From the NCBI GenBank assembly GCA_963576725.1, contig OY755247.1:18944957-19008956 (forward strand): DNA of 64,000 nt, written 5' to 3'. A program made the position numbers and the translations under genes. Numbering within the stretch: position 1 is the stretch's first letter; every line of letters starts with the position of its first letter. The notes beneath the pieces were generated by a model, which was given only the letters and a program-made list of their open reading frames with translations, was not told the origin of the DNA and searched no databases. Below, one piece after another: positions 1-64,000 of the stretch. This DNA comes from Azorinus chamasolen. Taxonomy: Eukaryota; Mollusca; Bivalvia; Cardiida; Solecurtidae.

Positions 1-82
1 GTTAATGAGGAAGCTGGATGTTATTCATTGAAGAGAAGTAACTCTTACAAAACCTATGATATGATTGCAACGTGTAGCCACC

Positions 83-372
83 CATTCCAGACACATATCT
101 AACTCCTGAATTAAGATGTAAGGCACAGTAAAACCTCTCTATAACGACCACTATATTGTGTTAATTAGTTGGTATTTTGGGCAGGTGGTTGCTTAAAGCA
201 AGATGAAAGTAAAACAGAACGCTCCTACAGGAGCGTTCTGTTCTACTTTCACTTTGCTTTAAGCATCCACCTGCCTTTAACACAAAATACTTGATGTAAT
301 TTAGTGGTCGTTATATCGAGGTTTTACTGTACCTTGCATCCTAATTCAGGAGTTAGAGATGTGTCTGGAATG
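83..372. repeat. Long palindrome with a P1 MITE at its exact centre
   Basis: Outer arms 83-125 and 330-372 are reverse complements with only a few mismatches (CATTCCAGACACAT... against ...ATGTGTCTGGAATG). The P1 element fills the space between them exactly, so the whole block folds as one long hairpin. Confidence 0.85.
126..329 (+). mobile_element. P1 MITE (pogo/Tigger-like)
   Basis: Terminal inverted repeats are CAGTAAAACCTCTCTATAACG and its complement. The internal hairpin arms contain GCTTAAAGCAAG and AAAACAGAACGCTCC, with apex GCTCCTACAGGAGC. The right flank is TA and the left is CA. There is no coding capacity, so it is non-autonomous. The class is inferred from the CAGT end and TA target. 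Confidence 0.8.
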
Positions 373-441
373 TACTTCTATAGACGTCATCGACAAAATT
401 TTGATTTGCTGTATATTGTAGTAGAACCTATCTGAAGCCAC

Positions 442-640
442 CGACCCTTTACGGCATAAATACGTCTTTTGACACCTTATGCATACAGAGTGGACCCAAA
501 TCAGAAAGCCTTTGTAGGAACGGTGTAATCGGGTATACGCTGTTTGCTTGTGAAATAAATATAGACATGACTCTACCGGCTCTGATGATGTTGTTCGTGA
601 TGCCATTATACAAATTCAGCTTCGTTATTTCTTTCATGAA
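442..640 (+). mobile_element. T1b MITE, degenerate
   Basis: It follows the T1b order: CATAAATACG terminus, CAGAGTGGACCC hairpin arm, then a tail with TGTTCGTGATGCCATTATA. The hairpin is eroded and no clean TTAA ends remain. Confidence 0.55.
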
Positions 641-666
641 AAGAGATAAAGAATGGCTGACTGTAA

Positions 667-844
667 CCCTACAATGCTGAATTTTTCAAATGGACTAATC
701 CAAAATTCGAACTGGCCAAGCTTATGGTGAATATTAAGGTATTTTCTAAAGAAAAGTGTAACATGACAAACAGTACAGACCCTAATGAGTCTACACTGTT
801 TTCAAAGGACATTAGTGACGCGTGTCCCGCACTGTAAGGGTTAA
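667..844. mobile_element. TTAA-type MITE, unclassified
   Basis: The ends AACCCTACA and TGTAAGGGTTAA are inverted. An internal hairpin around 771-805 reads ACAGTACAGACCCTAATGAG, then TCTACACTGTTTTC. It resembles T3/T4 hairpins but its body differs. Confidence 0.5.
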
Positions 845-1027
845 AATGCAACTGGACATTTGATACAGGACGAAATACGTGAGCTTTCTGCATTTATTTT
901 CGTCCTGCATAAATCTACCGCCTTCCTTCAAAGAATTAGAAATAGACAAACAAACTGTTTATTGCCGTTGTAGGAAGTTTGTACTATATTGCTGCGAAAA
1001 ATCGACTTTGGTTGTAGGAAAGCTTTA

Positions 1028-1357
1028 CAGTAAAACCTCTCTATAACGGCCAGTAAATTACATAAAATATTTTGTGTTAACCCTTTCCCTAATATAAACG
1101 TGTTTTCACGCATCTGCAAACAGAGTAGACCCAGATCAGACGGCTCCTATAGGAGCCGTCTGATCAGGGTCTGCTCTGTTTGCTTATGGAATTTGATAGA
1201 TCTGTGTCTTTACTTTCTAACATGGCTACAATGTTCTACCTTCCATATTTCATTATAACTATTTTGTCCATGAATATTCAGTAGGTATTGAAATTTTGTA
1301 ATAAACTTAGAACAGGGAGAGGGTTAAAGGCGTGTGGTTGCTTAAAGCAAGGTGAAA
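1028..1357 (-). mobile_element. P1 MITE interrupted by T1
   Basis: The left TIR CAGTAAAACCTCTCTATAACG leads to ATTTTGTG, is interrupted at TTAA, and resumes at 1328 with GGTTGCTTAAAGCAAGG. The rest of the hairpin is lost. The intact site in the copy at 18278 reads GTGTTAAAGGC, which proves the host sequence. Confidence 0.75.
1077..1327 (+). mobile_element. T1 MITE (piggyBac-like), near-consensus
   Basis: TTAA lies at both ends (1077-1080, 1324-1327) with inverted ends CCCTTTCCCT and AGGGAGAGGG. The hairpin at about 1117-1182 has arms GCAAACAGAGTAGACCCAG and apex GCTCCTATAGGAGC (1143-1156). The hairpin sits off-centre, followed by a unique tail of about 130 bp. Its TTAA interrupts a P1 element, so the target duplication is directly visible. 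Confidence 0.85.
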
Positions 1358-1995
1358 GTTCGCCATATGTTTACAATGACCTTTGTGAAAGGTAACAGTT
1401 AGGCCAGTACCGGTACAGTAAAAACTCTCTTCAACCACAGCAAAAAAAAATTTCAACAAAAGGTATTAAACCTTTACTTCACACATATGCAATGAAAACA
1501 AATCCTTGCTAAAAAGTAGATACTGATCTGTTTTTATCATGATGCAATTGTTCGTATATGACTATTCACCCGGTGACGTGCTAAGACTGATTTGGAAATT
1601 ATAAATACAATACAGAAACTACAAAATGACTTCTTCATTCCTTCAAGCCGGACTTATTCAAGGTTTGCCTCTATTCAATTCAACAATTCATACATTTCAT
1701 TTCGGACATACACAAATAGTTCTCCTTACACCAACAGACGCTCTAATATCAAATGCGGCAAACGTGCGTCATTACTTTCACACAGCCGCATCTAAGTGTG
1801 AAAAGCTGAGGGGGACATTTGAATAGTAACGTTTGTGTCAGTATTGGTTTAGTTATGTGGCCTACCTCCACACAACGACCACAAACATCCAACTATGACT
1901 CATTTTAACGCCTTTACAAACAAACAGAGTAAACCCAGATCTGACGGTTCATGTACGACGGTCTGCCTTGATTCCCTAGTCATTAGATAAGTTAT
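1358..1995. other. Interval with decayed MITE fragments
   Basis: A lone P-type end (ACAGTAAAAACTCTC, about 1414) and a T1-like hairpin remnant near 1915-1965 can be seen. Short ORFs here have no recognisable features. Confidence 0.4.
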
Positions 1996-2224
1996 TTAAC
2001 CCATTCCCTCATATTGACGACATTTGACGACTCTGTAAAAGTCACCTTGTGAAACCATTGTGATAAATAGAGCATTTGCTCCTATGGGAGCAAATGCTCT
2101 ATTTATCACAATTGTTTGAAACTACAAGATTCTAAAATTTTCCTTTTCTTTAGTAAATTATCCTTTTTGGTAGATTTATTCAAAGAGGTTGGATCTAAAT
2201 ATAGCCTATGACGTAATGGGTTAA
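1996..2224 (+). mobile_element. T2 MITE (piggyBac-like)
   Basis: TTAA at both ends; ends CCCATTCCCTCATATTGACG and TAATGGG. The hairpin GTGATAAATAGAGCATTTGC is mirrored around apex GCTCCTATGGGAGC. The tail contains TTCCTTTTCTTTAGT and GGATCTAAATATAG. Confidence 0.82.
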
Positions 2225-2300
2225 CGCCTTTGCGGACCGAGTAGACCGATATCTCTTGTAGGAGCCTTTTGATCAGGGTATTCTCTTGTTGTAGTCGTAC
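2221..2300 (+). mobile_element. T1-like fragment sharing TTAA with T2
   Basis: It starts at the same TTAA that ends the T2 copy, then GCCTTTGCGGACCGAGTAGACC and a decayed hairpin ending GATCAGGGTATTCTC. It is an example of an end-to-end TTAA chain. Confidence 0.5.
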
Positions 2301-2484
2301 GTGTAGTTGCAGTCGTCGGCGTGCAAAAACTTTAATGTAGCTCATTACTCGAAAAGAATAAGAGGTATCAACATGAAACGTCATAGGTGGATAGACCTCA
2401 TTGAGGAAAAGGTCCCTATATAAGAACCATAACTCTTGATTTCAAAGTTTTGGAGTTATGTCCCTTTATTTTCCCTGATACAAA

Positions 2485-2600
2485 AGGGATTTCGCGTCTT
2501 TGCAAATAGAGTAGATCAAGATCAGACGGCTCCTAGCCCTGCTTGCTTGTGAAATAACAATAAAGCTGACTCTTACAATTTCTTCCAATACCAAAATGCT
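2485..2600 (+). mobile_element. T1b fragment
   Basis: CGCGTCTTTGCAAATAGAG, a one-sided hairpin arm GATCAGACGGCTCC, then a tail GCTGACTCTTACAATTTC. The right hairpin arm is mostly deleted. Confidence 0.5.
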
Positions 2601-2835
2601 CTACACTTTCTTCCAATACCAATTTGGTGAGTTTGTAATTATATTTGAAAAGTATCTGGATCCAGATGAGACGCCGAGGAAGTTGCATATTTGTTGAAAA
2701 AGAAACTATAGCTTATGTGAATATGGCCAATCTTTAAATGGTCGAAAGTTTACTTCGCTGTAAAAAATAATGTCTAGCTAAACATAGATCTAAAGCAAGT
2801 TTGTCTCCTTCCGATTCGACCAAGCTTTTGCGAAA

Positions 2836-2940
2836 CTATTGTCGGGTGTCAAACAGCTTGGATCCTGATGAGACGCCGAGTCACTCGGCGTCTCATCTGG
2901 ATCCAAGCTGTTTGCAAATGCGAGTTAGCTCAAGCACAAG
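2836..2940. repeat. T4 hairpin
   Basis: Near-perfect inverted arms CAAACAGCTTGGATCC and GGATCCAAGCTGTTTG around apex GCCGAGTCACTCGGC. Element ends are not clear. Confidence 0.7.
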
Positions 2941-3024
2941 ATACTGGTTATCATTTCTATCGCTAAAAGAAACACGTTACGTATTCATCAATGCACAGTT
3001 GCACAATGTGGAAATACAGATAAA

Positions 3025-3274
3025 TTAACCATTCGCTTGCTGAATTTTAAAATACATTTCTCCTTCTTTACCCATGTCCTGTTGTATAATTACACTTATC
3101 TTCACTGCGTACACGTATTTCGCTGTGCAATCACTGCTGTGGAGTGCACTGGTTGCACAATCAACTTGTAAATAGTGCAGACCCTGATGAGACAGCTCCT
3201 CCAGGAGCTGTCTCATCTGGGTCTTCACTATTTACAGATAGGTATATTGACGTGAATAGCAAGCGAAGGGTTAA
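3025..3274 (-). mobile_element. T5 MITE (TTAA-flanked)
   Basis: TTAA ends; inverted termini CCATTCGCTTGC and GCAAGCGAAGGG. The hairpin has arms GTAAATAGTGCAGACCC and apex AGCTCCTCCAGGAGCT. Very similar to the copy at 4391-4640. Confidence 0.82.
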
Positions 3275-3522
3275 AGCCTTTCCCTGTTCTGTGTTTATTC
3301 CAAATTTCAATACCTACCGAATGTCCATGGCCAAAATAGTTATAATGAAATATGGAAGGTGGAACGTTGTATTTATTTTAGAAAGTAAGGAAACAGATCC
3401 GTCAAATTCCATTAGCAAACAGAACAGATCCTGATCAGACGGCTCCTATACGAGCCGACTGATCTGGGTCTACTCTATTTGCAAAAGCATAGAAAGACGT
3501 TTATATGAATGAAAGGGGTAAT
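3271..3522 (-). mobile_element. T1 MITE sharing TTAA with T5
   Basis: Reverse-oriented T1: the tail comes first (TTTCAATACCTACCGAATG, ATGAAATATGGAAGG), the hairpin last (CAGATCCTGATCAGACGG). The left TTAA is the right TTAA of the preceding T5. Confidence 0.78.
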
Positions 3523-3836
3523 TGATGTACAGTTCGAATATATTATTGAAATACAGATAAATTTAAGTCCATTGCTATCAATTAGTTTTAATTGCTAATT
3601 GTTTGAGACATAATATGTAATATAGTCAATAACTACTGTGAAAATACCTAATATTTATATTCCCTCCCTGTTATTGAAAAGTACATTTATTCTTTTATAC
3701 CAAATCAACAGGTTTAAAATCACATTCTTTTGAAATTATACGACATATGGGCTGTCGACCAATTTCAATGTATTTGATCGATTAAGTTCAAATGATTTTC
3801 ACGTTGAAAGATTTCCTTTCATAAGACATAGACCTA

Positions 3837-4045
3837 TTAACCCTTCACCCGCAAAGCACGACTTGACTAACAAGCGTCAAACAGCTTGGAACCCGATGAG
3901 ACGCCGAGTAACTCGGCGTCTCATCGAGATCCAAGCTGTTTGACACTCGGTCAGTAGTTTCTCAAAAGCTTGAATGACTCGGAAATAGGCAAAATTACAC
4001 CAGATCCAAATATGCGGGGATTTATTTTACAACGGGGTCAAAATA
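3837..4045 (+). mobile_element. T4 MITE
   Basis: Starts TTAACCCTTCACCCGC; hairpin arms CAAACAGCTTGGAACCC and GAGATCCAAGCTGTTTG around GCCGAGTAACTCGGC. The tail includes CACCAGATCCAAATATGC. The right end is decayed and approximate. Confidence 0.65.
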
Positions 4046-4149
4046 AAATGTGTTAAAAGCGACATTCAAATAAGATTATTTATCATTAGCATCGTGAATT
4101 TATTTAATAGTGAAGAACGATTAAAGCTTGTTCTGCCAAGGTTGATCTG

Positions 4150-4390
4150 CCTTACGTAAATACAGCCAGCTTGGATCCACACAAGATGCCGAGTAACTCG
4201 ACGCTTTATCAAGATCCATGATGGTTGATATTTGGTCAGTTGTTTCTAATAGGTTTTAACGAAATGAAAGTGTGGGAAAATGGTTAAATTCAGAGTTTGA
4301 GTAAACATTAATATTTCGGCAGGATAAGATTTAACTTTGAATCCGGATGAGACGCCGGATGAGTATACGTTAGAATAATCCAAAAACATC
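4150..4390. repeat. Decayed T4 fragments
   Basis: CAGCTTGGATCCAC with a mutated second arm near 4166-4222, and GAATCCGGATGAGACGCCGG at about 4340. Nothing else is recognisable. Confidence 0.45.
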
Positions 4391-4640
4391 TTAACCCTTC
4401 TCTTGCTGAATTTTAAAATACATTTCTCCTTCTTTACCCATGTCCTGTTGTATAATTACATATATCTTAACTGTGTACAAGTATTTCGCTGTGCAATCAC
4501 TGCTGTGAAGTGCACTGGTTGCACAATCAACTTGTAAATAGTGCAGACCCTGATGAGACAGCTCCTGCAGGAGCTGTCTAATCTGGGTCTTCACTATTTA
4601 CAGGTAGGTATATTGACGTGATTAGCAAGCGAAGGGTTAA
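4391..4640 (-). mobile_element. T5 MITE, second copy
   Basis: TTAA at 4391-4394 and 4637-4640. Almost the same sequence as 3025-3274, with apex AGCTCCTGCAGGAGCT. Few differences imply recent spread. Confidence 0.83.
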
Positions 4641-4786
4641 AGTAAAGTCCCTCTAATACGACATATCAAACGAAAGCTGACCGTGATGATAGATGTGATC
4701 TTGGTCTACACAGTTTGGAATGCTACAAATACCCTTATCTTCAGAGTGTACTAGACGAGACTATACTAAAGTATATCTCATCAGTG

Positions 4787-4990
4787 TAAACTAAACCCCT
4801 CTAAACCGTACTTTAATTTTAGTATAATATCGGTCTTGGAGACAAGTGACAGCTTAATGCAGGGTGAAAGTCATGCAGAAAGCTAATCTATGTCCTTTCT
4901 GCTTGACTTTCACCCTGCATCAAACAGCTTACCTAAAAGTATGTAAAATATTTTCTACTAGAATTCCTATTTAGAGGATTTTTACTGAAC
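4787..4990 (+). mobile_element. P2 MITE, decayed ends
   Basis: Left end AAACCCCTCTAAACCG; hairpin with GCAGGGTGAAAGTCATGCAG and its complement, apex replaced by AATCTATGTCCT; right end TTAGAGGATTTTTACTG. Confidence 0.65.
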
Positions 4991-5324
4991 TAATTTTCTC
5001 TTATTCAACTTAAAAAGGTGGTTCTTGACCTTTTATTAAGCCAGTTCATCTTTGGTAAACTGCATGGTAGGTTGGGTTTTTGACGTACATGGATCAAGGA
5101 AAGTCACAGATGGTTCATTAGACTTAAGTTTTTTTTTGTGAACTCATGACCCCAGGGTAGAGGATTGCCAGCCGATCTGAATACATTTTTCAAACTGTTT
5201 TAATAATATTTTAGGAAGACCAACAAACCGCTCTTTTTATTTACAACGCAATCGTATCTACGTAAATCGGTCCGCCATATTGACAGACTACTTTCAACAC
5301 GAAGTCGCTAAATTAGGGAGGTCC

Positions 5325-5600
5325 AGATAAGATGCGTAAATTAGAACATCTTCAAAACTAACTTCTTTATTTCTCCACCAAACCCTATGTTGTGACTATT
5401 CTTTAGAATCGTCTCTTTGAGAATCATCTAATAGGTCTGCTTTGTTTGCTTATAAAATAAGACAGATCTGATTCTACAGTTTCTGCCATTGCCATGTTCC
5501 CTCTCATAATTCGCATGATTTTATAACATTTCAGCAACTATAATATTTCTAAGGTGATTAATTATAAAAGTTACAGGATTAAAACGTGTTGTCCTACATT
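5325..5600. repeat. H half-element fused to T1b tail
   Basis: CCAGATAAGATGCG and TTTATTTCTCCACCAAACCC (one arm of H) run into GGTCTGCTTTGTTTGC and CTGATTCTACAGTTTCTGCC, which belong to T1b. It looks like a deletion or recombination product. Confidence 0.5.
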
Positions 5601-5755
5601 TCAAAACTGAAACATGCGATCCCTTTTTAGAGTATGGTGTCATTCCGTGACTTGACAGTCCACCGGGATAAATGATTGGTTAACACGAATTTGAAAGTTT
5701 TAACATCTCTACATAGATCTGACTAAACCTTGTTTGTCACATTTTCATATTTCGT

Positions 5756-5963
5756 TTAACACTTTACATGTAGAGACGCCTTTTCGTATCTTTGCAAACA
5801 GTGTAGACCGAGATCAGACAAATCACAGAGGAGCCGTCAGATCAGATTCCGCTCTGTTTGCTTATGAGATTACAGATATTTTTTCATGGTGAATTCCCTT
5901 GTTCATGATGCCGTTATACAAATGCATATATAATGAATATCCTTGATGAAATTATTTTTACCT
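5756..5963 (+). mobile_element. T1b MITE, right end lost
   Basis: TTAACACTTTACATG start, hairpin arms GCAAACAGTGTAGACCG and CGCTCTGTTTGC, tail TTCATGATGCCGTTATA. The element runs into G. Confidence 0.6.
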
Positions 5964-5964
5964 G

Positions 5965-6142
5965 GGTCCATGCTTATAAAACTTTTAGTTGAGTCTGAGT
6001 TCGTTCTCAAGCTTTTGATTGGTTAGATTTGAGCCGGAGGCTCAAATCTGACCAATCAAAAGCTTGAGAACTCAAATCTGACCAATCAAAAGCTTGATAA
6101 CGAAACTCAGACTCAACTAAAAGCTTTATAAGCATGGACCCA
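5965..6142. repeat. G long inverted repeat
   Basis: Ends TGGGTCCATGCTTATAAA and TTTATAAGCATGGACCCA. The arms contain AGTTGAGTCTGAG and repeats of TTTGATTGGTCAGATTTG. It forms a hairpin about 80 bp long, without coding capacity. One arm carries an extra unit. Confidence 0.8.
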
Positions 6143-6149
6143 GAATATT

Positions 6150-6690
6150 AAAAAATAACTTATTGAGGTGTCTTTTGACACCTTTGCAAACAAAATAAAC
6201 CGAGACCACGTGTCTCCTATAGGAGCCAGCGGAGCAGTGTCTGCTCTGTTTGCTCATTGAATTACAGTTGAACTTCGATATCTCGAACTCGGATAACTCG
6301 AACTTCGGGATAATTCGAACTAAAACTTCAGTCCTTCTAAAACTTACAATGCAGAATTGCTCTAAAATGTATTACTACGCATATCTATAGAAACACGTAT
6401 GTCAGCTTAATGCAGGTCTAAAGTAGTGCTGAAAGCTCCCACAGGAGCTTTCAGCATTACTTTAGACCTGCATTAAGCTAATATTTTCAGAAGTTATTTA
6501 AATCAGAAATCGAATAACTCGAACTTCTGTTATCTCGAACTAATTTGTGTTGTCCCTTGAAGTTCGAGATATCGAAGTTCAACTGTACATAGATCTGACT
6601 CTACAGCTTCTGTCACGGCCAACATATCCTATGTTCATACGCCGCGGTAAAATTTCAGGAGCCATCTGGTCTGGGTCTACTCTGTTTGTA
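6150..6690 (+). mobile_element. T1b MITE split by P3
   Basis: Hairpin CTCCTATAGGAGCC at about 6210 and TGCTCTGTTTGCTCAT; the tail resumes after the P3 insertion with AGATCTGACTCTACAGC and TGTCACGGCCAACAT, then a second right hairpin arm GGTCTACTCTGTTTG. Joining the flanks of P3 restores the normal T1b tail. Confidence 0.65.
6265..6585 (+). mobile_element. P3 MITE inserted in T1b
   Basis: Perfect ends CAGTTGAACTTCGATATC and GATATCGAAGTTCAACTG, flanked by TA on both sides. Subterminal AACTCGAACTTC motifs recur. Central hairpin GCTTAATGCAGGTCTAAAGT with apex GCTCCCACAGGAGC. Confidence 0.85.
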
Positions 6691-7022
6691 TATTGGTATA
6701 AAGGTGTATTTTGGTGTTAAGTAAATGTATACAAACATTTCTGAAATTCACAGACCGTGTTTAATGAATAAAATCTCTATTGAACACTTCATTGAGAAAT
6801 AATTGTTTGCGAGTAAACATCAAGATACATTTTATGGTCTTGTTAAGAATCTTAAACATTTTGTCAACCTGAGAAAAATGTAAACACGCGGATATACGTC
6901 TTACTTATAAACATGTTGTTTATGTACTGATTCTTGCTTTCCTTGCTCAAAAAGTTCCCAATCTCAAAACATGTTCTACATCAAACAAATCAAGCTTGAA
7001 ATTTGATTTACATATATCATCC

Positions 7023-7219
7023 TTAACCCATTCCCTTATATGCTATTTTTAGATACAACCTTTTTGAAAAATCTTCCGAAAAGGAGCATTAACTAGAGAA
7101 AAGGAAAAGTTTAGAATTTTGTGGTTTGAAACCATTGTGATAAATAGAGCATTTGCTCCTATAGGGTCTACTCTGTTTGCAAAGGCTTAGAAAGACGTAT
7201 TTTTGGAGTAAATGGTTAA
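7023..7219 (-). mobile_element. Hybrid T2/T1b MITE, joined near hairpin apex
   Basis: The left half is reversed T2 (TTAACCCATTCCCTTATA, GGAGCATTAACTAGAG, GATAAATAGAGCATTTGC). Right after CTCCTATAGG it becomes the T1b right arm (GTCTACTCTGTTTGCAAAGG) and T1b terminus ending GGAGTAAATGGTTAA. TTAA stands at both ends. Confidence 0.78.
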
Positions 7220-7481
7220 ACACTTTGAATCCTGGGTCCATGCTTATAAAGCTTTTAGTTGAGTCTGAGTTTCGTTCTCAAGCTTTTGATTGGTCAGATT
7301 TGAGTTCTCAAGTTTTTGATTGGTCAGATTTGAGCCAGAGGCTCAAATCTGACCAATCAAAAGCTTGAGAACGTACTCAGACTCAACTAAAAGTTTTATA
7401 AGCATGGACCCAGATGAGAAGCCGAATTACTCAAGCTGTTTGCATACGATAGCACAAGTTTCATGGCAATGAAAGGGTTAA
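7216..7481. mobile_element. T4-like element interrupted by G
   Basis: TTAAACACTTTGAATCC at left; after G come CAGATGAGAAGCCGAATTAC, AAGCTGTTTGC and GAAAGGGTTAA. The left TTAA is shared with the hybrid MITE. Confidence 0.55.
7233..7412. repeat. G long inverted repeat
   Basis: Same ends and arms as 5965-6142 (TGGGTCCATGCTTATAAAG ... CTTATAAGCATGGACCCA reading slightly varied). The duplicated TTTTGATTGGTCAGATTTG unit is here in the left arm rather than the right. Confidence 0.8.
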
Positions 7482-7567
7482 ATTCGAGTGCGTATCTAAG
7501 TGTATCAAAATCAATTGAGATTCAATGCAGGTGCTCGTCCTCCGTACTTCGATCATCCATGTAAATA

Positions 7568-8005
7568 CAGTAAAGTTTCACAAATACGCCCAATCTAAAG
7601 AAGTATAACTCTGGATTTTTAAAACAGGTGGTAGCTTAATGCAGGACAAAAGGTATGCATAAAGCTCCTATAGGAGCTTTCTGCATTACTGTTGACCCGC
7701 ATTAACCCATTTGCTCCCACGATCTCATATATAGGATGTAGGCAAACAGTGTAGACTCTGATCAGACACCGCATAATGCGGCGTCTGATCAGAGTCTACA
7801 CTGTTTGCTGATAGGAATTTCAATATAAAACAAAACGAAATTAAAAATTAAAGCCAGGCACCCCTTAGATAAAAAATGGACTAATCCAATATATAATCAT
7901 GGTAGAATCCAATGGGCGCAAATGGGTTGTAAGCAATCATCTGCTTTTACAGAATAATATGTCTATACATGTAGTTATATGGTCGCATTAGCGAGACCCT
8001 ACGGC
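7568..8005 (+). mobile_element. P4 MITE carrying a T3 MITE
   Basis: Left end CAGTAAAGTTTCACAAATACG; hairpin arm GGTGGTAGCTTAATGCAGG, apex GCTCCTATAGGAGC (7664-7677). The right arm is broken at CGCATTAA by T3 and resumes AAGCAATCATCTGC; right TIR near TGGTCGCATTAGCG is decayed. Confidence 0.65.
7702..7931 (+). mobile_element. T3 MITE nested in P4
   Basis: TTAACCCATTTGCTCCCACG to GGCGCAAATGGGTT. Hairpin arms GCAAACAGTGTAGACTCTG and complement, apex GCCGCATAATGCGGC slightly varied (ACCGCATAATGCGGC). The right TTAA has become TTGTAA. Confidence 0.82.
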
Positions 8006-8513
8006 ATCTTCATATATTTTTCAAGAAAGCACCCGCACGGTAAATGGAAATTTTGCAGACGACATTAATCCAATTATGCAAAGCAGACGACTAATGTAGA
8101 CATTGAAAGGAGTTTGAAAAGTACGCGCGTCCGATGTAGGCAATAAATGATGTTATTGAGAAAACAGTTTCGGTAAAATTCTATTGGGGGTCACAAGGGG
8201 CATTCGGGAGCCAATATAAATATATCTGCACGAATGACATTTACTTCAGCACGTACGTGCACTGGTAGCACTGAAGAGTTAAGTCTACACGCACTCTCTA
8301 CATTAACTAATTACTGCACTGAAGACATGCTAATTAAACTGTTGTGCTATTAAGAAATGTGTTTATTATGATGGATAGAATATCGAGGTAAATTATTTCA
8401 TAATTCACTATTTATTCTCTATATCCTTTGTACATTCGAGAGACTAGTCTGGAGTGAAAACAAAACTACTGTTATTGCAGAGCAAACAGTATAGGCCTAG
8501 ATCAGCTTCAATA
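8006..8513. other. Interval without recognised features
   Basis: No long ORF and no clear MITE, apart from a T1-type hairpin arm AGCAAACAGTATAGGCC near 8482. Confidence 0.5.
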
Positions 8514-8721
8514 TTAACCCTTTCCTCCATAGGCTATTTTTAGACCCAACCTCTTTGAATAAAACTACCCAAAAAGAGGATTAACTACAGAAAAGGAATT
8601 TTTTTAGAATTTTGCAATTCTGAAACCATTGTGATAAATAGAGCATTTGCTCCTTAGGAGTGACTTAAAGTGACTTTTACACAGAGGCGTAGAAAGGTGT
8701 ATTTATGGAGGAAAGGGTTAA
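8514..8721 (-). mobile_element. Hybrid T2 MITE with a T1b terminus
   Basis: A T2 body in reverse (GGCTATTTTTAGACCC, GATAAATAGAGCATTTGC), but the right end is AGAGGCGTAGAAAGGTG then TATTTATGGAGGAAAGGG, the T1b terminus. TTAA at both ends. The same junction is seen at 35738-35988. Confidence 0.75.
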
Positions 8722-9030
8722 GACATTGGTGTCTAATCAGGGGAAATGGTATGTAACCCTTAATATTTGGGACCCTGGTATTTAAGACCTTTGGGGGCCG
8801 TGTAGACTCAGATCAAATGGCATCAGAACGAACTATAAAAGGGTCTGCACTGCTTGTCATACAAATCATTATCTTCAGTGATAACATTTTGATACATATT
8901 TTTGTTTAATTAATATTTAGAATAATATGGATCAGTTTGAATTATTCAGCGGATTAAGGACTGATTGGAGGGCGCTGTCATGTTTGATATTTAAAAAGTG
9001 CGTTATGCTGATGAGTGTCAAAATAATAGA

Positions 9031-9442
9031 CAGTTGAACCTGACCTAAGCCGTCATTGATTTATTGAATACTGCAGTCTTAAAAAGCAGATTGTTGCTTA
9101 ATGCAGGGCAAAGGTAATGCAAAAAGCTCCTATCGGAGCTTTTTGCATTACTTCTGACCTGTATTTAGCTGTCACACGCCTTACAGACCCATAATTAGCC
9201 CTCTTTTTGATGGCCGATTAACCCATTCCCTCATATTGACGACTTTTGACGACTCTGTAAAAGTCACTTTTTGAAACCATTGTGACGAATAGAGCATTTG
9301 CTCCTATAGGAGCAAATGCTCTATTTATCACAATGGTTTCAAACTACAAAATTCTAAACTTTTCCTTTTCTCTAGTTAATGCCCCCTTTCGGTAAATTTA
9401 TTCAAAGAGATTTATCTAAAAATAGGCTATGAGGTTCTACTG
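9031..9442 (+). mobile_element. P6 MITE carrying T2
   Basis: Left CAGTTGAACCTGACCTAAGC; hairpin GTTGCTTAATGCAGGGC with apex GCTCCTATCGGAGC; right TIR TGATGGCCGATTAA interrupted by T2, then TTCTACTG. Confidence 0.7.
9218..9435 (+). mobile_element. T2 MITE nested in P6 end
   Basis: TTAACCCATTCCCTCATATT start; hairpin apex GCTCCTATAGGAGC at 9300-9313. The right terminus stops at CTATGAGG and is joined to the P6 end. Confidence 0.75.
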
Positions 9443-9554
9443 TATAATCTTGTTTGACGAGTCAGATCAGCCCGGTCTGGGTCTATATTGTTCGATAAAC
9501 CCAGATGCTACTCTTTGACATGGTGGTGCACTTATACAGTGCAATGCCAATAAG

Positions 9555-9660
9555 ACAGGTGAACGCTTAATGCAGAACACAAGAAGTGCAAAAAGCTCCC
9601 AAAGGGAGCCTTTTGGCTTCTTGTGTTCTCCATTAAGCGTTCACTTGTCGGTACTTGTTT
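9555..9660. repeat. P-type hairpin core
   Basis: Arms GTGAACGCTTAATGCAG and CATTAAGCGTTCAC around CACAAGAAGTGCAAAAAGCTC; apex GCTCCCAAAGGGAGC. Element ends were not found. Confidence 0.6.
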
Positions 9661-9893
9661 AAAACTGGCCATATTGGTCTTTTCATAATTAAACTCGTTA
9701 TAACAGTAACCTCTTATACCAGCAAAATGTCGGGAAACAAACACCTCCGTTGTAACGAGAGTTCATTGTATTTTGACGATATAGTCATTTACTGCGTGAA
9801 TATTTATGTAATGAATAATGCCATCACGAATATTATTTTGATAAATTCTTGTGATGGCACATGAATACAGGAAATATTCGGCGAACACAGAGA

Positions 9894-10396
9894 TTAAAGG
9901 GGATGTCCCTACATTTGAAGCGTTTCATAAACACTTAAAATATACAAAACCCGTTTGGTTATATGCTGAAAAGTAGTATATCGCAAAAAGCCCTATCCAA
10001 TTACCGTTTATAATGACAAAACATACATGTGTTTGATATCGCCGATCCCGATTTTACTCCCTGATGTTTCAGTTTTATTCGGGTTGGGTTTTAGTTTCGT
10101 AACTGTTCGCCCTATTCGCGATTATCCGACCACTTCCGAGAAAGCTATTACGTAAACAATGGAGGGATCGGGTGATCATCGGCAAAACGCGGAAGAACTT
10201 AACGGAAAAGGCCGATAATATTGTGTTGTAGAACAAAAATTATCAGTATTGATGAAATCGGTTTATTTGTATTACAGGGGCATTTTTCGATATAAGTTCA
10301 AATTGGGAACCTTCATAATAATGATAGAGCATAACAAATACCAAGTGTTATGATATTATTGAAAATATGCGATCATTGTAGGGACTTCCTCTTTAA
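9894..10396 (+). mobile_element. X MITE, longer copy
   Basis: Ends TTAAAGGGGATGTCCCTACA and TGTAGGGACTTCCTCTTTAA. A shorter reverse-oriented copy is at 30983-31334. About 500 bp, no ORF. TTAA flanks suggest a piggyBac-like or other TTAA-targeting source. Confidence 0.75.
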
Positions 10397-10620
10397 TTAA
10401 GCATCTCCTCTATAAATACGTGTTTCTACGTATTTGTAAACAGACCAGACGGCTCCTATAGAATATAAGATACTTAGAGTTCTAAATATTATATAAAAAC
10501 AGCATAAACAAACAGAGCAGACTCTGGTCAGAGGGCTCCTATAGGAGCCGTTTCATCTGGGTCTACTCTGTTTTCAAATGCGTTAAAAGACGTACGCATG
10601 GAATAAACTATTAAAGAGCA
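10397..10620. repeat. Two adjacent T1-type hairpin fragments
   Basis: First: AAATACGTGTTTCTACG and GACGGCTCCTATAG, truncated. Second: AACAGAGCAGACTCTGG with GGCTCCTATAGGAGCC, then TGGGTCTACTCTGTT. The interval 10621-10970 holds only a P-hairpin remnant (CTCCTATAGGAGCATTC, about 10916). Confidence 0.6.
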
Positions 10621-10970
10621 GAACCCTGTCAACACAGTGAAAACACCATTATCATTGTGAAATCACGGAAGAAATTAAGCAAACAGTAATATGTGATGTG
10701 CAAACAGCAGTGGGAGCAATTCAAAACAATTATTAAATGTTCATCGCATGTCACATAGACGTTAATCAAATAAAGTGCAGTCATATTATTTACTTTTAAA
10801 CTTCTCTGACAATATGATGTCTTACAGATGTATTTGCGAAGTACAGCGAAATCAAACCTATGGTAGGCATTGACATGTCAAGTTGTCAACGGATCCATCT
10901 ATTCATTTGAACTACTCCTATAGGAGCATTCTGCATAAATGTTGCCCATCATTACCTGTTTTAACTCTTT

Positions 10971-11194
10971 TACTCCATAACTACACCATTCTGCACCTTT
11001 GCAAACAGAGTAGACCAAGCTAAGCCGTCTGATCAGAGTCTGCTCTGTTTGCTTACGATGTAATGCAGATATGATTCTACAGTTTCTGCCATTTACAAAA
11101 TTTCCTGTGTCAACGTGATATTATAACAAATTAATCTAATTAATATTCATTGCGTCATTATTCTTACATGAATATTCATGGTGGAAAGGGTTAA
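10971..11194 (+). mobile_element. T1b MITE
   Basis: TTAACTCTTTTACTCCATAA to GGTGGAAAGGGTTAA. Left hairpin arm GCAAACAGAGTAGACC, right arm GATCAGAGTCTGCTCTG; the apex is deleted. Tail has ATTCTACAGTTTCTGCC and paired TGAATATTCATG motifs. Confidence 0.78.
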
Positions 11195-11220
11195 GACCCT
11201 TATGTTAGATTAGTTGTCGC

Positions 11221-11643
11221 TTAACCCTTTCCTTCATTGGGACTACTTTTGACACATTTGCAATAAGAGTAGAAGGGGCCGTCTGATCAGGGTCTACTCG
11301 GTTTGCTTATGGCATGATGCAGATCTGGTCCTACAGTTTCTGCCATGGTAATAAAATCTCTTTTTTTCTTATTTCCATTAACCCTTTCGCTGCCAAATTC
11401 TGTCGTCTGCTAGCTTTGTCGTCTGCTACAAATTTTCATTTTTTTGATTTTCTACATTTTTGTTTCAAAAACATAGTAACAGTACCAAACAGTTTGGATC
11501 CTGATGAGACGCCGATGTTTGCATATGTAATCACAGATCCGGCATTGGCAGCGAAAGGGTTCATTTATATTAATTAATACTCAAACAGTCATAACGTGTA
11601 CCATTTTTTCATGATAATGAATATTTATGAGGGAAAGGGTTAA
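11221..11643 (+). mobile_element. T1b MITE carrying T6
   Basis: TTAACCCTTTCCTTCATTGG start and ATGAGGGAAAGGGTTAA end. The tail is interrupted after CTTATTTCCA by T6 and continues with ATTAATACTC. Confidence 0.75.
11388..11564 (+). mobile_element. T6 MITE nested in T1b
   Basis: Ends TTAACCCTTTCGCTGCCAA and TTGGCAGCGAAAGGGTT. Contains GTCGTCTGCTA and a half hairpin ACAGTTTGGATCCTGATG that matches T4. Inserted at a TTAA of the T1b tail. Confidence 0.75.
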
Positions 11644-11656
11644 TAGGTTACAAGTA

Positions 11657-11913
11657 CAGTTGAACTTCGATATCTCGAACTATTAGTTCGAGATAACAGA
11701 ATTTGACTTTTCCGATTTCTGATCTGGACAATTTCCTGTAGGAGCTTTCAGCATTACTTAACACCTTCATTAAGCTGTCACACGTGTTTCTAGATATGTC
11801 TAGATATACATTTTAGAGCAATTCTGTATTGTAAGTTTAGGAAGGATTTAATTTTTAGTTCGAGTTATCCCGAAGTTTGAGTTAACCGAGTTCGAGATAT
11901 CGAAGTTCAACTG
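11657..11913 (+). mobile_element. P3 MITE
   Basis: CAGTTGAACTTCGATATC at left and its complement at right, TA on both sides. Part of the left subterminal region and left hairpin arm are deleted; TTCATTAAGCTGTCACACG remains. Confidence 0.82.
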
Positions 11914-12102
11914 TACACTTATTTTGTCACACAGTATTATCAATAATGCTTTATTGTCTACTTTCAGTGACAGCGGGAGTGAGAGGAGTGTTCGCGTTTT
12001 CCGCGGGGACCGCTTGCAGGTACTGGTTATTATATGTAATATACTCACTCATGGGCGTACCAAAAGTACCAAAACACAGTGTATGTGTACATTTATAAAA
12101 TA

Positions 12103-12324
12103 CAGTAAAACCTCTCTAAATCGGACGTTCAGTTTAGCCTAAATATCAGTCTTGGAGATAAGGGACAGTTTAATTTAGGGTGAAAGTCATGCAGAAAGCT
12201 CCTCTAATGCAGAAAGCTCCTCTAGGAGCTTTCTGCATGACGTTCACCCTACATTAAGCAGTAACTTGCCTAAACATATCTAAATTATTCTCTACTGTAG
12301 TTCCGGTTTAGAGAGGTTTTACTG
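12103..12324 (+). mobile_element. P2 MITE
   Basis: CAGTAAAACCTCTCTAAATCG to its complement, TA on both sides. Hairpin GGGTGAAAGTCATGCAGAAAG has a small tandem duplication of the apex segment; apex GCTCCTCTAGGAGC. Confidence 0.82.
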
Positions 12325-12365
12325 TACTATTGATACATTACAAAGTTATATACAGGTATGCCATG

Positions 12366-12650
12366 GTATGTAGTTTACATGTATCAACACTTGTACAATC
12401 TTGCTGTGCAAGCCGGCTTTTGCGGCAATGCTGTAGAGTGTATGAGCAGGATTTTCGAGGTCTCGAGTACAATCCCCACACTCGACGAGAACATTTTCAG
12501 AAAGCCCGGTTACATTTGGCGCCCAACGTGAAACCAAGCCTGTTTGTGCTCCGGAGTAATTGCAAAAAAAAATCCGTTCTCATAGACATTCATTGGGAAT
12601 TTCAACTTGAAGGGGAGCATGTGTGTAGTTTACTTGTGTCAACACTTGTA
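12366..12650 (+). mobile_element. Possible LTR retroelement remnant with primer-binding site
   Basis: TTACATTTGGCGCCCAACGT at 12510-12529 looks like an LTR end followed by a tRNA-Lys type primer-binding site (TGGCGCCC). A segment of about 30 bp starting TGTAGTTTAC is repeated in direct orientation at about 12367 and 12626, as LTR starts would be. No gag or pol coding region is present. Inference; it could be chance. Confidence 0.4.
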
Positions 12651-12813
12651 CATATTTCAATGCCCGTCAATTTCATTCATGCGCTTGTATGCGTTATATA
12701 TGTCTAAAACTCTCTCACCCTGGCCAATTGCTGGTATTTTCTATGAGGAAAGTCCGATAGAGATACGTTAGAATTTGATTAACCTGTTATACTCAATGAT
12801 AGATATGGCTATA

Positions 12814-13227
12814 CAATAGAACTGGTCTTAAGCGGCAATCAAAACATGTCTTATATTTATGCTGTTAACCCTTTCCCTGTTATATGTTTATTACAAATTT
12901 CAATACCTACTGAGTATTCATGGAAAAAATAGTTATAATGAAATATGGAAGTTAAAATATTGTAGCAATTTTAGGAAGTTAAGAAACAGATCTATCAAAT
13001 TCCAATGGCAAATAGAACAGACCCTGATCAGACGGCTCCTCTAGGAGCCGTCTGATCTGGGTCTACTCTGTTTGCAAATGCGTGAAAACACGTTTATATG
13101 AGGGAAAGGGTTAAAGGTATTGTTTTTGCATTACCTTTGACCTGCATTAATATACTACCTGCATTAATAAACCACACAGACCCAGTATAATACATATTTT
13201 GATGGCCGTTTAAGACACGTTCTATTG
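12814..13227 (-). mobile_element. P6 MITE carrying T1
   Basis: Ends CAATAGAACTGGTCTTAAGC and GTTTAAGACACGTTCTATTG, TA flanks. The hairpin is partly lost; TACCTTTGACCTGCATTAA remains. Confidence 0.75.
12865..13114 (-). mobile_element. T1 MITE nested in P6
   Basis: TTAA at both ends; tail first, hairpin last (GACGGCTCCTCTAGGAGCCG). Close to the T1 consensus, like 1077-1327. Confidence 0.85.
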
Positions 13228-13349
13228 TATACATATATCTGTCTTTGAGTATAACAGTTTAATCAAATTCTAACGTATCTGTATCGGTATTTCCTCATAG
13301 TAAATGCCAGTATTTGGTCAGGGTGAGATAGTTTGGGACATATATAACC

Positions 13350-13650
13350 TCATAAGCAACCACATGCCTTTATGAATCTTATGTTCAATAAATGAATGGC
13401 AGCTTAACCCATTCCCTCATATTGACGACTTTTGACGACTCTGTAAAAGTCACTTTGTGAAACCATTGTGATAAATAGAGCATTTGCTCCTATAGGAGCA
13501 AATGCTCTATTTATCACAATGATTTCAAACTACAAAATTCTAAAATTTTCCTTTTCTCTAGTTAATGCTCCTTGTTGGTATATTTATTTTAAGAGGTAGG
13601 ATCTAAAAATAGCCTATGAGGTAATGGGTTAAGGCATGTTCTACTTTATA
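13350..13650 (-). mobile_element. Half P6 element carrying T2
   Basis: Read in reverse: AGTAGAACATGCC, TTAA, GCTGCCATTCATTTATTG, then AGGCATGTGGTTGC, where it stops at the hairpin. T2 lies in the TTAA of the terminal repeat. Confidence 0.6.
13404..13632 (+). mobile_element. T2 MITE just upstream of the coiled-coil exon
   Basis: TTAA ends; complete T2 with apex GCTCCTATAGGAGC. The right end is about 70 bp before the splice acceptor at 13701-13702, so it would lie at the 3' end of the preceding intron. Confidence 0.85.
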
Positions 13651-13702
13651 ACAAGTATATTGGGGACACACATTCATTAAACGTTTATGCTGTATCTTTC
13701 AG

Positions 13703-15412
13703 ATGCATCTTCTCCAAGTCGAGGAAAAATATCGAAGTCAAGCCTTGTATCAGCAACTACACGCATTTGAAGAAAAGGTTCTTCTCTCGTTTGACCAATT
13801 CAACGTTGACGTGTTCTACCGAATGTTTCAGAATTTGACGAAAAGGACTGTCGTTGATGTGCGTAAAGTTAAAACGGTCGGTCATTTACGTAAGTGCTTT
13901 GACGACTTACGGAATGTAATCAAATGTAAATTACGTCACCGACATCTATCGCAAACGAAAGAAGAACACACTCTGGTGAAATATTTCACTTGGTTCTTTC
14001 AATTTCTGGATTACCTGAGAGAGCTGAGAGATAACTTTGTTGCAAGGATCTATTCAACATTATTCAGATATTTTTACCATGTCGGTTACGACTCGCCAGA
14101 TCGGGAAGATACTCTTGATTCGGCTATTTCCGCCCCGAGTGTTCTTTCGTTCGGTAGTATTGATAGTGGATACGCAGAACTAGTTCGACGCTCTCCGTCA
14201 CTGACGGGTGAAGAACTGGCATTGATTTCGGCAAGGTCAATGTCAGACTTTAAAGACACAACTATTGTACGGAGAGACTTTGTGACGAGAAACGCCCTCC
14301 AACTCTTAGGTGAACAATTCCGTGACATTAAGCGACTCTACGACTATTCGGAGATAGAGCAGCTTGCCAAAAGACTCTGCAATCTAAAAGAAAGAACTGA
14401 TCATCTGTTAGATGCAGAGAAAAGCTTAGACAAGGATTTGCTTTGCCAGGATAGTGAGCGTTTCGTCTTCCATCTAAAAGTGCGCGATATGGGACCAGAA
14501 AATTTGGCACGATTAGTTCCAGACATTTTGATTAAATTTCAGAAAGCCACATGGCTTGGGAGACGTTGGTTAGAAAGAGACGATGAAAAGACAAAAGATT
14601 TGAACGTGAAATTGAGCAAATTAACTTCTCTGGAAAATGAAATGAACAAGAGATTAGCGACTCTTGTAAAAGAAATTGAACAGCAAGAGAAAGATCTTGA
14701 CTCACATTCTAATATATTAAACACGTTGCTTGTCCGTGAAGATCGTTCAAACGACCTGTCGTATTGTATCTTCGACATGCAGAAGAAGTCAAATGGTTTG
14801 AGAGAGCAAAGGAAGGAGCTGAACAAAGAACGAAAAGAGTTGTGTTGTAAAATGACACAGGCAGCAAATGATAACGACAAGGCGACATACAAGCAGTTAC
14901 GACCACTGTACCAAAGAAACAAACTAAAACGCTTTGCGCTTGAAAGGCAACTGGCCACGGTAGACTTTCACCTTCATTTATCAGAGTCAGATATGGAGAC
15001 AGAACTCGACATGAAACCAAGCATTATACAGAACACAGATGACACACAGGATAAATGCGAGGAAATTGAGCAGTGTCTTGAAAAGGCTAAGAAGGAGAGA
15101 AATGCGATACAGACAGCCCTAGAACCCATTCACATGGACCGGTTACTTGTACAGGAGCAAATTCAGAGGAAGCGAAAGCAAAAGTTGGCATCAAGCTTAA
15201 ATGCCGAGTTTGTCAGCTCAAAGTCATTGAGTGATGAAAACGTTGTAGACCTTAGTGCGGAATTTCTAGGTCATTCTCAAATCGGGGATCCATTATCTAT
15301 TTTCATGACGTCACTTCCGGAGAGTACTCATTTATCACCAATACACACACCAATAAAGTCGATAGATTCACCAAACACACGTGCTACGGAACTTGTCGCC
15401 TCAGAATGGTGA
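13703..15412 (+). CDS. Coiled-coil protein, large (probably last) coding exon
   Basis: A 569-codon open frame with even, protein-like composition, by far the longest on the + strand. The family is not recognised. Residues 1-130 look helical and basic (KRTVVDVRKVKTVGHLRKCF, RNVIKCKLRHRH). Around 130-175 is a Ser-rich linker. From about residue 280 to 500 there is a charged heptad-like region (LENEMNKRLATLVKEIEQQE; LREQRKELNKERKEL; EEIEQCLEKAKKERN), most likely coiled coil. The C-terminus is Ser/Thr/Pro-rich and ends in ASEW. A pyrimidine tract and AG (CTGTATCTTTCAG) directly precede the ATG, and an in-frame TAA lies about 20 bp further upstream, so this is an exon start: the Met may be the start codon or an internal residue. 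Coding exons may lie upstream. A MITE begins at the stop codon. Confidence 0.85.
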   Translation: MHLLQVEEKYRSQALYQQLHAFEEKVLLSFDQFNVDVFYRMFQNLTKRTVVDVRKVKTVGHLRKCFDDLRNVIKCKLRHRHLSQTKEEHTLVKYFTWFFQFLDYLRELRDNFVARIYSTLFRYFYHVGYDSPDREDTLDSAISAPSVLSFGSIDSGYAELVRRSPSLTGEELALISARSMSDFKDTTIVRRDFVTRNALQLLGEQFRDIKRLYDYSEIEQLAKRLCNLKERTDHLLDAEKSLDKDLLCQDSERFVFHLKVRDMGPENLARLVPDILIKFQKATWLGRRWLERDDEKTKDLNVKLSKLTSLENEMNKRLATLVKEIEQQEKDLDSHSNILNTLLVREDRSNDLSYCIFDMQKKSNGLREQRKELNKERKELCCKMTQAANDNDKATYKQLRPLYQRNKLKRFALERQLATVDFHLHLSESDMETELDMKPSIIQNTDDTQDKCEEIEQCLEKAKKERNAIQTALEPIHMDRLLVQEQIQRKRKQKLASSLNAEFVSSKSLSDENVVDLSAEFLGHSQIGDPLSIFMTSLPESTHLSPIHTPIKSIDSPNTRATELVASEW

Positions 15413-15654
15413 ACACATTCACATATTCTTTTTCACGCTTTTCCATACACTTGCAAACAGAATAGACCAAGATCAGATGGCTCCTGCAGGAGCCGTCTGA
15501 TCAGGGTCTACTCTGTTTGCTTATGAAAATACAATATATCTGACTACAGTTTCTACCAATACAAAAAACTGTGTATATATTCCATTATAAAAATCAGCTA
15601 ATAAATATTCATGATCATTATTCTTACATGAATATTCGTCAGGGAAAGGTTTAA
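15410..15654 (+). mobile_element. T1b MITE starting at the stop codon
   Basis: Hairpin GCAAACAGAATAGACCAAG, apex GCTCCTGCAGGAGC, tail with ATGAATATTCGTCAGGG and TTTAA end. The left terminus is decayed; TGAACACATTCACATATT aligns with a TTAACCCATTCCCTCATATT-type end, and its TGA is the stop of the upstream ORF. An AATAAA lies at 15600-15605 within the element. Confidence 0.7.
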
Positions 15655-16067
15655 ACTGTTGTTGTTTGCTTTCTGTTTGCACTTCTTTCCATTGTATAGT
15701 CCAGACAAAATCAACTGACGTTAGTGACCTCTATCGGCATAATTTCACACTTCGCTGCACTTCTAAATACAGCTCCGGCACACTTCGAAATCGTACAATG
15801 TGGCATGGGATGGTACGTGGTAAGAAGAAAGTGAGAAGACCGTGTCACCCGTGCATTTTATTTTGTCATCCGTCGCTGGCGATTATTGATTTATACTGCG
15901 TCATCTCATTTTGATTTATTCATTAGTCGTGACATGCTGTGGCATTTTTACGAAATGTTTAGATGCGACGCTTATCTAGAGCCCAGCTACTCGTTTTTCA
16001 TTTACCCAAACTTTCCTATTTCCATTACACTGCATGTCTTTCATTTATACTATAACATATGTATGTC
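15655..16067. other. Interval without recognised features
   Basis: Possible 3' flank of the coiled-coil gene. An 82-codon ORF (15666-15914) shows no domain features. No repeats were recognised. Confidence 0.4.
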
Positions 16068-16296
16068 TTAATCCATTACCTCACATACTATTTTTAGACC
16101 CGACCGCTTTGAACAGATCTACCGAAAAGGAGCATTTACTACACAGAAGGGAAATGTTAGAAATGTGTAGTTTAGAAAACATTGTAATAAATAGAGCATT
16201 TGCTCCTGTGGAGCAAATGCTCTATTTATTACAATGGTTTCAAAAGGTAACTTTTACAGAGGCATCAAAAGGCGTTAATATGAGGGAATGGGTAAA
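16068..16296 (-). mobile_element. T2 MITE
   Basis: TTAATCCATTACCTCACATAC start; hairpin AATAAATAGAGCATTTGCTC with apex shortened to GCTCCTGTGGAGC; end GAGGGAATGGGTAA. The arm changes (AATAAA... TTTATT) are compensated on both sides. Confidence 0.8.
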
Positions 16297-16450
16297 AGTG
16301 ACAGTCCCTAAATAAAAGCCCATTTTCAATTTGGTTATGTTTAATCATTATTATGAAGATTGTCAACTTGAAGTTATATCGAACAATTCCCCTGTTATAC
16401 ATCGAGTTATTTTGTGGTTGATCTAGATCCAAACTGTTTGGATATGTTAT

Positions 16451-16685
16451 TTGAACCCTTCTCTTGTTGTTCACGTCAATATACCTACCTGTAAATAGTG
16501 AAGACCTGCAGGAGCTGTGTCATCAGGGTCTGCACTATTTAAAAGTTGATCGTGCAACCAGTGCACTCAGCAGCAGTGAGTGTACAGAGACGTATTTGTA
16601 GACAGTGAAGATATATGTAATTATACAACAGGACACGGGTAAAGAAGGAGAAATGTATTTTAAAATTCAGCAAGAGAAGTGTTAA
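16451..16685 (+). mobile_element. T5 MITE, third copy, partly deleted
   Basis: Opposite orientation to the first two copies: TTGAACCCTTCTCTTG start, hairpin mostly reduced to GACCTGCAGGAGCTGTG, ATTTTAAAATTCAGCAAGAG at the right end, TTAA. Confidence 0.75.
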
Positions 16686-16787
16686 CTTTGCCGCTAGCCT
16701 GCATTGCGATGATTGCAATGACGGGGGTTTCAAAGCTTAATAAACTTCGCTCATTCCAATAAGTTTTATAAAAGTAAATGCGATACA

Positions 16788-16994
16788 CAGTACAACCTGT
16801 TTCAAGCAGCCGTTCGTTTATTGAACACACGGGGTTTAAAAAGCATGTAGTTGCTCAATGCATGACAAAAGTAATGCAGAAAGCTCCCATATAGAAGCTT
16901 TCTGCATTACCTTTGACCTGCATCAAACTACCACCTGCCTTACATACCAATAATTAGACCTATAGTTGATGACTGCTTAAGACATATTCTACTG
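16788..16994 (+). mobile_element. P6 MITE, intact
   Basis: CAGTACAACCTGTTTCAAGC to GCTTAAGACATATTCTACTG. Hairpin TAGTTGCTCAATGCATGAC; apex region GCTCCCATATAGAAGC. Serves as the empty-site reference for nested P6 copies. Confidence 0.75.
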
Positions 16995-17211
16995 TTTGCT
17001 ATTGACCATCGACTTCATGTAGTTTGTTTTATTTAAATGCAATTATATTTCATTGTTTTAATTTATATTGTAATTCTATATTTAATATTTGTAATTTTAG
17101 ATTGTATGTATTCATTTTGTTACAATAAATGTATTATAAGTAGACATCTGTAGTTTATCTTAGACACGATAGTTCGTGTAGTTTACACGTATGCAAATGA
17201 ATTATTTCCTC

Positions 17212-17447
17212 CATGAATATTCATGCAAGCAATAGTGACGTGATGAAAATCAACTAGATTAATTAATTATAATAGCACATGGACACGGGAAGTTTTGTCC
17301 ATGGCAGAAATTACAGAATCATATATATGTCATACTATAAGCAAACAGAGTAGACCCGGATCAGACGGCTCCTATAGGAGCCGTCTGATCTGGGTCTACT
17401 CTGTTTGCAAGGGTGTAGAAATGCGTATTTATGGAGTAAAGGGTTAA
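17212..17447 (-). mobile_element. T1b MITE with perfect hairpin
   Basis: The hairpin 17341-17410 is almost perfect (GCAAACAGAGTAGACCCGG and complement, apex GCTCCTATAGGAGC). The tail lies on the left; the end is GGAGTAAAGGGTTAA. Confidence 0.85.
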
Positions 17448-17487
17448 CTCTTCTCCTTCGAATGCGAATTTACTTGAAGCTGTATAT

Positions 17488-17720
17488 TTAACCCTTTATT
17501 CCATTAGTACGCCTTACCACGCATCTGCAAAGAGAGCAAACATCTATCAGACGGTTGCAGTAGATCTAGTCAGGGTTTGCTCTGTTTACCCATGGAACAT
17601 GATTCTGCAGTTTCTGCCATGAACAAACATTCCTAAGTTCATATGCCACTATTGAAATTCATATACTTAATATTCATGGTGCCATTATTTCTTACATGGA
17701 TATTCATGGAATCAAGGGTA
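17488..17720 (+). mobile_element. T1b MITE
   Basis: TTAACCCTTTATTCCATTAG start, eroded hairpin (AAGAGAGCAAAC ... GTTTGCTCTGTTTAC), tail ACATGGATATTCATGGAATC. The interval to 18277 has no clear feature. Confidence 0.72.
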
Positions 17721-18277
17721 AAGATCGAGTAGATGAAATCCAATATGGTCGGTATGATGTTAGGACACGAAGCAACTTCCATCATCATACGTTTCAATTA
17801 GCTTCAGTTCTGAAACAATATTGCCTCTATACTCTGTTAAACCTTTCCTCCACACATATTCTTGTAAGAAATGAACAGAACATATCTTAATTCAAGGACT
17901 TGAACAATACAGTTCATCGTCACATCACAATACAATTCACAAAAACATGCGAGAAGCAATTGTAATACTATATATAAAAAAGAAGGAAATGAGAGATATA
18001 GATGGCGGAAGTATTAAAGAAAATAGTATATACAAGGTATACAAAAGTAATCATGATATCGGTCGTCTGCTAATCAACTTCTATAATCATACTCTAGAAG
18101 GTGTTTTCTCTTTTCAAATGCATTGGAGCAGTATATGGCAGGTTTGTTTAGCGTATTCACATTCGTACAATTCAACAGATTTATGAGTTTATACATATTT
18201 GGTCTACGGAAATAATATTTCTTTATATATCTTTCTCTTAATTCAACAAATGAAGGACAAACTGAAACAAAATGAAA

Positions 18278-18442
18278 GTATTTTGTGTTAAAGGCAGGTG
18301 ACTGCTAAAAGCAAGGTGAAAGTAAAACAGAACGCTCCTATGGGAGCGTCCTGTTTTACTTTCACCTTCCTTTAAGCAGCCACCTGCCCTACATACCAAC
18401 TAATTAACACAATTTAGTGGCCATTATAGAGAGGTTTAACTG
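18278..18442 (-). mobile_element. P1 MITE, left end lost
   Basis: ATTTTGTGTTAAAGGCAGG, hairpin GGTGAAAGTAAAACAGAACG with apex GCTCCTATGGGAGC, right end ATAGAGAGGTTTAACTG with TA. It supplies the uninterrupted GTGTTAAAGGC site used above. Confidence 0.75.
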
Positions 18443-18654
18443 TACATCATATTAACAACACGTGACTTTTTTATAAGACAACAAAACTACACGTATACAA
18501 GATAAAGTTTCTGTGTAAATTTTACGACATAACAAAATCGATTCCCAATTACTTATAAAAATTATTGTTTACAAGACAACATGTCGGCTTACAAAGAACC
18601 ATCCACTTACTCTCAGACTCTGATTTAAAAACTAATAATAATACAAAAAGGAAA

Positions 18655-18990
18655 CTTCAGAACAAACGTCGATCAAACATGCGCTTGAAAAGAAAACGTC
18701 CATTAGTCATGAATTTCAAAGCAAACATCCACCAGTCACGAATAATAAAGCAAACTTCCATTGGTTATGACTTATAAAGCAAACACCCATTAGTCGTGAC
18801 TTTTAAAGCAAATATCCATCAGTCATGAATTATAAAGCAAACATCAATCAGATATGAATTATAAAGCAAACGTCCATCAGACATGCAGTTGAAAGCAAAC
18901 GTCCACAAGAGAAGCAAACGTCCATCATTCATGAACTTCAAAGCATCAGCCCAATTCCAGATATGAATTTCAAAGCAAAGTTTAAAACAG
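18655..18990. repeat. Degenerate 29-bp minisatellite
   Basis: About ten copies of a unit like AAAGCAAACATCCATCAGTC followed by ATGAATTAT. Units vary in length and sequence. Apparent reading frames across it are products of the repeat. Confidence 0.75.
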
Positions 18991-19075
18991 AAGGCGAAGT
19001 TCAAAATAAATTTCAAAACAAATGTTAATACCAGTACTGGCAGCACATTTAAAAACAAATATTAGAACAGACAGC

Positions 19076-19260
19076 TTATCAGATAAAGGTGCGTACTCAA
19101 ATACTAAAATCGTCATTTCTCCACCAAATCTTATGTTGTGACCATTCTTTAGAATCGTCTCGAAGAGACGATTCTAAAGAGTGATCACAGCATAGGGGTT
19201 GGTGGAGAAATAAAGAATTTATTCTTGGAAATGTTTTAATTTACGTATTTTATCTAGACT
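19076..19260. repeat. H long inverted repeat
   Basis: CAGATAAAGGTGCGTAC; arms TTTCTCCACCAAATCTTATG and complement, apex AATCGTCTCGAAGAGACGATT; right side TTTTAATTTACGTATTTTATC. Five or more related copies lie in the window. Confidence 0.75.
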
Positions 19261-19943
19261 TCTGGTGCCTTTCGAATTACAGCACTCTATCTTAAATTTA
19301 CTTTTCATCGGTTGCAATTTTATTATTATATCACATTTATATAACGCTATTTTCACACAGAATATATGCGTTCAAAAACCCTTCACATACATAAATTACA
19401 TAGAGATGTCCATAAGAATATTAAAAATGGAATTAATTAAAGAATCATAGTTTAAACTATCATTTTCCGTTAGTTTATATGTCCGTTAATAAAGGGAAAT
19501 AGACGCACACTGTGATTATATTGTGTCACCAAAACTCAAATGTAACATTATATGTACCGTGTCAGTATGTCATACGGTTATGACCCAGAACCACCTGGCT
19601 TGGGTGTATGTATGGTATACAGCACTACACATAAGATATTGCCTTACATATGTAGGACAATGGGGTCAATCTTGAATAGGTCAATCTTGTAGCTAATGCA
19701 TATAAAGAACACAATACAATACAAAAAGAAAAAAACCCAACCACTACATACGCCCAATAATATGCAAATCAAGGCACAGGAATACCGTAATAGCATCACT
19801 AATCTATTGACACTGATTGAGACACATAATGCTGCATCGAACCGCAGTCTGGATGGTTTCAAAGAGATTAGGGGATGTCCCTGCCATCAAGATCCCACAA
19901 CCAGCACAATGCGACACATACACCAAGAGGTTACAAAAGTCTA

Positions 19944-20173
19944 TTAACCCATTACCTCATAGGCTATTTTTAGATACAATCTCTTTGAATAAATATACCG
20001 AAAAGGAGCATTAACTAGAGAAAAGGAATTTTTCAGAATTGTGTAGTTTTAAAACCATTGTAATAAAAAGAGCATTTGCTCCTTTATGAGCAAATGCTCT
20101 ATTTATCACAATGGTTTCACAAAGCGACTTTTACAGAGTCGTCTAAAGGCGTCAATATGCGGGAAGGGGTTAA
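19944..20173 (-). mobile_element. T2 MITE
   Basis: TTAACCCATTACCTCATAGG to GGGAAGGGGTTAA. The hairpin is complete with apex GCTCCTTTATGAGC. Confidence 0.82.
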
Positions 20174-20392
20174 CAGCTGACAGGATATTCCTCAACCAAT
20201 ATTTTGCAAACAGCTCTGTATGATGAACGTCGATTGAAATCCAAGTTTACTTCTTGCGGGGCTAACTATTTGGGCTTTATGCAGTGTATTTAAACGATAT
20301 CTGTTATGTTCGAAATGGAGGTCCTACAGCTTTTGATTGGTTTTACTTTCCAATATGAACATGTGCACAAGTGTGCAAAGACTGGATTCTTC

Positions 20393-20603
20393 TTAAGCAT
20401 TCCCTCATGTTTAAAGCCTTTTCACGCATTTGCCAAGAGAATAGACCCATTCCAGACGGTTCGGATCTACCCTGTTTGCTTATTTACGTCGGATCTGAGC
20501 CAAACCTTTTCTTCAACAAATTATAATGTCACATTAAGGTAATGAATATGCATGTAGTGATCGATTCCTACTTAAATGAAAATGCTCATTAGGGAAGGTT
20601 TAA
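20393..20603 (+). mobile_element. T1-type MITE, eroded
   Basis: CATTCCCTCATGTTTAAAGCC start, hairpin AAGAGAATAGACCCATTCC, end AGGGAAGGTTTAA. Shares its right TTAA with the next element. Confidence 0.6.
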
Positions 20604-20811
20604 CCCTTTACTCTATAATTACTAATTTCCACGCATTTGCATACAGAGTATACCCAGATCAGAAGACTCCTGTACGAGCCGTCTACTCAGGGTCTTCTCT
20701 GTTTGCTTATGATATATTATTGATCTGATTCTACAGTTTATGCCATAGCCGAAACTTCCTGCGTCAATGTGCTATGATAACAAATTCATCTTATTATCCT
20801 ACCAATTTGAC

Positions 20812-21217
20812 CTGAGACTCATGCATATTCCGTGTATTATCGTCGGTAATCTTCGAATACATTTCCAAATGTATAAGAATGCGCTATAAGAATACAGTAA
20901 ATCCCATCTAATGCGACCAGCAAAAAGGGGCATACTTCACAGTGTCAAAGGCAGGTGGTAGCTTAATACAGGACGAAAGTTATGCAGAAAGCTCCTGTAG
21001 GAGCTTTCTGCATAACTTTTGTCCTGCATTAAGCAACCACCTGCTTATAAAGACAACCATGTTTATTCATTAAGTGGTCGCATCGGAGGGGTTTTATTGT
21101 ACAATCCTCGAGGAACATGATTATTACCGGCTTTTGGTTCGCTATTTTTTGGCACAGCGTATTACGAGCAATCCCGATAAACACGCCGGAATTTAATCGA
21201 GTCTCAGGTCAAATTGG
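20812..21217. mobile_element. TIR element nested in T1b, containing P4
   Basis: Ends CCAATTTGACCTGAGACTC and GAGTCTCAGGTCAAATTGG. Subterminal parts are partly inverted too. A G-run of about 15 follows the right end. Class unknown. Confidence 0.65.
20895..21099 (+). mobile_element. P4 MITE, third nesting level
   Basis: CAGTAAATCCCATCTAATGCG to GGAGGGGTTTTATTG, TA flanks. Long hairpin GGTGGTAGCTTAATACAGG with apex GCTCCTGTAGGAGC. Confidence 0.82.
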
Positions 21218-21282
21218 GGGGGGGGGGGGGGATAATATTACTATGTTATTGTTTCTCACATGAATAACCATGGAGTAAATGG

Positions 21283-21520
21283 TTAACCCTTTCTCTCATA
21301 TGAACGTATTTTCACTTATTTGCAAATAGAGTAGACCCAAATTAGACGGTTCCGTCTGATCTGAGTATACTCTGTTTACAAGCGAATTTGAAATATCTGT
21401 TTCTTTACTTTCTAAACTAGCTTCAATGTTCCATCCCCATATCTCGTTATAACTATTTTGTTCATGAATATTCAGTAGGTAATACAACTAGAAATAAACA
21501 TAGAACAGGGAAAGGGTTAA
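21283..21520 (+). mobile_element. T1 MITE chained to T1b
   Basis: The left TTAA belongs also to the preceding T1b. TTAACCCTTTCTCTCATATG to GAACAGGGAAAGGGTTAA. The hairpin is shortened (TTAGACGGTTCCGTCTGATC). Confidence 0.8.
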
Positions 21521-21541
21521 ATAAACATCTCTATTGTAGTA

Positions 21542-21936
21542 CAATAAAGTCTCGCTTATACGACCCACTCAAAAAAGTATAAGTCTCTCTTTTTAGAACA
21601 GGTGGTAGTTCAATGCAAGACAAAAAACCTTTTGCCACGCATTAACCCATTTGCTCCCACGAGCCCATATATGGGACATAGGCAAGCAGTGTAGACACTG
21701 ATCAGACGCCGCATAATGCGGCGTCTGATTAGAGTCTACACTGTTTGCTGATAGGAATTGTAATATAAAACGAAACGAAATTGAAAATTTATGCCAGACA
21801 TCCCTTAAATAAAAAATGGACTAATCCAATATATACACATGGAAGAATCCACTGGGCGCAAATTGGTTAATCAACCATCTTCTTTTACAGACTCCTATGT
21901 TTATAAATTATGTGGTTGTAGTAGCAAACTTTATTG
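21542..21936. mobile_element. P4 MITE abutting the GPCR stop codon, carrying T3
   Basis: CAATAAAGTCTCGCTTATACG at left and GCAAACTTTATTG at right, TA on both sides (right TA 21937-21938). The hairpin is mostly lost. The TA directly touches the stop codon of the - strand receptor gene. On the gene strand the terminal repeat reads TACAATAAAG, which gives an AATAAA a few bases after the stop. Confidence 0.75.
21642..21870 (+). mobile_element. T3 MITE nested in P4
   Basis: TTAACCCATTTGCTCCCACG to CGCAAATTGGTTAA; hairpin apex GCCGCATAATGCGGC. It sits in the same TTAA of P4 as the T3 copy at 7702. Confidence 0.83.
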
Positions 21937-21938
21937 TA

Positions 21939-23009
21939 TCAATGAAAAACACGTTCCCTCCCAACCGGCCTACATGTCAACATTGATCGGATTTCGCAAC
22001 GAAACTTTGTGCCGCTCAACACATACAAAACGAAGTTTATAGCAGAATTTATGAAGGAGAGACATACCGCTGTAGTAGACACAGTTTTGATAACCGCATA
22101 TCTGAATTCATAAGCAGCGTCATCAATACACAATACTTCGTCCGCCCAGGCAAAGATCGCACTCTCGTTGATCAGGAAGAGAGAAATCGGAACGAGGCAG
22201 ATGAAAAACACGAAATTTAAACACAGAATCAATACCATAATGGATTTTGTGCTCCGATCACCATCCATTTTACTAACCGATCCACTGGCCTTCATGTGTT
22301 TAGATTTATTTTTTACCAGTTTGTACAGAATGATCGAGTTTCCAACGGAAAGTATTACAAATGGAACTGCAAATACAAATATAAAATCTAACCATGGCCA
22401 TATATCGAAATAGAAACGCTCATAAGCCCCAAGCTCAAGAGGACCGCAGGTGGACTCAAAGAGGTAAGAGTAGGTATCTGAAATACCAAAGCCGTAGAAG
22501 AAATGAGAATTGAGTGCAAAGAGGAAGAGGCCAATGACGAGACATGTGACTTGCGAGAACATCTTTGTGCAAATGCGTGTGTAGCGGTGAGGGATCACTA
22601 TGCTTATGATTCTGTCAACAGTAATTGCGACTAGAATCCAGGACGAGCACTGCGCACTCCAGTAGTACAAACAGTTACTGAGCTTACAAACGAATCTGCT
22701 AGTGGCTCTGAACCTAAATCCAAAAGCTGTCTTCAGCCAATCCACTAGAGCACCCATAATCAGAAGGATGAGATCCGTAATCGCTAGCATACGAAGATAC
22801 ACGTCTGTTGATGTCATTGTCTTCCGTAGTCTAAAGATTACCACCATCGTTAATATGTTACCTGGGATACCAACCAGTAACACAATTGGAAACAGTATTA
22901 TCCGAACCATTTTGTTGGCGTTCATCCATGGACTATTAGATAAATCAGGTCGACTAAAGTAAGAACAGTTTTCGCTGAAACTCACATTTGAACTTGAATT
23001 GAAATCCAT
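21939..23009 (-). CDS. Class A (rhodopsin-like) GPCR, peptide-receptor type
   Basis: A 356-residue seven-helix receptor, expected in the plasma membrane. N-terminus: glycosylation sites N4, N8 and N14. TM1 about 37-61 with GN at 50-51; TM2 with D79 (LAITD); C108 and C188 are the likely extracellular disulphide; DRI at 132-134 replaces DRY; TM5 with P216; TM6 has FICLVP with no CWxP tryptophan; TM7 reads NSAINFVLY, so the usual NP proline is Ser. The carboxyl tail is short. The overall pattern (PHRYTRICTK after TM3, NFVLYVLSGTKFR after TM7) resembles invertebrate neuropeptide receptors of the FMRFamide/GPR139-like kind; the ligand is unknown. The coding frame has no intron. The start is the first Met and matches the paralogue's internal Met. 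Its tail is shorter than that of the paralogue and ends at a MITE. Confidence 0.93.
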   Translation of the reverse strand: MDFNSSSNVSFSENCSYFSRPDLSNSPWMNANKMVRIILFPIVLLVGIPGNILTMVVIFRLRKTMTSTDVYLRMLAITDLILLIMGALVDWLKTAFGFRFRATSRFVCKLSNCLYYWSAQCSSWILVAITVDRIISIVIPHRYTRICTKMFSQVTCLVIGLFLFALNSHFFYGFGISDTYSYLFESTCGPLELGAYERFYFDIWPWLDFIFVFAVPFVILSVGNSIILYKLVKNKSKHMKASGSVSKMDGDRSTKSIMVLILCLNFVFFICLVPISLFLINESAIFAWADEVLCIDDAAYEFRYAVIKTVSTTAVCLSFINSAINFVLYVLSGTKFRCEIRSMLTCRPVGRERVFH

Positions 23010-23603
23010 ACTTGGCTGATTAGTCTAAATGTTAAACTTGAAAGGTGTGAAAGAAGTTTGTCTCCAACAATTATGAACTCGCTTTGAAAATGGAGGTCAC
23101 TGTCAAAGAGAACTAAACTAACCAGGCATTATGACGCTCTACCCTGAACTTATGCATTATGTCTAAAATATTCCTTATGTTCATATGAATGACTATATTT
23201 CAAAGCAGGTTCATTTCGAATATGAGTTTTCAGTCACACCAATTTGACATAATTTATTTTAGTATCATTCATAGTTTCTTCTCTCTATAAATCATGCCTT
23301 ATTGGAGCAAATAATCCTTGAAAGTCGTGTCAGGAATCGTTCGAGAAAAAGCTAACGGATGTAACACCGATCTGAACTGAAGGGAACTTGTATCGGATAT
23401 GCTTTCAACCGTTCCGGCTTTTGTCAAAGCTGGTGATCCTTGTGGCAGATAACAGCGTTAGAATCTGGGTCCTGATATCGCTTCAAGATGTGTATGAGGT
23501 ATGTTAATAAAACGCTGGTCCGGCAGAAACATCCAAACATTATTTCCCGTGTCTTATTAGTAAATTGCCCGTCGGTACTCCAACTAATTCTCCAATCTTT
23601 TCT
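23010..23603 (-). other. Probable 5' leader of the first GPCR with splice acceptor
   Basis: Patches here align with the leader of the second GPCR (GGAACTTGT, GTTCCGGC, GGCAGAT, and CTGAAATTATA at the far end). On the gene strand TTTATAATTTCAG ends at 23604, a credible 3' splice site, so an untranslated first exon probably lies upstream (higher coordinates). Confidence 0.5.
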
Positions 23604-23628
23604 CTGAAATTATAAACATAATACTGCA

Positions 23629-23857
23629 TTAACCCTTTCCCTCATAATGACGGCTTTTGACGACTGTGTAAAAGTCACTTTGTGAAACCATTGTGATAAA
23701 TAGAGCATTTGCTCATATAGGAGCAAATGCTTTATTTATCGCAATGGTTTCAAACTACAAAATTCTAAAAATTTCCTTTTCTCTAGTTAATGCTCATTTT
23801 CTGTAGATTTATTCGAAGAGGTTGGATCTAAATATAGCCTATTAGGAAATGGGTTAA
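23629..23857 (+). mobile_element. T2 MITE beside the GPCR splice acceptor
   Basis: TTAACCCTTTCCCTCATAATG to GGAAATGGGTTAA with hairpin GCTCATATAGGAGC. It lies about 25 bp on the intron side of the putative acceptor. Confidence 0.83.
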
Positions 23858-24068
23858 GCCTTAATCCGCTGTGAAACAACCGGGCATGCTCAAAGTTCGA
23901 TCGGTTCAATTTTGACTACTTCTGGTGGGATAGAGTAAATATTGACCAAAATGCCATGAGACAAGTCTTTGAGAAACTCAGTTACCGAGTATCAAACAGC
24001 TTGGATCTTGATGAGACGCCAAAAGCTCTTAAAATTTGTTTGTTTTCGTCGTTTTCACAGTACATGTA

Positions 24069-24350
24069 CAGTTGAACTCCGATATCTCGAACTCAGATAA
24101 CTCGAAACTCGGGATAACTCGAACAAAAAGTTCAGTCCTTCCAATACTTACAGTACAGAATTGCTCTAAAATTTATAACTAGGCATATCTAGAAACACAT
24201 GTGGCAGCTTAATGCAGATCTAAAGTAACAAACATGCATTAAGCTAAAAACTTAAGAAATTGTCCAAATCAGAAATCGGATAACTCGAACTTCTGTTATC
24301 TCAAACTAATTTGTATGGTCCTTGAAGTTCGAGATATCAAAGTTCAACTG
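24069..24350 (+). mobile_element. P3 MITE with hairpin deleted
   Basis: CAGTTGAACTCCGATATCTCG to its complement, TA flanks. GCTTAATGCAGATCTAAAGT is followed directly by AACAAACATGCATTAAGC, so the apex is gone. A T4 fragment (CAAACAGCTTGGATC) is at 23994-24030. Confidence 0.82.
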
Positions 24351-25068
24351 TATTTCAATCATATCGCGTCACCCAGATAATTATAGGTTGAGGAAGACCC
24401 TAGATTACCAAGTTTATTATAATTTTTCTCAGTATGCATAATTATATAAACAAGAGAATACATTCTATATACATGTATTTATAGCAAAGCCAGGAGGATA
24501 CAGAGGACAATTTTTATTCAAAAACATAAGAAATGGACTAACAATCCTATAAAATTAAATGTTCAATTTAGACACTGCTCTGAATTGGTGCACGTGAACT
24601 CATTTATAAATCTACATAGCTCGGCTTTATTTTGATTGGTCAGTGGTGACAGAAATGGCAAATGTGTTTGTGTATTACTGGGTCACCTACGGATGTATTA
24701 TGTCGTAATCCCTGACTACGGTATATTTAGGACGCACGAGAATTGTGATTTTTTAACTGTTCGTCCGGATTTCTTGCACGTGGTGTGGAAATGTTAGCCG
24801 GTATGTATCTAAATTACTGGTCCAATTGTTATATAGTTCGACGTTCAAAGCGGTCTAAGTGTTATGGTTCGACGTTCAAACTTCAAAGAGGATTTAGTGA
24901 ATGGTTAAAGAAATGTGATAAACTCATAAAGATGTCTTTACAGAGATGGAATTTAAAATGAATTAAGAATATCAAATTTAGATTGTTTCTAAAGCTACAT
25001 TTGGAATGTGAGAGCGTGTTACCTGCTTGCTGTCTGCATCCATCTACATGTGGGTAAGTAGGATGAAT
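24351..25068. other. Interval without recognised features
   Basis: AT-rich, no long ORF, no MITE ends seen. Confidence 0.5.
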
Positions 25069-25239
25069 ATTAATCAGTAGCCTGCAACCAGTAGGCATGT
25101 AGATTAATCAGTAGCCTACAGTCAGTAGGCATGTATATTAATCAGTAGCCTACAGTCAGTAGGCATGTAGATTAATCAGTAGCCTACAATCAATAGGCAT
25201 GTAGATTAATCAGTAGCCTACAATCAGTTGACATGTAGA
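25069..25239. repeat. 34-bp minisatellite, five copies
   Basis: Unit ATTAATCAGTAGCCTACAGT plus CAGTAGGCATGTAG; copies differ at a few sites. Confidence 0.9.
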
Positions 25240-26830
25240 CCTACTTTTAATTGAAGGGTTAGATCAAACTAGCCATACTTTGTCGAACTCGAAACACAAA
25301 AGCAAGCCAATTCGAACTGTAAAACTTTGAAATGAATGTAATGTACTTTAAAAGAAAGGAAAAAGTCATAAAGTGTTTACTTTACAAAAAATAAGTTGGC
25401 CGGTGATTCATGTGTATTAAATAACCGTTGGTAGGTCTGACAGGTTGTTTTTATTTATAGATGACCCGTAGACTGGGATAATACATGTAGCACTATTGTA
25501 TTAGGTGAGCTCAGCATTGCACCGACTATTTCAACTTATACTATTTAATTCAATCACTGCAATGTAAAGGCAATCGGTCTTCGAGCCTAACCAGCTGCAC
25601 GTGTTTCGCCAGAAATTCGCTCGTCAATTTAATCAAACCCCTTTTGTATAGAATGGAATAGTTTGGTAAAAACCAAATCTATAAATAAAAACGACAGGTC
25701 ACTCCTACTTGCTAATAATACCATTTTAATATGTGTATATATTTTGTAGAGAATGGGTATTGGCCTTTGGGGTAGTGGCTGGGACTAGGGAGGGGAAGTG
25801 GGGGGGGGGGGGGGGGGGGGTTGCAGTGTATAACAAGTATACGCAGTCTGCACTTATAGTACTTGTGAGTAAAATTATAATGAAGTCTCTTAATAAAGCT
25901 CACTTTACCGTTAACTAATTTCCTTACTAGTTTCTGAATAACAGCTTTTCTTTGCAAAATATACATAGTCGTTTCTACATTAAATATACAGCTCATTTCT
26001 AACATTATTTGGAAGCGGACTTTACATGTAGATATACAAAATTATCATAATATTCATGTTACTCTGAACTTACTCATTGCCCTAGAAAGAATACTCAAAG
26101 GTAACAAAGAAAACAATCATGTATAATAAATTATGCATTCAATAAATCTTGTTTTTTGTTGTTTTCCCCTCTTTCCTTCTTCTTCCTTTCTTCTTTGATT
26201 TACAATTCAGTAGCTAAAATATCTAGTTCATAAAAGCGGAAAGAAGTTCTGACATATCTCATTCATTGGAGATTTAACCTTTCGAGTTGTAATCTAATTA
26301 TAATAGTTGATTTAAATTAGCGGCTTAATAAAGTTACTTCTTTAATACTAGATCAGATTTAAAAAAAACACCAATAAAGCAATAATTATAATATTCAAAA
26401 AGACAGATAGAGGAATGCTATGTGGCAGAGAACAATGACAAGAAACCAATTCATTTGCTCAAAGATCATGCTTGCGTTGATCGTATGACATCCGGGTCAA
26501 GTATTTATGTACAATATATATACAAAATGATAAACATGCAATAATTATTGCAAAGACATTTTAATATTTTTAGGTATTCTAATATATGAAAAAGATAAGT
26601 AAGTCTGTGCATGAATTGTAATGTGAACTGAATTGTTTCCCTTTCAATTTGGTAAATATTTATGGTATTGATAGCAGATTTTATATTAGAAATAGTTTTA
26701 AATGTTTTATGCATTATCATATAAAATCAATAAATGACACAGACTTTAATAAGGCCTGATTCAAGACACACCAGTAGCTTAAGATTATACATAATTGAAA
26801 TTGACTTTAATACGTAAAGTCTGGTTTAAA
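25240..26830. other. AT-rich interval with a G-run
   Basis: A run of about 21 G at 25800-25820 stands out. Otherwise no supported gene or MITE; small ORFs are not convincing. Confidence 0.5.
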
Positions 26831-26849
26831 ACCAATACAAAAACAAAAT

Positions 26850-28420
26850 TTGCATGTTCAGTATTTTTGGAGTTATTGCCCTTTGTTATTTTTGCAAACA
26901 CCCGACTTGTCCAGATCATAACTTTATACATATAAAAGCTAGTGACTTCAAACTTCATATACAGATAAATCACATTGACATAAGTGCAGTGCACAAGGTC
27001 CGTAACTGTGTATTCAGTATTTTGTGAATTATTGCCCTTTGTTATTTTTCTCAAATTCTGGCTTGTCCGGATCATAACTTCTAAAGTATAAAAGCTATTG
27101 ACTTCAAACTTCATATACAGATAGACCACATTATGCATAAGTGAAGTGTACAAGGTCCATAACTCTTTCTTCAGTATTTTTTGAGTTATTGACCTTTGTT
27201 ATTTATGTCGAAATCCGGCGTGTCCAGATCATAACTTTAAACATATAAAAGCCAGTGACTTCGAACTTCATATACCGATAGATCACATTTACCACAAGTA
27301 CGGTGCACAAGCTCCATAACATATTTTCGGAGTTATTGCCCTTTATTATTTTTCTCAAAATCAGGCTGGTCCGGATCATACCTTTCAAAGTATAAAATCT
27401 ATTGGCATCAGACTTCATATACAGATATACCATATTGACCACAAGTGCAGTGCACAGGATCCATGACCCTGTTTTCATTTTTGATGGAGTTATTTCCTTT
27501 ATTTACTTATCAGAAGCATTGTTTGTCTGGAGCATAACTTCTCAGGTATTCTAGGCACATCTGTCAAATTTTATATATTGATAAAGGGTGATGAGAGAAT
27601 GTCAACCAGGAAATGTAAGTTATAGATACAGTACGAGTCTTACTACCAAAGTGTCTTCTTACAACCGTTATCAGGACAGTTTGTTCGCATGACCGAAGAC
27701 GTGTCCGAGGCGTAGCCGAGGACACTTGTCTGAGGTCATGCGAACAAACTGTCCTGATAACGGTTGTAAGAAGACACTTTGGTGGTAAGACGAGTACATG
27801 TATCTTACTTGTACGACAGTACGTTGTAGACTTTTAATTTAGATTAAGAATGAACATTTCACAAATGAGTACAAAATGTTTTCCCCTTGGTTCACCCAAT
27901 TCAAATCCTAGGTAGATAGGTTTTAACCACAAGAATCACGTGCGTACAAAAGTGTCCACTTACAACCGTTATCAGGACACTTTTTCAATAGCTTTGCTGG
28001 GGGTCTGTCGTACAATTATAAATGCATTTTAATGGTGTTATTCTCCTTAGTTACTTTTCAGAAGCAGTTATTACTCCTGAGTATTACATCTCAAGTATTG
28101 CAAGAACAACTGTGAAAGTTAATACATGTATATGGATAGAGGGTGACGACAGTGTGTGCAGTCAACAAGGGTTGTAACTCTAAAATTATTCCCCTTTGTT
28201 GCTCTTCATAACCATTTTTGTAAGGAGTATAACTTCTAACAAGTTATTGGTAGTATTGTGAAATTTTAAAAATCGATAGAGGTAGAGAAAAGGAAGTGCA
28301 GTCAGCAAGGATAGTAACTACAATTGCATTTTAGGGAGTTATTTCCCTTTATGTACTTTGCGATATATCCAGAATGTAACTCGGGAAATAGTTTATTTGA
28401 CTGTCTCTTGTATTGAAGTC
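26850..28420. repeat. Minisatellite array, unit about 150-160 bp
   Basis: Repeated motifs: GGAGTTATTGCCCTTTGTTA, GTCCGGATCATAACTT, GACTTCAAACTTCATATAC and CACAAGGTCCATAAC, about five clear units to 27560, then diverged ones. The motif order matches the array at 46.4-47.6 kb. Interrupted by a palindromic insertion at 27610-28012. Confidence 0.8.
27610..28012. mobile_element. Palindromic insertion within the minisatellite array
   Basis: Arms 27625-27706 and about 27728-27803 are complements (CTTCTTACAACCGTTATCAG, TTCGCATGACC). The apex CGAGGCGTAGCCGAGG is itself nearly palindromic. The CTTACAACCGTTATCAGGAC motif occurs a third time at about 27958. Confidence 0.7.
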
Positions 28421-28767
28421 ATTGAATCTTGTGACAAGGTGGTTGATGGAGGTATTAATCACCTTTACTGATAGGTCTTGTTATTTTTGAAATATCTATG
28501 ATGTAAAATGGTAAATGCATAAAAGAGTGATAACCCTTTCACCGCCAATGTCGCATAAATACACCACGACAAATAGTGCAATCCTAGATCATGGACTTCG
28601 GTTTTTGTCTTAGTCTTTACTAGTCTATATCAGTGGTTTATTCCTTTGAAATTGATTTTTAGTTATATCATTTCCTTAATTTACCGAAATGTCTCAACAA
28701 AACTGGGTTGCAGAAGACAGTTAGTTATTTAGCGCCAAAACGGCTTAACTAATGTAACTATACAAGT

Positions 28768-28895
28768 GACCCTTTCATTCATATAAATACGTTTTCGTGC
28801 ATTTGAAAACAGAGTAGATCCAGATTTTACGGATCCTATAAGAACCGTGTGATCTGGGTCTTCTCTGTTTGCAAGTTTATAGGGTAAAGGGTTAA
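28768..28895 (+). mobile_element. Short T1-type MITE
   Basis: GTGACCCTTTCATTCATATAA to TAGGGTAAAGGGTTAA. The hairpin occupies most of the element and the long unique tail is missing; apex GATCCTATAAGAACC. Confidence 0.68.
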
Positions 28896-28902
28896 GTATA
28901 TT

Positions 28903-29665
28903 ATTTCTTCTATGCCTGATGACTAGTCTATAGAGCGTTACAAACAGTGTGTCACAACTGCTAGTCTAAAGAGCGTTACACACGGCGTGTCACCACTGCA
29001 TGCATACTTACTGTATCAGTACATTAGTATTTCTTCTATACTTGGTAGGTAGTCTATAGAGCGTTACAAACGGTGTGTCACCACTGCATGCATACTTACT
29101 ATATCAGTACATTAGTATTTCTTCTATGCCTGGAAGCTAGTTTATAGAGCGTTACAAACGGTGTGTCACCACTGCATGCATACTATTTCTTCTATGCCTG
29201 GTAGCTAGTCTATAGAGCATTACAAACGGTGGGTCAATACTGCATGCATACTTACTATATCAGTACATTAGTATTTCTTCTATGCCTGGAAGCTAGTTTA
29301 TAGAGCGTTACAAACGGTGTGTCACCACTGCATGCACACTATTTCTTCTATGCCTGGTAGCTAGTTTATAGAGCGTTACAAACGGTGTGTCACCACTGCA
29401 TGCATACTATTTCTTCTATGCCTGGTAGCTAGTCTATAGAGCATTACAAACGGTGGGTCAATACTGCATGCATACTTACTATATCAGTACATTAGTATTT
29501 CTTCTATGCCTGGTAGCTAGTCTATAGAGCGTTACAATCGTTGTCACCACTGCATGCATAATTACTATATCAGTACATTAGTATTTCTTCTATGATTGGT
29601 AGCTAGTTTATAGAGCGTTACAACCTGTGTGTCAGTACTGCATGCATACAAAATCGGTACATTAG
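28903..29665. repeat. Satellite with alternating 88- and 68-bp units
   Basis: Nine units start at ATTTCTTCTATGCC (28903, 29029, 29117, 29185, 29273, 29341, 29409, 29497, 29583). The long unit has 20 extra bases (ACTATATCAGTACATTAGT region) absent from the short one. The first unit holds an internal duplication. Confidence 0.9.
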
Positions 29666-29746
29666 TTATTGTTTTGAGAAAAAAAACTATACAGGCTAGA
29701 ACCAACCTACAACGGCCACACACAAAAAATATATAATTCTGAGCTT

Positions 29747-29945
29747 TTAACCATTTCCTCCATAAATACGCATCTCTACGCCTTCGCAAACAGAAATGAC
29801 ACATAGAAGACGGTTCCTATAGGAGACGTCTGATCAGGGTCCGTTCTATTTGCTTATGAAATAATATAGATATGATTCTGAAGTTTCTGCAATTGCCAAT
29901 ATTTCCTGTGTTCATGTGACATTATAAGAATCAAAGTACTGATAG
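29747..29945 (+). mobile_element. T1b MITE, right end lost
   Basis: TTAACCATTTCCTCCATAAA, hairpin with GGTTCCTATAGGAGAC, tail GATTCTGAAGTTTCTGC and CCTGTGTTCATGTG. Confidence 0.72.
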
Positions 29946-29988
29946 TACTGAAAGTGTCTGTGTTTTTGGAAAGAAAAAGTGTTGAATA

Positions 29989-30138
29989 CAGTAGAACCTC
30001 TCTAAACCGGACAAAAATAAACATTAAGGATGGGCGTTAACGACTGCTGTATGCTGAAAATTTCCGTATCGTTGTCAGCCTGCATCAAGCAGCCACCTGT
30101 TATGTTTATTTTCTGTTCGATCTAGAGAGGTACTACTG
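29989..30138 (+). mobile_element. P2 MITE, compact
   Basis: CAGTAGAACCTCTCTAAACCG to TAGAGAGGTACTACTG, TA flanks. The hairpin is reduced to GCATCAAGCAGCCACCTG and remnants. Confidence 0.78.
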
Positions 30139-30982
30139 TATTTGGGTGGTTTGTTTGCGAGTTATTTTTTATGTTCCCAGATGTTGAAATCTTATCTGAA
30201 GGTAGTTGGTGTTTTGCATGATTTATGTAAATATTTCAAACGCAATTTCCAAATCTGAAGTACAACACATTCAAGGCATAAGTCGATCAGTGTCAAGAAA
30301 TATTGATCTTCCGAAAAACATTATATAAATATATTGATGTAAATATATACAAAAATAAGTTTGGAATTAGTTAAATATTGGAATCTAACAAACATTACAA
30401 GTAGATAATCAAGAATGTTTGTATTGTTTTACATGCTATAATGGTATACTCAGATCTTTTGAACAACTTCAGATCATCTGAAATTGTTCATAGATTTTGA
30501 AATGGGAGGAAAACAAAGAGTACATGTAAATATATTCCTGATGGAAATTTTATTGTAGACAATGGCAAGAAAAAGTACAAAACAGCAAATAAACATATAT
30601 TGCAAGTAAAGCATCTGTTTGAATGTAATAAAAAATGTAATCAAATGTTAAATCGAAACATGGTTGTATTTCCACTTTTACCCGATTTTTGTAAAACCTC
30701 TGTTGAACAGCCATTCAGATGTTAATTGACAATTCCTTATGATATGTAGAACTTGAATGCAAATTGACAACCTTTTTCGTTGCATTAGGCTGTCACTGTA
30801 ATCATAGGTCATCATGGTTAAAAACAAGTGGCTGTTCAATAAAGGTTATTGAAACATTAAATGGAATCATGAATAGTAACTCTTACATCTAAACTAAATA
30901 GCTACACTACATATGATACAGAAACATTGACAGGCAAACCATATTTCAATTATAATGTTCAGATATGCTATAGTTTTCAACT
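30139..30982. other. Interval without recognised features
   Basis: AT-rich, many stop codons on all frames, no repeat seen within the window. Confidence 0.5.
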
Positions 30983-31334
30983 TTAAAGTGGAAGTCCCTA
31001 CAATGATCGCATATTTTCAAGAATAGCATAACACTTGGTATTTGTTATGATCATTATTATGAAGGTTCCCAATTTGAACTTATTTCGAAAAATGCCCCTG
31101 TAATACAATAAACCGATTTCATCAATACTGATCATTTTTGTTCTACAACACAATATTATCGGCCTTTTCCGTTAAGTTTTTCCGCGTTTTGCCGATGATC
31201 ACCCGATCCCTCCATTGTTTACGTAATAGCTTTCTCGGAATATACAATATACTACTTTTCAGCATGTAAACAAATGAGTTTTGTATATTTTAAGTGTTTA
31301 TGAAACGCATCAAATGTAGGGACATCCCCTTTAA
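30983..31334 (-). mobile_element. X MITE, shorter copy
   Basis: Reverse of 9894-10396 with about 150 bp of internal sequence missing. Shares CCCGATCCCTCCATTGTTTA and GCCGATGATC. TTAA-type ends. Confidence 0.78.
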
Positions 31335-31362
31335 GACATTGTAGGGTTTCACAATTTGGAAC

Positions 31363-34300
31363 AAGAGAACCATGATGGTCCTAAATCGCTCACCTGGTTT
31401 CTATACACTTATGCATACATTGTATTTCTATGTAAAAATTAGTCGGCTTCAGATTCGGGCCAAAATAAAACCAAGGGCCAAAATTTTAGGCCTGGATGTT
31501 ACAATTTGAACAATAAAGGAACATTAGGTGATGCTTCATATAAATTTCAAGTCTGGGCCTTACAATTTCACAGAAGGAGATTTCACAGAAGCCCTAGCGG
31601 GGCCATTTTGGTCCAGGTCTCATAATTTGAACAATCTTAGTAGAAACCATTAGTTGATACTACATACCAATTTTCTAGGCCTTACAGTTTCGGAGTAGAA
31701 GATTTTTATAGACTTACCAATAATCAAGAGGGCCAGAATGGCCCTGAAGCGCTCACCAGACAATCAGAGGAGAAGATTTTCAAAGATTTCACTATTTGTT
31801 TCTACTGAAAACTGCCCACCCCTGGGGCGGTGCCAATTTTGACCCCAGGGCCATAATTTATATAACTTTTGTAGAGGACCTGAACATGATACTATGTGCC
31901 AAATATGAAAGCTGAGAGCTTTCCAGTTTCAGAGAAGAAGATTTTCAAAGATTTCACTATTTGTTTCTATTGAAAACTGCCCAACTCTGGTGCGGGGCCA
32001 ATTTTGATACCCGGGACCATAATTTATATAACTTTTGTATAGGACCTGAACATGATGCTATGTGCCAAATATGAAAGCTGAGAGCTTTCCAGTTTCAGAG
32101 AAGAAGATTTTCAAAGATTTCACTATTTGTTTCTACTGAAAACTGCCCACCCCTGGGGCGGTGCCAAATTTGACCCCAGGTCCATAATTTATATAAATTT
32201 TGTAGAGGACCTGAACATGATGCTCTGTGAAAAATATGAAAGCTGAGAGTTTTCCAGTTTCAGAGGAGAATATTTTCAAAGTTTTCACTCTTTGTTTCTA
32301 TTGAAAACTGCCCACCGCTGGGGCGGGGCCAATTTTGACCCCAGGGCCATAATTTATATAACTTTTGTAGAGGACCTGAAGATGATAATATCTCAAAATA
32401 TGAAAGCTGAGAGCCTTCAAGTTTCAGAGATGAAGATTTTCAAAGATTTCACTATTTGTTTCTATTGAAAACTGCCCACCCCTGGGGCGGGGCCAATTTT
32501 GACCCCAGAGCCATAATTTATATAACTTTTGCAGAGTACCTGAGCATGATGCTTTGTGCCAAATATGAAAGCTGAGAGCTTTCCAGTTTCAGAGATGAAG
32601 ATTTTCAAAGATTTCACTATTTGTTTCTACTGAAAACTGCCCACCCCTGGGGCGGTGCCAATTTTGACCCCAGTGCCATAATTTATATAACTTTTGTAGA
32701 GGACCTGAACATGATACTATGTGCAAAATATGAAAGCTGAAAACCTTCTGGTTTCAGAGGAGAAGATTTTCAAAGTTTTACTTTATGTTTCTATTGAAAA
32801 CAAGACACCCCTAGGGCGGGCCAAATTTCACCCCAGGGCCAATATTTATATAACTTTTGTAGAGGACCTGAACATGATGCTCTGTAACAAATATGAAAGC
32901 TGAGAGCTTTCCAGTTTCAGAGGAGAAGATTTTCAAAGTTTTCACTCTTTGTTTCTATTGAAAACTGCCCACCGCTGGGGGGGGGGGGGGGGCAATCTTG
33001 ACCCCAGTGCCATAATTTATATAACTTTTTAGAGGACCTGAGCATGATGCTGTGTGCCAAATATGAAAGCTGAGAGCCTTCCAGTTTCAGAGATGAAGAT
33101 TTTCAAAGATTTCACTATTTGTTTCTACTGAAAACTGCCCACCCCTGGGGCGGGGCCAATTTTGACCCCAGGGCCATAATTTATATCCCTTTTGTAGAGG
33201 ACCTGAATATGACGATATGTGCCAAATATGAAAGCTGGGAGCCTTCCAGTTTCAGAAAAGAAGATTTTCAAAGATTTCACTATTTGTTTCTATTGAATCT
33301 GCCCACCCATGGGACGGGGCCAATTTTGTCAGCGGGCAATAATTTATATAACTTTTGTAGAGGATCTGAACATGATGCTATGTGCCAAATATGAAAGCTG
33401 AGAGCCTTCCAGTTTCAGAGATGAAGATTTTCAAAGATTTCACTATTTGTTTCTACTGAAAACTGCCCACCCCTGGGGCGGGGCCAATTTTGACCCCAGG
33501 GCCATAATTTATATAACTGAACATGAGGACCTGAACATGATACTATGTGCCAAATATGAAAGCTGAGAACCTTCTGGTTTCAGAGGAGAAGATTTTCAAA
33601 GGTTCAAATTGTTGACGACTGACGACGGACAACGCACGTCGACGGACATCAGGCAATCACAAAAGCTACCCTGAGCACTTTGTGCTTTGATGAGCTTAAA
33701 ACTGATGAGCCATGGGGTGGGGCCATTTTTGGCCCTGGGGTCACAATTTGAACAATCTTGGTAGAAAATCAATAGACTATGCTACATACCAAATATCAAA
33801 GGTATAGGCCTTACAGTTTTAGAGTAGAAGATTTTTAAAGAGTTTCCTATGAAAAACTGATAAGCTCGGGGCAGGGCCAGTTTTAGTCCAGGAATCATAA
33901 TTTGAACAATCTTTGTAGAGGACTATTAGATGATGCTACATACCAAATATCAAGGCCTTAAGGTTTCATCAGAAGATTTTTAAAGATGTTCCTATGAAAA
34001 ACTGAAAAGCCCCAGGGCGGACCATTTTTGGTCCGGGGGTCAAAATTTTAACAATCTTTGTAGAGGGCCATTAGATAATGCTATATCAAAGGTCTAGGCC
34101 ATACGGTTTCAGAGAAGAAGAATTTTAAATATTTTTCTATGAAAAACTAATATACCCCGGTGCGGGGCCATTTTAAGTGAGGGGATCATAATTTGAACAA
34201 TATTTGTAGAGGGCCATTAGATGATGCTATATACCAAATATCAAAGGTCTAGGCCATACAGTTTCAGAAGAAGATTTTTAAAGGTTTTCCTATGAAAAAC

Positions 34301-34650
34301 TGATAAGCCCCAGTGTGGGGCCATTTTTTGGTCCTGGGTTTTTTCTAGAGGACTATTAGATGATGCTACATACCAAATATCAAAGATCTAGGACTTATGG
34401 TTTCAGAGAAGAAGATTTTTAAAGATTTTCCTATGAAAAACTGATAAGCCCCGGAGTGGGCCGTTTTTGGTCCGGGGGTCATAATTTGAACAAGCTTTGT
34501 AGAGGACCATTAGATGATGCTACATACCAAATATCAAAGGTCTTGTCCATACGGTTTCAGAAAAGAAGATTTTTAAAGATTTTTCATGAAATACTGATAA
34601 GCCCTGGGCAGGGCCATGTTTGGTCCGGGTGACATAATTTGAACAATCTA
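31363..34650. repeat. Outer tandem-array element, split by a second one
   Basis: Starts AAGAGAACCATGATGGTCC with CGCTCACC, then units of about 150 bp with CCCCGGGGCGGGGCCATTTT-like text, CATAATTTGAACAATCTT, GATGCTACATACCAAATATC and GAAGATTTTTAAAG. It is interrupted at 31724 and resumes at about 33700. Architecture is like the bivalve Helitron-related elements with internal minisatellites. Confidence 0.7.
31724..33700 (+). mobile_element. Helitron-like non-autonomous element with about ten 190-bp repeats
   Basis: Starts TCAAGAGGGCCAGAATGGCC and CGCTCACC. Units contain AAGATTTTCAAAGATTTCAC, ACTGCCCACCCCTGGGGCGG, CCATAATTTATATAACTTTT and GAGGACCTGAACATGATG. The 3' part has GACGACGGACAACGCACG and then hairpin GAGCACTTTGTGCTTTG before GAGCTTA. 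The TC start and 3' hairpin fit a Helitron, but the end reads CTTA rather than CTRR. Confidence 0.65.
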
Positions 34651-34966
34651 AAACTAAACTCATCAAGTCAGGCTAACAGTACAGCAGAAGTTGCAAAAAT
34701 AGTTTTGAAACCGTTCCATTATCATTCAACTACATCCTATGGTGTGTCCATTAATATGTGTCGTTTTGTTGAGTGGATTCTAATTATGGTCACACCATTG
34801 GGACTGACCCAGAATAAGGAAGTAAGCATTTAAAGGGAATTTGAAGTGCCATGCTTTCATATTATTTTTGCATGACTGGTAGAAATGAAGTTCCTCAGCC
34901 CTGCATTGCATATAGTGTATCCTTAGATAAGTTGTTACACAGTAAAGGTTGGAACTGATTTATCTT

Positions 34967-35200
34967 TTAACCCTTTACCGTATAGGCTATTTTTAGATTA
35001 CTTTGAATAAATCTACCGAAAAGGATCATTAACTAGAGAAAAGGAAAATTTTAGAATTTTGTAGTTTGAAACCATTGTGATAAATAGAGCATTTGCTCCT
35101 AAGGGAGCAAGTGCTCTATTTATCATAATGGTAATAAATGGTTTCACAAAGTGACTTTTACTGAGTTGTCAAAAGTCGTCAATATGCGGGAAAGGGTTAA
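34967..35200 (-). mobile_element. T2 MITE
   Basis: TTAACCCTTTACCGTATAGG to CGGGAAAGGGTTAA; hairpin apex GCTCCTAAGGGAGC. AATGGTAATAAATGGTTTC shows a small duplication in the right arm. Confidence 0.82.
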
Positions 35201-35321
35201 GTGTATGTTAGGCAAATTATTGAAACAAAACCATGTGCTGAAGAAAGAGCAAACAAGTTTTTTAGAAAAATGATGTTGCAGCAACTCAATAGAATTAAGT
35301 TACAATCTAGTTACAATCTTT

Positions 35322-35528
35322 TATCCCATTCCCTGATATGTTATTTTCGATTCAACCTCTATGAACAAATCTACTGAAAAGAAGCACTTACAAGAAAAAC
35401 AGTAGATTTTAAACCATTGTGATAAATAGAGCATTTGCTCCTTTGCTCTATTTATCACAATGGTTTAAAAAAGTGACTTTAACATACATGCATGCATCAA
35501 AATGCATCAATATGAGAGAATGGGTTAA
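35322..35528 (-). mobile_element. T2 MITE, shortened apex
   Basis: CCCATTCCCTGATATG to GAGAATGGGTTAA. The apex is reduced to GAGCATTTGCTCCTTTGCTC, losing part of one arm. Confidence 0.78.
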
Positions 35529-35737
35529 GGATGAAGCAAAACTAGTCTTGACATTAAGTAATTAAAATATCTTCCTTTTCAATCTAATTATATATACTAT
35601 TGCATTAAACATGTTACATATTTATATAAATACACTATATACATTGACATACTATGTTATACAATGATGATCCATGTTATCCCTTGTTCATAAACATACA
35701 ATGTTTATCAGAAACTATGATCAATTTGAAGTTTTAC

Positions 35738-35988
35738 TTAACCCTTTCCTACATAAATACGCCTTTCTACGCCTCTGTTAAAGTAACTTTTGGAAACTAC
35801 ATGTATTGTGATAAATAGAGCATTAATTGCTCCTTGGGAACAAAATTAATGCTCTATTTTACAATTTATCACAATGGTTTCAGAATTACAAAATTCTAAA
35901 AAAATTCTTTTCTCTAGTTGATGCTCCTTTTCGGTAGATTTATTCAAGGAGGTTGGATCTAAAAATAGCCTATGAGGGAATGGGTTAA
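35738..35988 (+). mobile_element. Hybrid T2 MITE with a T1b terminus
   Basis: Left end TTAACCCTTTCCTACATAAA then TACGCCTTTCTACGCC is T1b; from CTGTTAAAGTAAC on it is T2. Right end TGAGGGAATGGGTTAA. The same junction occurs at 8514-8721 in reverse. Confidence 0.77.
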
Positions 35989-36432
35989 GAAAAATTCATT
36001 CTGGTCCACATTATCAAGCACTTCACTGCCACAGCCTGAATTGTATATTCTGATCTACAGTACTTTAATTAGCAAACAGAGTAGACCTTAGTCAATAAGT
36101 TATCATAGGGGCTGTATGATACTGATGTACCCTTTTTGTAAAGACTTAAAAGGGGTGTAAATGTTAAAAGGATAAGGTTACCAAATTTTACTGACATTAC
36201 ATAGCATCATACATTAAAAACAAGATTCAAGGATTGGTGAAGCACCAGGGTCTATAAACCAATGCCCTTTTCAACAAAAATTACTGTGCCTTCATTGGAC
36301 ACTAGGGGATACACTAGTTAAAGGGACATTCAAAAATGATTAAAAGAGATATTCAGCTCTTATATATATGTATATTGCCATCTGGTTGTCAGTCCTCTTC
36401 CTTGTACATGTATACCACTCATGAATACTGTG

Positions 36433-36903
36433 TTAAATACTCCATAAATACGCAGGGTTGAGCGGTAAATACCGGCCATTCTACACCATTGCAAACAGGG
36501 TAGACCCACACCAGATAGCTCCTATATGGAGCTCCAGATAAGATGCACCAATTACATGTTCAGGAATAACTCCTTTATTTCTCCACCAAACCTTATACTA
36601 TGACCTATCTTCAGAAATCTTCTCAAAGAGACAATTCTATAAAGTGGTCACAGTGTAGGGTTTGGTGGAGAAATGACAATTAAATTAGTATTTGGAAACA
36701 CACCCTTATCTGTAGCTATATGCTTATAGGAGTTGTCTGATCAGGGTATGTTCTGTTTGCTTATGACATAATATACATCTGGCTCTACAGTTTCTGTTAT
36801 GGCCAAAAATGCCTGTCTTAATAATGCCATTGCAAAAACTCAACTCATTAATATTCATGATGTCATTATTTCTAACATGAATATTTATGGAGTAAAGACT
36901 TAA
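36433..36903 (+). mobile_element. T1b MITE with H inserted at its hairpin apex
   Basis: TTAAATACTCCATAAATACG start, hairpin arm GCAAACAGGGTAGACC and apex CTCCTATATG, then H, then TATATGCTTATAGGAG and the T1b tail to GGAGTAAAGACTTAA. Confidence 0.75.
36529..36716. repeat. H element nested in a T1b apex
   Basis: Flanked by TATATG on both sides (36523-36528, 36717-36722), a possible 6-bp target duplication. CCAGATAAGATGC at left, CCCTTATCTG at right; arms TTTATTTCTCCACCAAACC and complement, with mutations. Confidence 0.7.
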
Positions 36904-37023
36904 CTGCTATGATCAAAATTTGATCACTATGACATGTCAACTGTGGTTTTTAACAAACTGAGCATCATCTTAATGGGGGATGACCAACAAATACTGGCTG
37001 CTTGTGTCCAAAGTAGTTCAGAA

Positions 37024-37224
37024 GGTTCATTCATTTTTGTTGCTCATTTTACAAAACTTCAGCATAGCTTCTGATAGTCCTTTCTGCTTTTTGATATGTC
37101 CAAGTTGTTGAAAAGCATCAAGCTTCAGAGTACTGCCCATCTCTCTCAGCATGTCTAACATATATTCTACTTTCCGTTTAGAATCACCATCATGCCGTCT
37201 TTGACCAAATTGTTTTGCAATTAA
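37024..37224 (-). CDS. Possible terminal exon, unknown protein
   Basis: From a candidate acceptor (CACATGTACCAG) the frame reads LIAKQFGQRRHDGDSKRK, continues with YMLDMLREMGSTLKLDAFQ and ends in KMSNKNE. The composition is protein-like and hydrophilic, probably helical. Not recognised. The donor side and other exons are not located. A tRNA-like sequence lies just upstream in the presumed intron. Confidence 0.4.
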
Positions 37225-37241
37225 CTGGTACATGTGAAAAA

Positions 37242-37322
37242 GTGGTGACTCGAAAGGGACTTGAACCCAGGGCCTTTGACTTACCATGCCAACACTCTAC
37301 CTACTGTGCTGTCAAGGTCACA
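37242..37322 (-). tRNA. tRNA-like sequence (possible Thr GGT), pseudogene or SINE head
   Basis: On the - strand: A-box-like CAGCACAGTAGGTAGAGTG, B box GGTTCAAGTCC, and a five-pair anticodon stem TTGGC/GTCAA with loop ATGGTAA, giving anticodon GGT. The acceptor stem pairs only with a bulge. Five T's follow (37237-37241 on the complement), a possible pol III stop. Imperfect T and acceptor stems argue for a pseudogene. Confidence 0.5.
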
Positions 37323-37442
37323 CAGTCTAAAGCTTTTCAATGTTCCACCACAATCTTTAACCATTTAATGTTCCATCTGGAGATCAGCAAACACTGGCTG
37401 CTTGTATCTAAAGTAGTTCAGTAGATTTTAATAATTCATATA

Positions 37443-37664
37443 TCACAAAGTCAGCACCAGTTGATCAAGCTTTTCATACATGTACTTAGATGAGTATTGG
37501 GAAGTCTTGTCTGGATGTTGATAAAAATGTTTCATCGATTCGCTCTTTGTCAATAAAGCAATATTATTCTCCATTTTTGTGGCAATTAAAGCAATGTGGG
37601 CTCTGTTAGAAAACTGGTATGTCAGGTTCATGATTGTTTGGAATCTTGTTGAAATTACTGTCCC
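37443..37664 (-). CDS. Possible exon, unknown protein
   Basis: After acceptor TAATTTTATTTGCAG the frame reads GTVISTRFQTIMNLTYQFSN and further to YEKLDQLVLTL before TGA. Protein-like, perhaps helical. It may be an alternative terminal exon of the same gene as 37024-37224: the sequences after both exons share about 50 bp (CTGAACTACTTTGGACACAA-like). Confidence 0.4.
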   Translation of the reverse strand, partial: GTVISTRFQTIMNLTYQFSNRAHIALIATKMENNIALLTKSESMKHFYQHPDKTSQYSSKYMYEKLDQLVLTL

Positions 37665-37750
37665 CTGCAAATAAAATTATTTTTTATGATTAAAATATAT
37701 TTCTTAACCCCCTACACCATAAATATTCATATCACAAATAAATACATGTA

Positions 37751-38418
37751 GAGGTTATTTCATAGGTGACTAGGGCCTCAGCGATATTGGCATGTCACCT
37801 TGAGATTGGCTCTAGGGCTTAAACACGAGGGACTACAGGTATATCAAGGTAAGGGACTATATCACTCTGCGGTCCTAGTCACCTGTGTAACAACCTGTTT
37901 ATTACATTTGTGGATAAAAAGGGATCTACCAGGTGCAATAGTTTCTCAAAGGATTGAAAGAATCAGACGGTAATGACTATTCTGACGTCAGTTGGATAAC
38001 GTCAAAATGACAGGGTTTTTTTATTATTAAAAATGGGCATTGCAAAGAGCGGCAAGTGTGCACTTTTTATTTACCTGTATGTGTACCGGACATGTAAATA
38101 ATCTGAATTGAATCGGGCAAGGATTCAGGATTGTCTTTGTAAAAGCCAGGATTTGGGGACTAATCGGTATGTGTATGAGCACTTGGACAACATTTGCATC
38201 ATTTATAATGATTATAGCAAAATTAGACCTTTTATCGCTTATTGGGGTTCTGTTGCTATAGACAATAGATTTAGAATGTTATCTTGGCAGCTGGCACAAA
38301 ATCAGTTATTGGCCCCGTCGCTAGGTCTGTATTGGCCTGCTCAGACAACACCACTCCATTTTTCAAACCATTTTTAACGTAAAAATGTTACTATTTATAG
38401 TAACAAATATAATAAATA
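37751..38418. repeat. Tandem duplication, copy 1
   Basis: Starts GAGGTTATTTCATAGGTGAC and GACTAGGGCCTCA; ends TTACTATTTATAGTAACAAA. Its first 170 bp are flanked by inverted GTGACTAGGGCC and GGTCCTAGTCAC. Copy 2 follows directly at a spacing of 668 bp. Confidence 0.72.
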
Positions 38419-39012
38419 GAGGTTATTACACGGGATGACTAGGGCCTCAACGTGATATTGTCCCGCCACCTTGATATTGGCCTAAGGGCCTAAGCCTGAG
38501 GGTCTATATCAAGTTAAGGGCCAATATCACGCTGCGGTACAAGCCAGCCGTGTAATAACCTGTTTATTACATTTGTAAAATATTGATGAACATTTTAGCA
38601 GATCAGATATAGAGCAGACAGTATTTCTCAGCATGAAAACAGTGTTAAAAACTCAACTGAGGGAATGGCCCTATCCTGACATCATTTGGATGACGTCAAA
38701 TTGACGGTTTTACACTATCCGAACAATGGGCGATGGAACTAGCGACTAGATGTCACTTTACTGGTATGTGCACGGTGCATTTGAATAAATCTGAATCAAA
38801 TCCGGCGAGGATCGTGGTTTGGAAATTGGGGCTTATTGGTACATGTACGAGCACTTCGACAACATTTGCAGCATTGGAGCAGAATAAGAATCAGTTATTG
38901 GCCCGTCGCTAGGTCCGTACATGCCCGCTCGGAGAATTCCACTTTCGACTGATATTGGACCATTTTGAGTCTTAAAATGATACTATTTATACATGTAGTA
39001 ACAAATGTAATA
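38419..39012. repeat. Tandem duplication, copy 2
   Basis: GAGGTTATTACACGGGATGAC to GTAACAAATGTAATAATTAC. Clearly diverged from copy 1, with internal deletions. Probably a tandemly arranged non-autonomous TE. Confidence 0.7.
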
Positions 39013-39049
39013 ATTACATTTATACTGGATATTAACTGAATGTTTATAA

Positions 39050-39199
39050 TGGCACTATGAACAATTCTGTTTTAATCATACTAGAAACTGTAGAATCGTC
39101 TAATCTTTATTATTTCATAAGCAAACAAAGCAGACCCTGATCAGAGAGCTCTTATAGACACTGTCTGATATGGATAGATGCTGTTTGCAAAGGCATTAA
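39050..39199 (-). mobile_element. T1b MITE, partial
   Basis: AAACTGTAGAATCGTC, TTCATAAGCAAACAAAGC, hairpin GAGAGCTCTTATAGACAC, then TTTGCAAAGGCATTAA. Shares the right TTAA with the next element. Confidence 0.65.
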
Positions 39200-39405
39200 C
39201 CCTTTCTCTCAAATAAAATTCATTTGCAAACAGAGTAGACCCAGATCAGGTTCTTCTCTCATTGCTAACCGAATTCAATAGACCTTTTCCTTTACTTTCC
39301 AAAATGTCTACAATGTTCCACCTTCCATATTTCATTACTATTTTGTTCATGAATATTCAGTAGGTATTGAAATTTGATATAAACATAGAACTGGGAAAGG
39401 GTTAA
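39196..39405 (+). mobile_element. T1 MITE lacking the second hairpin arm
   Basis: TTAACCCTTTCTCTCAAATA, arm GCAAACAGAGTAGACCCAG, then the tail TTTCCTTTACTTTCC to CTGGGAAAGGGTTAA. Confidence 0.78.
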
Positions 39406-39595
39406 GAGGTCTATTAATGGAGTATGTATCAGTAAATGACTATAAAACATTTTACATTTAAAATTGTACAGATCATTCACCTTTTTTCACAAGTGCATAT
39501 TACCAGGATAACAACAATATAGAAAGGCTTTGTACAATCCTTCTTCAGATTTCACTATGTCGATAATTTAAGCCTTTCTCTGTTTAAAATTAAAT

Positions 39596-39844
39596 TTAAC
39601 CTTTTCCCTCATATAGACACATTTTCACGCATCTGCAAACAGAGTATAGGAGCTGTCTGATCAGGGTCGGCTCCGTTTACTTATGGTGTAATAAAACTCC
39701 CAACCAATATAGATCTGATTCAACAGCTTCTGTCTCGGCCAGAATCTCATGTGTTCATATACCATTATAAAAACTAATCTTATTAATATTCATGACATCA
39801 TTATTTCTTACATGAATACATTGTACACAACAGAGAAAGGGTTA
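39596..39844 (+). mobile_element. T1b MITE
   Basis: TTAACCTTTTCCCTCATAT, reduced hairpin GTATAGGAGCTGTCTGATC, tail ATCTGATTCAACAGCTTCTG, end AGAGAAAGGGTTA. Confidence 0.75.
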
Positions 39845-39936
39845 TTTGGATTAATAATGGCATATTGATATTATTAGATCAATTTTTAAAATTGCATTTT
39901 AACAAATGACATTTTGGTATAGACAGAAACTGTAGG

Positions 39937-40323
39937 TAGTGTTTCATAATCGGCTGATTGTCTTAATCGATCATCAGATATAATCAGACAGACCACTTCA
40001 ATTAATCATCGATTATACAATCGAAATGAGAAATTTCAATTTTGAGTATAAATTTAGTAACGAAAATCTTAAAATTGACAATAAAAAACCAACAGATTTT
40101 ATGTTTTTGATTTTAATTGCACATCTGAAGATAAATACATACATTACTAATGTAGTAATGTGTTTTCATACATTTTATATCAGAAACAATATAGCTATTT
40201 TAGATAAAATATAATAATTTTTTTTATTTCTATTAATCGATTATTTGATTTTGTAATCGATTATCTATTAAATGAGCACTTTCGATCAATCATCGGAAAT
40301 AACTGATCATCGATTAAACACTA
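39937..40323. mobile_element. hAT-type MITE with 8-bp target duplication
   Basis: ACTGTAGG occurs immediately before (39929-39936) and after (40324-40331). Ends TAGTGTTTCATAATCG and CGATTAAACACTA. ATCGATTA-type motifs fill both subterminal regions. The 8-bp duplication and TAGTG end fit the hAT superfamily. Inserted in the tail of a reversed T1b copy whose hairpin lies at 40365-40450. Confidence 0.85.
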
Positions 40324-40329
40324 ACTGTA

Positions 40330-40475
40330 GGAACATAGAATCTGATCTGTATAACACCATAAACAAACGGAGCAGACCCTGATCAGACAGCTCAAATAGG
40401 AGGGCTCCGCGCCATCTGATAAGGGTTTACCTTGTTTACAAATGCGTGAAAATGCGTTTATATGAGGGTAGGGGC
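40330..40475 (-). mobile_element. T1-type MITE, right part
   Basis: GAATCTGATCTGTATAACACC, AACAAACGGAGCAGACC, right arm AAGGGTTTACCTTGTTTAC, then GCGTGAAAATGCG. Left part precedes the hAT insertion. Confidence 0.6.
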
Positions 40476-40627
40476 TATGCTGAACTGTCAGTGGGGCACT
40501 ACAACAGATGAGACAGAGAGGTCAAGATGTACTAACTACTCTCATCAGAATCTGTACTGTTTGCCATATACTTATTTATATTATTTCATTCATGAGCAAT
40601 CAAACCAGACCCTGATCAGATGAGATC

Positions 40628-41188
40628 CCAGGTCGTTTCGGACCCAATCTGTTTCGGCCTTGGTTGTATTGGCCTTGGTCGTTTCGGCCACAATTGGGGC
40701 CGAAACGACCAAGGATTACGTGGAATATATCAGCAATGGACATCAAATTTTATTTAAGCAAAATCTGTTCTTTGTTTCAGAAAATTGACAATTGACAAGA
40801 AATAAAGAAAGCGAAGATCGCAATATCCAGTCAGATTGAATAGTTCCTATAATTATGTCAGAAATGTTTGTGTAGTACTATTGCACTTAGTTGTTCCTCA
40901 ACAAGCCCCATCTGTTTCTACCTTATATGAAGCAAATAAACCCATGAGAATAAAGTGTTTAATATTTGCTAAAAAAATGCTGCAAATACTGCAAATTGCT
41001 TAAGTTCGTAATTATATAATGTTTTTGTAAACTCTTATTGAAATATTTTGTTGAATCCACGAAATAGACTAAAATAACGTTTCTCATTATCAAGCAACAA
41101 GGCCGAAACGACCAATGCCGAAACGGATTGGGTCCGAAACGACTAAGGACCGAAACGGATTGGGTCCGAAACGTCCCGACTCCCATCA
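40628..41188. mobile_element. TIR element with GGTCCGAAACGACC motifs, nested in a T1-type MITE
   Basis: Multiple CGTTTCGG and CCGAAACG motifs at both ends, in opposite orientation. Host flanks CCAGACCCTGATCAGATG at left and GGTTTGCAAAAACGTAG at right belong to one T1 hairpin. Centre about 330 bp without ORF. Class unknown. Confidence 0.72.
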
Positions 41189-41239
41189 TCGGTTTGCAAA
41201 AACGTAGAAAGGCATATTTATGGAGGAATGTAGCCGAAG

Positions 41240-41553
41240 GGGTTTAATTTAAAGTCTCTAGGGGGGGGGGGGGGGGTTAATGAGTTAAAACTAAAATATA
41301 AAATAGCTCAGGAGCTGCAAATCTTCTTATCTACATGACAGACATTGTTTTAACTCGGGGATTCACCGATAATCGTGTCACGAGTGATTCTGTTAGATAA
41401 TTATTTTCTTCTTGAAAGTCATAGCAGAACTATTAATAGATACTATTGTATCTTCATGTACTTACGATATTCGAGCTCATCCAAAATGCGGGTCTGGTAA
41501 AAGAAATTCTGTGTAAAGTCAATTCTACACTCGCTTTGTTGATGGATGACAAG
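41240..41553. other. Interval with a G-run
   Basis: A run of about 14 G near 41262-41276. No repeat or gene seen. Confidence 0.4.
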
Positions 41554-41577
41554 TCACGTGATATTCAAAATGGCGGC
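41554..41577. promoter_or_regulatory. E-box and YY1-like promoter motif pair
   Basis: TCACGTGA at 41554-41561 followed by CAAAATGGCGGC at 41566-41577. Together these resemble start-site motifs of housekeeping promoters. No first exon was identified; the - strand possible exons at 37-38 kb are one candidate. Speculative. Confidence 0.3.
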
Positions 41578-42412
41578 GATCAATTAATCAAAAATAAATT
41601 CGTGTATAAGTGTGCATAAAAAACCCGATATAATAAATATCGCCTCATTTGAACAATATTCGTCATTTTTGTTGAAGAAATAATCCAATACAGTAAATGC
41701 TTGTCTTAAAACGCGGTCCACATTCGTACTTTTTGTAATAAATTGAGCTAAATACCGAACTACATTGAAAGTTTGAGTAAATCGTTTTGTGAGGCCCGGC
41801 TGATTTACTGTCGCATTATGGTAGAATTAGTGTCTGTGTTATCACACAGACACTAAAAACTAATTTATATTCATGATCATTCATGTCATTAATTCACGGA
41901 GTAAAGGGTTGATGCAGATGGCAAGTTAAAAGTTGATACTAACAATAAGTTAAACCGTTCGCCATTCAATGACACCATAAAACACTGGATTTATGACTTC
42001 TAAAACAATACACACAGCAAAACACTGTGCCTATACGCATTATATGTCTAGCTGTTAGTGTAATTTCATCTCGTAATTTCCCGCTTATAACAAAAACAAA
42101 TAGGTATTATGCCTTTTTTTATTGTTTTATTGCAGAAAAGCAATATACGTATATGGTTTTATTCTTAAACCCAATATCTTTCTTGATACCATAATGATAA
42201 ACCTAACACTATCAGTTTACAATTAAAACTGCCATTAATAATAAAGTCAGAAACATGAACTATCAAATTACCAATATTACAGATGTATTTTGACAAGTAC
42301 ACTTACACATTGTATTTTTTGGTTTGTTTTTATTATTTCTTCTGTTTCTGATATATGTTTACAAATATTACAAATCATCACTTGATACTGCTTGCGTCCA
42401 AGTTAATATTAC

Positions 42413-42540
42413 GATTTCGTATGTTTTTACACTACGAATGCGTATGTTTTTACACTGCGAATGCGTATGTTTTTTACACTACGGATGCGTATGTCTTTTA
42501 CACTACAAATGCGTATGTTTTACACTACGAATGCGTATTG
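42413..42540. repeat. 23-bp minisatellite, five copies
   Basis: Unit CGTATGTTTTTACACTACGA plus ATG, slight length variation. ORFs here are artefacts of the repeat. Confidence 0.88.
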
Positions 42541-42556
42541 TAACACCGCTGTAAAC

Positions 42557-42640
42557 TTATGGCAGACGGTTCTAAAGTGTGGTCGCAACATAGGGTTTTG
42601 TGGCGAAATGACGACGCCGGTACGTGAGTACGCACTTTTA
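42557..42640. repeat. H half-element
   Basis: GACGGTTCTAAAGTGTGGTC, ACATAGGGTTTTGTGGCG, then GGTACGTGAGTACGCAC; one arm only. Confidence 0.55.
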
Positions 42641-42955
42641 CCTGTTGCAACATAGGAAAAGTTGATGGCTTAGCGGAAAACTGTTGTAAATTATGCGGTA
42701 TAGGAAGACTTGGAAAAGTTAATTGTTCATTATATTCTAATAACTATAATTGATTTGCGATTGACTATACATCTAATGGACATTTTACTTATATCAATTT
42801 CCCCGTGGACGTCTTGTTGTTTGGTTAGTTTTTTATTGATTGCAGATGAAACAAAAACAATAAAAATAATTATAACAAACATGTACATTGCTATTAAGGT
42901 CTATCATATAAAGCGTATGTCCATTCTTCATGTATAATTGAAAGAATAAAGATAT

Positions 42956-43030
42956 TGTTTGTTTGTATGTATGTCTGTCTGTCTGTCTGTCTTTATCTGT
43001 CTGTTTGCCTATCTATCTGTCTGTCTATCT
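42956..43030. repeat. GTCT microsatellite
   Basis: GTCTGTCTGTCTGTCTG with variant TATCTGTC units. Confidence 0.85.
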
Positions 43031-43308
43031 GCATGCCTGTATGTTACCTGTTTGTATGTCTCCAGGAGATTCTTCCGTTTTCGTACTATTTGATTAGATT
43101 GGTTGTAAAATGATGGCAGATTTTCACCAACTTAACAAGTGGTGTTTAGACTTCATATCTAAAACGAAATTGATGGTCTGGATCTACATTCTGCACATGG
43201 GTATTACCTGGTTGGTACTTTTCTCAATAGATGGTCTCATGTAACGCTTTACCTGGTGCATATTCATGTAACAAAATAATGAATGCATGGATATAAATTA
43301 GCTAAATA

Positions 43309-43512
43309 CAGTAAAACCTCGATTATCCGAATTTTCGGTATAGAAGAATTTAGACCCTTTTAGGCAGGTGGCTGCTTAATGCATGGTGAATGTCATGCAG
43401 GAAGCTCCTAGAGGAGCTTTCTGCATGACGTTCACCATGCATTAAGCTGCCACCTGTCTTACAGGTCGATAATAATACGTATTTTAGTGTTCGAATAATC
43501 GAAGTTTTACTT
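43309..43512 (+). mobile_element. P7 MITE (pogo/Tigger-like)
   Basis: CAGTAAAACCTCGATTATCCG and TCGAATAATCGAAGTTTTAC. Hairpin GGTGGCTGCTTAATGCATGG with apex GCTCCTAGAGGAGC. The right ACTG is mutated. Confidence 0.78.
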
Positions 43513-43670
43513 TTTTATAATGGCATTACGAACAAAGGTATTTTACCATGGATACCTAGAATGACGTAAACAGAGTAGACTTCTTCTTACAGGAGCCGTC
43601 TGATCTGGGTATAAACAGGCGTTTCTTCGGGTAAAATGTTTATTCTTTCAAAACCAATTAGTTCTGAAAC

Positions 43671-43975
43671 TAAGGTGGCGGTGGTCTAGTGGTAACGCGC
43701 TTGACTATCAGTCCGGAGGTCCGGGCTTCAAATCCCGGTCCCACATTTTCCGTGGACGCTTTTCCGTGTCTCCCACCCGCACATCCTATCCACCCAGGGG
43801 TTAAAATGAGTACCTGTGAGGGTCACTCGCCGGTACTGCGGCTGCATGATTGCGCCATATGTTAGCAATGCTCAATATTGTAGGTCAATGACTCAATGAC
43901 CAGGGGAGTAAATGTACAGTCGGCTGAGCGGTCCTTCGGACTGAAAGTAGACTATAACTAGGTACTTTACTTTTT
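43671..43975 (+). mobile_element. tRNA-derived SINE
   Basis: Head: A-box-like TGGTCTAGTGGTAACGC and B-box-like GGGCTTCAAATCCC spaced as in a tRNA. Body: GGGGTTAAAATGAGTACC and CTCGCCGGTACTGCGG. The 3' part is TAGGTACTTTACTTTTT. A full pol III-type SINE layout. It may belong to a SINE superfamily with a conserved centre, to be checked by alignment. Confidence 0.78.
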
Positions 43976-44112
43976 AGTTCTATCTATATAATAACATGAC
44001 GTCTAAACAACATTATTCCAATTCTATTCAAAACAAAGTTTCAGAGTCAAAGTATTTGGATCTTGGAGAGACACTGGGCTCATCGGTATCTCATCATGAC
44101 AAACGTACACAA

Positions 44113-44395
44113 TTATTTACTCTATTAATACGCCTTTCTAATCCTTTGTGAACAGACTACAGAATAGACCCAGATCAGACGGTTCCTGTAGGAGCCATCT
44201 GATCATAGTCCGTTCCAATTCTATCCGTCAGGATTGTAAAGAGAGGTATACAAAGTATGACTGATTTGTCTGTGTCTGTGGTGCCAATTATCTACATAGT
44301 GTGTTCATTATACCATTCAGTGAATTTATGTTCAAAGGAATCATGATACATGTATCATCATTCATTCATGGAGTACAGACAGTGTTAATTATCAT
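44113..44395 (+). mobile_element. T1b MITE, diverged
   Basis: TTTACTCTATTAATACGCC start, hairpin CCCAGATCAGACGGTTCC with GTAGGAGCCATCTGATC, decayed tail, end TTCATGGAGTACAG. Confidence 0.6.
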
Positions 44396-44870
44396 TCAAG
44401 TGCATACTAACATTTGGCCCGTAACCTGAATAAAACATCATCAACAACACACACACATTCCTATTTTGTAATGTTATGTCTTGTTCACAGGGAGCGGTAT
44501 GTGATTTTGTAAATGATTCCCCAGTTGAAAATACGCCTCCTAGATAATTTAATGATAATTTCGGTTTTCTTGGCATCGAACGTGAAGTCATATATCTGTT
44601 CTGTCTACCAATATCCAGTGTTTACAATCTTCTGTCTACCACTATCAAGTGTTTACAGTAAGTTCCAGTTTTCACAATAGTCTTGTAAACAGTCAAGGCC
44701 AGATGGGTGACTGTCCTCTGATTAAGAAAACAAAAGTACATCGTGTGCATGGAGACAAAGCATAATTTCATTATATATTTGTCTTTAACATATTAACTTC
44801 CTCTAAATCATTAAGTAGCATAGAAAATGAGCATGCTGAAATACTATCCATTTGAACTACGCCTTATATA

Positions 44871-45075
44871 CAGTAGAACCCCGCTAATGCGACCACTTAA
44901 TGAATAACCATAACTGTCTTTATAAGCAGGTGGTAGCTTAATGCAGGACAAAAGTAATGCAGAAAGCTCCTAGAGGAACTTTCTGCATTTCTTTTGTCCT
45001 GCATTAAGCTACCACCTGCATATAGCACCCATAATTATACCTGTTTTAGGTGGTCGCATTAGCGGGGTTTTACTG
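44871..45075 (+). mobile_element. P4 MITE, intact
   Basis: CAGTAGAACCCCGCTAATGCG to GCATTAGCGGGGTTTTACTG with TA on both sides. Long hairpin AGGTGGTAGCTTAATGCAGG with apex GCTCCTAGAGGAAC. Confidence 0.87.
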
Positions 45076-45087
45076 TACATAATTATA

Positions 45088-45387
45088 CAGTTGAACTTCG
45101 ATATCATACCAATTACTTCGAGATAACAAAAGTCGACTCATGCGATTTCTAGTCTGGACAATTGCTCACGTTCACAGCTCAGTGTAAGTCTGAAGTAATG
45201 CTGAAAGCTCCTACAGGACCTTTCAGCATTACTTTAGACCTGCATTAAGCTATCACACGTGTTTCTAGATATGCGTAGTAATACATTTTGGAAAAAATAT
45301 GTATCGTAAATTTTGGAAGGGTCACGCATTTACTTCGAGTTATCCGAATTTCAAGTTATCCGAGTTCGAGATATCGAAGTTCAACTG
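45088..45387 (+). mobile_element. P3 MITE
   Basis: CAGTTGAACTTCGATATC and complement, TA flanks. Hairpin core AGTAATGCTGAAAGCTCC; apex GCTCCTACAGGACC. Confidence 0.84.
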
Positions 45388-45399
45388 TACATTCTTCAC

Positions 45400-45550
45400 T
45401 TAACCCATTCCCTCATACAAACGCCTTTACACGCATTTTGCAAACAGAGTAGACCCAGATCAGACAACTCTCATAGGAGCCATCTGGTCAGGGTCTGCTC
45501 TGTTTGCTTATCGAAATTTATAGAACTGATTATGTTCTTTCCACAATAGT
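45400..45550 (+). mobile_element. T1 MITE, right end lost
   Basis: TTAACCCATTCCCTCATAC, GCAAACAGAGTAGACCCAG, hairpin with CTCTCATAGGAGCC, then GAAATTTATAGAACTG. Decayed AT-rich repeats follow to 45730. Confidence 0.7.
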
Positions 45551-45815
45551 TAAAAAAACACCTTTGCATGTTCAATTTGCCAATATTTACATGCCTTGCA
45601 TATTGCATTGATAATTATGTCGATCTGTGCATACCTTGCTATTTCACTATTGCCTATTCCGATATTTACATGCGTTTTGAATTTCATCATTACTTATGTC
45701 GATATTCACTTCTGTGAACATTTCCTGTCATTCATGATTTAGATATATCTCATTATAGTGAAATAGGTCTACATCAGCTTGAAAATAACACAGAATCGGG
45801 GTTGACTATGGACTT

Positions 45816-46038
45816 TTAATCTACCCCTTATAGGCTAGTTTTAGAGCAACCTCTTGGAATAAATCTACCGAAAAGAAGCATTTACTAGAAAAGAAAGTAT
45901 TAGAATTTTATAGTTTTTAAAGCATTGTGATAAACAGAGGATTTACTCATATGGAAAGAATGCTCTATTTGTCACAATGGTTTCAAAAATGACTTTTACA
46001 GAGGCGTCAAAAGGCATCAGTAGGAGGGAATGGGTTGA
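45816..46038 (-). mobile_element. T2 MITE, decayed
   Basis: TTAATCTACCCCTTATAGG to GAGGGAATGGGTTGA; hairpin GTGATAAACAGAGGATTTAC with a damaged apex. Confidence 0.72.
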
Positions 46039-46084
46039 CAGTTTCCAGTACTCCCTTTCAGTTTTAAAACGTAGCGCTTCCTTT

Positions 46085-47792
46085 TTAACCCTTTACTCCA
46101 TGAATATTAATGTAAGAAATAATGACGTCATGAATTATAATTATATTATTTTTTATTATGGCACATGAAGATAGGAATGTTTGACCATGGCAGAAATTGT
46201 AGAATTATGTCTCCCCCCCCCCCCCCATATTTATATGGGGGAGACATATTGTTTTCGTGAGAGTTGTCTGTCTGTCCGTCTGTCCGTCTGTCTGTCTGTC
46301 TGTCTGTCCGTCGGTCCGTCGGTCCGTCTGTCTGTCCGTCTGTCCGACACACTTTTTGTCCGGACGATAACTTCAATATGCCTGATGCCAGTTGATTGAA
46401 ACTTCATATATGGAAAGAGCACAAGGTCCATAACTCTGGCTTCACTAATATAGGAGTTATTGCCCCTTGTAAAAAAATCACATTTTTTTGTCCGGACGAT
46501 AACTCCTATATGACTCATGCCATTGGATTGAAACTTCATATATGGAAAGAGCATAATGAGAGGAAGTGTCATGCACAAGGTCCATAACTCAGGCTTCACT
46601 AATATAGGAGTTATTGCCCCTTGTAAAAAATTCACACTTTTTTGTCTGGACGATAACTCCTATATGACTCATGCCATTGGATTAAAACTTCATATATGGA
46701 AATAACATGATGAGAGGAAGTGTCATGCACAAGGTCCATAACTCTGGCTTCACTAATATAGGAGTTATTGCCAGTTGTAAAAAAACACACTTTTTTGTCC
46801 GGACGATAACTCCTATATGGCACATGCCATTGGATTGAAACTTCATATATGGAAAGAGCATAATGAGAGGAAGTGCCATGCACAAGGTCCATAACTATGG
46901 CTTCACTAATATAGGAGTTATTGCCCTTGTAAAAAATTCACACTTATTTGTCTGGACGATAACTCCTATATGGCTCATGCCATTGGATTGAAACTTCATA
47001 TATGGAAAGATCATGACAAGAGGAAGTGTTATGCACAAGGTCCATAACTCAGGCTTCACTAATATTGGTGTTATTGCCCTTTGTAACAAAAATCACAATT
47101 TTTTGTCTGGACGATAACTCCTATATGGCACATGCCATTGGAGTGAAACTTCATACATGGAAAGATCGTAATAAGAGAAAGTGTCATGCATAAGATCCTT
47201 AACTTGGGCTTCAATAAATTTAGAGTTATTGCCCCTTGTATATTTGTTTAACGCTTTCTTGTCCGCACGATAACTCCTACCTGGCTCTTGCCATCGTATT
47301 GAAACTTCATACATGGAGAGAGCATGATGAGAGAAAGTGTCATGAACAAGGTCATAACTCTTGCTTCAATACTTTTGGAGTTATTGCCCTTTCCTACATT
47401 TTTGGCCGATCAATAACTCCTGTTCGACTGATGCTATTGGAATGACATTTTATTTATGGAAAGGGCATGATGAAAGTAAGTGTCATGCACAAGGGCCATA
47501 ACTCTGGTATCAATATTTTTGGAGTTATTAGCTGTTATCATTTTGTTTGGAAAGTGCATAATGAGGGGAAGTATCATTCATCAGGTCCATAACATTTTTA
47601 GTGATTTCCCTTTACATATTGTTTTTATTAGAGGGGAGACATCCGCTTTTGTGACAAAAACCTCTAGTTATATCTATATTATATCATAAGCAAACAGAAC
47701 AGACCTTGATCAGACGGTTCAGGAGCCGTCTGATCTGGGTCTACTCTGATTGTAAATGCGTAGAAAGGCGTATTTATGGAGTAAAGGGTTAA
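46085..47792 (-). mobile_element. T1b MITE split by a Helitron-like array
   Basis: Left TTAACCCTTTACTCCATGAA to CAGAAATTGTAGAATTATG; right TATCTATATTATATCATAAGC, hairpin GCAAACAGAACAGACC to GGAGTAAAGGGTTAA. Together they form one normal T1b. Confidence 0.8.
46208..47668 (+). mobile_element. Helitron-like element with a (CTGTC)n tract and about eight 155-bp repeats
   Basis: 5' part: C-run, ATATGGGGGAGACATATTG, then CTGTC/CGTCT repeats (46263-46350). Units: GTCCGGACGATAACTCCTAT, TTGGATTGAAACTTCATATA, CATGCACAAGGTCCATAACT and GGAGTTATTGCCCCTTGT. 3' end: GGGGAGACATCCGC, stem-loop TTTTGTGACAAAA, then CTCTAG. The stem-loop before CTAG fits a Helitron terminus. Confidence 0.72.
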
Positions 47793-48244
47793 ATGCTTGC
47801 TTTTTAAAAAACTTTTTGCAGTTAATTCATAATCAGTCATTTCTTATTTTCAATTACATGTAATCTTAAACAAATGGAGCGATTTAGATGGTGTCATACA
47901 TTATTTTAAGCTGTCAATGTTATATAGATTCCTTAACGTATTGCCAAGCTGAATGCATTCAAATTATGGTGCAACACAGGAAGACAAGCAACAACAGTTT
48001 ACAATTTATTCACTGCAATGACCATTGAAGGTTACGACAATTACAAAGTAACTTACGTAAAGAAACTAATCCATAAAGATTTTCCAAACTTTTGAATATC
48101 TACACAATACAATTAATAAATCCAACATCTGCTTCCACTAATTATAAATTTCCCTAAAACAATCATCTAATCACTCTGGCCGAATAATCTACATTAATGA
48201 ATCAATGAAAACAATCGTCTCTACTACTCCCATTATCAGGCCCC
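47793..48244. other. Interval without recognised features
   Basis: AT-rich, no ORF of note, no repeat ends. Confidence 0.5.
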
Positions 48245-48424
48245 GAGGTTATAAAACATTTGGCTGGAGTCTGATTTCATTCTCAAGCATCTGATTAGTC
48301 AGATTAACCGTTTGTCTGAGTTCATTCACAATTATATGATTGGTCAGATTTTGAGTAACATCATAGTCTAACCAATCAGATATTTGAGAACGAACTCAGA
48401 CCCAGAAGTTCTATAACATCAGAG
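48245..48424. repeat. G inverted repeat, diverged
   Basis: GGTTATAAAACATTTGGC, GTCTGATTTCATTCTC and TGATTGGTCAGATTTTG mirrored by AACCAATCAGATATTTGAG and GAACTCAGAC. Substantially decayed. Confidence 0.6.
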
Positions 48425-48438
48425 CTGTGATATAGTAT

Positions 48439-48625
48439 ATAAACACATTCCCTTATACTGGTGCCTTTTAACGCCTCTGTAAAAGTCAGCAAATGCTCTA
48501 TTTATCACAATAGTTTTAAAAACTACACAAATCTAAACTTTATCGTTTCTCTAGTAAATGTTCCTTTTCAGTAGATTTATTCAAATAGGTTGGATCTATA
48601 AATATTCTAGGAGGGAATGGGTTAA
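48439..48625 (+). mobile_element. T2 MITE lacking one hairpin arm
   Basis: ACACATTCCCTTATAC, CGCCTCTGTAAAAGTCAGC, then AAATGCTCTATTTATCAC and the T2 tail to GAGGGAATGGGTTAA. Confidence 0.75.
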
Positions 48626-48762
48626 ATAAATGCTAAGAATAAACGAACTCAAGGGCATAGCTGAGATCAAACTCCTCACAATGATCTCCCTTGTATCTTT
48701 TCAGCGTAGCGATTAGGGGAGATAACTGCGTTGGAGGTTGAGATGAGATTTGTAAAACAACA

Positions 48763-49000
48763 TGAATCCCCTTTATTCCATGAACGTTAATGATACCATG
48801 AATATTAATTAGATTAACTGTTATAATAGAACAAGGATACTATAAATTTGGCCATAGCAAAAACTGTAGAATCATATGTTTATTATTTCATAAACAAACA
48901 GAGCAGACCCTGATCAGACGGCTCCTAAAGGAGCCGTCTGATCTGGGTCTATTCTGTTTGCAAAGGCGTAAAAAGGCGTATTTATAGAGTAAAGGGTTAA
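48763..49000 (-). mobile_element. T1b MITE
   Basis: CCCCTTTATTCCATGAACG start; hairpin AAACAGAGCAGACCCTG with apex GCTCCTAAAGGAGC; end GAGTAAAGGGTTAA. Confidence 0.8.
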
Positions 49001-49354
49001 ATTTTATTTCCATGAACCACTCTTTGTTGTTGTTTTTTTCCATCCAACCCTGTGTTTTGAAATGATAAGGAATGAGATGAAACATCCTCGAAGCTTCTTT
49101 GTATGTCTATTTTGCATATGTTGACACAGAATTCTTTTAAATTATTTTCATGTAAAAATATAAGGGGGTGTATTGTAATGGCTACAAGTAAACAGCACAC
49201 AATTTTAATTTTGAAAATATTTTCATATTTGTTGGTATTTTAACCATTAAAAGCATGAACACCTTCTGCGAAAAGTATTACTTCGCTTGATCTCTCATAC
49301 GTAAATATATAAATATAGACCCTAAACGTTATATACTCAATTGCTACATCATCC

Positions 49355-49508
49355 CATTTGGTCCCAGTGGATTCTTCCATGCTTATATATTGGATTAGTC
49401 CTTTTTTATCTAATGGATACCTGGTCTTAATTTTCATTTTGTTTCATATTGGATTCCCTATCAACAAACAGTGTAGAATCTGACCATATATGGGATCGTG
49501 GGCATAAC
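49355..49508 (-). mobile_element. T3 MITE with hairpin deleted
   Basis: GGTCCCAGTGGATTCTTCC, TATATTGGATTAGTCC, AACAAACAGTGTAGAATCTG then directly ACCATATATGGGATCGTGGG. Compare the full copy at 50877-51100. Confidence 0.72.
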
Positions 49509-49559
49509 CGTTATCTGCTGAATAATTAAAACTATATCTTCCTTTTCTGATTATTAATT

Positions 49560-50089
49560 TAAAAACGTGTTTAAGAAAATGTTTTTTATGACAAACAGTG
49601 TATACCCTGATCAAATGACTCTCACATGAGCCCTTTGTCATGTGTCCACTGTTTGCAAATTTGCTAAAATATACTCACATTAAAGGTTAAACGTATATCA
49701 AAGCTAACGTCACGTAGAAAACGAACATGTCACTTACATCACAACAGAACATGTTATTTATAATGAATGCCAACGCAGAAAACGTTTTTAATAACTGAAA
49801 CCAATAATGAATACGAAATTCAGTGAAAACAGAGTGTTCATTAGAATTAACACTAGGACAGAAAACATAACATTTGAATGCTGAAATTTAAAGTGGATTC
49901 GACAATCAGTGGTTTGACTACAAGAGTCCATTCAGTATGTAAGGATGGAACATGTAAGAGAATTTTGAAAGACAAAAAATGCAGACAATGATAGGATGGC
50001 TCTTCCAGGAACCGCTGATCTGGGCCTACACCGTTTGTTATTGACAATACATTTGTTTCCACACATTCAAATGGTTAAGAACCAACGTA
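49560..50089. other. Interval with two decayed hairpins
   Basis: GACAAACAGTGTATACCCTG with its partner near 49589-49660, and a T1-like hairpin near 49985-50040. No gene seen. Confidence 0.4.
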
Positions 50090-50250
50090 AAATACAGAAA
50101 GTCTACTCAGAAGTAATGTAAATACAAAATACATATTTCTGTAGTAACATAAATACAAAAAGCGTATTTCAGATTTTAACACAGAAGTAACGTGAATATA
50201 TAATTCGTATTTCAGAAGTAACTTAAATATAGAAAATTCACTTCAGAACC
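50090..50250. repeat. Degenerate minisatellite, unit about 36 bp
   Basis: Recurring CAGAAGTAACATAAATACA and GCGTATTTCAG in four to five units. Confidence 0.65.
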
Positions 50251-50256
50251 AACATA

Positions 50257-50618
50257 CAGTGGTCCCTCTCTACAACGACACCCTTTGGGATACGAAGATT
50301 GTATGTGTTGTTCAGAGGGAGTTGTTATAGGGAGGGAAAATCAAACATAATTAGCTTGTTTGCAGATCCCCAGATAAGGTGTATTTCGAGAACTAAAACC
50401 GTTATGCCTCAATCAAACCCTATGTTGTGACCACTCTTTAGAATCGTCACTTTGTGACGATTCTAAAGAGTGGTCACAACATAGGGTTTGATGGAGGCAT
50501 AAAGAAAATACGATGGAAAAAAGTTGTGTCTAGAGCCTTGTTGTTTCGGAAACAGTGACATGCGTTGTTGTAAGGAGGGAATCGTTATTGAGAGGGCCGT
50601 TGTAGGGAGGGAGCACTG
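50257..50618 (+). mobile_element. P5 MITE with an H-like hairpin core
   Basis: CAGTGGTCCCTCTCTACAACG to GGGAGGGAGCACTG, TA flanks. Centre: CTATGTTGTGACCACTCTTT, AGAATCGTCACTTTGTGACG and the mirrored arm, the same hairpin as H. Almost identical to 52980-53340 in reverse. Confidence 0.87.
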
Positions 50619-50689
50619 TACTACGTTAATTTAAACATGATGCCTTCACCGTTACTCTTATCCCACGATCCGTGACATGACTAGCATTG

Positions 50690-50876
50690 GCAAACAGTTG
50701 GATCCGGATGAGACGCCCAATAAGATCGGCCTCTCGTCCAGATCCAAGCTGTTCGCCACTCGGTCAATAGATTTATAAAACTTGTTAAAATCGGAAGTAG
50801 TAAACACTTGCACCAGATCCAAAATTGAACAGACGTTATGTTTCATATTTTACTCTAGAGTAAGATTTAACCCATT
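50690..50876 (+). mobile_element. T4 MITE, truncated
   Basis: CAAACAGTTGGATCCGGATG with CCAGATCCAAGCTGTTCG; apex altered. Tail GCACCAGATCCAAAATTG runs into T3. Confidence 0.6.
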
Positions 50877-51100
50877 TGCTCCCAGTGGATTCTTTCATGC
50901 CTATATATTGGATTAGTATATCTTTTATCTAAGGGATGTCTGGACTAAATTTTCATTTTTGCTTTGTTTTATATCGAATTTCCTATCAGCAAACAGTGTA
51001 GACTCTGGTCAGATGCCGCTTTATGCGGCGTCTGATCAGAGTCTACATTGTTTGCCTACGTCCCATCCCATATATGGGACCGTGGGAGCAAATGGGTTAA
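50877..51100 (-). mobile_element. T3 MITE, complete
   Basis: TTAA at both ends; TTAACCCATTTGCTCCCAG to GGAGCAAATGGGTTAA. Hairpin GCAAACAGTGTAGACTCTG; apex GCCGCTTTATGCGGC. Confidence 0.85.
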
Positions 51101-51284
51101 ACTAATAATACATTTTGTAGTGTCGTAATAACAACCTCGATATAAAGATGATGAGGAAATTCATATTCACAAACGATGAGTACCAGGGTATGCGGGAATT
51201 TTGTAGGGAGAAAATATAGTACTGCAGAGTCTCAATGAAGGGACCATGTGATTTATTAACATAGAAATATTTAAAAGCATGGGT

Positions 51285-51510
51285 GAGGGTTAATACAGGA
51301 CACAACTAAGCAGAAACCCCTATAGGAGCTTTTCGAGGGCTTGGTGCAAAACTATTCTAACTCCTTCACTTTGTGTAAGAGTTAGAATAGTTTTGCACCA
51401 AGTCCTCGTTTTGCAAAACCTTTGTCCTGCATTAAGCTACTACCTGTTAAAAAAAAATCTAGAATTAAGATTCCTATTCAGTGATCGGAATAAGCGAGAA
51501 ATTTTAATAG
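51285..51510 (+). mobile_element. P4-type MITE carrying a short hairpin
   Basis: GGGTTAATACAGGACAC, GCAGAAACCCCTATAGGAGC, then an inserted hairpin, then CAAAACCTTTGTCCTGCATTA. Terminal repeats are decayed. Confidence 0.6.
51334..51408. repeat. 75-bp hairpin of unknown origin
   Basis: Arms CGAGGGCTTGGTGCAAAAC-TATTCTAACTC and near-exact complement around loop CTTCACTTTGTGTAA. No other copy in the window. Confidence 0.75.
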
Positions 51511-51719
51511 TGTATCTTATAGTTTCTGACTTTTTACAAACTGTAAAACCTAGATCAGCCGTCTTGTGATAGAGGCGGCATCTGATAATGAGTTTCACAA
51601 TGTGTCAAGTTGGATAATGAAATTCAGTCAATCATTCTGTAGCGAATATTAAAATGGAAGTGAGAAAAACACCCCACAGGGAGCGCCACGCACAAAAGGT
51701 CACGGCACCCAAACACCAA

Positions 51720-52230
51720 CAAACAACACGGCTACCAGACAAAACATGACTGATTAAGCATTTGCCATATAAAACAAAGTAGACTGTAGGGTAAAGGCAT
51801 GAGTACTGCCTTGAGCTGTCAGTATCCATAAAGGCTACGGATTTGAACCAAGCTTGTGGGTACCCAACTTCACGCTTATCTCACCTTCACTAAAGCGAAA
51901 ATGTGAAGTAAAAATCCCATCTAGAAGTCTTCAACATGAATGCCGACGCCAAGACAAAATATGACGAAACTCACAAAAAGACATACAATATTTAGAACTA
52001 GATCTACCGTATAAAAACAAACTAAACCACAGGTCGAAAGCAGGAGTACTGCTTTCGAACAGCCATTAGCCACAAATTGCTACTGGGGGGCTTAAACCAA
52101 GTATGTTGGTACCCAACCAGAAGCCTATTCCATCTTCACCCAAGTTAAAATATAAAGTAAAATTCCCTCTCCAGTTAACTCCTCAGCATGAGTAACAACA
52201 CCAAGACAAAACAACAAGCAAATTATATAT
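51720..52230. repeat. Direct repeat, unit about 242 bp, two copies
   Basis: Shared blocks: AACACCAAGACAAAAC-like, GAGTACTGCCTTGAGC / GAGTACTGCTTTCGAAC, and GGTACCCAACTTCACGC / GGTACCCAACCAGAAGC. Copies are diverged. No gene evident. Confidence 0.6.
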
Positions 52231-52979
52231 AAACCGTGAAACTAAAAAACAGGTGACGTCATAAGTGACGCAGGTCTAGTATGCAACGACGATTTCTACA
52301 CCCACACTTTAAAAAAGATAGAAGGAAATAAATACAAGGAGATTCTAAAGATATAATCGTACTTTGTAAAGAAAACAAAAAGGGCATCGAACCAATGTAC
52401 ACGATTACCAGTTCGAGACAAGAGCAAGTGTGGAGAAGTCAGAGAACGTACGACAAAAAATGGGAAACACAAACATCTAGCTTCCCCCTCCATAAGTATT
52501 TAAGAGGATGCCGTCAGAAAGTATTAGGTGATTCCCGTCATCACAAGCAAAGAGGGAAACATAATATTTCCAACTGTAAAGAGCGACCATCAAACATGTA
52601 GTGGGCTGCATTAAAGAGAGGTGATAACCCTTTTAAATGAATCGTTTAATACGCTGGACAAACAAAGTATCAAAATATGTGTGTCAAACAATTTTGTGAA
52701 GTTTGTAAACGACATCACCATAAAACTCCGCATGTTAAATAGATCTACTCAAATTTAAAACAAAAACTACGTAAATTACAATGCATTTGCTAATGAGTAG
52801 AACATTAAGGTGGTTGAATTTTGAAAATGTCTTTCTTGGATGTCTATAGCAACAAGGGACAACGAAAGTTATGCAGGCGGTTCCAAAGGAGCTTTGTGTA
52901 GAACATTAGTCCTGTATTAAGCTACCGCTTGCCGTAATGCATCTCCTCCTACTGACACATTTTCTGGCGCGTTGTGATA
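52231..52979. other. Interval with one P4 hairpin remnant
   Basis: ACAAGGGACAACGAAAGTTATG to CCTGTATTAAGCTACCGC (52850-52930) is a decayed P4 core. Nothing else recognised. Confidence 0.45.
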
Positions 52980-53340
52980 CAGTGCTCCCTCCCTACAACG
53001 ACCCTCTCAATAACGATTCCCTCCTTACAACAACGCATGTCACTGTTTCCCAAACAACAAGGCCCCAGAAACAACTTTTTCCATCGTATTTTCTTTATGC
53101 CTCTATCAAACCTATGTTGTGACCACTCTTTAGAATCGTCACTTTGTGACGATTCTAAAGAGTGGTCACAACATAGGGTTTGATTGAGGCATAACGGTTT
53201 TAGTTCTCGAAATTCACCTGATCTTGGGGATCTGCAAACAAGCTAATTGTGTTTGATTTTCCCTCCCTATAACAACTCCCTCTGAACAACACATACAATC
53301 TTCGTATCCCAAAGGGTGTCGTTGTAGAGAAGGAACACTG
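52980..53340 (-). mobile_element. P5 MITE, second copy, inside a T2 hairpin
   Basis: CAGTGCTCCCTCCCTACAACG to GAGAAGGAACACTG. The flanking sequence TTGTGATA | TAAATAGAGC is the T2 hairpin stem, so the target was its TA. Confidence 0.87.
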
Positions 53341-53505
53341 TAAATAGAGCATTTGCTCAATAGGAGCAAATGCTCTAGATATTTATCACAATGGTTTCAC
53401 AACTACACAATTCTAAAAGTTTCCTTTTCTCTAGTATATGCTCCTCTTCGGTAGATTTTTTCAAAGAGGTTTGGTCTAAAAATAGTCAAGGAGGGAATGG
53501 GTTAA
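53341..53505 (+). mobile_element. T2 MITE, right part
   Basis: TAAATAGAGCATTTGC, apex GCTCAATAGGAGC, T2 tail and GAGGGAATGGGTTAA. The left part before P5 is barely recognisable. A T4 tail follows to 53636. Confidence 0.72.
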
Positions 53506-53773
53506 AGACTGTAAGTTACACTTTTTTGAATGTTTGGTGAATGTTTTTTCAAAAGCTTGTTCGAATCGAAAGTCCAAATTGCTCCAGATTTAAATTTGCG
53601 CAGCTTTTGGTTTTGTTCACAGCGGGACAAAGGGTTGAGCAATACTTCGTTTGTATTGTTTGAAAATTGTGTCACCACTATTTTTGAAGCTATGTAAGAT
53701 TAACCCCGTGCACGTCTAAGATCTATAGTTCGACCGTGACTATTTTTTCGAAAGTATTTACGCCACTGTTATA

Positions 53774-53960
53774 CAGTAATACCTCTCTATAACGGCCACT
53801 AAATTGTGTTTATTGGTTGGTATTTAGGACAGGTAAGCAAGATGAAAGTTAAACCTATAGGAGCGTTCTGTTTTACTTTCACATTGCTTTAAGCAACCAC
53901 CTGCATTTAACACAACATACTTGATGTAATTTAGTGGCCGTTATAGAGAGGTTTTTACTG
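53774..53960 (+). mobile_element. P1 MITE
   Basis: CAGTAATACCTCTCTATAACG to TAGAGAGGTTTTTACTG, TA flanks; left hairpin arm partly deleted. Confidence 0.82.
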
Positions 53961-54316
53961 TATTTACTCCAGTGTTTTGCACACATGCAGCGACACATCT
54001 CATCTGATCCACACTGTCTGCATAGGTCATCTTGATTTTCCCGTTAGCATCCAGTAAGAGTTAATGATTCTAAATAAACATATGCCTCAGTTAACTATTG
54101 CTTTTTGCAAAGCTGTAACAAAGAACCACTTACAGCCTAATACTAATGAAAACTTCATGTAAATTAAATAAAAAAGCTCTTAGTTTTACTAGAGTATATT
54201 TGATTATTTGTAACCCATTTTCTAAAAATATATATAATCTGACAGATATTCATATATGTGGAATGCATATGATATTGTTTACAGGTAAGTAGATGTGAAC
54301 ACAAACATAAAACTTT

Positions 54317-54553
54317 TTAATCCTTTCCTTCATGTAAACGCTTTTTCGCGCATTTCAAACAGAGAAGTCCCAGATCAGACCTCTCCTGTAGGAGCCGTCT
54401 GATGCAGGGTCGCTCTGTCTGCTGGTAGTATTTAATATATCTGTTTCTTTAGTTTCTAAAATGGCTAGTGTTTCACTTTCAATTTTAAATATAACTGTCC
54501 ATGAATATTTAAGAGGTATTAAATTTGAAATGATAGAACAGGGAAATGGTTAA
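54317..54553 (+). mobile_element. T1 MITE downstream of the second GPCR
   Basis: TTAATCCTTTCCTTCATGTA to AGGGAAATGGTTAA; hairpin with CTCTCCTGTAGGAGCCG. Lies about 160 bp beyond the receptor stop codon, so perhaps in its 3' UTR. Confidence 0.78.
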
Positions 54554-54715
54554 AATAAGCACTTGGTGATTGACCACGTAGTCCTTAGATTTCTTGTTTC
54601 GTCGTATGGTTTTGTAGTTGTCATAGAGTTTTACAATATATACTAAGTCGTTGCAAAAACAACACCTTTGGGTAGAGCTTTACAGGTGTGTTTAAGCTGA
54701 GATTTTCTCCAGTTT

Positions 54716-55810
54716 TTATTTTGTATTGTCAGTAAAAAATGCAGTTTCCCTTCCAACCGGCTTACACGTTAAAAGCGCTTTGATTTCGCCCCGAAACTTT
54801 GTGCTGCTCAACACGTACAGAATAAAGTTTACTGAAGGGTTAATGTAGGAGAGACATACCACTGTAGCAAGCAAACACTCAACCATCCCATTTCTGTATT
54901 CATATTCAGCTTCATCAATACACATAACCTCGTCTGCCCAGGCATGGACCGACTTTTCGCTTGTCAAGAACAGAGAAAGAGGAGTGAGACATATAACAAA
55001 CGTGACATTAAGGAACAATATTAATATCATAATAGATTCTGTACTTCGATGACCTTTCTTATTTCCTCCCGATCCGAGGGTCTTGGATGCTGCTGATTTC
55101 AATTTAACCAGTTTGTACAGAATGATAGTGTTTCCAACGGACAGTATTACAAATGGAATTGCGAAGAGAAATGTGAAGTCTAACCATGGCCATATGTCGA
55201 AATAAAACAACTGGTAATCATCTAGCGCTAGTGGACCGCAAGTAAAACCATACATGTAAACGTAGGTATCTGAAATACCGAAGCCGTACAAAAAATGAGT
55301 ATTTAGTGCAAACAAAACTATACCAATTACGAGACAAGAGATTTGAGAGGTCATCTTTGTGCAAATGCGTTTGTAATGATGAGGAAATACTAAACTTATG
55401 ATTCTCTCAACAGTAATTGCTACTAGAATCCAGGACGAACACTGCGCACTCCAATAGTACAGAAAATGAGAGAGTTTACAGACTACATCGTTGGTTTCCC
55501 TGAAGTTGAACCAAGACATGGTCATGAACCAATCAACGAGATTTCCAATGACCAGAAAAATAGTATCTACGATCGCAAGCATGCCGAGAAACACGGCTGT
55601 TGATGTCATTGTCTGCCGTTGTCTGAAGATTACCACCATCGTCATTATGTTGCCTGGGATGCCAATTAGTAACAATATCGGTGGTAGTATCGTCCAGATC
55701 ATGTTAGCCGCTTTCGATCGTGGACTATTGGACACATCAGGCGGATTGAAGTAAGAACAGTTTTCGAAGATACTCTCATTTAACTCATTTAAACTTGAAT
55801 TGACATCCAT
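54716..55810 (-). CDS. Class A GPCR, paralogue of the 22-kb receptor
   Basis: A 364-residue receptor from the preferred Met (the frame extends 17 codons to 55861, but the paralogue starts at the equivalent of the internal Met). Glycosylation sites N4, N11 and N17. GN at 53-54 (TM1), D82 (TM2), C111-C191 as likely disulphide, ERI at 135-137 instead of DRY, P277 in TM6 without a CWxP Trp, and NPSVNFILY in TM7 (canonical NPxxY-like). Long identical blocks with the first receptor: YYWSAQCSSWILVAITV, LYGFGISDTY, FYFDIWPWLDF. The basic loop after TM5 (GSGGNKKGHRSTES) differs most. The ligand is probably a neuropeptide; unproven. Confidence 0.93.
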   Translation of the reverse strand: MDVNSSLNELNESIFENCSYFNPPDVSNSPRSKAANMIWTILPPILLLIGIPGNIMTMVVIFRQRQTMTSTAVFLGMLAIVDTIFLVIGNLVDWFMTMSWFNFRETNDVVCKLSHFLYYWSAQCSSWILVAITVERIISLVFPHHYKRICTKMTSQISCLVIGIVLFALNTHFLYGFGISDTYVYMYGFTCGPLALDDYQLFYFDIWPWLDFTFLFAIPFVILSVGNTIILYKLVKLKSAASKTLGSGGNKKGHRSTESIMILILFLNVTFVICLTPLSLFLTSEKSVHAWADEVMCIDEAEYEYRNGMVECLLATVVCLSYINPSVNFILYVLSSTKFRGEIKALLTCKPVGRETAFFTDNTK

Positions 55811-56313
55811 ACTTGGCAGATTATCCCGAAATATCAATCTGAAGCGTTTCTCTGCAACCAATAATAAGAATTTTCCAAATGAAAAACGAAAGTCGCCATT
55901 TAAGAGAACTTAGTAACTTAACTATATATTTAACTGATAGTGTCTCCTTAAACGACTGCTCATGTAGACATTATGTAGAATAGGACTCAGGACATCTGTG
56001 GATTTGACATTAAAAATTCAATTGTCAGAAATTTCGAAGGCTAGTAGAGTTCTTTATTTTGAATCGTACCCGGCGTTATTCAAGCTTGAAAGGAACTTGT
56101 GCTGACGACGTTCCGGCCTGGGTCAAGGCTGTTAATTCTGACGGCAGATGTTCCTGACTGAGTTAATGTGTTAATATCAGGCTTTCGTAGTTGTTTTATT
56201 GTGCCATGAAGTATTTTAATAAGAAATGGCCTAGCCGATGCAGCAAGTGGGACATCTTCAGGTCTAAATTGAACTTTTCCGTCGTTAGTTCATCAAAGAT
56301 TGTGTCTTCTCCC
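55811..56313 (-). other. Probable 5' leader of the second GPCR with splice acceptor
   Basis: Matches patches of the first receptor's leader. On the gene strand TATGTATAATTTCAG ends at 56314. Beyond it (56325-56405) the sequence becomes a T1b tail, so the paralogues' similarity stops at this junction. Confidence 0.5.
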
Positions 56314-56324
56314 TGAAATTATAC

Positions 56325-56645
56325 ATAATATAGAGCTGATTTTAAAGTTTCGGACTAAGCCAACATTTCCTGTTCTCATATGCCATTATTATTGTAATAT
56401 TCTAGTTATTACTCATAACAATTTCCTCCATAAATACATCTGTCTACACCTTTGCAAACACAGTACTCCGGGATTAAACTGCTCCTGTAGGAGTCATCTG
56501 ATCAGGGTATGTTCTGTTGCTTATGATAGGGTGTCCTATTTAATATAGATATCGGATAAAATCATGCATGAATTCCACCCTGCATTAAGCAGCCACCTGC
56601 CTACACATATCTACTAGAAATCTGGCTTAGATTGGTTTTACTGTA
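56325..56645. repeat. Mosaic of T1b and P2 fragments
   Basis: T1b tail (CCAACATTTCCTGTTCTC), then a T1b start (TTTCCTCCATAAATACATC) with hairpin CTCCTGTAGGAGTC, then a P2 right half (CCCTGCATTAAGCAGCC ... TTGGTTTTACTG). Confidence 0.6.
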
Positions 56646-56932
56646 TGACTATGCAGTATAATCTTCAATTTTTTCTTACATACGCAGATTTGTGAAATGC
56701 CTAAACGGTGCAGGGTAAAGACCCAGACCAGCATTTCCAATGTTGCTTACAAACAACATTACTTTATATAGTATCCCAATTTGTTATTCAATGAGAATAT
56801 CGCTGAAGTGGAAAAGTCTGTCACGTAGAAAAAATCGAATGTGAAAGAGCGGGTGTTCTGTTTCTAACTTCACACTTTCAAATGTGTCTCTCCTGTTTAA
56901 AATGCTACAGCTTGCACTTGACTTGGAGAAGT

Positions 56933-57113
56933 ACCTAATTTAATATCAGTATGTTAGAGCTCGCACTTGGTGTTACGGAAAGGTTGAAAAGTTAAAAACA
57001 AGACAGGGTAAATCCTTAGCAGGCTTAACAATTTTACTGGAGAACAAACAACATTATTTAACTAAAATGGACAAAAAAATAATTCTCAATGATACTATAT
57101 AACGATAAAATAT
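56933..57113 (+). repeat. Direct repeat, left copy
   Basis: ACCTAATTTAATATCAGTATG to ACGATAAAATAT. The second copy is at 58536-58730; the left one lacks 16 bp (CAGCAACATCATTGGT region). Confidence 0.88.
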
Positions 57114-58535
57114 AGGACTTAAGGCATGCATGTGATGTGTGGTATTACTGATATGTACTGTCTTATTTGACAGTAGGTGAATCTGTAGGTGGAAATGTGG
57201 TGTAGTCGGTGTAGATTCTGATCAGTGACATGTCTAGCGTGGCGGCTGATCTGGGTCAACACTGCTTGCGTTACCATTGGTTGGATTTTGTAAAGAAAAC
57301 CGTGCTGTAAAGTCATTGTTGCTTTACTTGAAACCTAAGTGACACAGCATGTGAACATGCATAGTACATGCATTATTTGTTTGTGTGTTTCTGTTTTCCA
57401 TTATGTATGTGCGTTAAGGTGAAATAACTCGTTTACCTATCTCCCTTTTCCTAATTTCGTTTCGTAGGAAAAGGTTGACGGGATTCACTCGAGTTACTTT
57501 TAGACGTATTCGTCAGAGAGACGCCTGTCTCTTAGCGGCATTATAAACAGAGCGGATCAAGGTCTGACGATTCCTACAAGAGTCATCTGATCAAAGTCTG
57601 ATCTGGTTGTTGGTTGAGTAGTATAGGTCTGCTGATACTTGTTTCAGTTGCCGAACATGTTGTTGCAATGTGTTGATATAAAACCTTACCTGATAATATT
57701 TCATACAATAATTATTTATTACATGAACATTCATCAGGTAAAGTGTTTAATGGTAAGAGGAATCATTAGGGTGTTTATACTTGCTGCTTGTGAGACTTCG
57801 GGTATTAATGTTTGTATATTTCTCTTGCTCGTTTATATATTAACGATAGTATATATGCGGAGACGATAGCGTCATTCAGACGGTGCGGACACCGGATATC
57901 TGTTGCCTTGTAAACTGTATGGATCTAGATCAGACATTGGGTAACGTGGTGTCTTATCCTGTTCTATACGGTATACTTGGACACAGTCATGGTGGTGTTG
58001 ATTGTAGCAAGTAACGCCTGGCTTAAGTACAACGGTATAATTGTTTGGGTAGAATAACTCGTTGACCTATCCCCCTTTTTCCTAATTTCGTTTCGTAGGA
58101 AAAGGTTGACTGGGTTTCACTCGGGCTAGTTTTAGTTATGTGTTGTTTTGACCTTGTTCATCGGAGAAGTGCCTCTTAATGGCATCATAAACAGAGCAGA
58201 TCAAGATCTAACGATTCCTGCAAGAATCATCTGGTCAGAGTCTGATCTGGTTGTTGTTACACTTATATAGATATGTATTTACTATTGCCAGTTACCAGTT
58301 ATGGTGTTACATTATATTTATACGGAATCTTTTCTTGATAATGTTAGATACATGAATACCCATCGGGTAAAGGGATTTAACGGTCAAGAGAATCGTTAAA
58401 GTGTTTGGTACCGTTGTTTGTAAAGCATCGTATATAAATGCTCTTTCATAATAGTTTGTATATACCAATGTTTGTGTACATGTATATATGTTTTGCTCTT
58501 CTTATATGGAGGATACCGAATAAACTACTACTACT
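57114..58535 (+). mobile_element. 1.4-kb segment between long direct repeats, ending AATAAA(CTA)n
   Basis: Ends with AATAAACTACTACTACT. Contains two diverged copies of a block starting ATAACTCGTTTACCTATC / ATAACTCGTTGACCTATC (about 57425 and 58053, spacing about 630), each followed by a T1-like hairpin. No ORF above 80 codons. The tail is retroposon-like (a LINE 3' end?), but the origin is open. Confidence 0.6.
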
Positions 58536-58730
58536 ACCTAATTTAATATAAGTATGTTAGAGCTCGCACTTGATGTTACGGAAAGCAGCAACATCATTGG
58601 TTGAAAAGTTAAAAACAAGACAGGGTAAATCCTTAGCAGGCTTAACAATTTTACTGGAGAACAAACAACATTATTTAACTAAAATGGACAAAAAAGTAAT
58701 TCTCAATGATACTATATAACGATAAAATAT
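58536..58730 (+). repeat. Direct repeat, right copy
   Basis: Nearly identical to 56933-57113 apart from the 16-bp difference and a few substitutions. Confidence 0.88.
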
Positions 58731-59207
58731 TTTTGTTTACAAAACTTTGAAATACAAATCGGCAAGAGAAAATCACCTTGTGAAATTTGACCACATATGG
58801 TTAACACATTAGTGTTTATTTGAAAGACAATTATATAAAAAAAACAACTAAACTTTTACAAATTCTTTAAGAGGCCCGGGCAAGTTAAGTTTGGATTTAG
58901 AGAACGTTATTAAAGCAAAACACCAGTTTACAAAAAAATACCAATATGAGCGAACCAACATCAAACATCGTTTTCTCTCTTTTTCTTTTCATATTCCAAA
59001 ATATAATTTGTTAACACACCACACTAGTCATTTACAAAGAAGAATACTTTCCTCATACTGCATGTATAGTGTAGAATAACTTTTAAAGAAAATAGCATCT
59101 GTCAAAAATGGTATTGTTAAAAAAGATTTAAATATGTTCATTCACTCTAACATTGACAAGAAAACACTTACAAAAAATACAAAACGAAGGTGTGGATGTG
59201 AACTTAA

Positions 59208-60490
59208 CCTTTTCATACGCCCACCTAATAAAGGTGGTCGTATATTGTCGTGGCCCTGCCCGTCCGTCCGTTCGTTCGTTCGTCCGTCAACATTTTGTTT
59301 GTCCGCAGTTTTCTCGGAAAACTATTTGACAGATTTTAATGAAACTTCACACAAATGTTTAATACATCAATATCTGAAGCTGAGTTGATTCTGAGGTTCA
59401 TTTGATTTTTCGTTTCAGAGTCATGGCCCTTGTCCTTAAAAAAGAATGCACATACATGCAAATAGTTTGTCCGCCGTTTTCTGGGAAAACTTTTTGAGAG
59501 ATATTAATGAAACTTCACACAACTCTTAAATGCAAAATTAAGATCTGAAGCTGGGTCGATTCTGAGGTTCATTTGATTTGTTGTTTCGGAGTTATGGCCC
59601 TTGTACTTAAAAAATAATGCAAATACATGCAAATAGTTTGTCCGCTGTTTTCTGGGAAAACTATTTGAGAGATATTAATGAAACTTCACACAAATGTTAA
59701 ATACATCAAGAGCTAAAGCTGAGTCGATTCTGAAGTTCATTTGATTCGTTGTTTCGGAGTTACGCCCCTTTCATTAAAAATAATGCAAATATATGCATAT
59801 AGTTTGCCCGCTGTTTTCTGGGAAAACTGATTAACAATTATTAATGAAACTTCACACACATGTTTAATGCATCAAAACCTGAAGCTAAGCTGATTCTGAG
59901 GTTCAATGGATTTGTTGTTTCAGAGTTATGGCCCTTGCACTTAAAAAATAATGCAAATCTGTGCAAATATGTGGATGGCCATAACTTTTTCATTTGAAAT
60001 GATATTTACTTCAATTTTTTTATATGGTTAAACTTTAATATGAATTTTCACATATATTGCGGTGTTTTTAATATGTCATTTTATTCTAAAGTTATGGTCC
60101 TTGAACTTTGTGTGTTCGTTGCTTTCTTTGTCGGTCAACTTTTAGTTTGTCTGTTGTTTTCTGGGAAAACTATTAAAATGATATAAATGAAACTTAACAC
60201 AAATGTTTTAAGCAGCAAAATCTGAAACTGAGTTTATTTTGAGGTTCATTCAGTTTGTCTTTATAGAGTTATGGCCGTTGCACTTTACAAAATTCTGTAA
60301 AAATGAGGATTAGCTGTAACTTTTTTATTTAATAAGGTATTCGCTTCAATTTTTTAAAAAATAGTATCACTTTAATATGGAAATCAAGATCTTAAGCACA
60401 GATTAGAAAATGTCAACACTTTTAAGGTAGGTTGAATCGGAGAAAGTTTGCAAGTGGGCGTATTATGTACCGTATACGGTACTCTTGTTT
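59208..60490 (+). repeat. Tandem array element, unit about 180 bp
   Basis: 5' ATACGCCCACCTAATAAAGG, a CCGTCCGTTCGTTCGTTCG tract, then about six units with GTCCGCTGTTTTCTGGGAAA, AATGAAACTTCACACAAATG, CTGAAGCTGAGTCGATTC and GGAGTTATGGCCCTTG. 3' GTGGGCGTAT complements the 5' ATACGCCCAC. The layout is like the other array elements. Confidence 0.75.
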
Positions 60491-60738
60491 AAATCTATCG
60501 AAATTGACGTTATTTGTTACTTTTTAAACTAATCTAGTCGGTTTTAATTTAGAGAATTTATTAATCGGGTGGAAAACAGCTTGAGAAACAAGAGAGACCA
60601 TTTAACGTATAAGCAAACATGATTAACCTTGATCAATTAGTTCTTACATCAGTTGTCTGATCTTGGTGAAGTCTGTTAACAAATGCATGAAAAAGATGGT
60701 GTTATTCAGTAAATGCAAACTACCGTTTGGGCACGATA

Positions 60739-61241
60739 CAGTGGATATCTCGAACTTTAAAGGACAATACACATTACTTCGAGCTAACGGGGGTCGAGTC
60801 AGACTATTATCTAACATGAAAACTTTCTCGATACGACAGCTTATTGCAGTTGGAAAATAATGCTGAAAGATCCTGTATGAGCTTTCAACATTACTTGCGC
60901 CCTGCATCAGACTGGTGCATGTTTTTACCGATGTGTGCAGTTTTAGATCAATTCTATATTATAAAATTTGGAAGGGACCAAATTTTAACTCAATTTAGAT
61001 CGAAATTCGAGTTATCCTAGTTCGAGATATCAAGGTACAGTAAAACCTCTCTATAACGACCACTAAATTGTGTTAATTAGTTGGTATTTTGGGCAGGTGG
61101 TTGCTTAAAGCAAGGTGAAAGTAAAACAGAACGCTCCTATAGGAGCGTTCTGTTTTACTTTCACCTTGATTTAAGCAGCCACCTGCCATTAACGTAAAAT
61201 ACTTAGTGGTCGTTATAGAAAGGTTTTACTGTACTACTGTA
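60739..61241 (+). mobile_element. P3 MITE, diverged, carrying P1
   Basis: CAGTGGATATCTCGAAC at left; hairpin CAGTTGGAAAATAATGCTG with CCTGTATGAGCTTTCAAC; right TTCGAGATATCAAGG broken by P1. Confidence 0.65.
61038..61231 (+). mobile_element. P1 MITE, near-consensus
   Basis: CAGTAAAACCTCTCTATAACG to ATAGAAAGGTTTTACTG, TA on both sides. Hairpin apex GCTCCTATAGGAGC at 61133-61146; arms nearly perfect. Confidence 0.87.
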
Positions 61242-61337
61242 TACAGGAGAAAGGTATTCAATGCGACTGGTATACAAACAAGTGGACAATGTGAGAGAAC
61301 AAAAATTATAAATTGTTGAAAACTCATATACAGAAGT

Positions 61338-61600
61338 CCAGATAAAATTTGTAAATTAAAACATTTTCTTAAATAACTACAGTAAAACTCTCTACAACTT
61401 CCACTAATTTTGTGATAATTAGTTGGTATTTTGGCATGTGGTCTGCTTAAAGCAAGGTGTTTTACTTTCACCTTGCTTTAAGCATCCACCTGCGTTTAAC
61501 ACAAACTACTTGACGTAATTTAGTGGTCGTTATAGAGATGTTTTACTGTACTTTATTTCTCCATCAAATCCTATGTTGTGATAACTCTTGCATTGAGCTT
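61338..61600 (+). repeat. H half-element carrying P1
   Basis: CCAGATAAAATTTGTAAATT and CATTTTCTTAAATAAC, P1, then TTTATTTCTCCATCAAATCC. The sequence joins correctly when P1 is removed. Confidence 0.65.
61380..61548 (+). mobile_element. P1 MITE nested in H
   Basis: CAGTAAAACTCTCTACAAC to TAGAGATGTTTTACTG with TA flanks. The hairpin apex is deleted (GCTTAAAGCAAGGTG meets TTTTACTTTCACC). Confidence 0.82.
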
Positions 61601-62043
61601 TCATCTCTCTTACAGATGTGTATTGGTGATAATTTGAACGTCAAATGTAGAGGGGTTGTACTGTAAATAGTCTATTCCTGCATTCTAGTTATTAAAATAT
61701 GACAAAAAAGTGACTCGTCTAAAGCGTGTATTATTGCATCCATGCTACGTTTTGTATTAACAGTAAATAACTCACCCAAAAATGTCACCTGCCTGTTGTT
61801 CGAAGTTTCGTCCCCAACTCGCTTGAAGCAAGAACTATGAAATAACACTGGCCAGACTTTCCCTTGCGATTATCAATCAAACATTGGTGTCTAGGTGTAA
61901 ATTCAATGTTAGTTCAATGGTATCGACAGTAACAGTTGTGGGAACTCTCGCATATGATTCGCCAATAAGGGATACTACATAGGAAACGTTCGCATATCGC
62001 TGCCACATTTGTCAAATGAAATTTTCAATGATTAAAAGAGCAA
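61601..62043. other. Interval without recognised features
   Basis: A P-like end TAGAGGGGTTGTACTG near 61652. No ORF of note. Confidence 0.4.
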
Positions 62044-62193
62044 CAGGTGCGTACCCAAATACGAAAATCGTTCTTTCTCCGCCGAACCTCTTCGAGACGA
62101 TTCTAAAGAGAGGTCACAACATAGGGTTTGATGTAGAAATAATGAAGTTAATTTTGGATATGTTTTAATTTACACATTTTATTAGGACCTCCA
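62044..62193. repeat. H element, apex deleted on one side
   Basis: GGTGCGTACCCAAATACG, TTCTTTCTCCGCCGAACC, GACGATTCTAAAGAGAGG, TAATTTACACATTTTATTAG. Confidence 0.65.
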
Positions 62194-62460
62194 TTTAATT
62201 TTCTCCTCTTCTTCTGTCACAGTTACAAACAGATTGGATCCTAACTGTTTTCCGAGGTAAATACAGATTCGCTATTGGCTGTGACAGAATTAAGTCAAAA
62301 CGAAAAAATAAAGTATATGTTATTGAGCCTCTCATTAGGGTCTGCACTGTTTGCCATTCAAAATCTTCAAGTAATTGTAAACATTTCATATTGTATGGAC
62401 TTCATAATTCAACATTGATAGACCACGCCATACCACTTTGAAATTGCAACAGTCAAACGG

Positions 62461-62742
62461 TTAAGCCTTACCTGAAATAAACACATTTAGACGCCTTTGC
62501 AAACAGAGTAGACCCAGCTCAAACGGCTCCTATAGGAATTGTCTGATCAGGGTCTGCTTTGCTTGCTTCTTGAATACTATATATCTAATTATACAGTTTC
62601 TGTCATAACTCTATTTGCTTTTGATATCTGATTCTACGGATTCTGCCATGGCCAGCAGTTCCTTTGTCCATGTGCTATTATAACAATTAAACTAATATAC
62701 AAATATCCATAATGTCATTATATTCATGGAGTAAAGAGTTAA
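62461..62742 (+). mobile_element. T1b MITE with internal tail duplication
   Basis: TTAAGCCTTACCTGAAATA; GCAAACAGAGTAGACCCAG; apex GCTCCTATAGGAAT; the tail motif CTGATTCTACGG...CTGCCATGG follows a first decayed version; end GGAGTAAAGAGTTAA. Confidence 0.75.
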
Positions 62743-62898
62743 TTGGCGACAAAGGGGTTATATCTTGGATGCGTTCATTTAGAAGTAAGGGTTGCATTTT
62801 TGTTGCAACTATTCGCAAATGCTGCGATTACTTGAGTTATCGCAGTATTTGGTCTCAAAATTTGCGAACAGTTGCATAAAGCTACTGAACGGTTATTG

Positions 62899-63276
62899 TT
62901 AACCCTGTCCTTCATGCATGTATCATGCAGTAGCAAACAGAGTAGACCTAGATTCTATGGAAGCTGTCTGATCAGGGTCGGCTCTGTTTTCTAGTGTAAT
63001 TTGAAAGATCCTTTTTTCCATCTCCACCCTAGTGTTTTTTATGTTTTTGTGCGCCTCTTTATGTCTTTTGATGTGCATTTACTGTTTTGTGTCGTGGTGC
63101 TGTTCGGGCTGCTGTGTGTTTTGTATGTGGTGTTTCCTGCATGACTCATACATGTACTTTTATTTTCTAAAACGGCTACAATTTTCTACCTTCCATGTTT
63201 CTTTATAACTAGTTTGTGCATGAATATTCAGTAGGCATCGAAATTTGAAATAAACATTGAACCGTGAAAGGCTAAA
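62899..63276 (+). mobile_element. T1 MITE with an inserted GT-rich segment
   Basis: TTAACCCTGTCCTTCATG; hairpin reduced; the tail is broken after AAAGATCCTTTTTT by about 145 bp (63018-63162; CTGTTCGGGCTGCTGTGTG) and resumes ATTTTCTAAAACGGC. Confidence 0.65.
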
Positions 63277-63310
63277 CTGAACGCACCCCTGACCCAACAA
63301 CTGCACCTGT

Positions 63311-63486
63311 GTCCATGCTTATAAAGCTTTTAGTTGAGTCTGAGTTTCGTTCTCAAACTTTTGATTTGTTAGATTTGAGTTCTCAAGCTTTTGATTGGTC
63401 AGATTTGAGCCAAAGGCTCAAATCTGACCAATCAAAAGTTTGAGAACGTTCTCAGACTCAACTAAAAGTTTGATAAGCATGGACCC
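63311..63486. repeat. G long inverted repeat
   Basis: GTCCATGCTTATAAAGC to TTGATAAGCATGGACCCA; extra TTTTGATTGGTCAGATTTG unit in the left arm, as at 7233. Confidence 0.8.
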
Positions 63487-63879
63487 AGATAAGAGTCTGA
63501 CCTGGGTCTACACTGTTGGCAAACTTCAGTACCCTCGATTCCCGCGTTCAACGGGTTAAGTTTGAGACTGGTCTGAAAAGAAAATCCTACGATCGAACAG
63601 TTTGGATTCAGATTACATGTCAAATAACATGTACCCACTGTGACTCTTTTGCATCCCGAAGTTTTTGCAGTTGTCGTTTTAATTTCTCCAGGTTCTGGTT
63701 TCACGAGCGATCATAATTGCTCACCAACAGACTCAGTAAAACCAAGTATGTATTTTTTTCTCTGTTTGCATTGCTGTTTTTGCTTTTGAATTATCTCCTA
63801 CTTTCAGGATGTTTTACCGCACTATGAAAAAAAATGTATCCTAACATTTGGAGTTGGTGCAATGGTGACTACTTCCGAT

Positions 63880-63965
63880 TCGAGTGTCAAAAAGCTTGGA
63901 TCCTGATGAGACACCGACTTGCTGGGCGTCTCGTTTGATCAAATGACAGGTCAGGTTCCAGGCGC
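63880..63965. repeat. T4 hairpin, decayed
   Basis: GTCAAAAAGCTTGGATCCTG, apex ACCGACTTGCTGGGCG, partner lost after CTCGTTTGATC. Confidence 0.5.
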
Positions 63966-64000
63966 GTGAAATACTTATGATAAACAACTTCAGATACGTT

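Follow-up and report, generated by a model that had tools for sequence, protein, structure and literature searches.

Why should the hairpins of MITEs with different ends and different target sites be topped by one and the same short palindrome? The question is raised by a 64-kb window of Azorinus chamasolen DNA (the window being the whole stretch that was analysed, to which all counts given here refer), in which GCTCC-N4-GGAGC (GCTCCNNNNGGAGC) has 21 exact sites against 0.01 expected, with a maximum of 1 among 100 shuffled windows. All 21 exact sites lie at the hairpin centre of a MITE, and the four apices that an earlier, sequence-only reading had placed at 1143-1156, 9300-9313, 7664-7677 and 61133-61146 are each an exact match. 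When the consensus was computed separately for the P, C/D and E stems, the same 14-bp tip, GCTCCTATAGGAGC, was obtained in each. With arms scored without the tip, both arms belong to the same stem family at every exact site (9 P, 8 C or D and 4 E), at a score threshold of 12 that is lenient, as random window stretches reach 13 in 5% of draws. Furthermore, a hairpin scan that was blind to the tip returned 44 hairpins, 24 of which have the tip at no more than one mismatch and two more of which, by a hand count from the list, have it with an altered loop length. Using stem-only profiles trained on copies chosen via the tip, we found GCTCC (at most one mismatch) next after the inner end in 26/32 P arms, 30/51 C arms and 18/24 E arms, counting arms that reach the inner end, where chance is 1.6% per arm; among arms outside the training set it follows in 30 of 61, with about 1 expected.

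The tip common to these unrelated MITE hairpins is not a product of chance: the refuting outcome named with the original observation, an apex frequency explained in this way, is contradicted by the site count, the tip-blind scan, the separate consensuses and the non-training arms. An account by chance, or by the choice of examples in that reading, does gain from the shrinking of its nine counted families to three independent cases, P being one stem and C and D another. We nevertheless find it scarcely credible, since the tip is recovered both by the tip-blind scan and in the non-training arms, and each extra stem would match a given 7-base half-tip with a probability of only about 4^-7 by our own arithmetic.

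The number of independent stems is three, not the nine separate families first proposed, because the P stems are homologous to one another and the C and D stems likewise; these are P, with TA flanks and CAGT ends, and the two TTAA-flanked stems C/D and E. The proposed division into T elements with TTAA flanks and P elements with TA flanks held up. Tigger/pogo-type MITEs have TA flanks and CAGT... ends; the P elements resemble them in their TA target site and CAGT terminal inverted repeats, and are candidate members of this superfamily. TA-CAGT...A[CT]TG-TA is present at both ends of 7 of the 12 P elements examined, and in the remaining five, one end or both escaped the scan for this form. TTAA is present at both ends, as in piggyBac-type MITEs, in 17/17 listed T-type elements (T1, T2, D and k), the list holding those with both ends located. 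Because the target sites differ, the T and P transposases are likely to differ as well. Compared with the piggyBac-type motif CC[C/T]T, the termini read CCCT in T1 and, for the most part, in D, and CCCA in T2 and k, the latter as in AmiPB4 (PMC2872659); T1b and T2 end types are identical at 25 of 36 positions. Among seven P elements the mean identity is 0.48 in the ends, 0.74 in the stem and 0.94 in the tip (the tip value being biased, as the elements were picked by tip), and stem identity exceeds end identity in 17 of the 21 pairs.

Table 1. Positions of TTAA-flanked and TA-flanked elements and hairpins in the window.
Feature	Extent	Strand	Basis
T1a element, TTAA-flanked, 251 bp, inside P1 element; C-stem hairpin 1116-1183, tip 1143-1156	1077-1327	+	ends, hairpin, nesting
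T1a element; C-stem hairpin 13008-13075, tip 13035-13048 (GCTCCTCTAGGAGC)	12865-13114	-	hairpin, ends
C-stem hairpin of T1b element, TTAA end at 17447; tip 17368-17381; 1/34 positions unpaired	17341-17408	-	
C-stem hairpin of T1b element, TTAA end at 49000; tip 48921-48934	48895-48960	-	
D element, TTAA-flanked, CGCTTGCT ends; hairpin 3167-3236, tip 3195-3208	3025-3274	+	
D element; hairpin 4533-4602, tip 4561-4574	4391-4640	+	
T2 element, TTAA-flanked, 229 bp; E-stem hairpin 2052-2117, tip 2078-2091	1996-2224	+	
T2 element, left end to end of E-stem hairpin (9270-9343); tip 9300-9313	9218-9343	+	
T2 element; E-stem hairpin 13458-13527, tip 13486-13499	13404-13632	+	
T2 element; hairpin 23683-23752 with one mismatch in its tip	23629-23857	+	
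T2 element; hairpin 35071-35132, tip 35095-35108	34967-35200	-	
TTAA chimera: E-armed T2 half, T1b end (49/56 identical); junction in tip, about 7155-7165	7023-7219	-	
T2 body, T1b-type terminal 36 bp (34/36 to T1b, 25/36 to T2); hairpin right arm lost	8514-8721	-	
T2 body, T1b-type terminal 36 bp (34/36 to T1b, 26/36 to T2); tip altered	35738-35988	+	
k element, left end through hairpin; C-homologous stem, tip CCGCATAATGCGG; further k at 21642-21870, 50867-51100	7702-7808	+	
q hairpin; C-like stem, tip GCCGAGT-N-ACTCGGC; further q at 3876-3944	2850-2914	+	
P1 element, TA-CAGTAAAACCTCTCTATAACG ends; hairpin 61092-61187, tip 61133-61146	61036-61233	+	
P1 hairpin; tip 221-234	180-275	+	
P1 hairpin; tip 18334-18347	18293-18388	-	
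P2 element, TA-CAGTAGAACCCCGCTAATGCG ends; hairpin 44921-45024, one mismatch in tip 44966-44979	44869-45077	+	
P2-like element; hairpin 20951-21044, tip 20991-21004	20893-21101	+	
P3 element, CAGTAAAACCTCGATTATCCG end, right end mutated; hairpin 43365-43456, tip 43404-43417	43307-43512	+	
P4 element, TA-CAGTTGAACTTCGATATCTCG ends; hairpin 6404-6479, tip 6435-6448	6263-6587	+	
P5 element, TA-CAGTAAAACCTCTCTAAATCGG ends; tip 12216-12229; tandem duplication in left arm	12101-12326	+	
Hairpin of P element with CAGTAAAGTTTCAC left end (7568); tip 7664-7677; P4 of the sequence-only reading	7636-7705	+	

Tip and stem are separable. The C-type stem bears two other tips in the window, CCGCAT in k and GCCGAGT in q hairpins, and a further one, GCCACATTGTGTGGC, on contig L001 of a Spirochaeta MAG, the sole locus from a scan of genome contigs. 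The L001 locus lies at a contig end that looks like host DNA and truncates most of one arm. Parts of different families also occur joined: in the element at 7023-7219, T2 is joined to T1b inside the tip (a C/E chimera), and the elements at 8514-8721 and 35738-35988 are T2 (E-type) bodies bearing T1b (C-type) ends. The single chimera with its junction in the tip could be an ordinary deletion between two adjacent insertions. One case in the window brings the two transposition types into contact, a T1a (C-type) element nested in a P1 element and adjoining the P1 hairpin arm. Among the sites within three mismatches of the tip in the 64-kb window, the C/E chimera alone has arms from two families, so that no site combines a T arm with a P arm. 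The idea of an exchanged hairpin cassette is thus supported within the TTAA families, by the tip-junction chimera, the swapped ends and the several tips found on one stem; its passage between TTAA and TA elements we only infer.

Selection for the hairpin itself, the other possibility offered by the sequence-only reading, finds no support in the dispersed copies. These decay one arm at a time, with 80 one-armed changes against 2 complementary and 2 non-complementary double changes. In stem-collected arms, mismatch in the tip versus the stem is 0.144 versus 0.156 for P, 0.267 versus 0.105 for C and 0.150 versus 0.042 for E; in non-training arms, which take in arms with lost or other tips, the values are 0.314 versus 0.167, 0.360 versus 0.117 and 0.267 versus 0.049, respectively. 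Given such one-armed decay, and with the tip conserved no better than the stem in stem-collected arms, the data lend no support to selection acting on individual hairpins. Tip-chosen P copies do have 2% mismatch in GCTCC versus 12 to 21% in the stem; this excess is absent in stem-chosen arms and reversed outside the training set, and was therefore discarded as an artefact of choice. The check for compensatory change, negative within dispersed copies, gave the opposite outcome between the C, D, k and q hairpins, where pairing is kept: among ten of these, 9 of 25 stem pairs occur as at least two Watson-Crick types (a raw count, with one type resting on a single hairpin in two of the nine), indicating that both arms changed together. 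This retention of pairing fits selection on source elements and template switching equally.

The position of deletions was also considered. Sixteen of 23 deletions end in the tip, the 23 being gaps from one aligner with loci whose alignment just stops at the tip left out. The excess has P = 0.00005 under the first null; with a null that assumes one intact arm, it has P = 0.0014 when deletions up to 45 bases from the centre are taken and 0.06 for the arm only, or 0.0006 and 0.05, respectively, for family C alone. Without the chimera, P = 0.08. With values from 0.00005 to 0.06 depending on the null, clustering of deletions in the tip was given up as support.

We tentatively favour, as a possibility we would not yet back firmly, a model in which the 14-bp tip is an inherited and exchanged module and the stems are rewritten by hairpin-primed template switching. 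The tip sites mark the centres of MITE hairpins that belong to two or more transposition types, a piggyBac-like (TTAA) one and a TA one with CAGT ends. The tip GCTCCTATAGGAGC, whose sharing, separability from the stem and presence at the C/E junction are direct observations, would be one inherited module that moved between source elements, or survived in them, as the flanking arms were replaced. A new arm may be put beside the tip through recombination or a template switch; fold-back of the tip in replication (GGAGC on GCTCC) would then prime synthesis, and the new arm would be copied to the opposite side, giving in a single step a near-perfect hairpin with a new stem and an old tip. The new source element would be spread by transposase and its copies decay neutrally, and any transfer from T to P would have been aided by insertion of T into P elements, of which the window has one case. 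For rRNA hairpins, a published proposal has template switching, primed by the hairpin, rewrite the stem and leave the loop intact (PMC8794818). Against this model, the single 64-kb window analysed yielded no T/P hairpin, and homogenisation of arms in dispersed copies is not visible beyond the 2 complementary double changes, so that the copying step must be rare or limited to source elements, and the predicted excess of tip-ending deletions is not firm. In a bolder form, which we regard as doubtful, the tip would be a self-priming seed that crosses DNA-transposon superfamilies, with neighbouring sequence copied to a perfect stem, so that new hairpin MITEs carry old tips and arise by replication folding rather than by deletion of a parent transposon.

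The main rival, which strikes us as rather unlikely, is that selection acts on the tip as a binding palindrome. Here GCTCC-TATA-GGAGC would be bound by a dimeric protein, either a transposase or a host factor, that raises the transposition of carriers, and unrelated MITEs would keep or acquire the site. According to PMC11707139, the transposases of piggyBac and piggyBat use two cysteine-rich domains to bind palindromes that lie near the ends, and the piggyBat palindrome has an A/T-rich centre, one spanning bp 107-120; the tip is likewise a 14-bp palindrome, with a TATA centre, common to seven P elements (picked by tip) with diverged ends. However, the k and q hairpins have other tips, with k elements being TTAA-flanked, and because P elements end in TA, a single piggyBac-type protein is not expected to serve both P and T. 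The tip is, moreover, not more conserved than the stem in stem-collected arms and less so in non-training arms.

Plain common descent, by which the P, C and E hairpins would stem from one hairpin with arms diverged beyond recognition and the tip retained, would account for four extra bases outside the tip that are common to the P and C consensuses (TAGGAGC-nn-TCTG) and for the related T1 and T2 ends. We judge it unlikely: the E stem is without similarity to C or P, as judged by eye, and lone survival of the tip is left unexplained because the tip is kept no better than the stem within copies. Quite improbable, in our view, is selection of the hairpin for its RNA or DNA structure, whether as a cruciform, a replication fold or a source of small RNAs. 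The single-strand folds of the E and C consensuses are very strong (-37.8 kcal/mol, z -16, and -35.6 kcal/mol, z -12, respectively) and C, D, k and q retain pairing, but the changes in dispersed copies are overwhelmingly one-armed and the sharing of the tip sequence, beyond pairing, would be left unexplained. Derivation of the tip from terminal repeats was also considered; 58 of 60 local alignments (five tips by twelve ends) lie above p = 0.05, and the two below it, uncorrected, are the T2 tip with the k end (CATTTGCTCC shared, p = 0.001) and the P tip with the P1 end (p = 0.016).

Together, these data suggest that the tips of hairpins are handed from one element family to another as the surrounding stems are rewritten. 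The source of MITE internal sequences is an open question (PMC2872659), and a tip present in both TTAA and TA elements, with stems that swap, offers a testable route in hairpin-part exchange and fold-back copying. If this is true, MITE hairpins alone are no evidence of a selected structure, and MITE families should be classified by module, not as whole elements; if instead the binding-site explanation is true, the tip is used by two unrelated transposition systems, which would itself be surprising.

The closest precedent we found, and the sole MITE precedent recognised in the literature searched, although others may be in print, is CMITE of Acropora, TTAA-flanked MITE families with different terminal repeats whose internal region, of an origin left open, is more conserved between families than the ends (PMC2872659). 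The P interiors are similarly more conserved between elements than their ends, both in the stem and, with the bias of choice noted above, in the tip. The shared region of CMITE, described among TTAA elements, spans 75 bases within a total element length of about 100 bp (PMC2872659), whereas the shared part here is a 14-bp tip on three stems in both TTAA and TA elements. Homology to CMITE was rejected: the printed 60-bp consensus has no match in the window (nhmmer, E up to 10), and in local alignments with eight elements it gave p = 0.03 once (P1, uncorrected) and at least 0.66 in the other seven. The T2 tip has TTGCTCCTAT in common with a coral AmiPB1 primer (PMC2872659; p = 0.0015, uncorrected), which is a lead only. 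A text search of 5.39 million papers turned up no instance of the literal tip sequence, and we found neither relatives of the window elements in viral contigs nor protein relatives of two hairpin translations.

Template-switch repair, in which a stem can be made or corrected by hairpin-primed copying and the loop kept, is described for RNA genes and yeast coding DNA (PMC8794818, PMC8604942); four-base loops are enriched according to PMC8794818, and the string 'transpos' is absent from the main text of that paper. A whole-stem swap under a kept tip in MITEs would be an extension of such repair. Finally, piggyBac and piggyBat are also TTAA transposons with short palindromes, theirs being bound by a transposase dimer and lying near the transposon ends, adjoining a motif bound by the core domain (PMC11707139); in contrast, the palindrome described here marks the middle of a hairpin in the MITE interior, and TA elements carry it as well.

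We found 21 exact copies of the 14-bp palindrome GCTCC-N4-GGAGC (the tip) in the window, against 0.01 by shuffling, and every one of them centres a hairpin in which both arms, when the tip is excluded from scoring, are assigned to one family (9 P, 8 C or D and 4 E, at a lenient score threshold; C is the stem of T1, E that of T2, and D and k have C-like stems). A scan blind to the tip listed 44 hairpins, 24 of which carry it with at most one mismatch and 2 more with an altered loop length. Stem-only profiles, with the tip omitted, retrieved 107 arms extending to the inner end; GCTCC with at most one mismatch lies next to 74 of them (26/32 P, 30/51 C and 18/24 E; chance, 1.6% per arm), a count from profiles trained on tip-selected copies. 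When the 46 training arms were removed, the tip adjoined 30 of 61 arms, with about one expected. The consensus tip, computed separately for C, E and P, is GCTCCTATAGGAGC in each; by our own arithmetic, the chance that a further stem fits a given seven-base half-tip is about 4^-7. Because shuffling, the tip-blind scan and the profiles freed of training arms agree, the shared tip is real rather than an effect of motif search. The apex proposed in the sequence-only reading is thus borne out, and the objection that chance might explain it is rejected by the tip-blind scan and the non-training arms.

That reading had also separated T families with TTAA flanks from P families with TA flanks, as is seen at the element ends; superfamily names follow from these target sites and ends rather than from any transposase. 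The listed T elements have TTAA on both sides and measure 197 to 251 bp, while P elements end in TA-CAGT...ACTG-TA, with six end types (P1, P2, P2b, P3, P4 and P5) and a seventh, P7, with a single remaining end. One stem is common to P elements (GGTGG-nn-GCTTAATGCAGG...ATGCAGAA-AGCTCC in most), a second to T1 and D (AAACAG or AAATAG...GATCAGAC or GATGAGAC), and a third, AAACCATTGTGATAAATAGAGCATTT, occurs in T2. The nine families claimed therefore reduce to three independent stems.

Tip and stem are separable. Four tips occur on the C-type stem: GCTCC-N4-GGAGC in T1 and D, CCGCAT-A-ATGCGG in k, GCCGAGT-N-ACTCGGC in the q hairpins, and GCCACATTGTGTGGC on contig L001, where the contig end removes most of one arm. 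Conversely, GCTCC-N4-GGAGC sits on three different stems. The L001 repeat (L001:1-60, at the end of MUIB01000095.1 in the MAG Spirochaeta sp. LUC14_002_19_P3) is the single external relative; this MAG is of lucinid clam gill origin, and its repeat has the look of host sequence attached to a bacterial contig. Taken with the receptor-like frame at 54716-55909, which has a relative in Mercenaria mercenaria, it makes a bivalve host likely. Chimerism among T elements, along with the common tip, is seen directly (table). A T1a element lies within a P1 element, adjoining its hairpin arm, and therefore T and P hairpins can become neighbours; no hairpin pairing a T arm with a P arm was found in the window.

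Features of the window
Feature	Position	Strand	Remarks
T1b/T2 chimera	7023-7219	minus	first 56 bases T1b (49/56 identical), T2 from the tip on; TTAA at each end
T2 body with T1b terminal 36 bases	8514-8721		34/36 to T1b vs 25/36 to T2
T2 body with T1b terminal 36 bases	35738-35988		34/36 to T1b vs 26/36 to T2
T1a element within P1	1077-1327
T1 end			TTAACCCTTTCCCTCATA
T2 end			TTAACCCATTCCCTCATA
T2 ends	1996-2010, 9218-9232, 13404-13418		start with CCCATTCCCT
D end			TTAACCCTTCGCTTGCT
k end			TTAACCCATTTGCTCCCA
k ends, TTAACCCATTTGCTCC	7702-7720, 21642-21660, 50867-50885, 51082-51100		ten bases, CATTTGCTCC, in common with T2 tip; statistically weak
Separate palindromic family	5962-6143, 7232-7413, 63307-63488		CTGGGTCCATGCTTATAAA-type arms, GATTTGAGCC tip; outside shared-tip set
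Long hairpin family	19105-19221, 50402-50502, 53111-53177		tip TTAGAATCGTCAC or TTAGAATCGTCTC
Inverted repeat	27631-27797		70 nt, 93% complementary, 27-nt spacer
Receptor-like frame	54716-55909	minus	34% identity to Mercenaria mercenaria growth hormone secretagogue receptor type 1-like protein; 54% to a JGI protein
Open frame	21939-23024	minus	resembles 54716-55909 by eye
Open frame	13652-15412	plus	586 aa

The best explanation may be that the tip is inherited or exchanged while stems are rewritten by hairpin-primed template switching. According to the proposal in PMC8794818, folding of a nascent strand at the loop of a hairpin lets it prime synthesis and copy the opposite arm, so that the stem is rewritten and the loop retained; four-base loops are enriched there. 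PMC8604942 describes template switching that homogenises arms in yeast. We infer that these steps could apply to MITE hairpins: a new arm gained on one side of the tip would come to stand on both sides, giving a full hairpin with the old tip. The tip by itself folds at -3.2 kcal/mol as DNA, and 13 of 200 shuffles fold equally well. Deletions have an end in the tip in 16 of 23 cases (P = 0.00005, 0.0014 or 0.06 depending on the null), a clustering that is suggestive at best. As the main rival, the tip would be a palindrome bound by a piggyBac-type transposase or another protein. Such transposases contact short palindromes via two cysteine-rich domains, and in piggyBat the palindrome has an A/T-rich centre (PMC11707139); the tip, short and A/T-rich at its centre, resembles it. 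Against this rival, other tips occur in TTAA elements, and GCTCC-N4-GGAGC is also present in TA elements.

Changes among dispersed copies are mostly one-armed (17, with no double change, in six E copies; 8, with none, in three P1 copies; and 55, with 2 complementary and 2 non-complementary doubles, in twelve C copies), and nearly all disrupt a pair. Among arms gathered by their stem sequence, conservation of the tip does not exceed that of the stem, and among non-training arms it is lower. Dispersed copies thus appear to be decaying neutrally. Between families, at least two Watson-Crick types occur at 9 of 25 stem pairs in ten C, D, k and q hairpins, a count made without a shuffled control and in which, at two of the nine, one type is a single hairpin. 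Pairing is maintained as source elements change, but not in their copies. This would be expected under template switching and equally under selection on source elements.

Coral CMITEs share an internal region despite differing ends, an arrangement whose origin was left open (PMC2872659), and the elements described here follow the same general pattern of a common internal part with divergent ends; the CMITE sequence itself has no match in the window. T2 ends start with CCCATTCCCT, and so does the terminal repeat printed for AmiPB4, a piggyBac-like element of corals (CCCATTCCCTGCCACA, PMC2872659).
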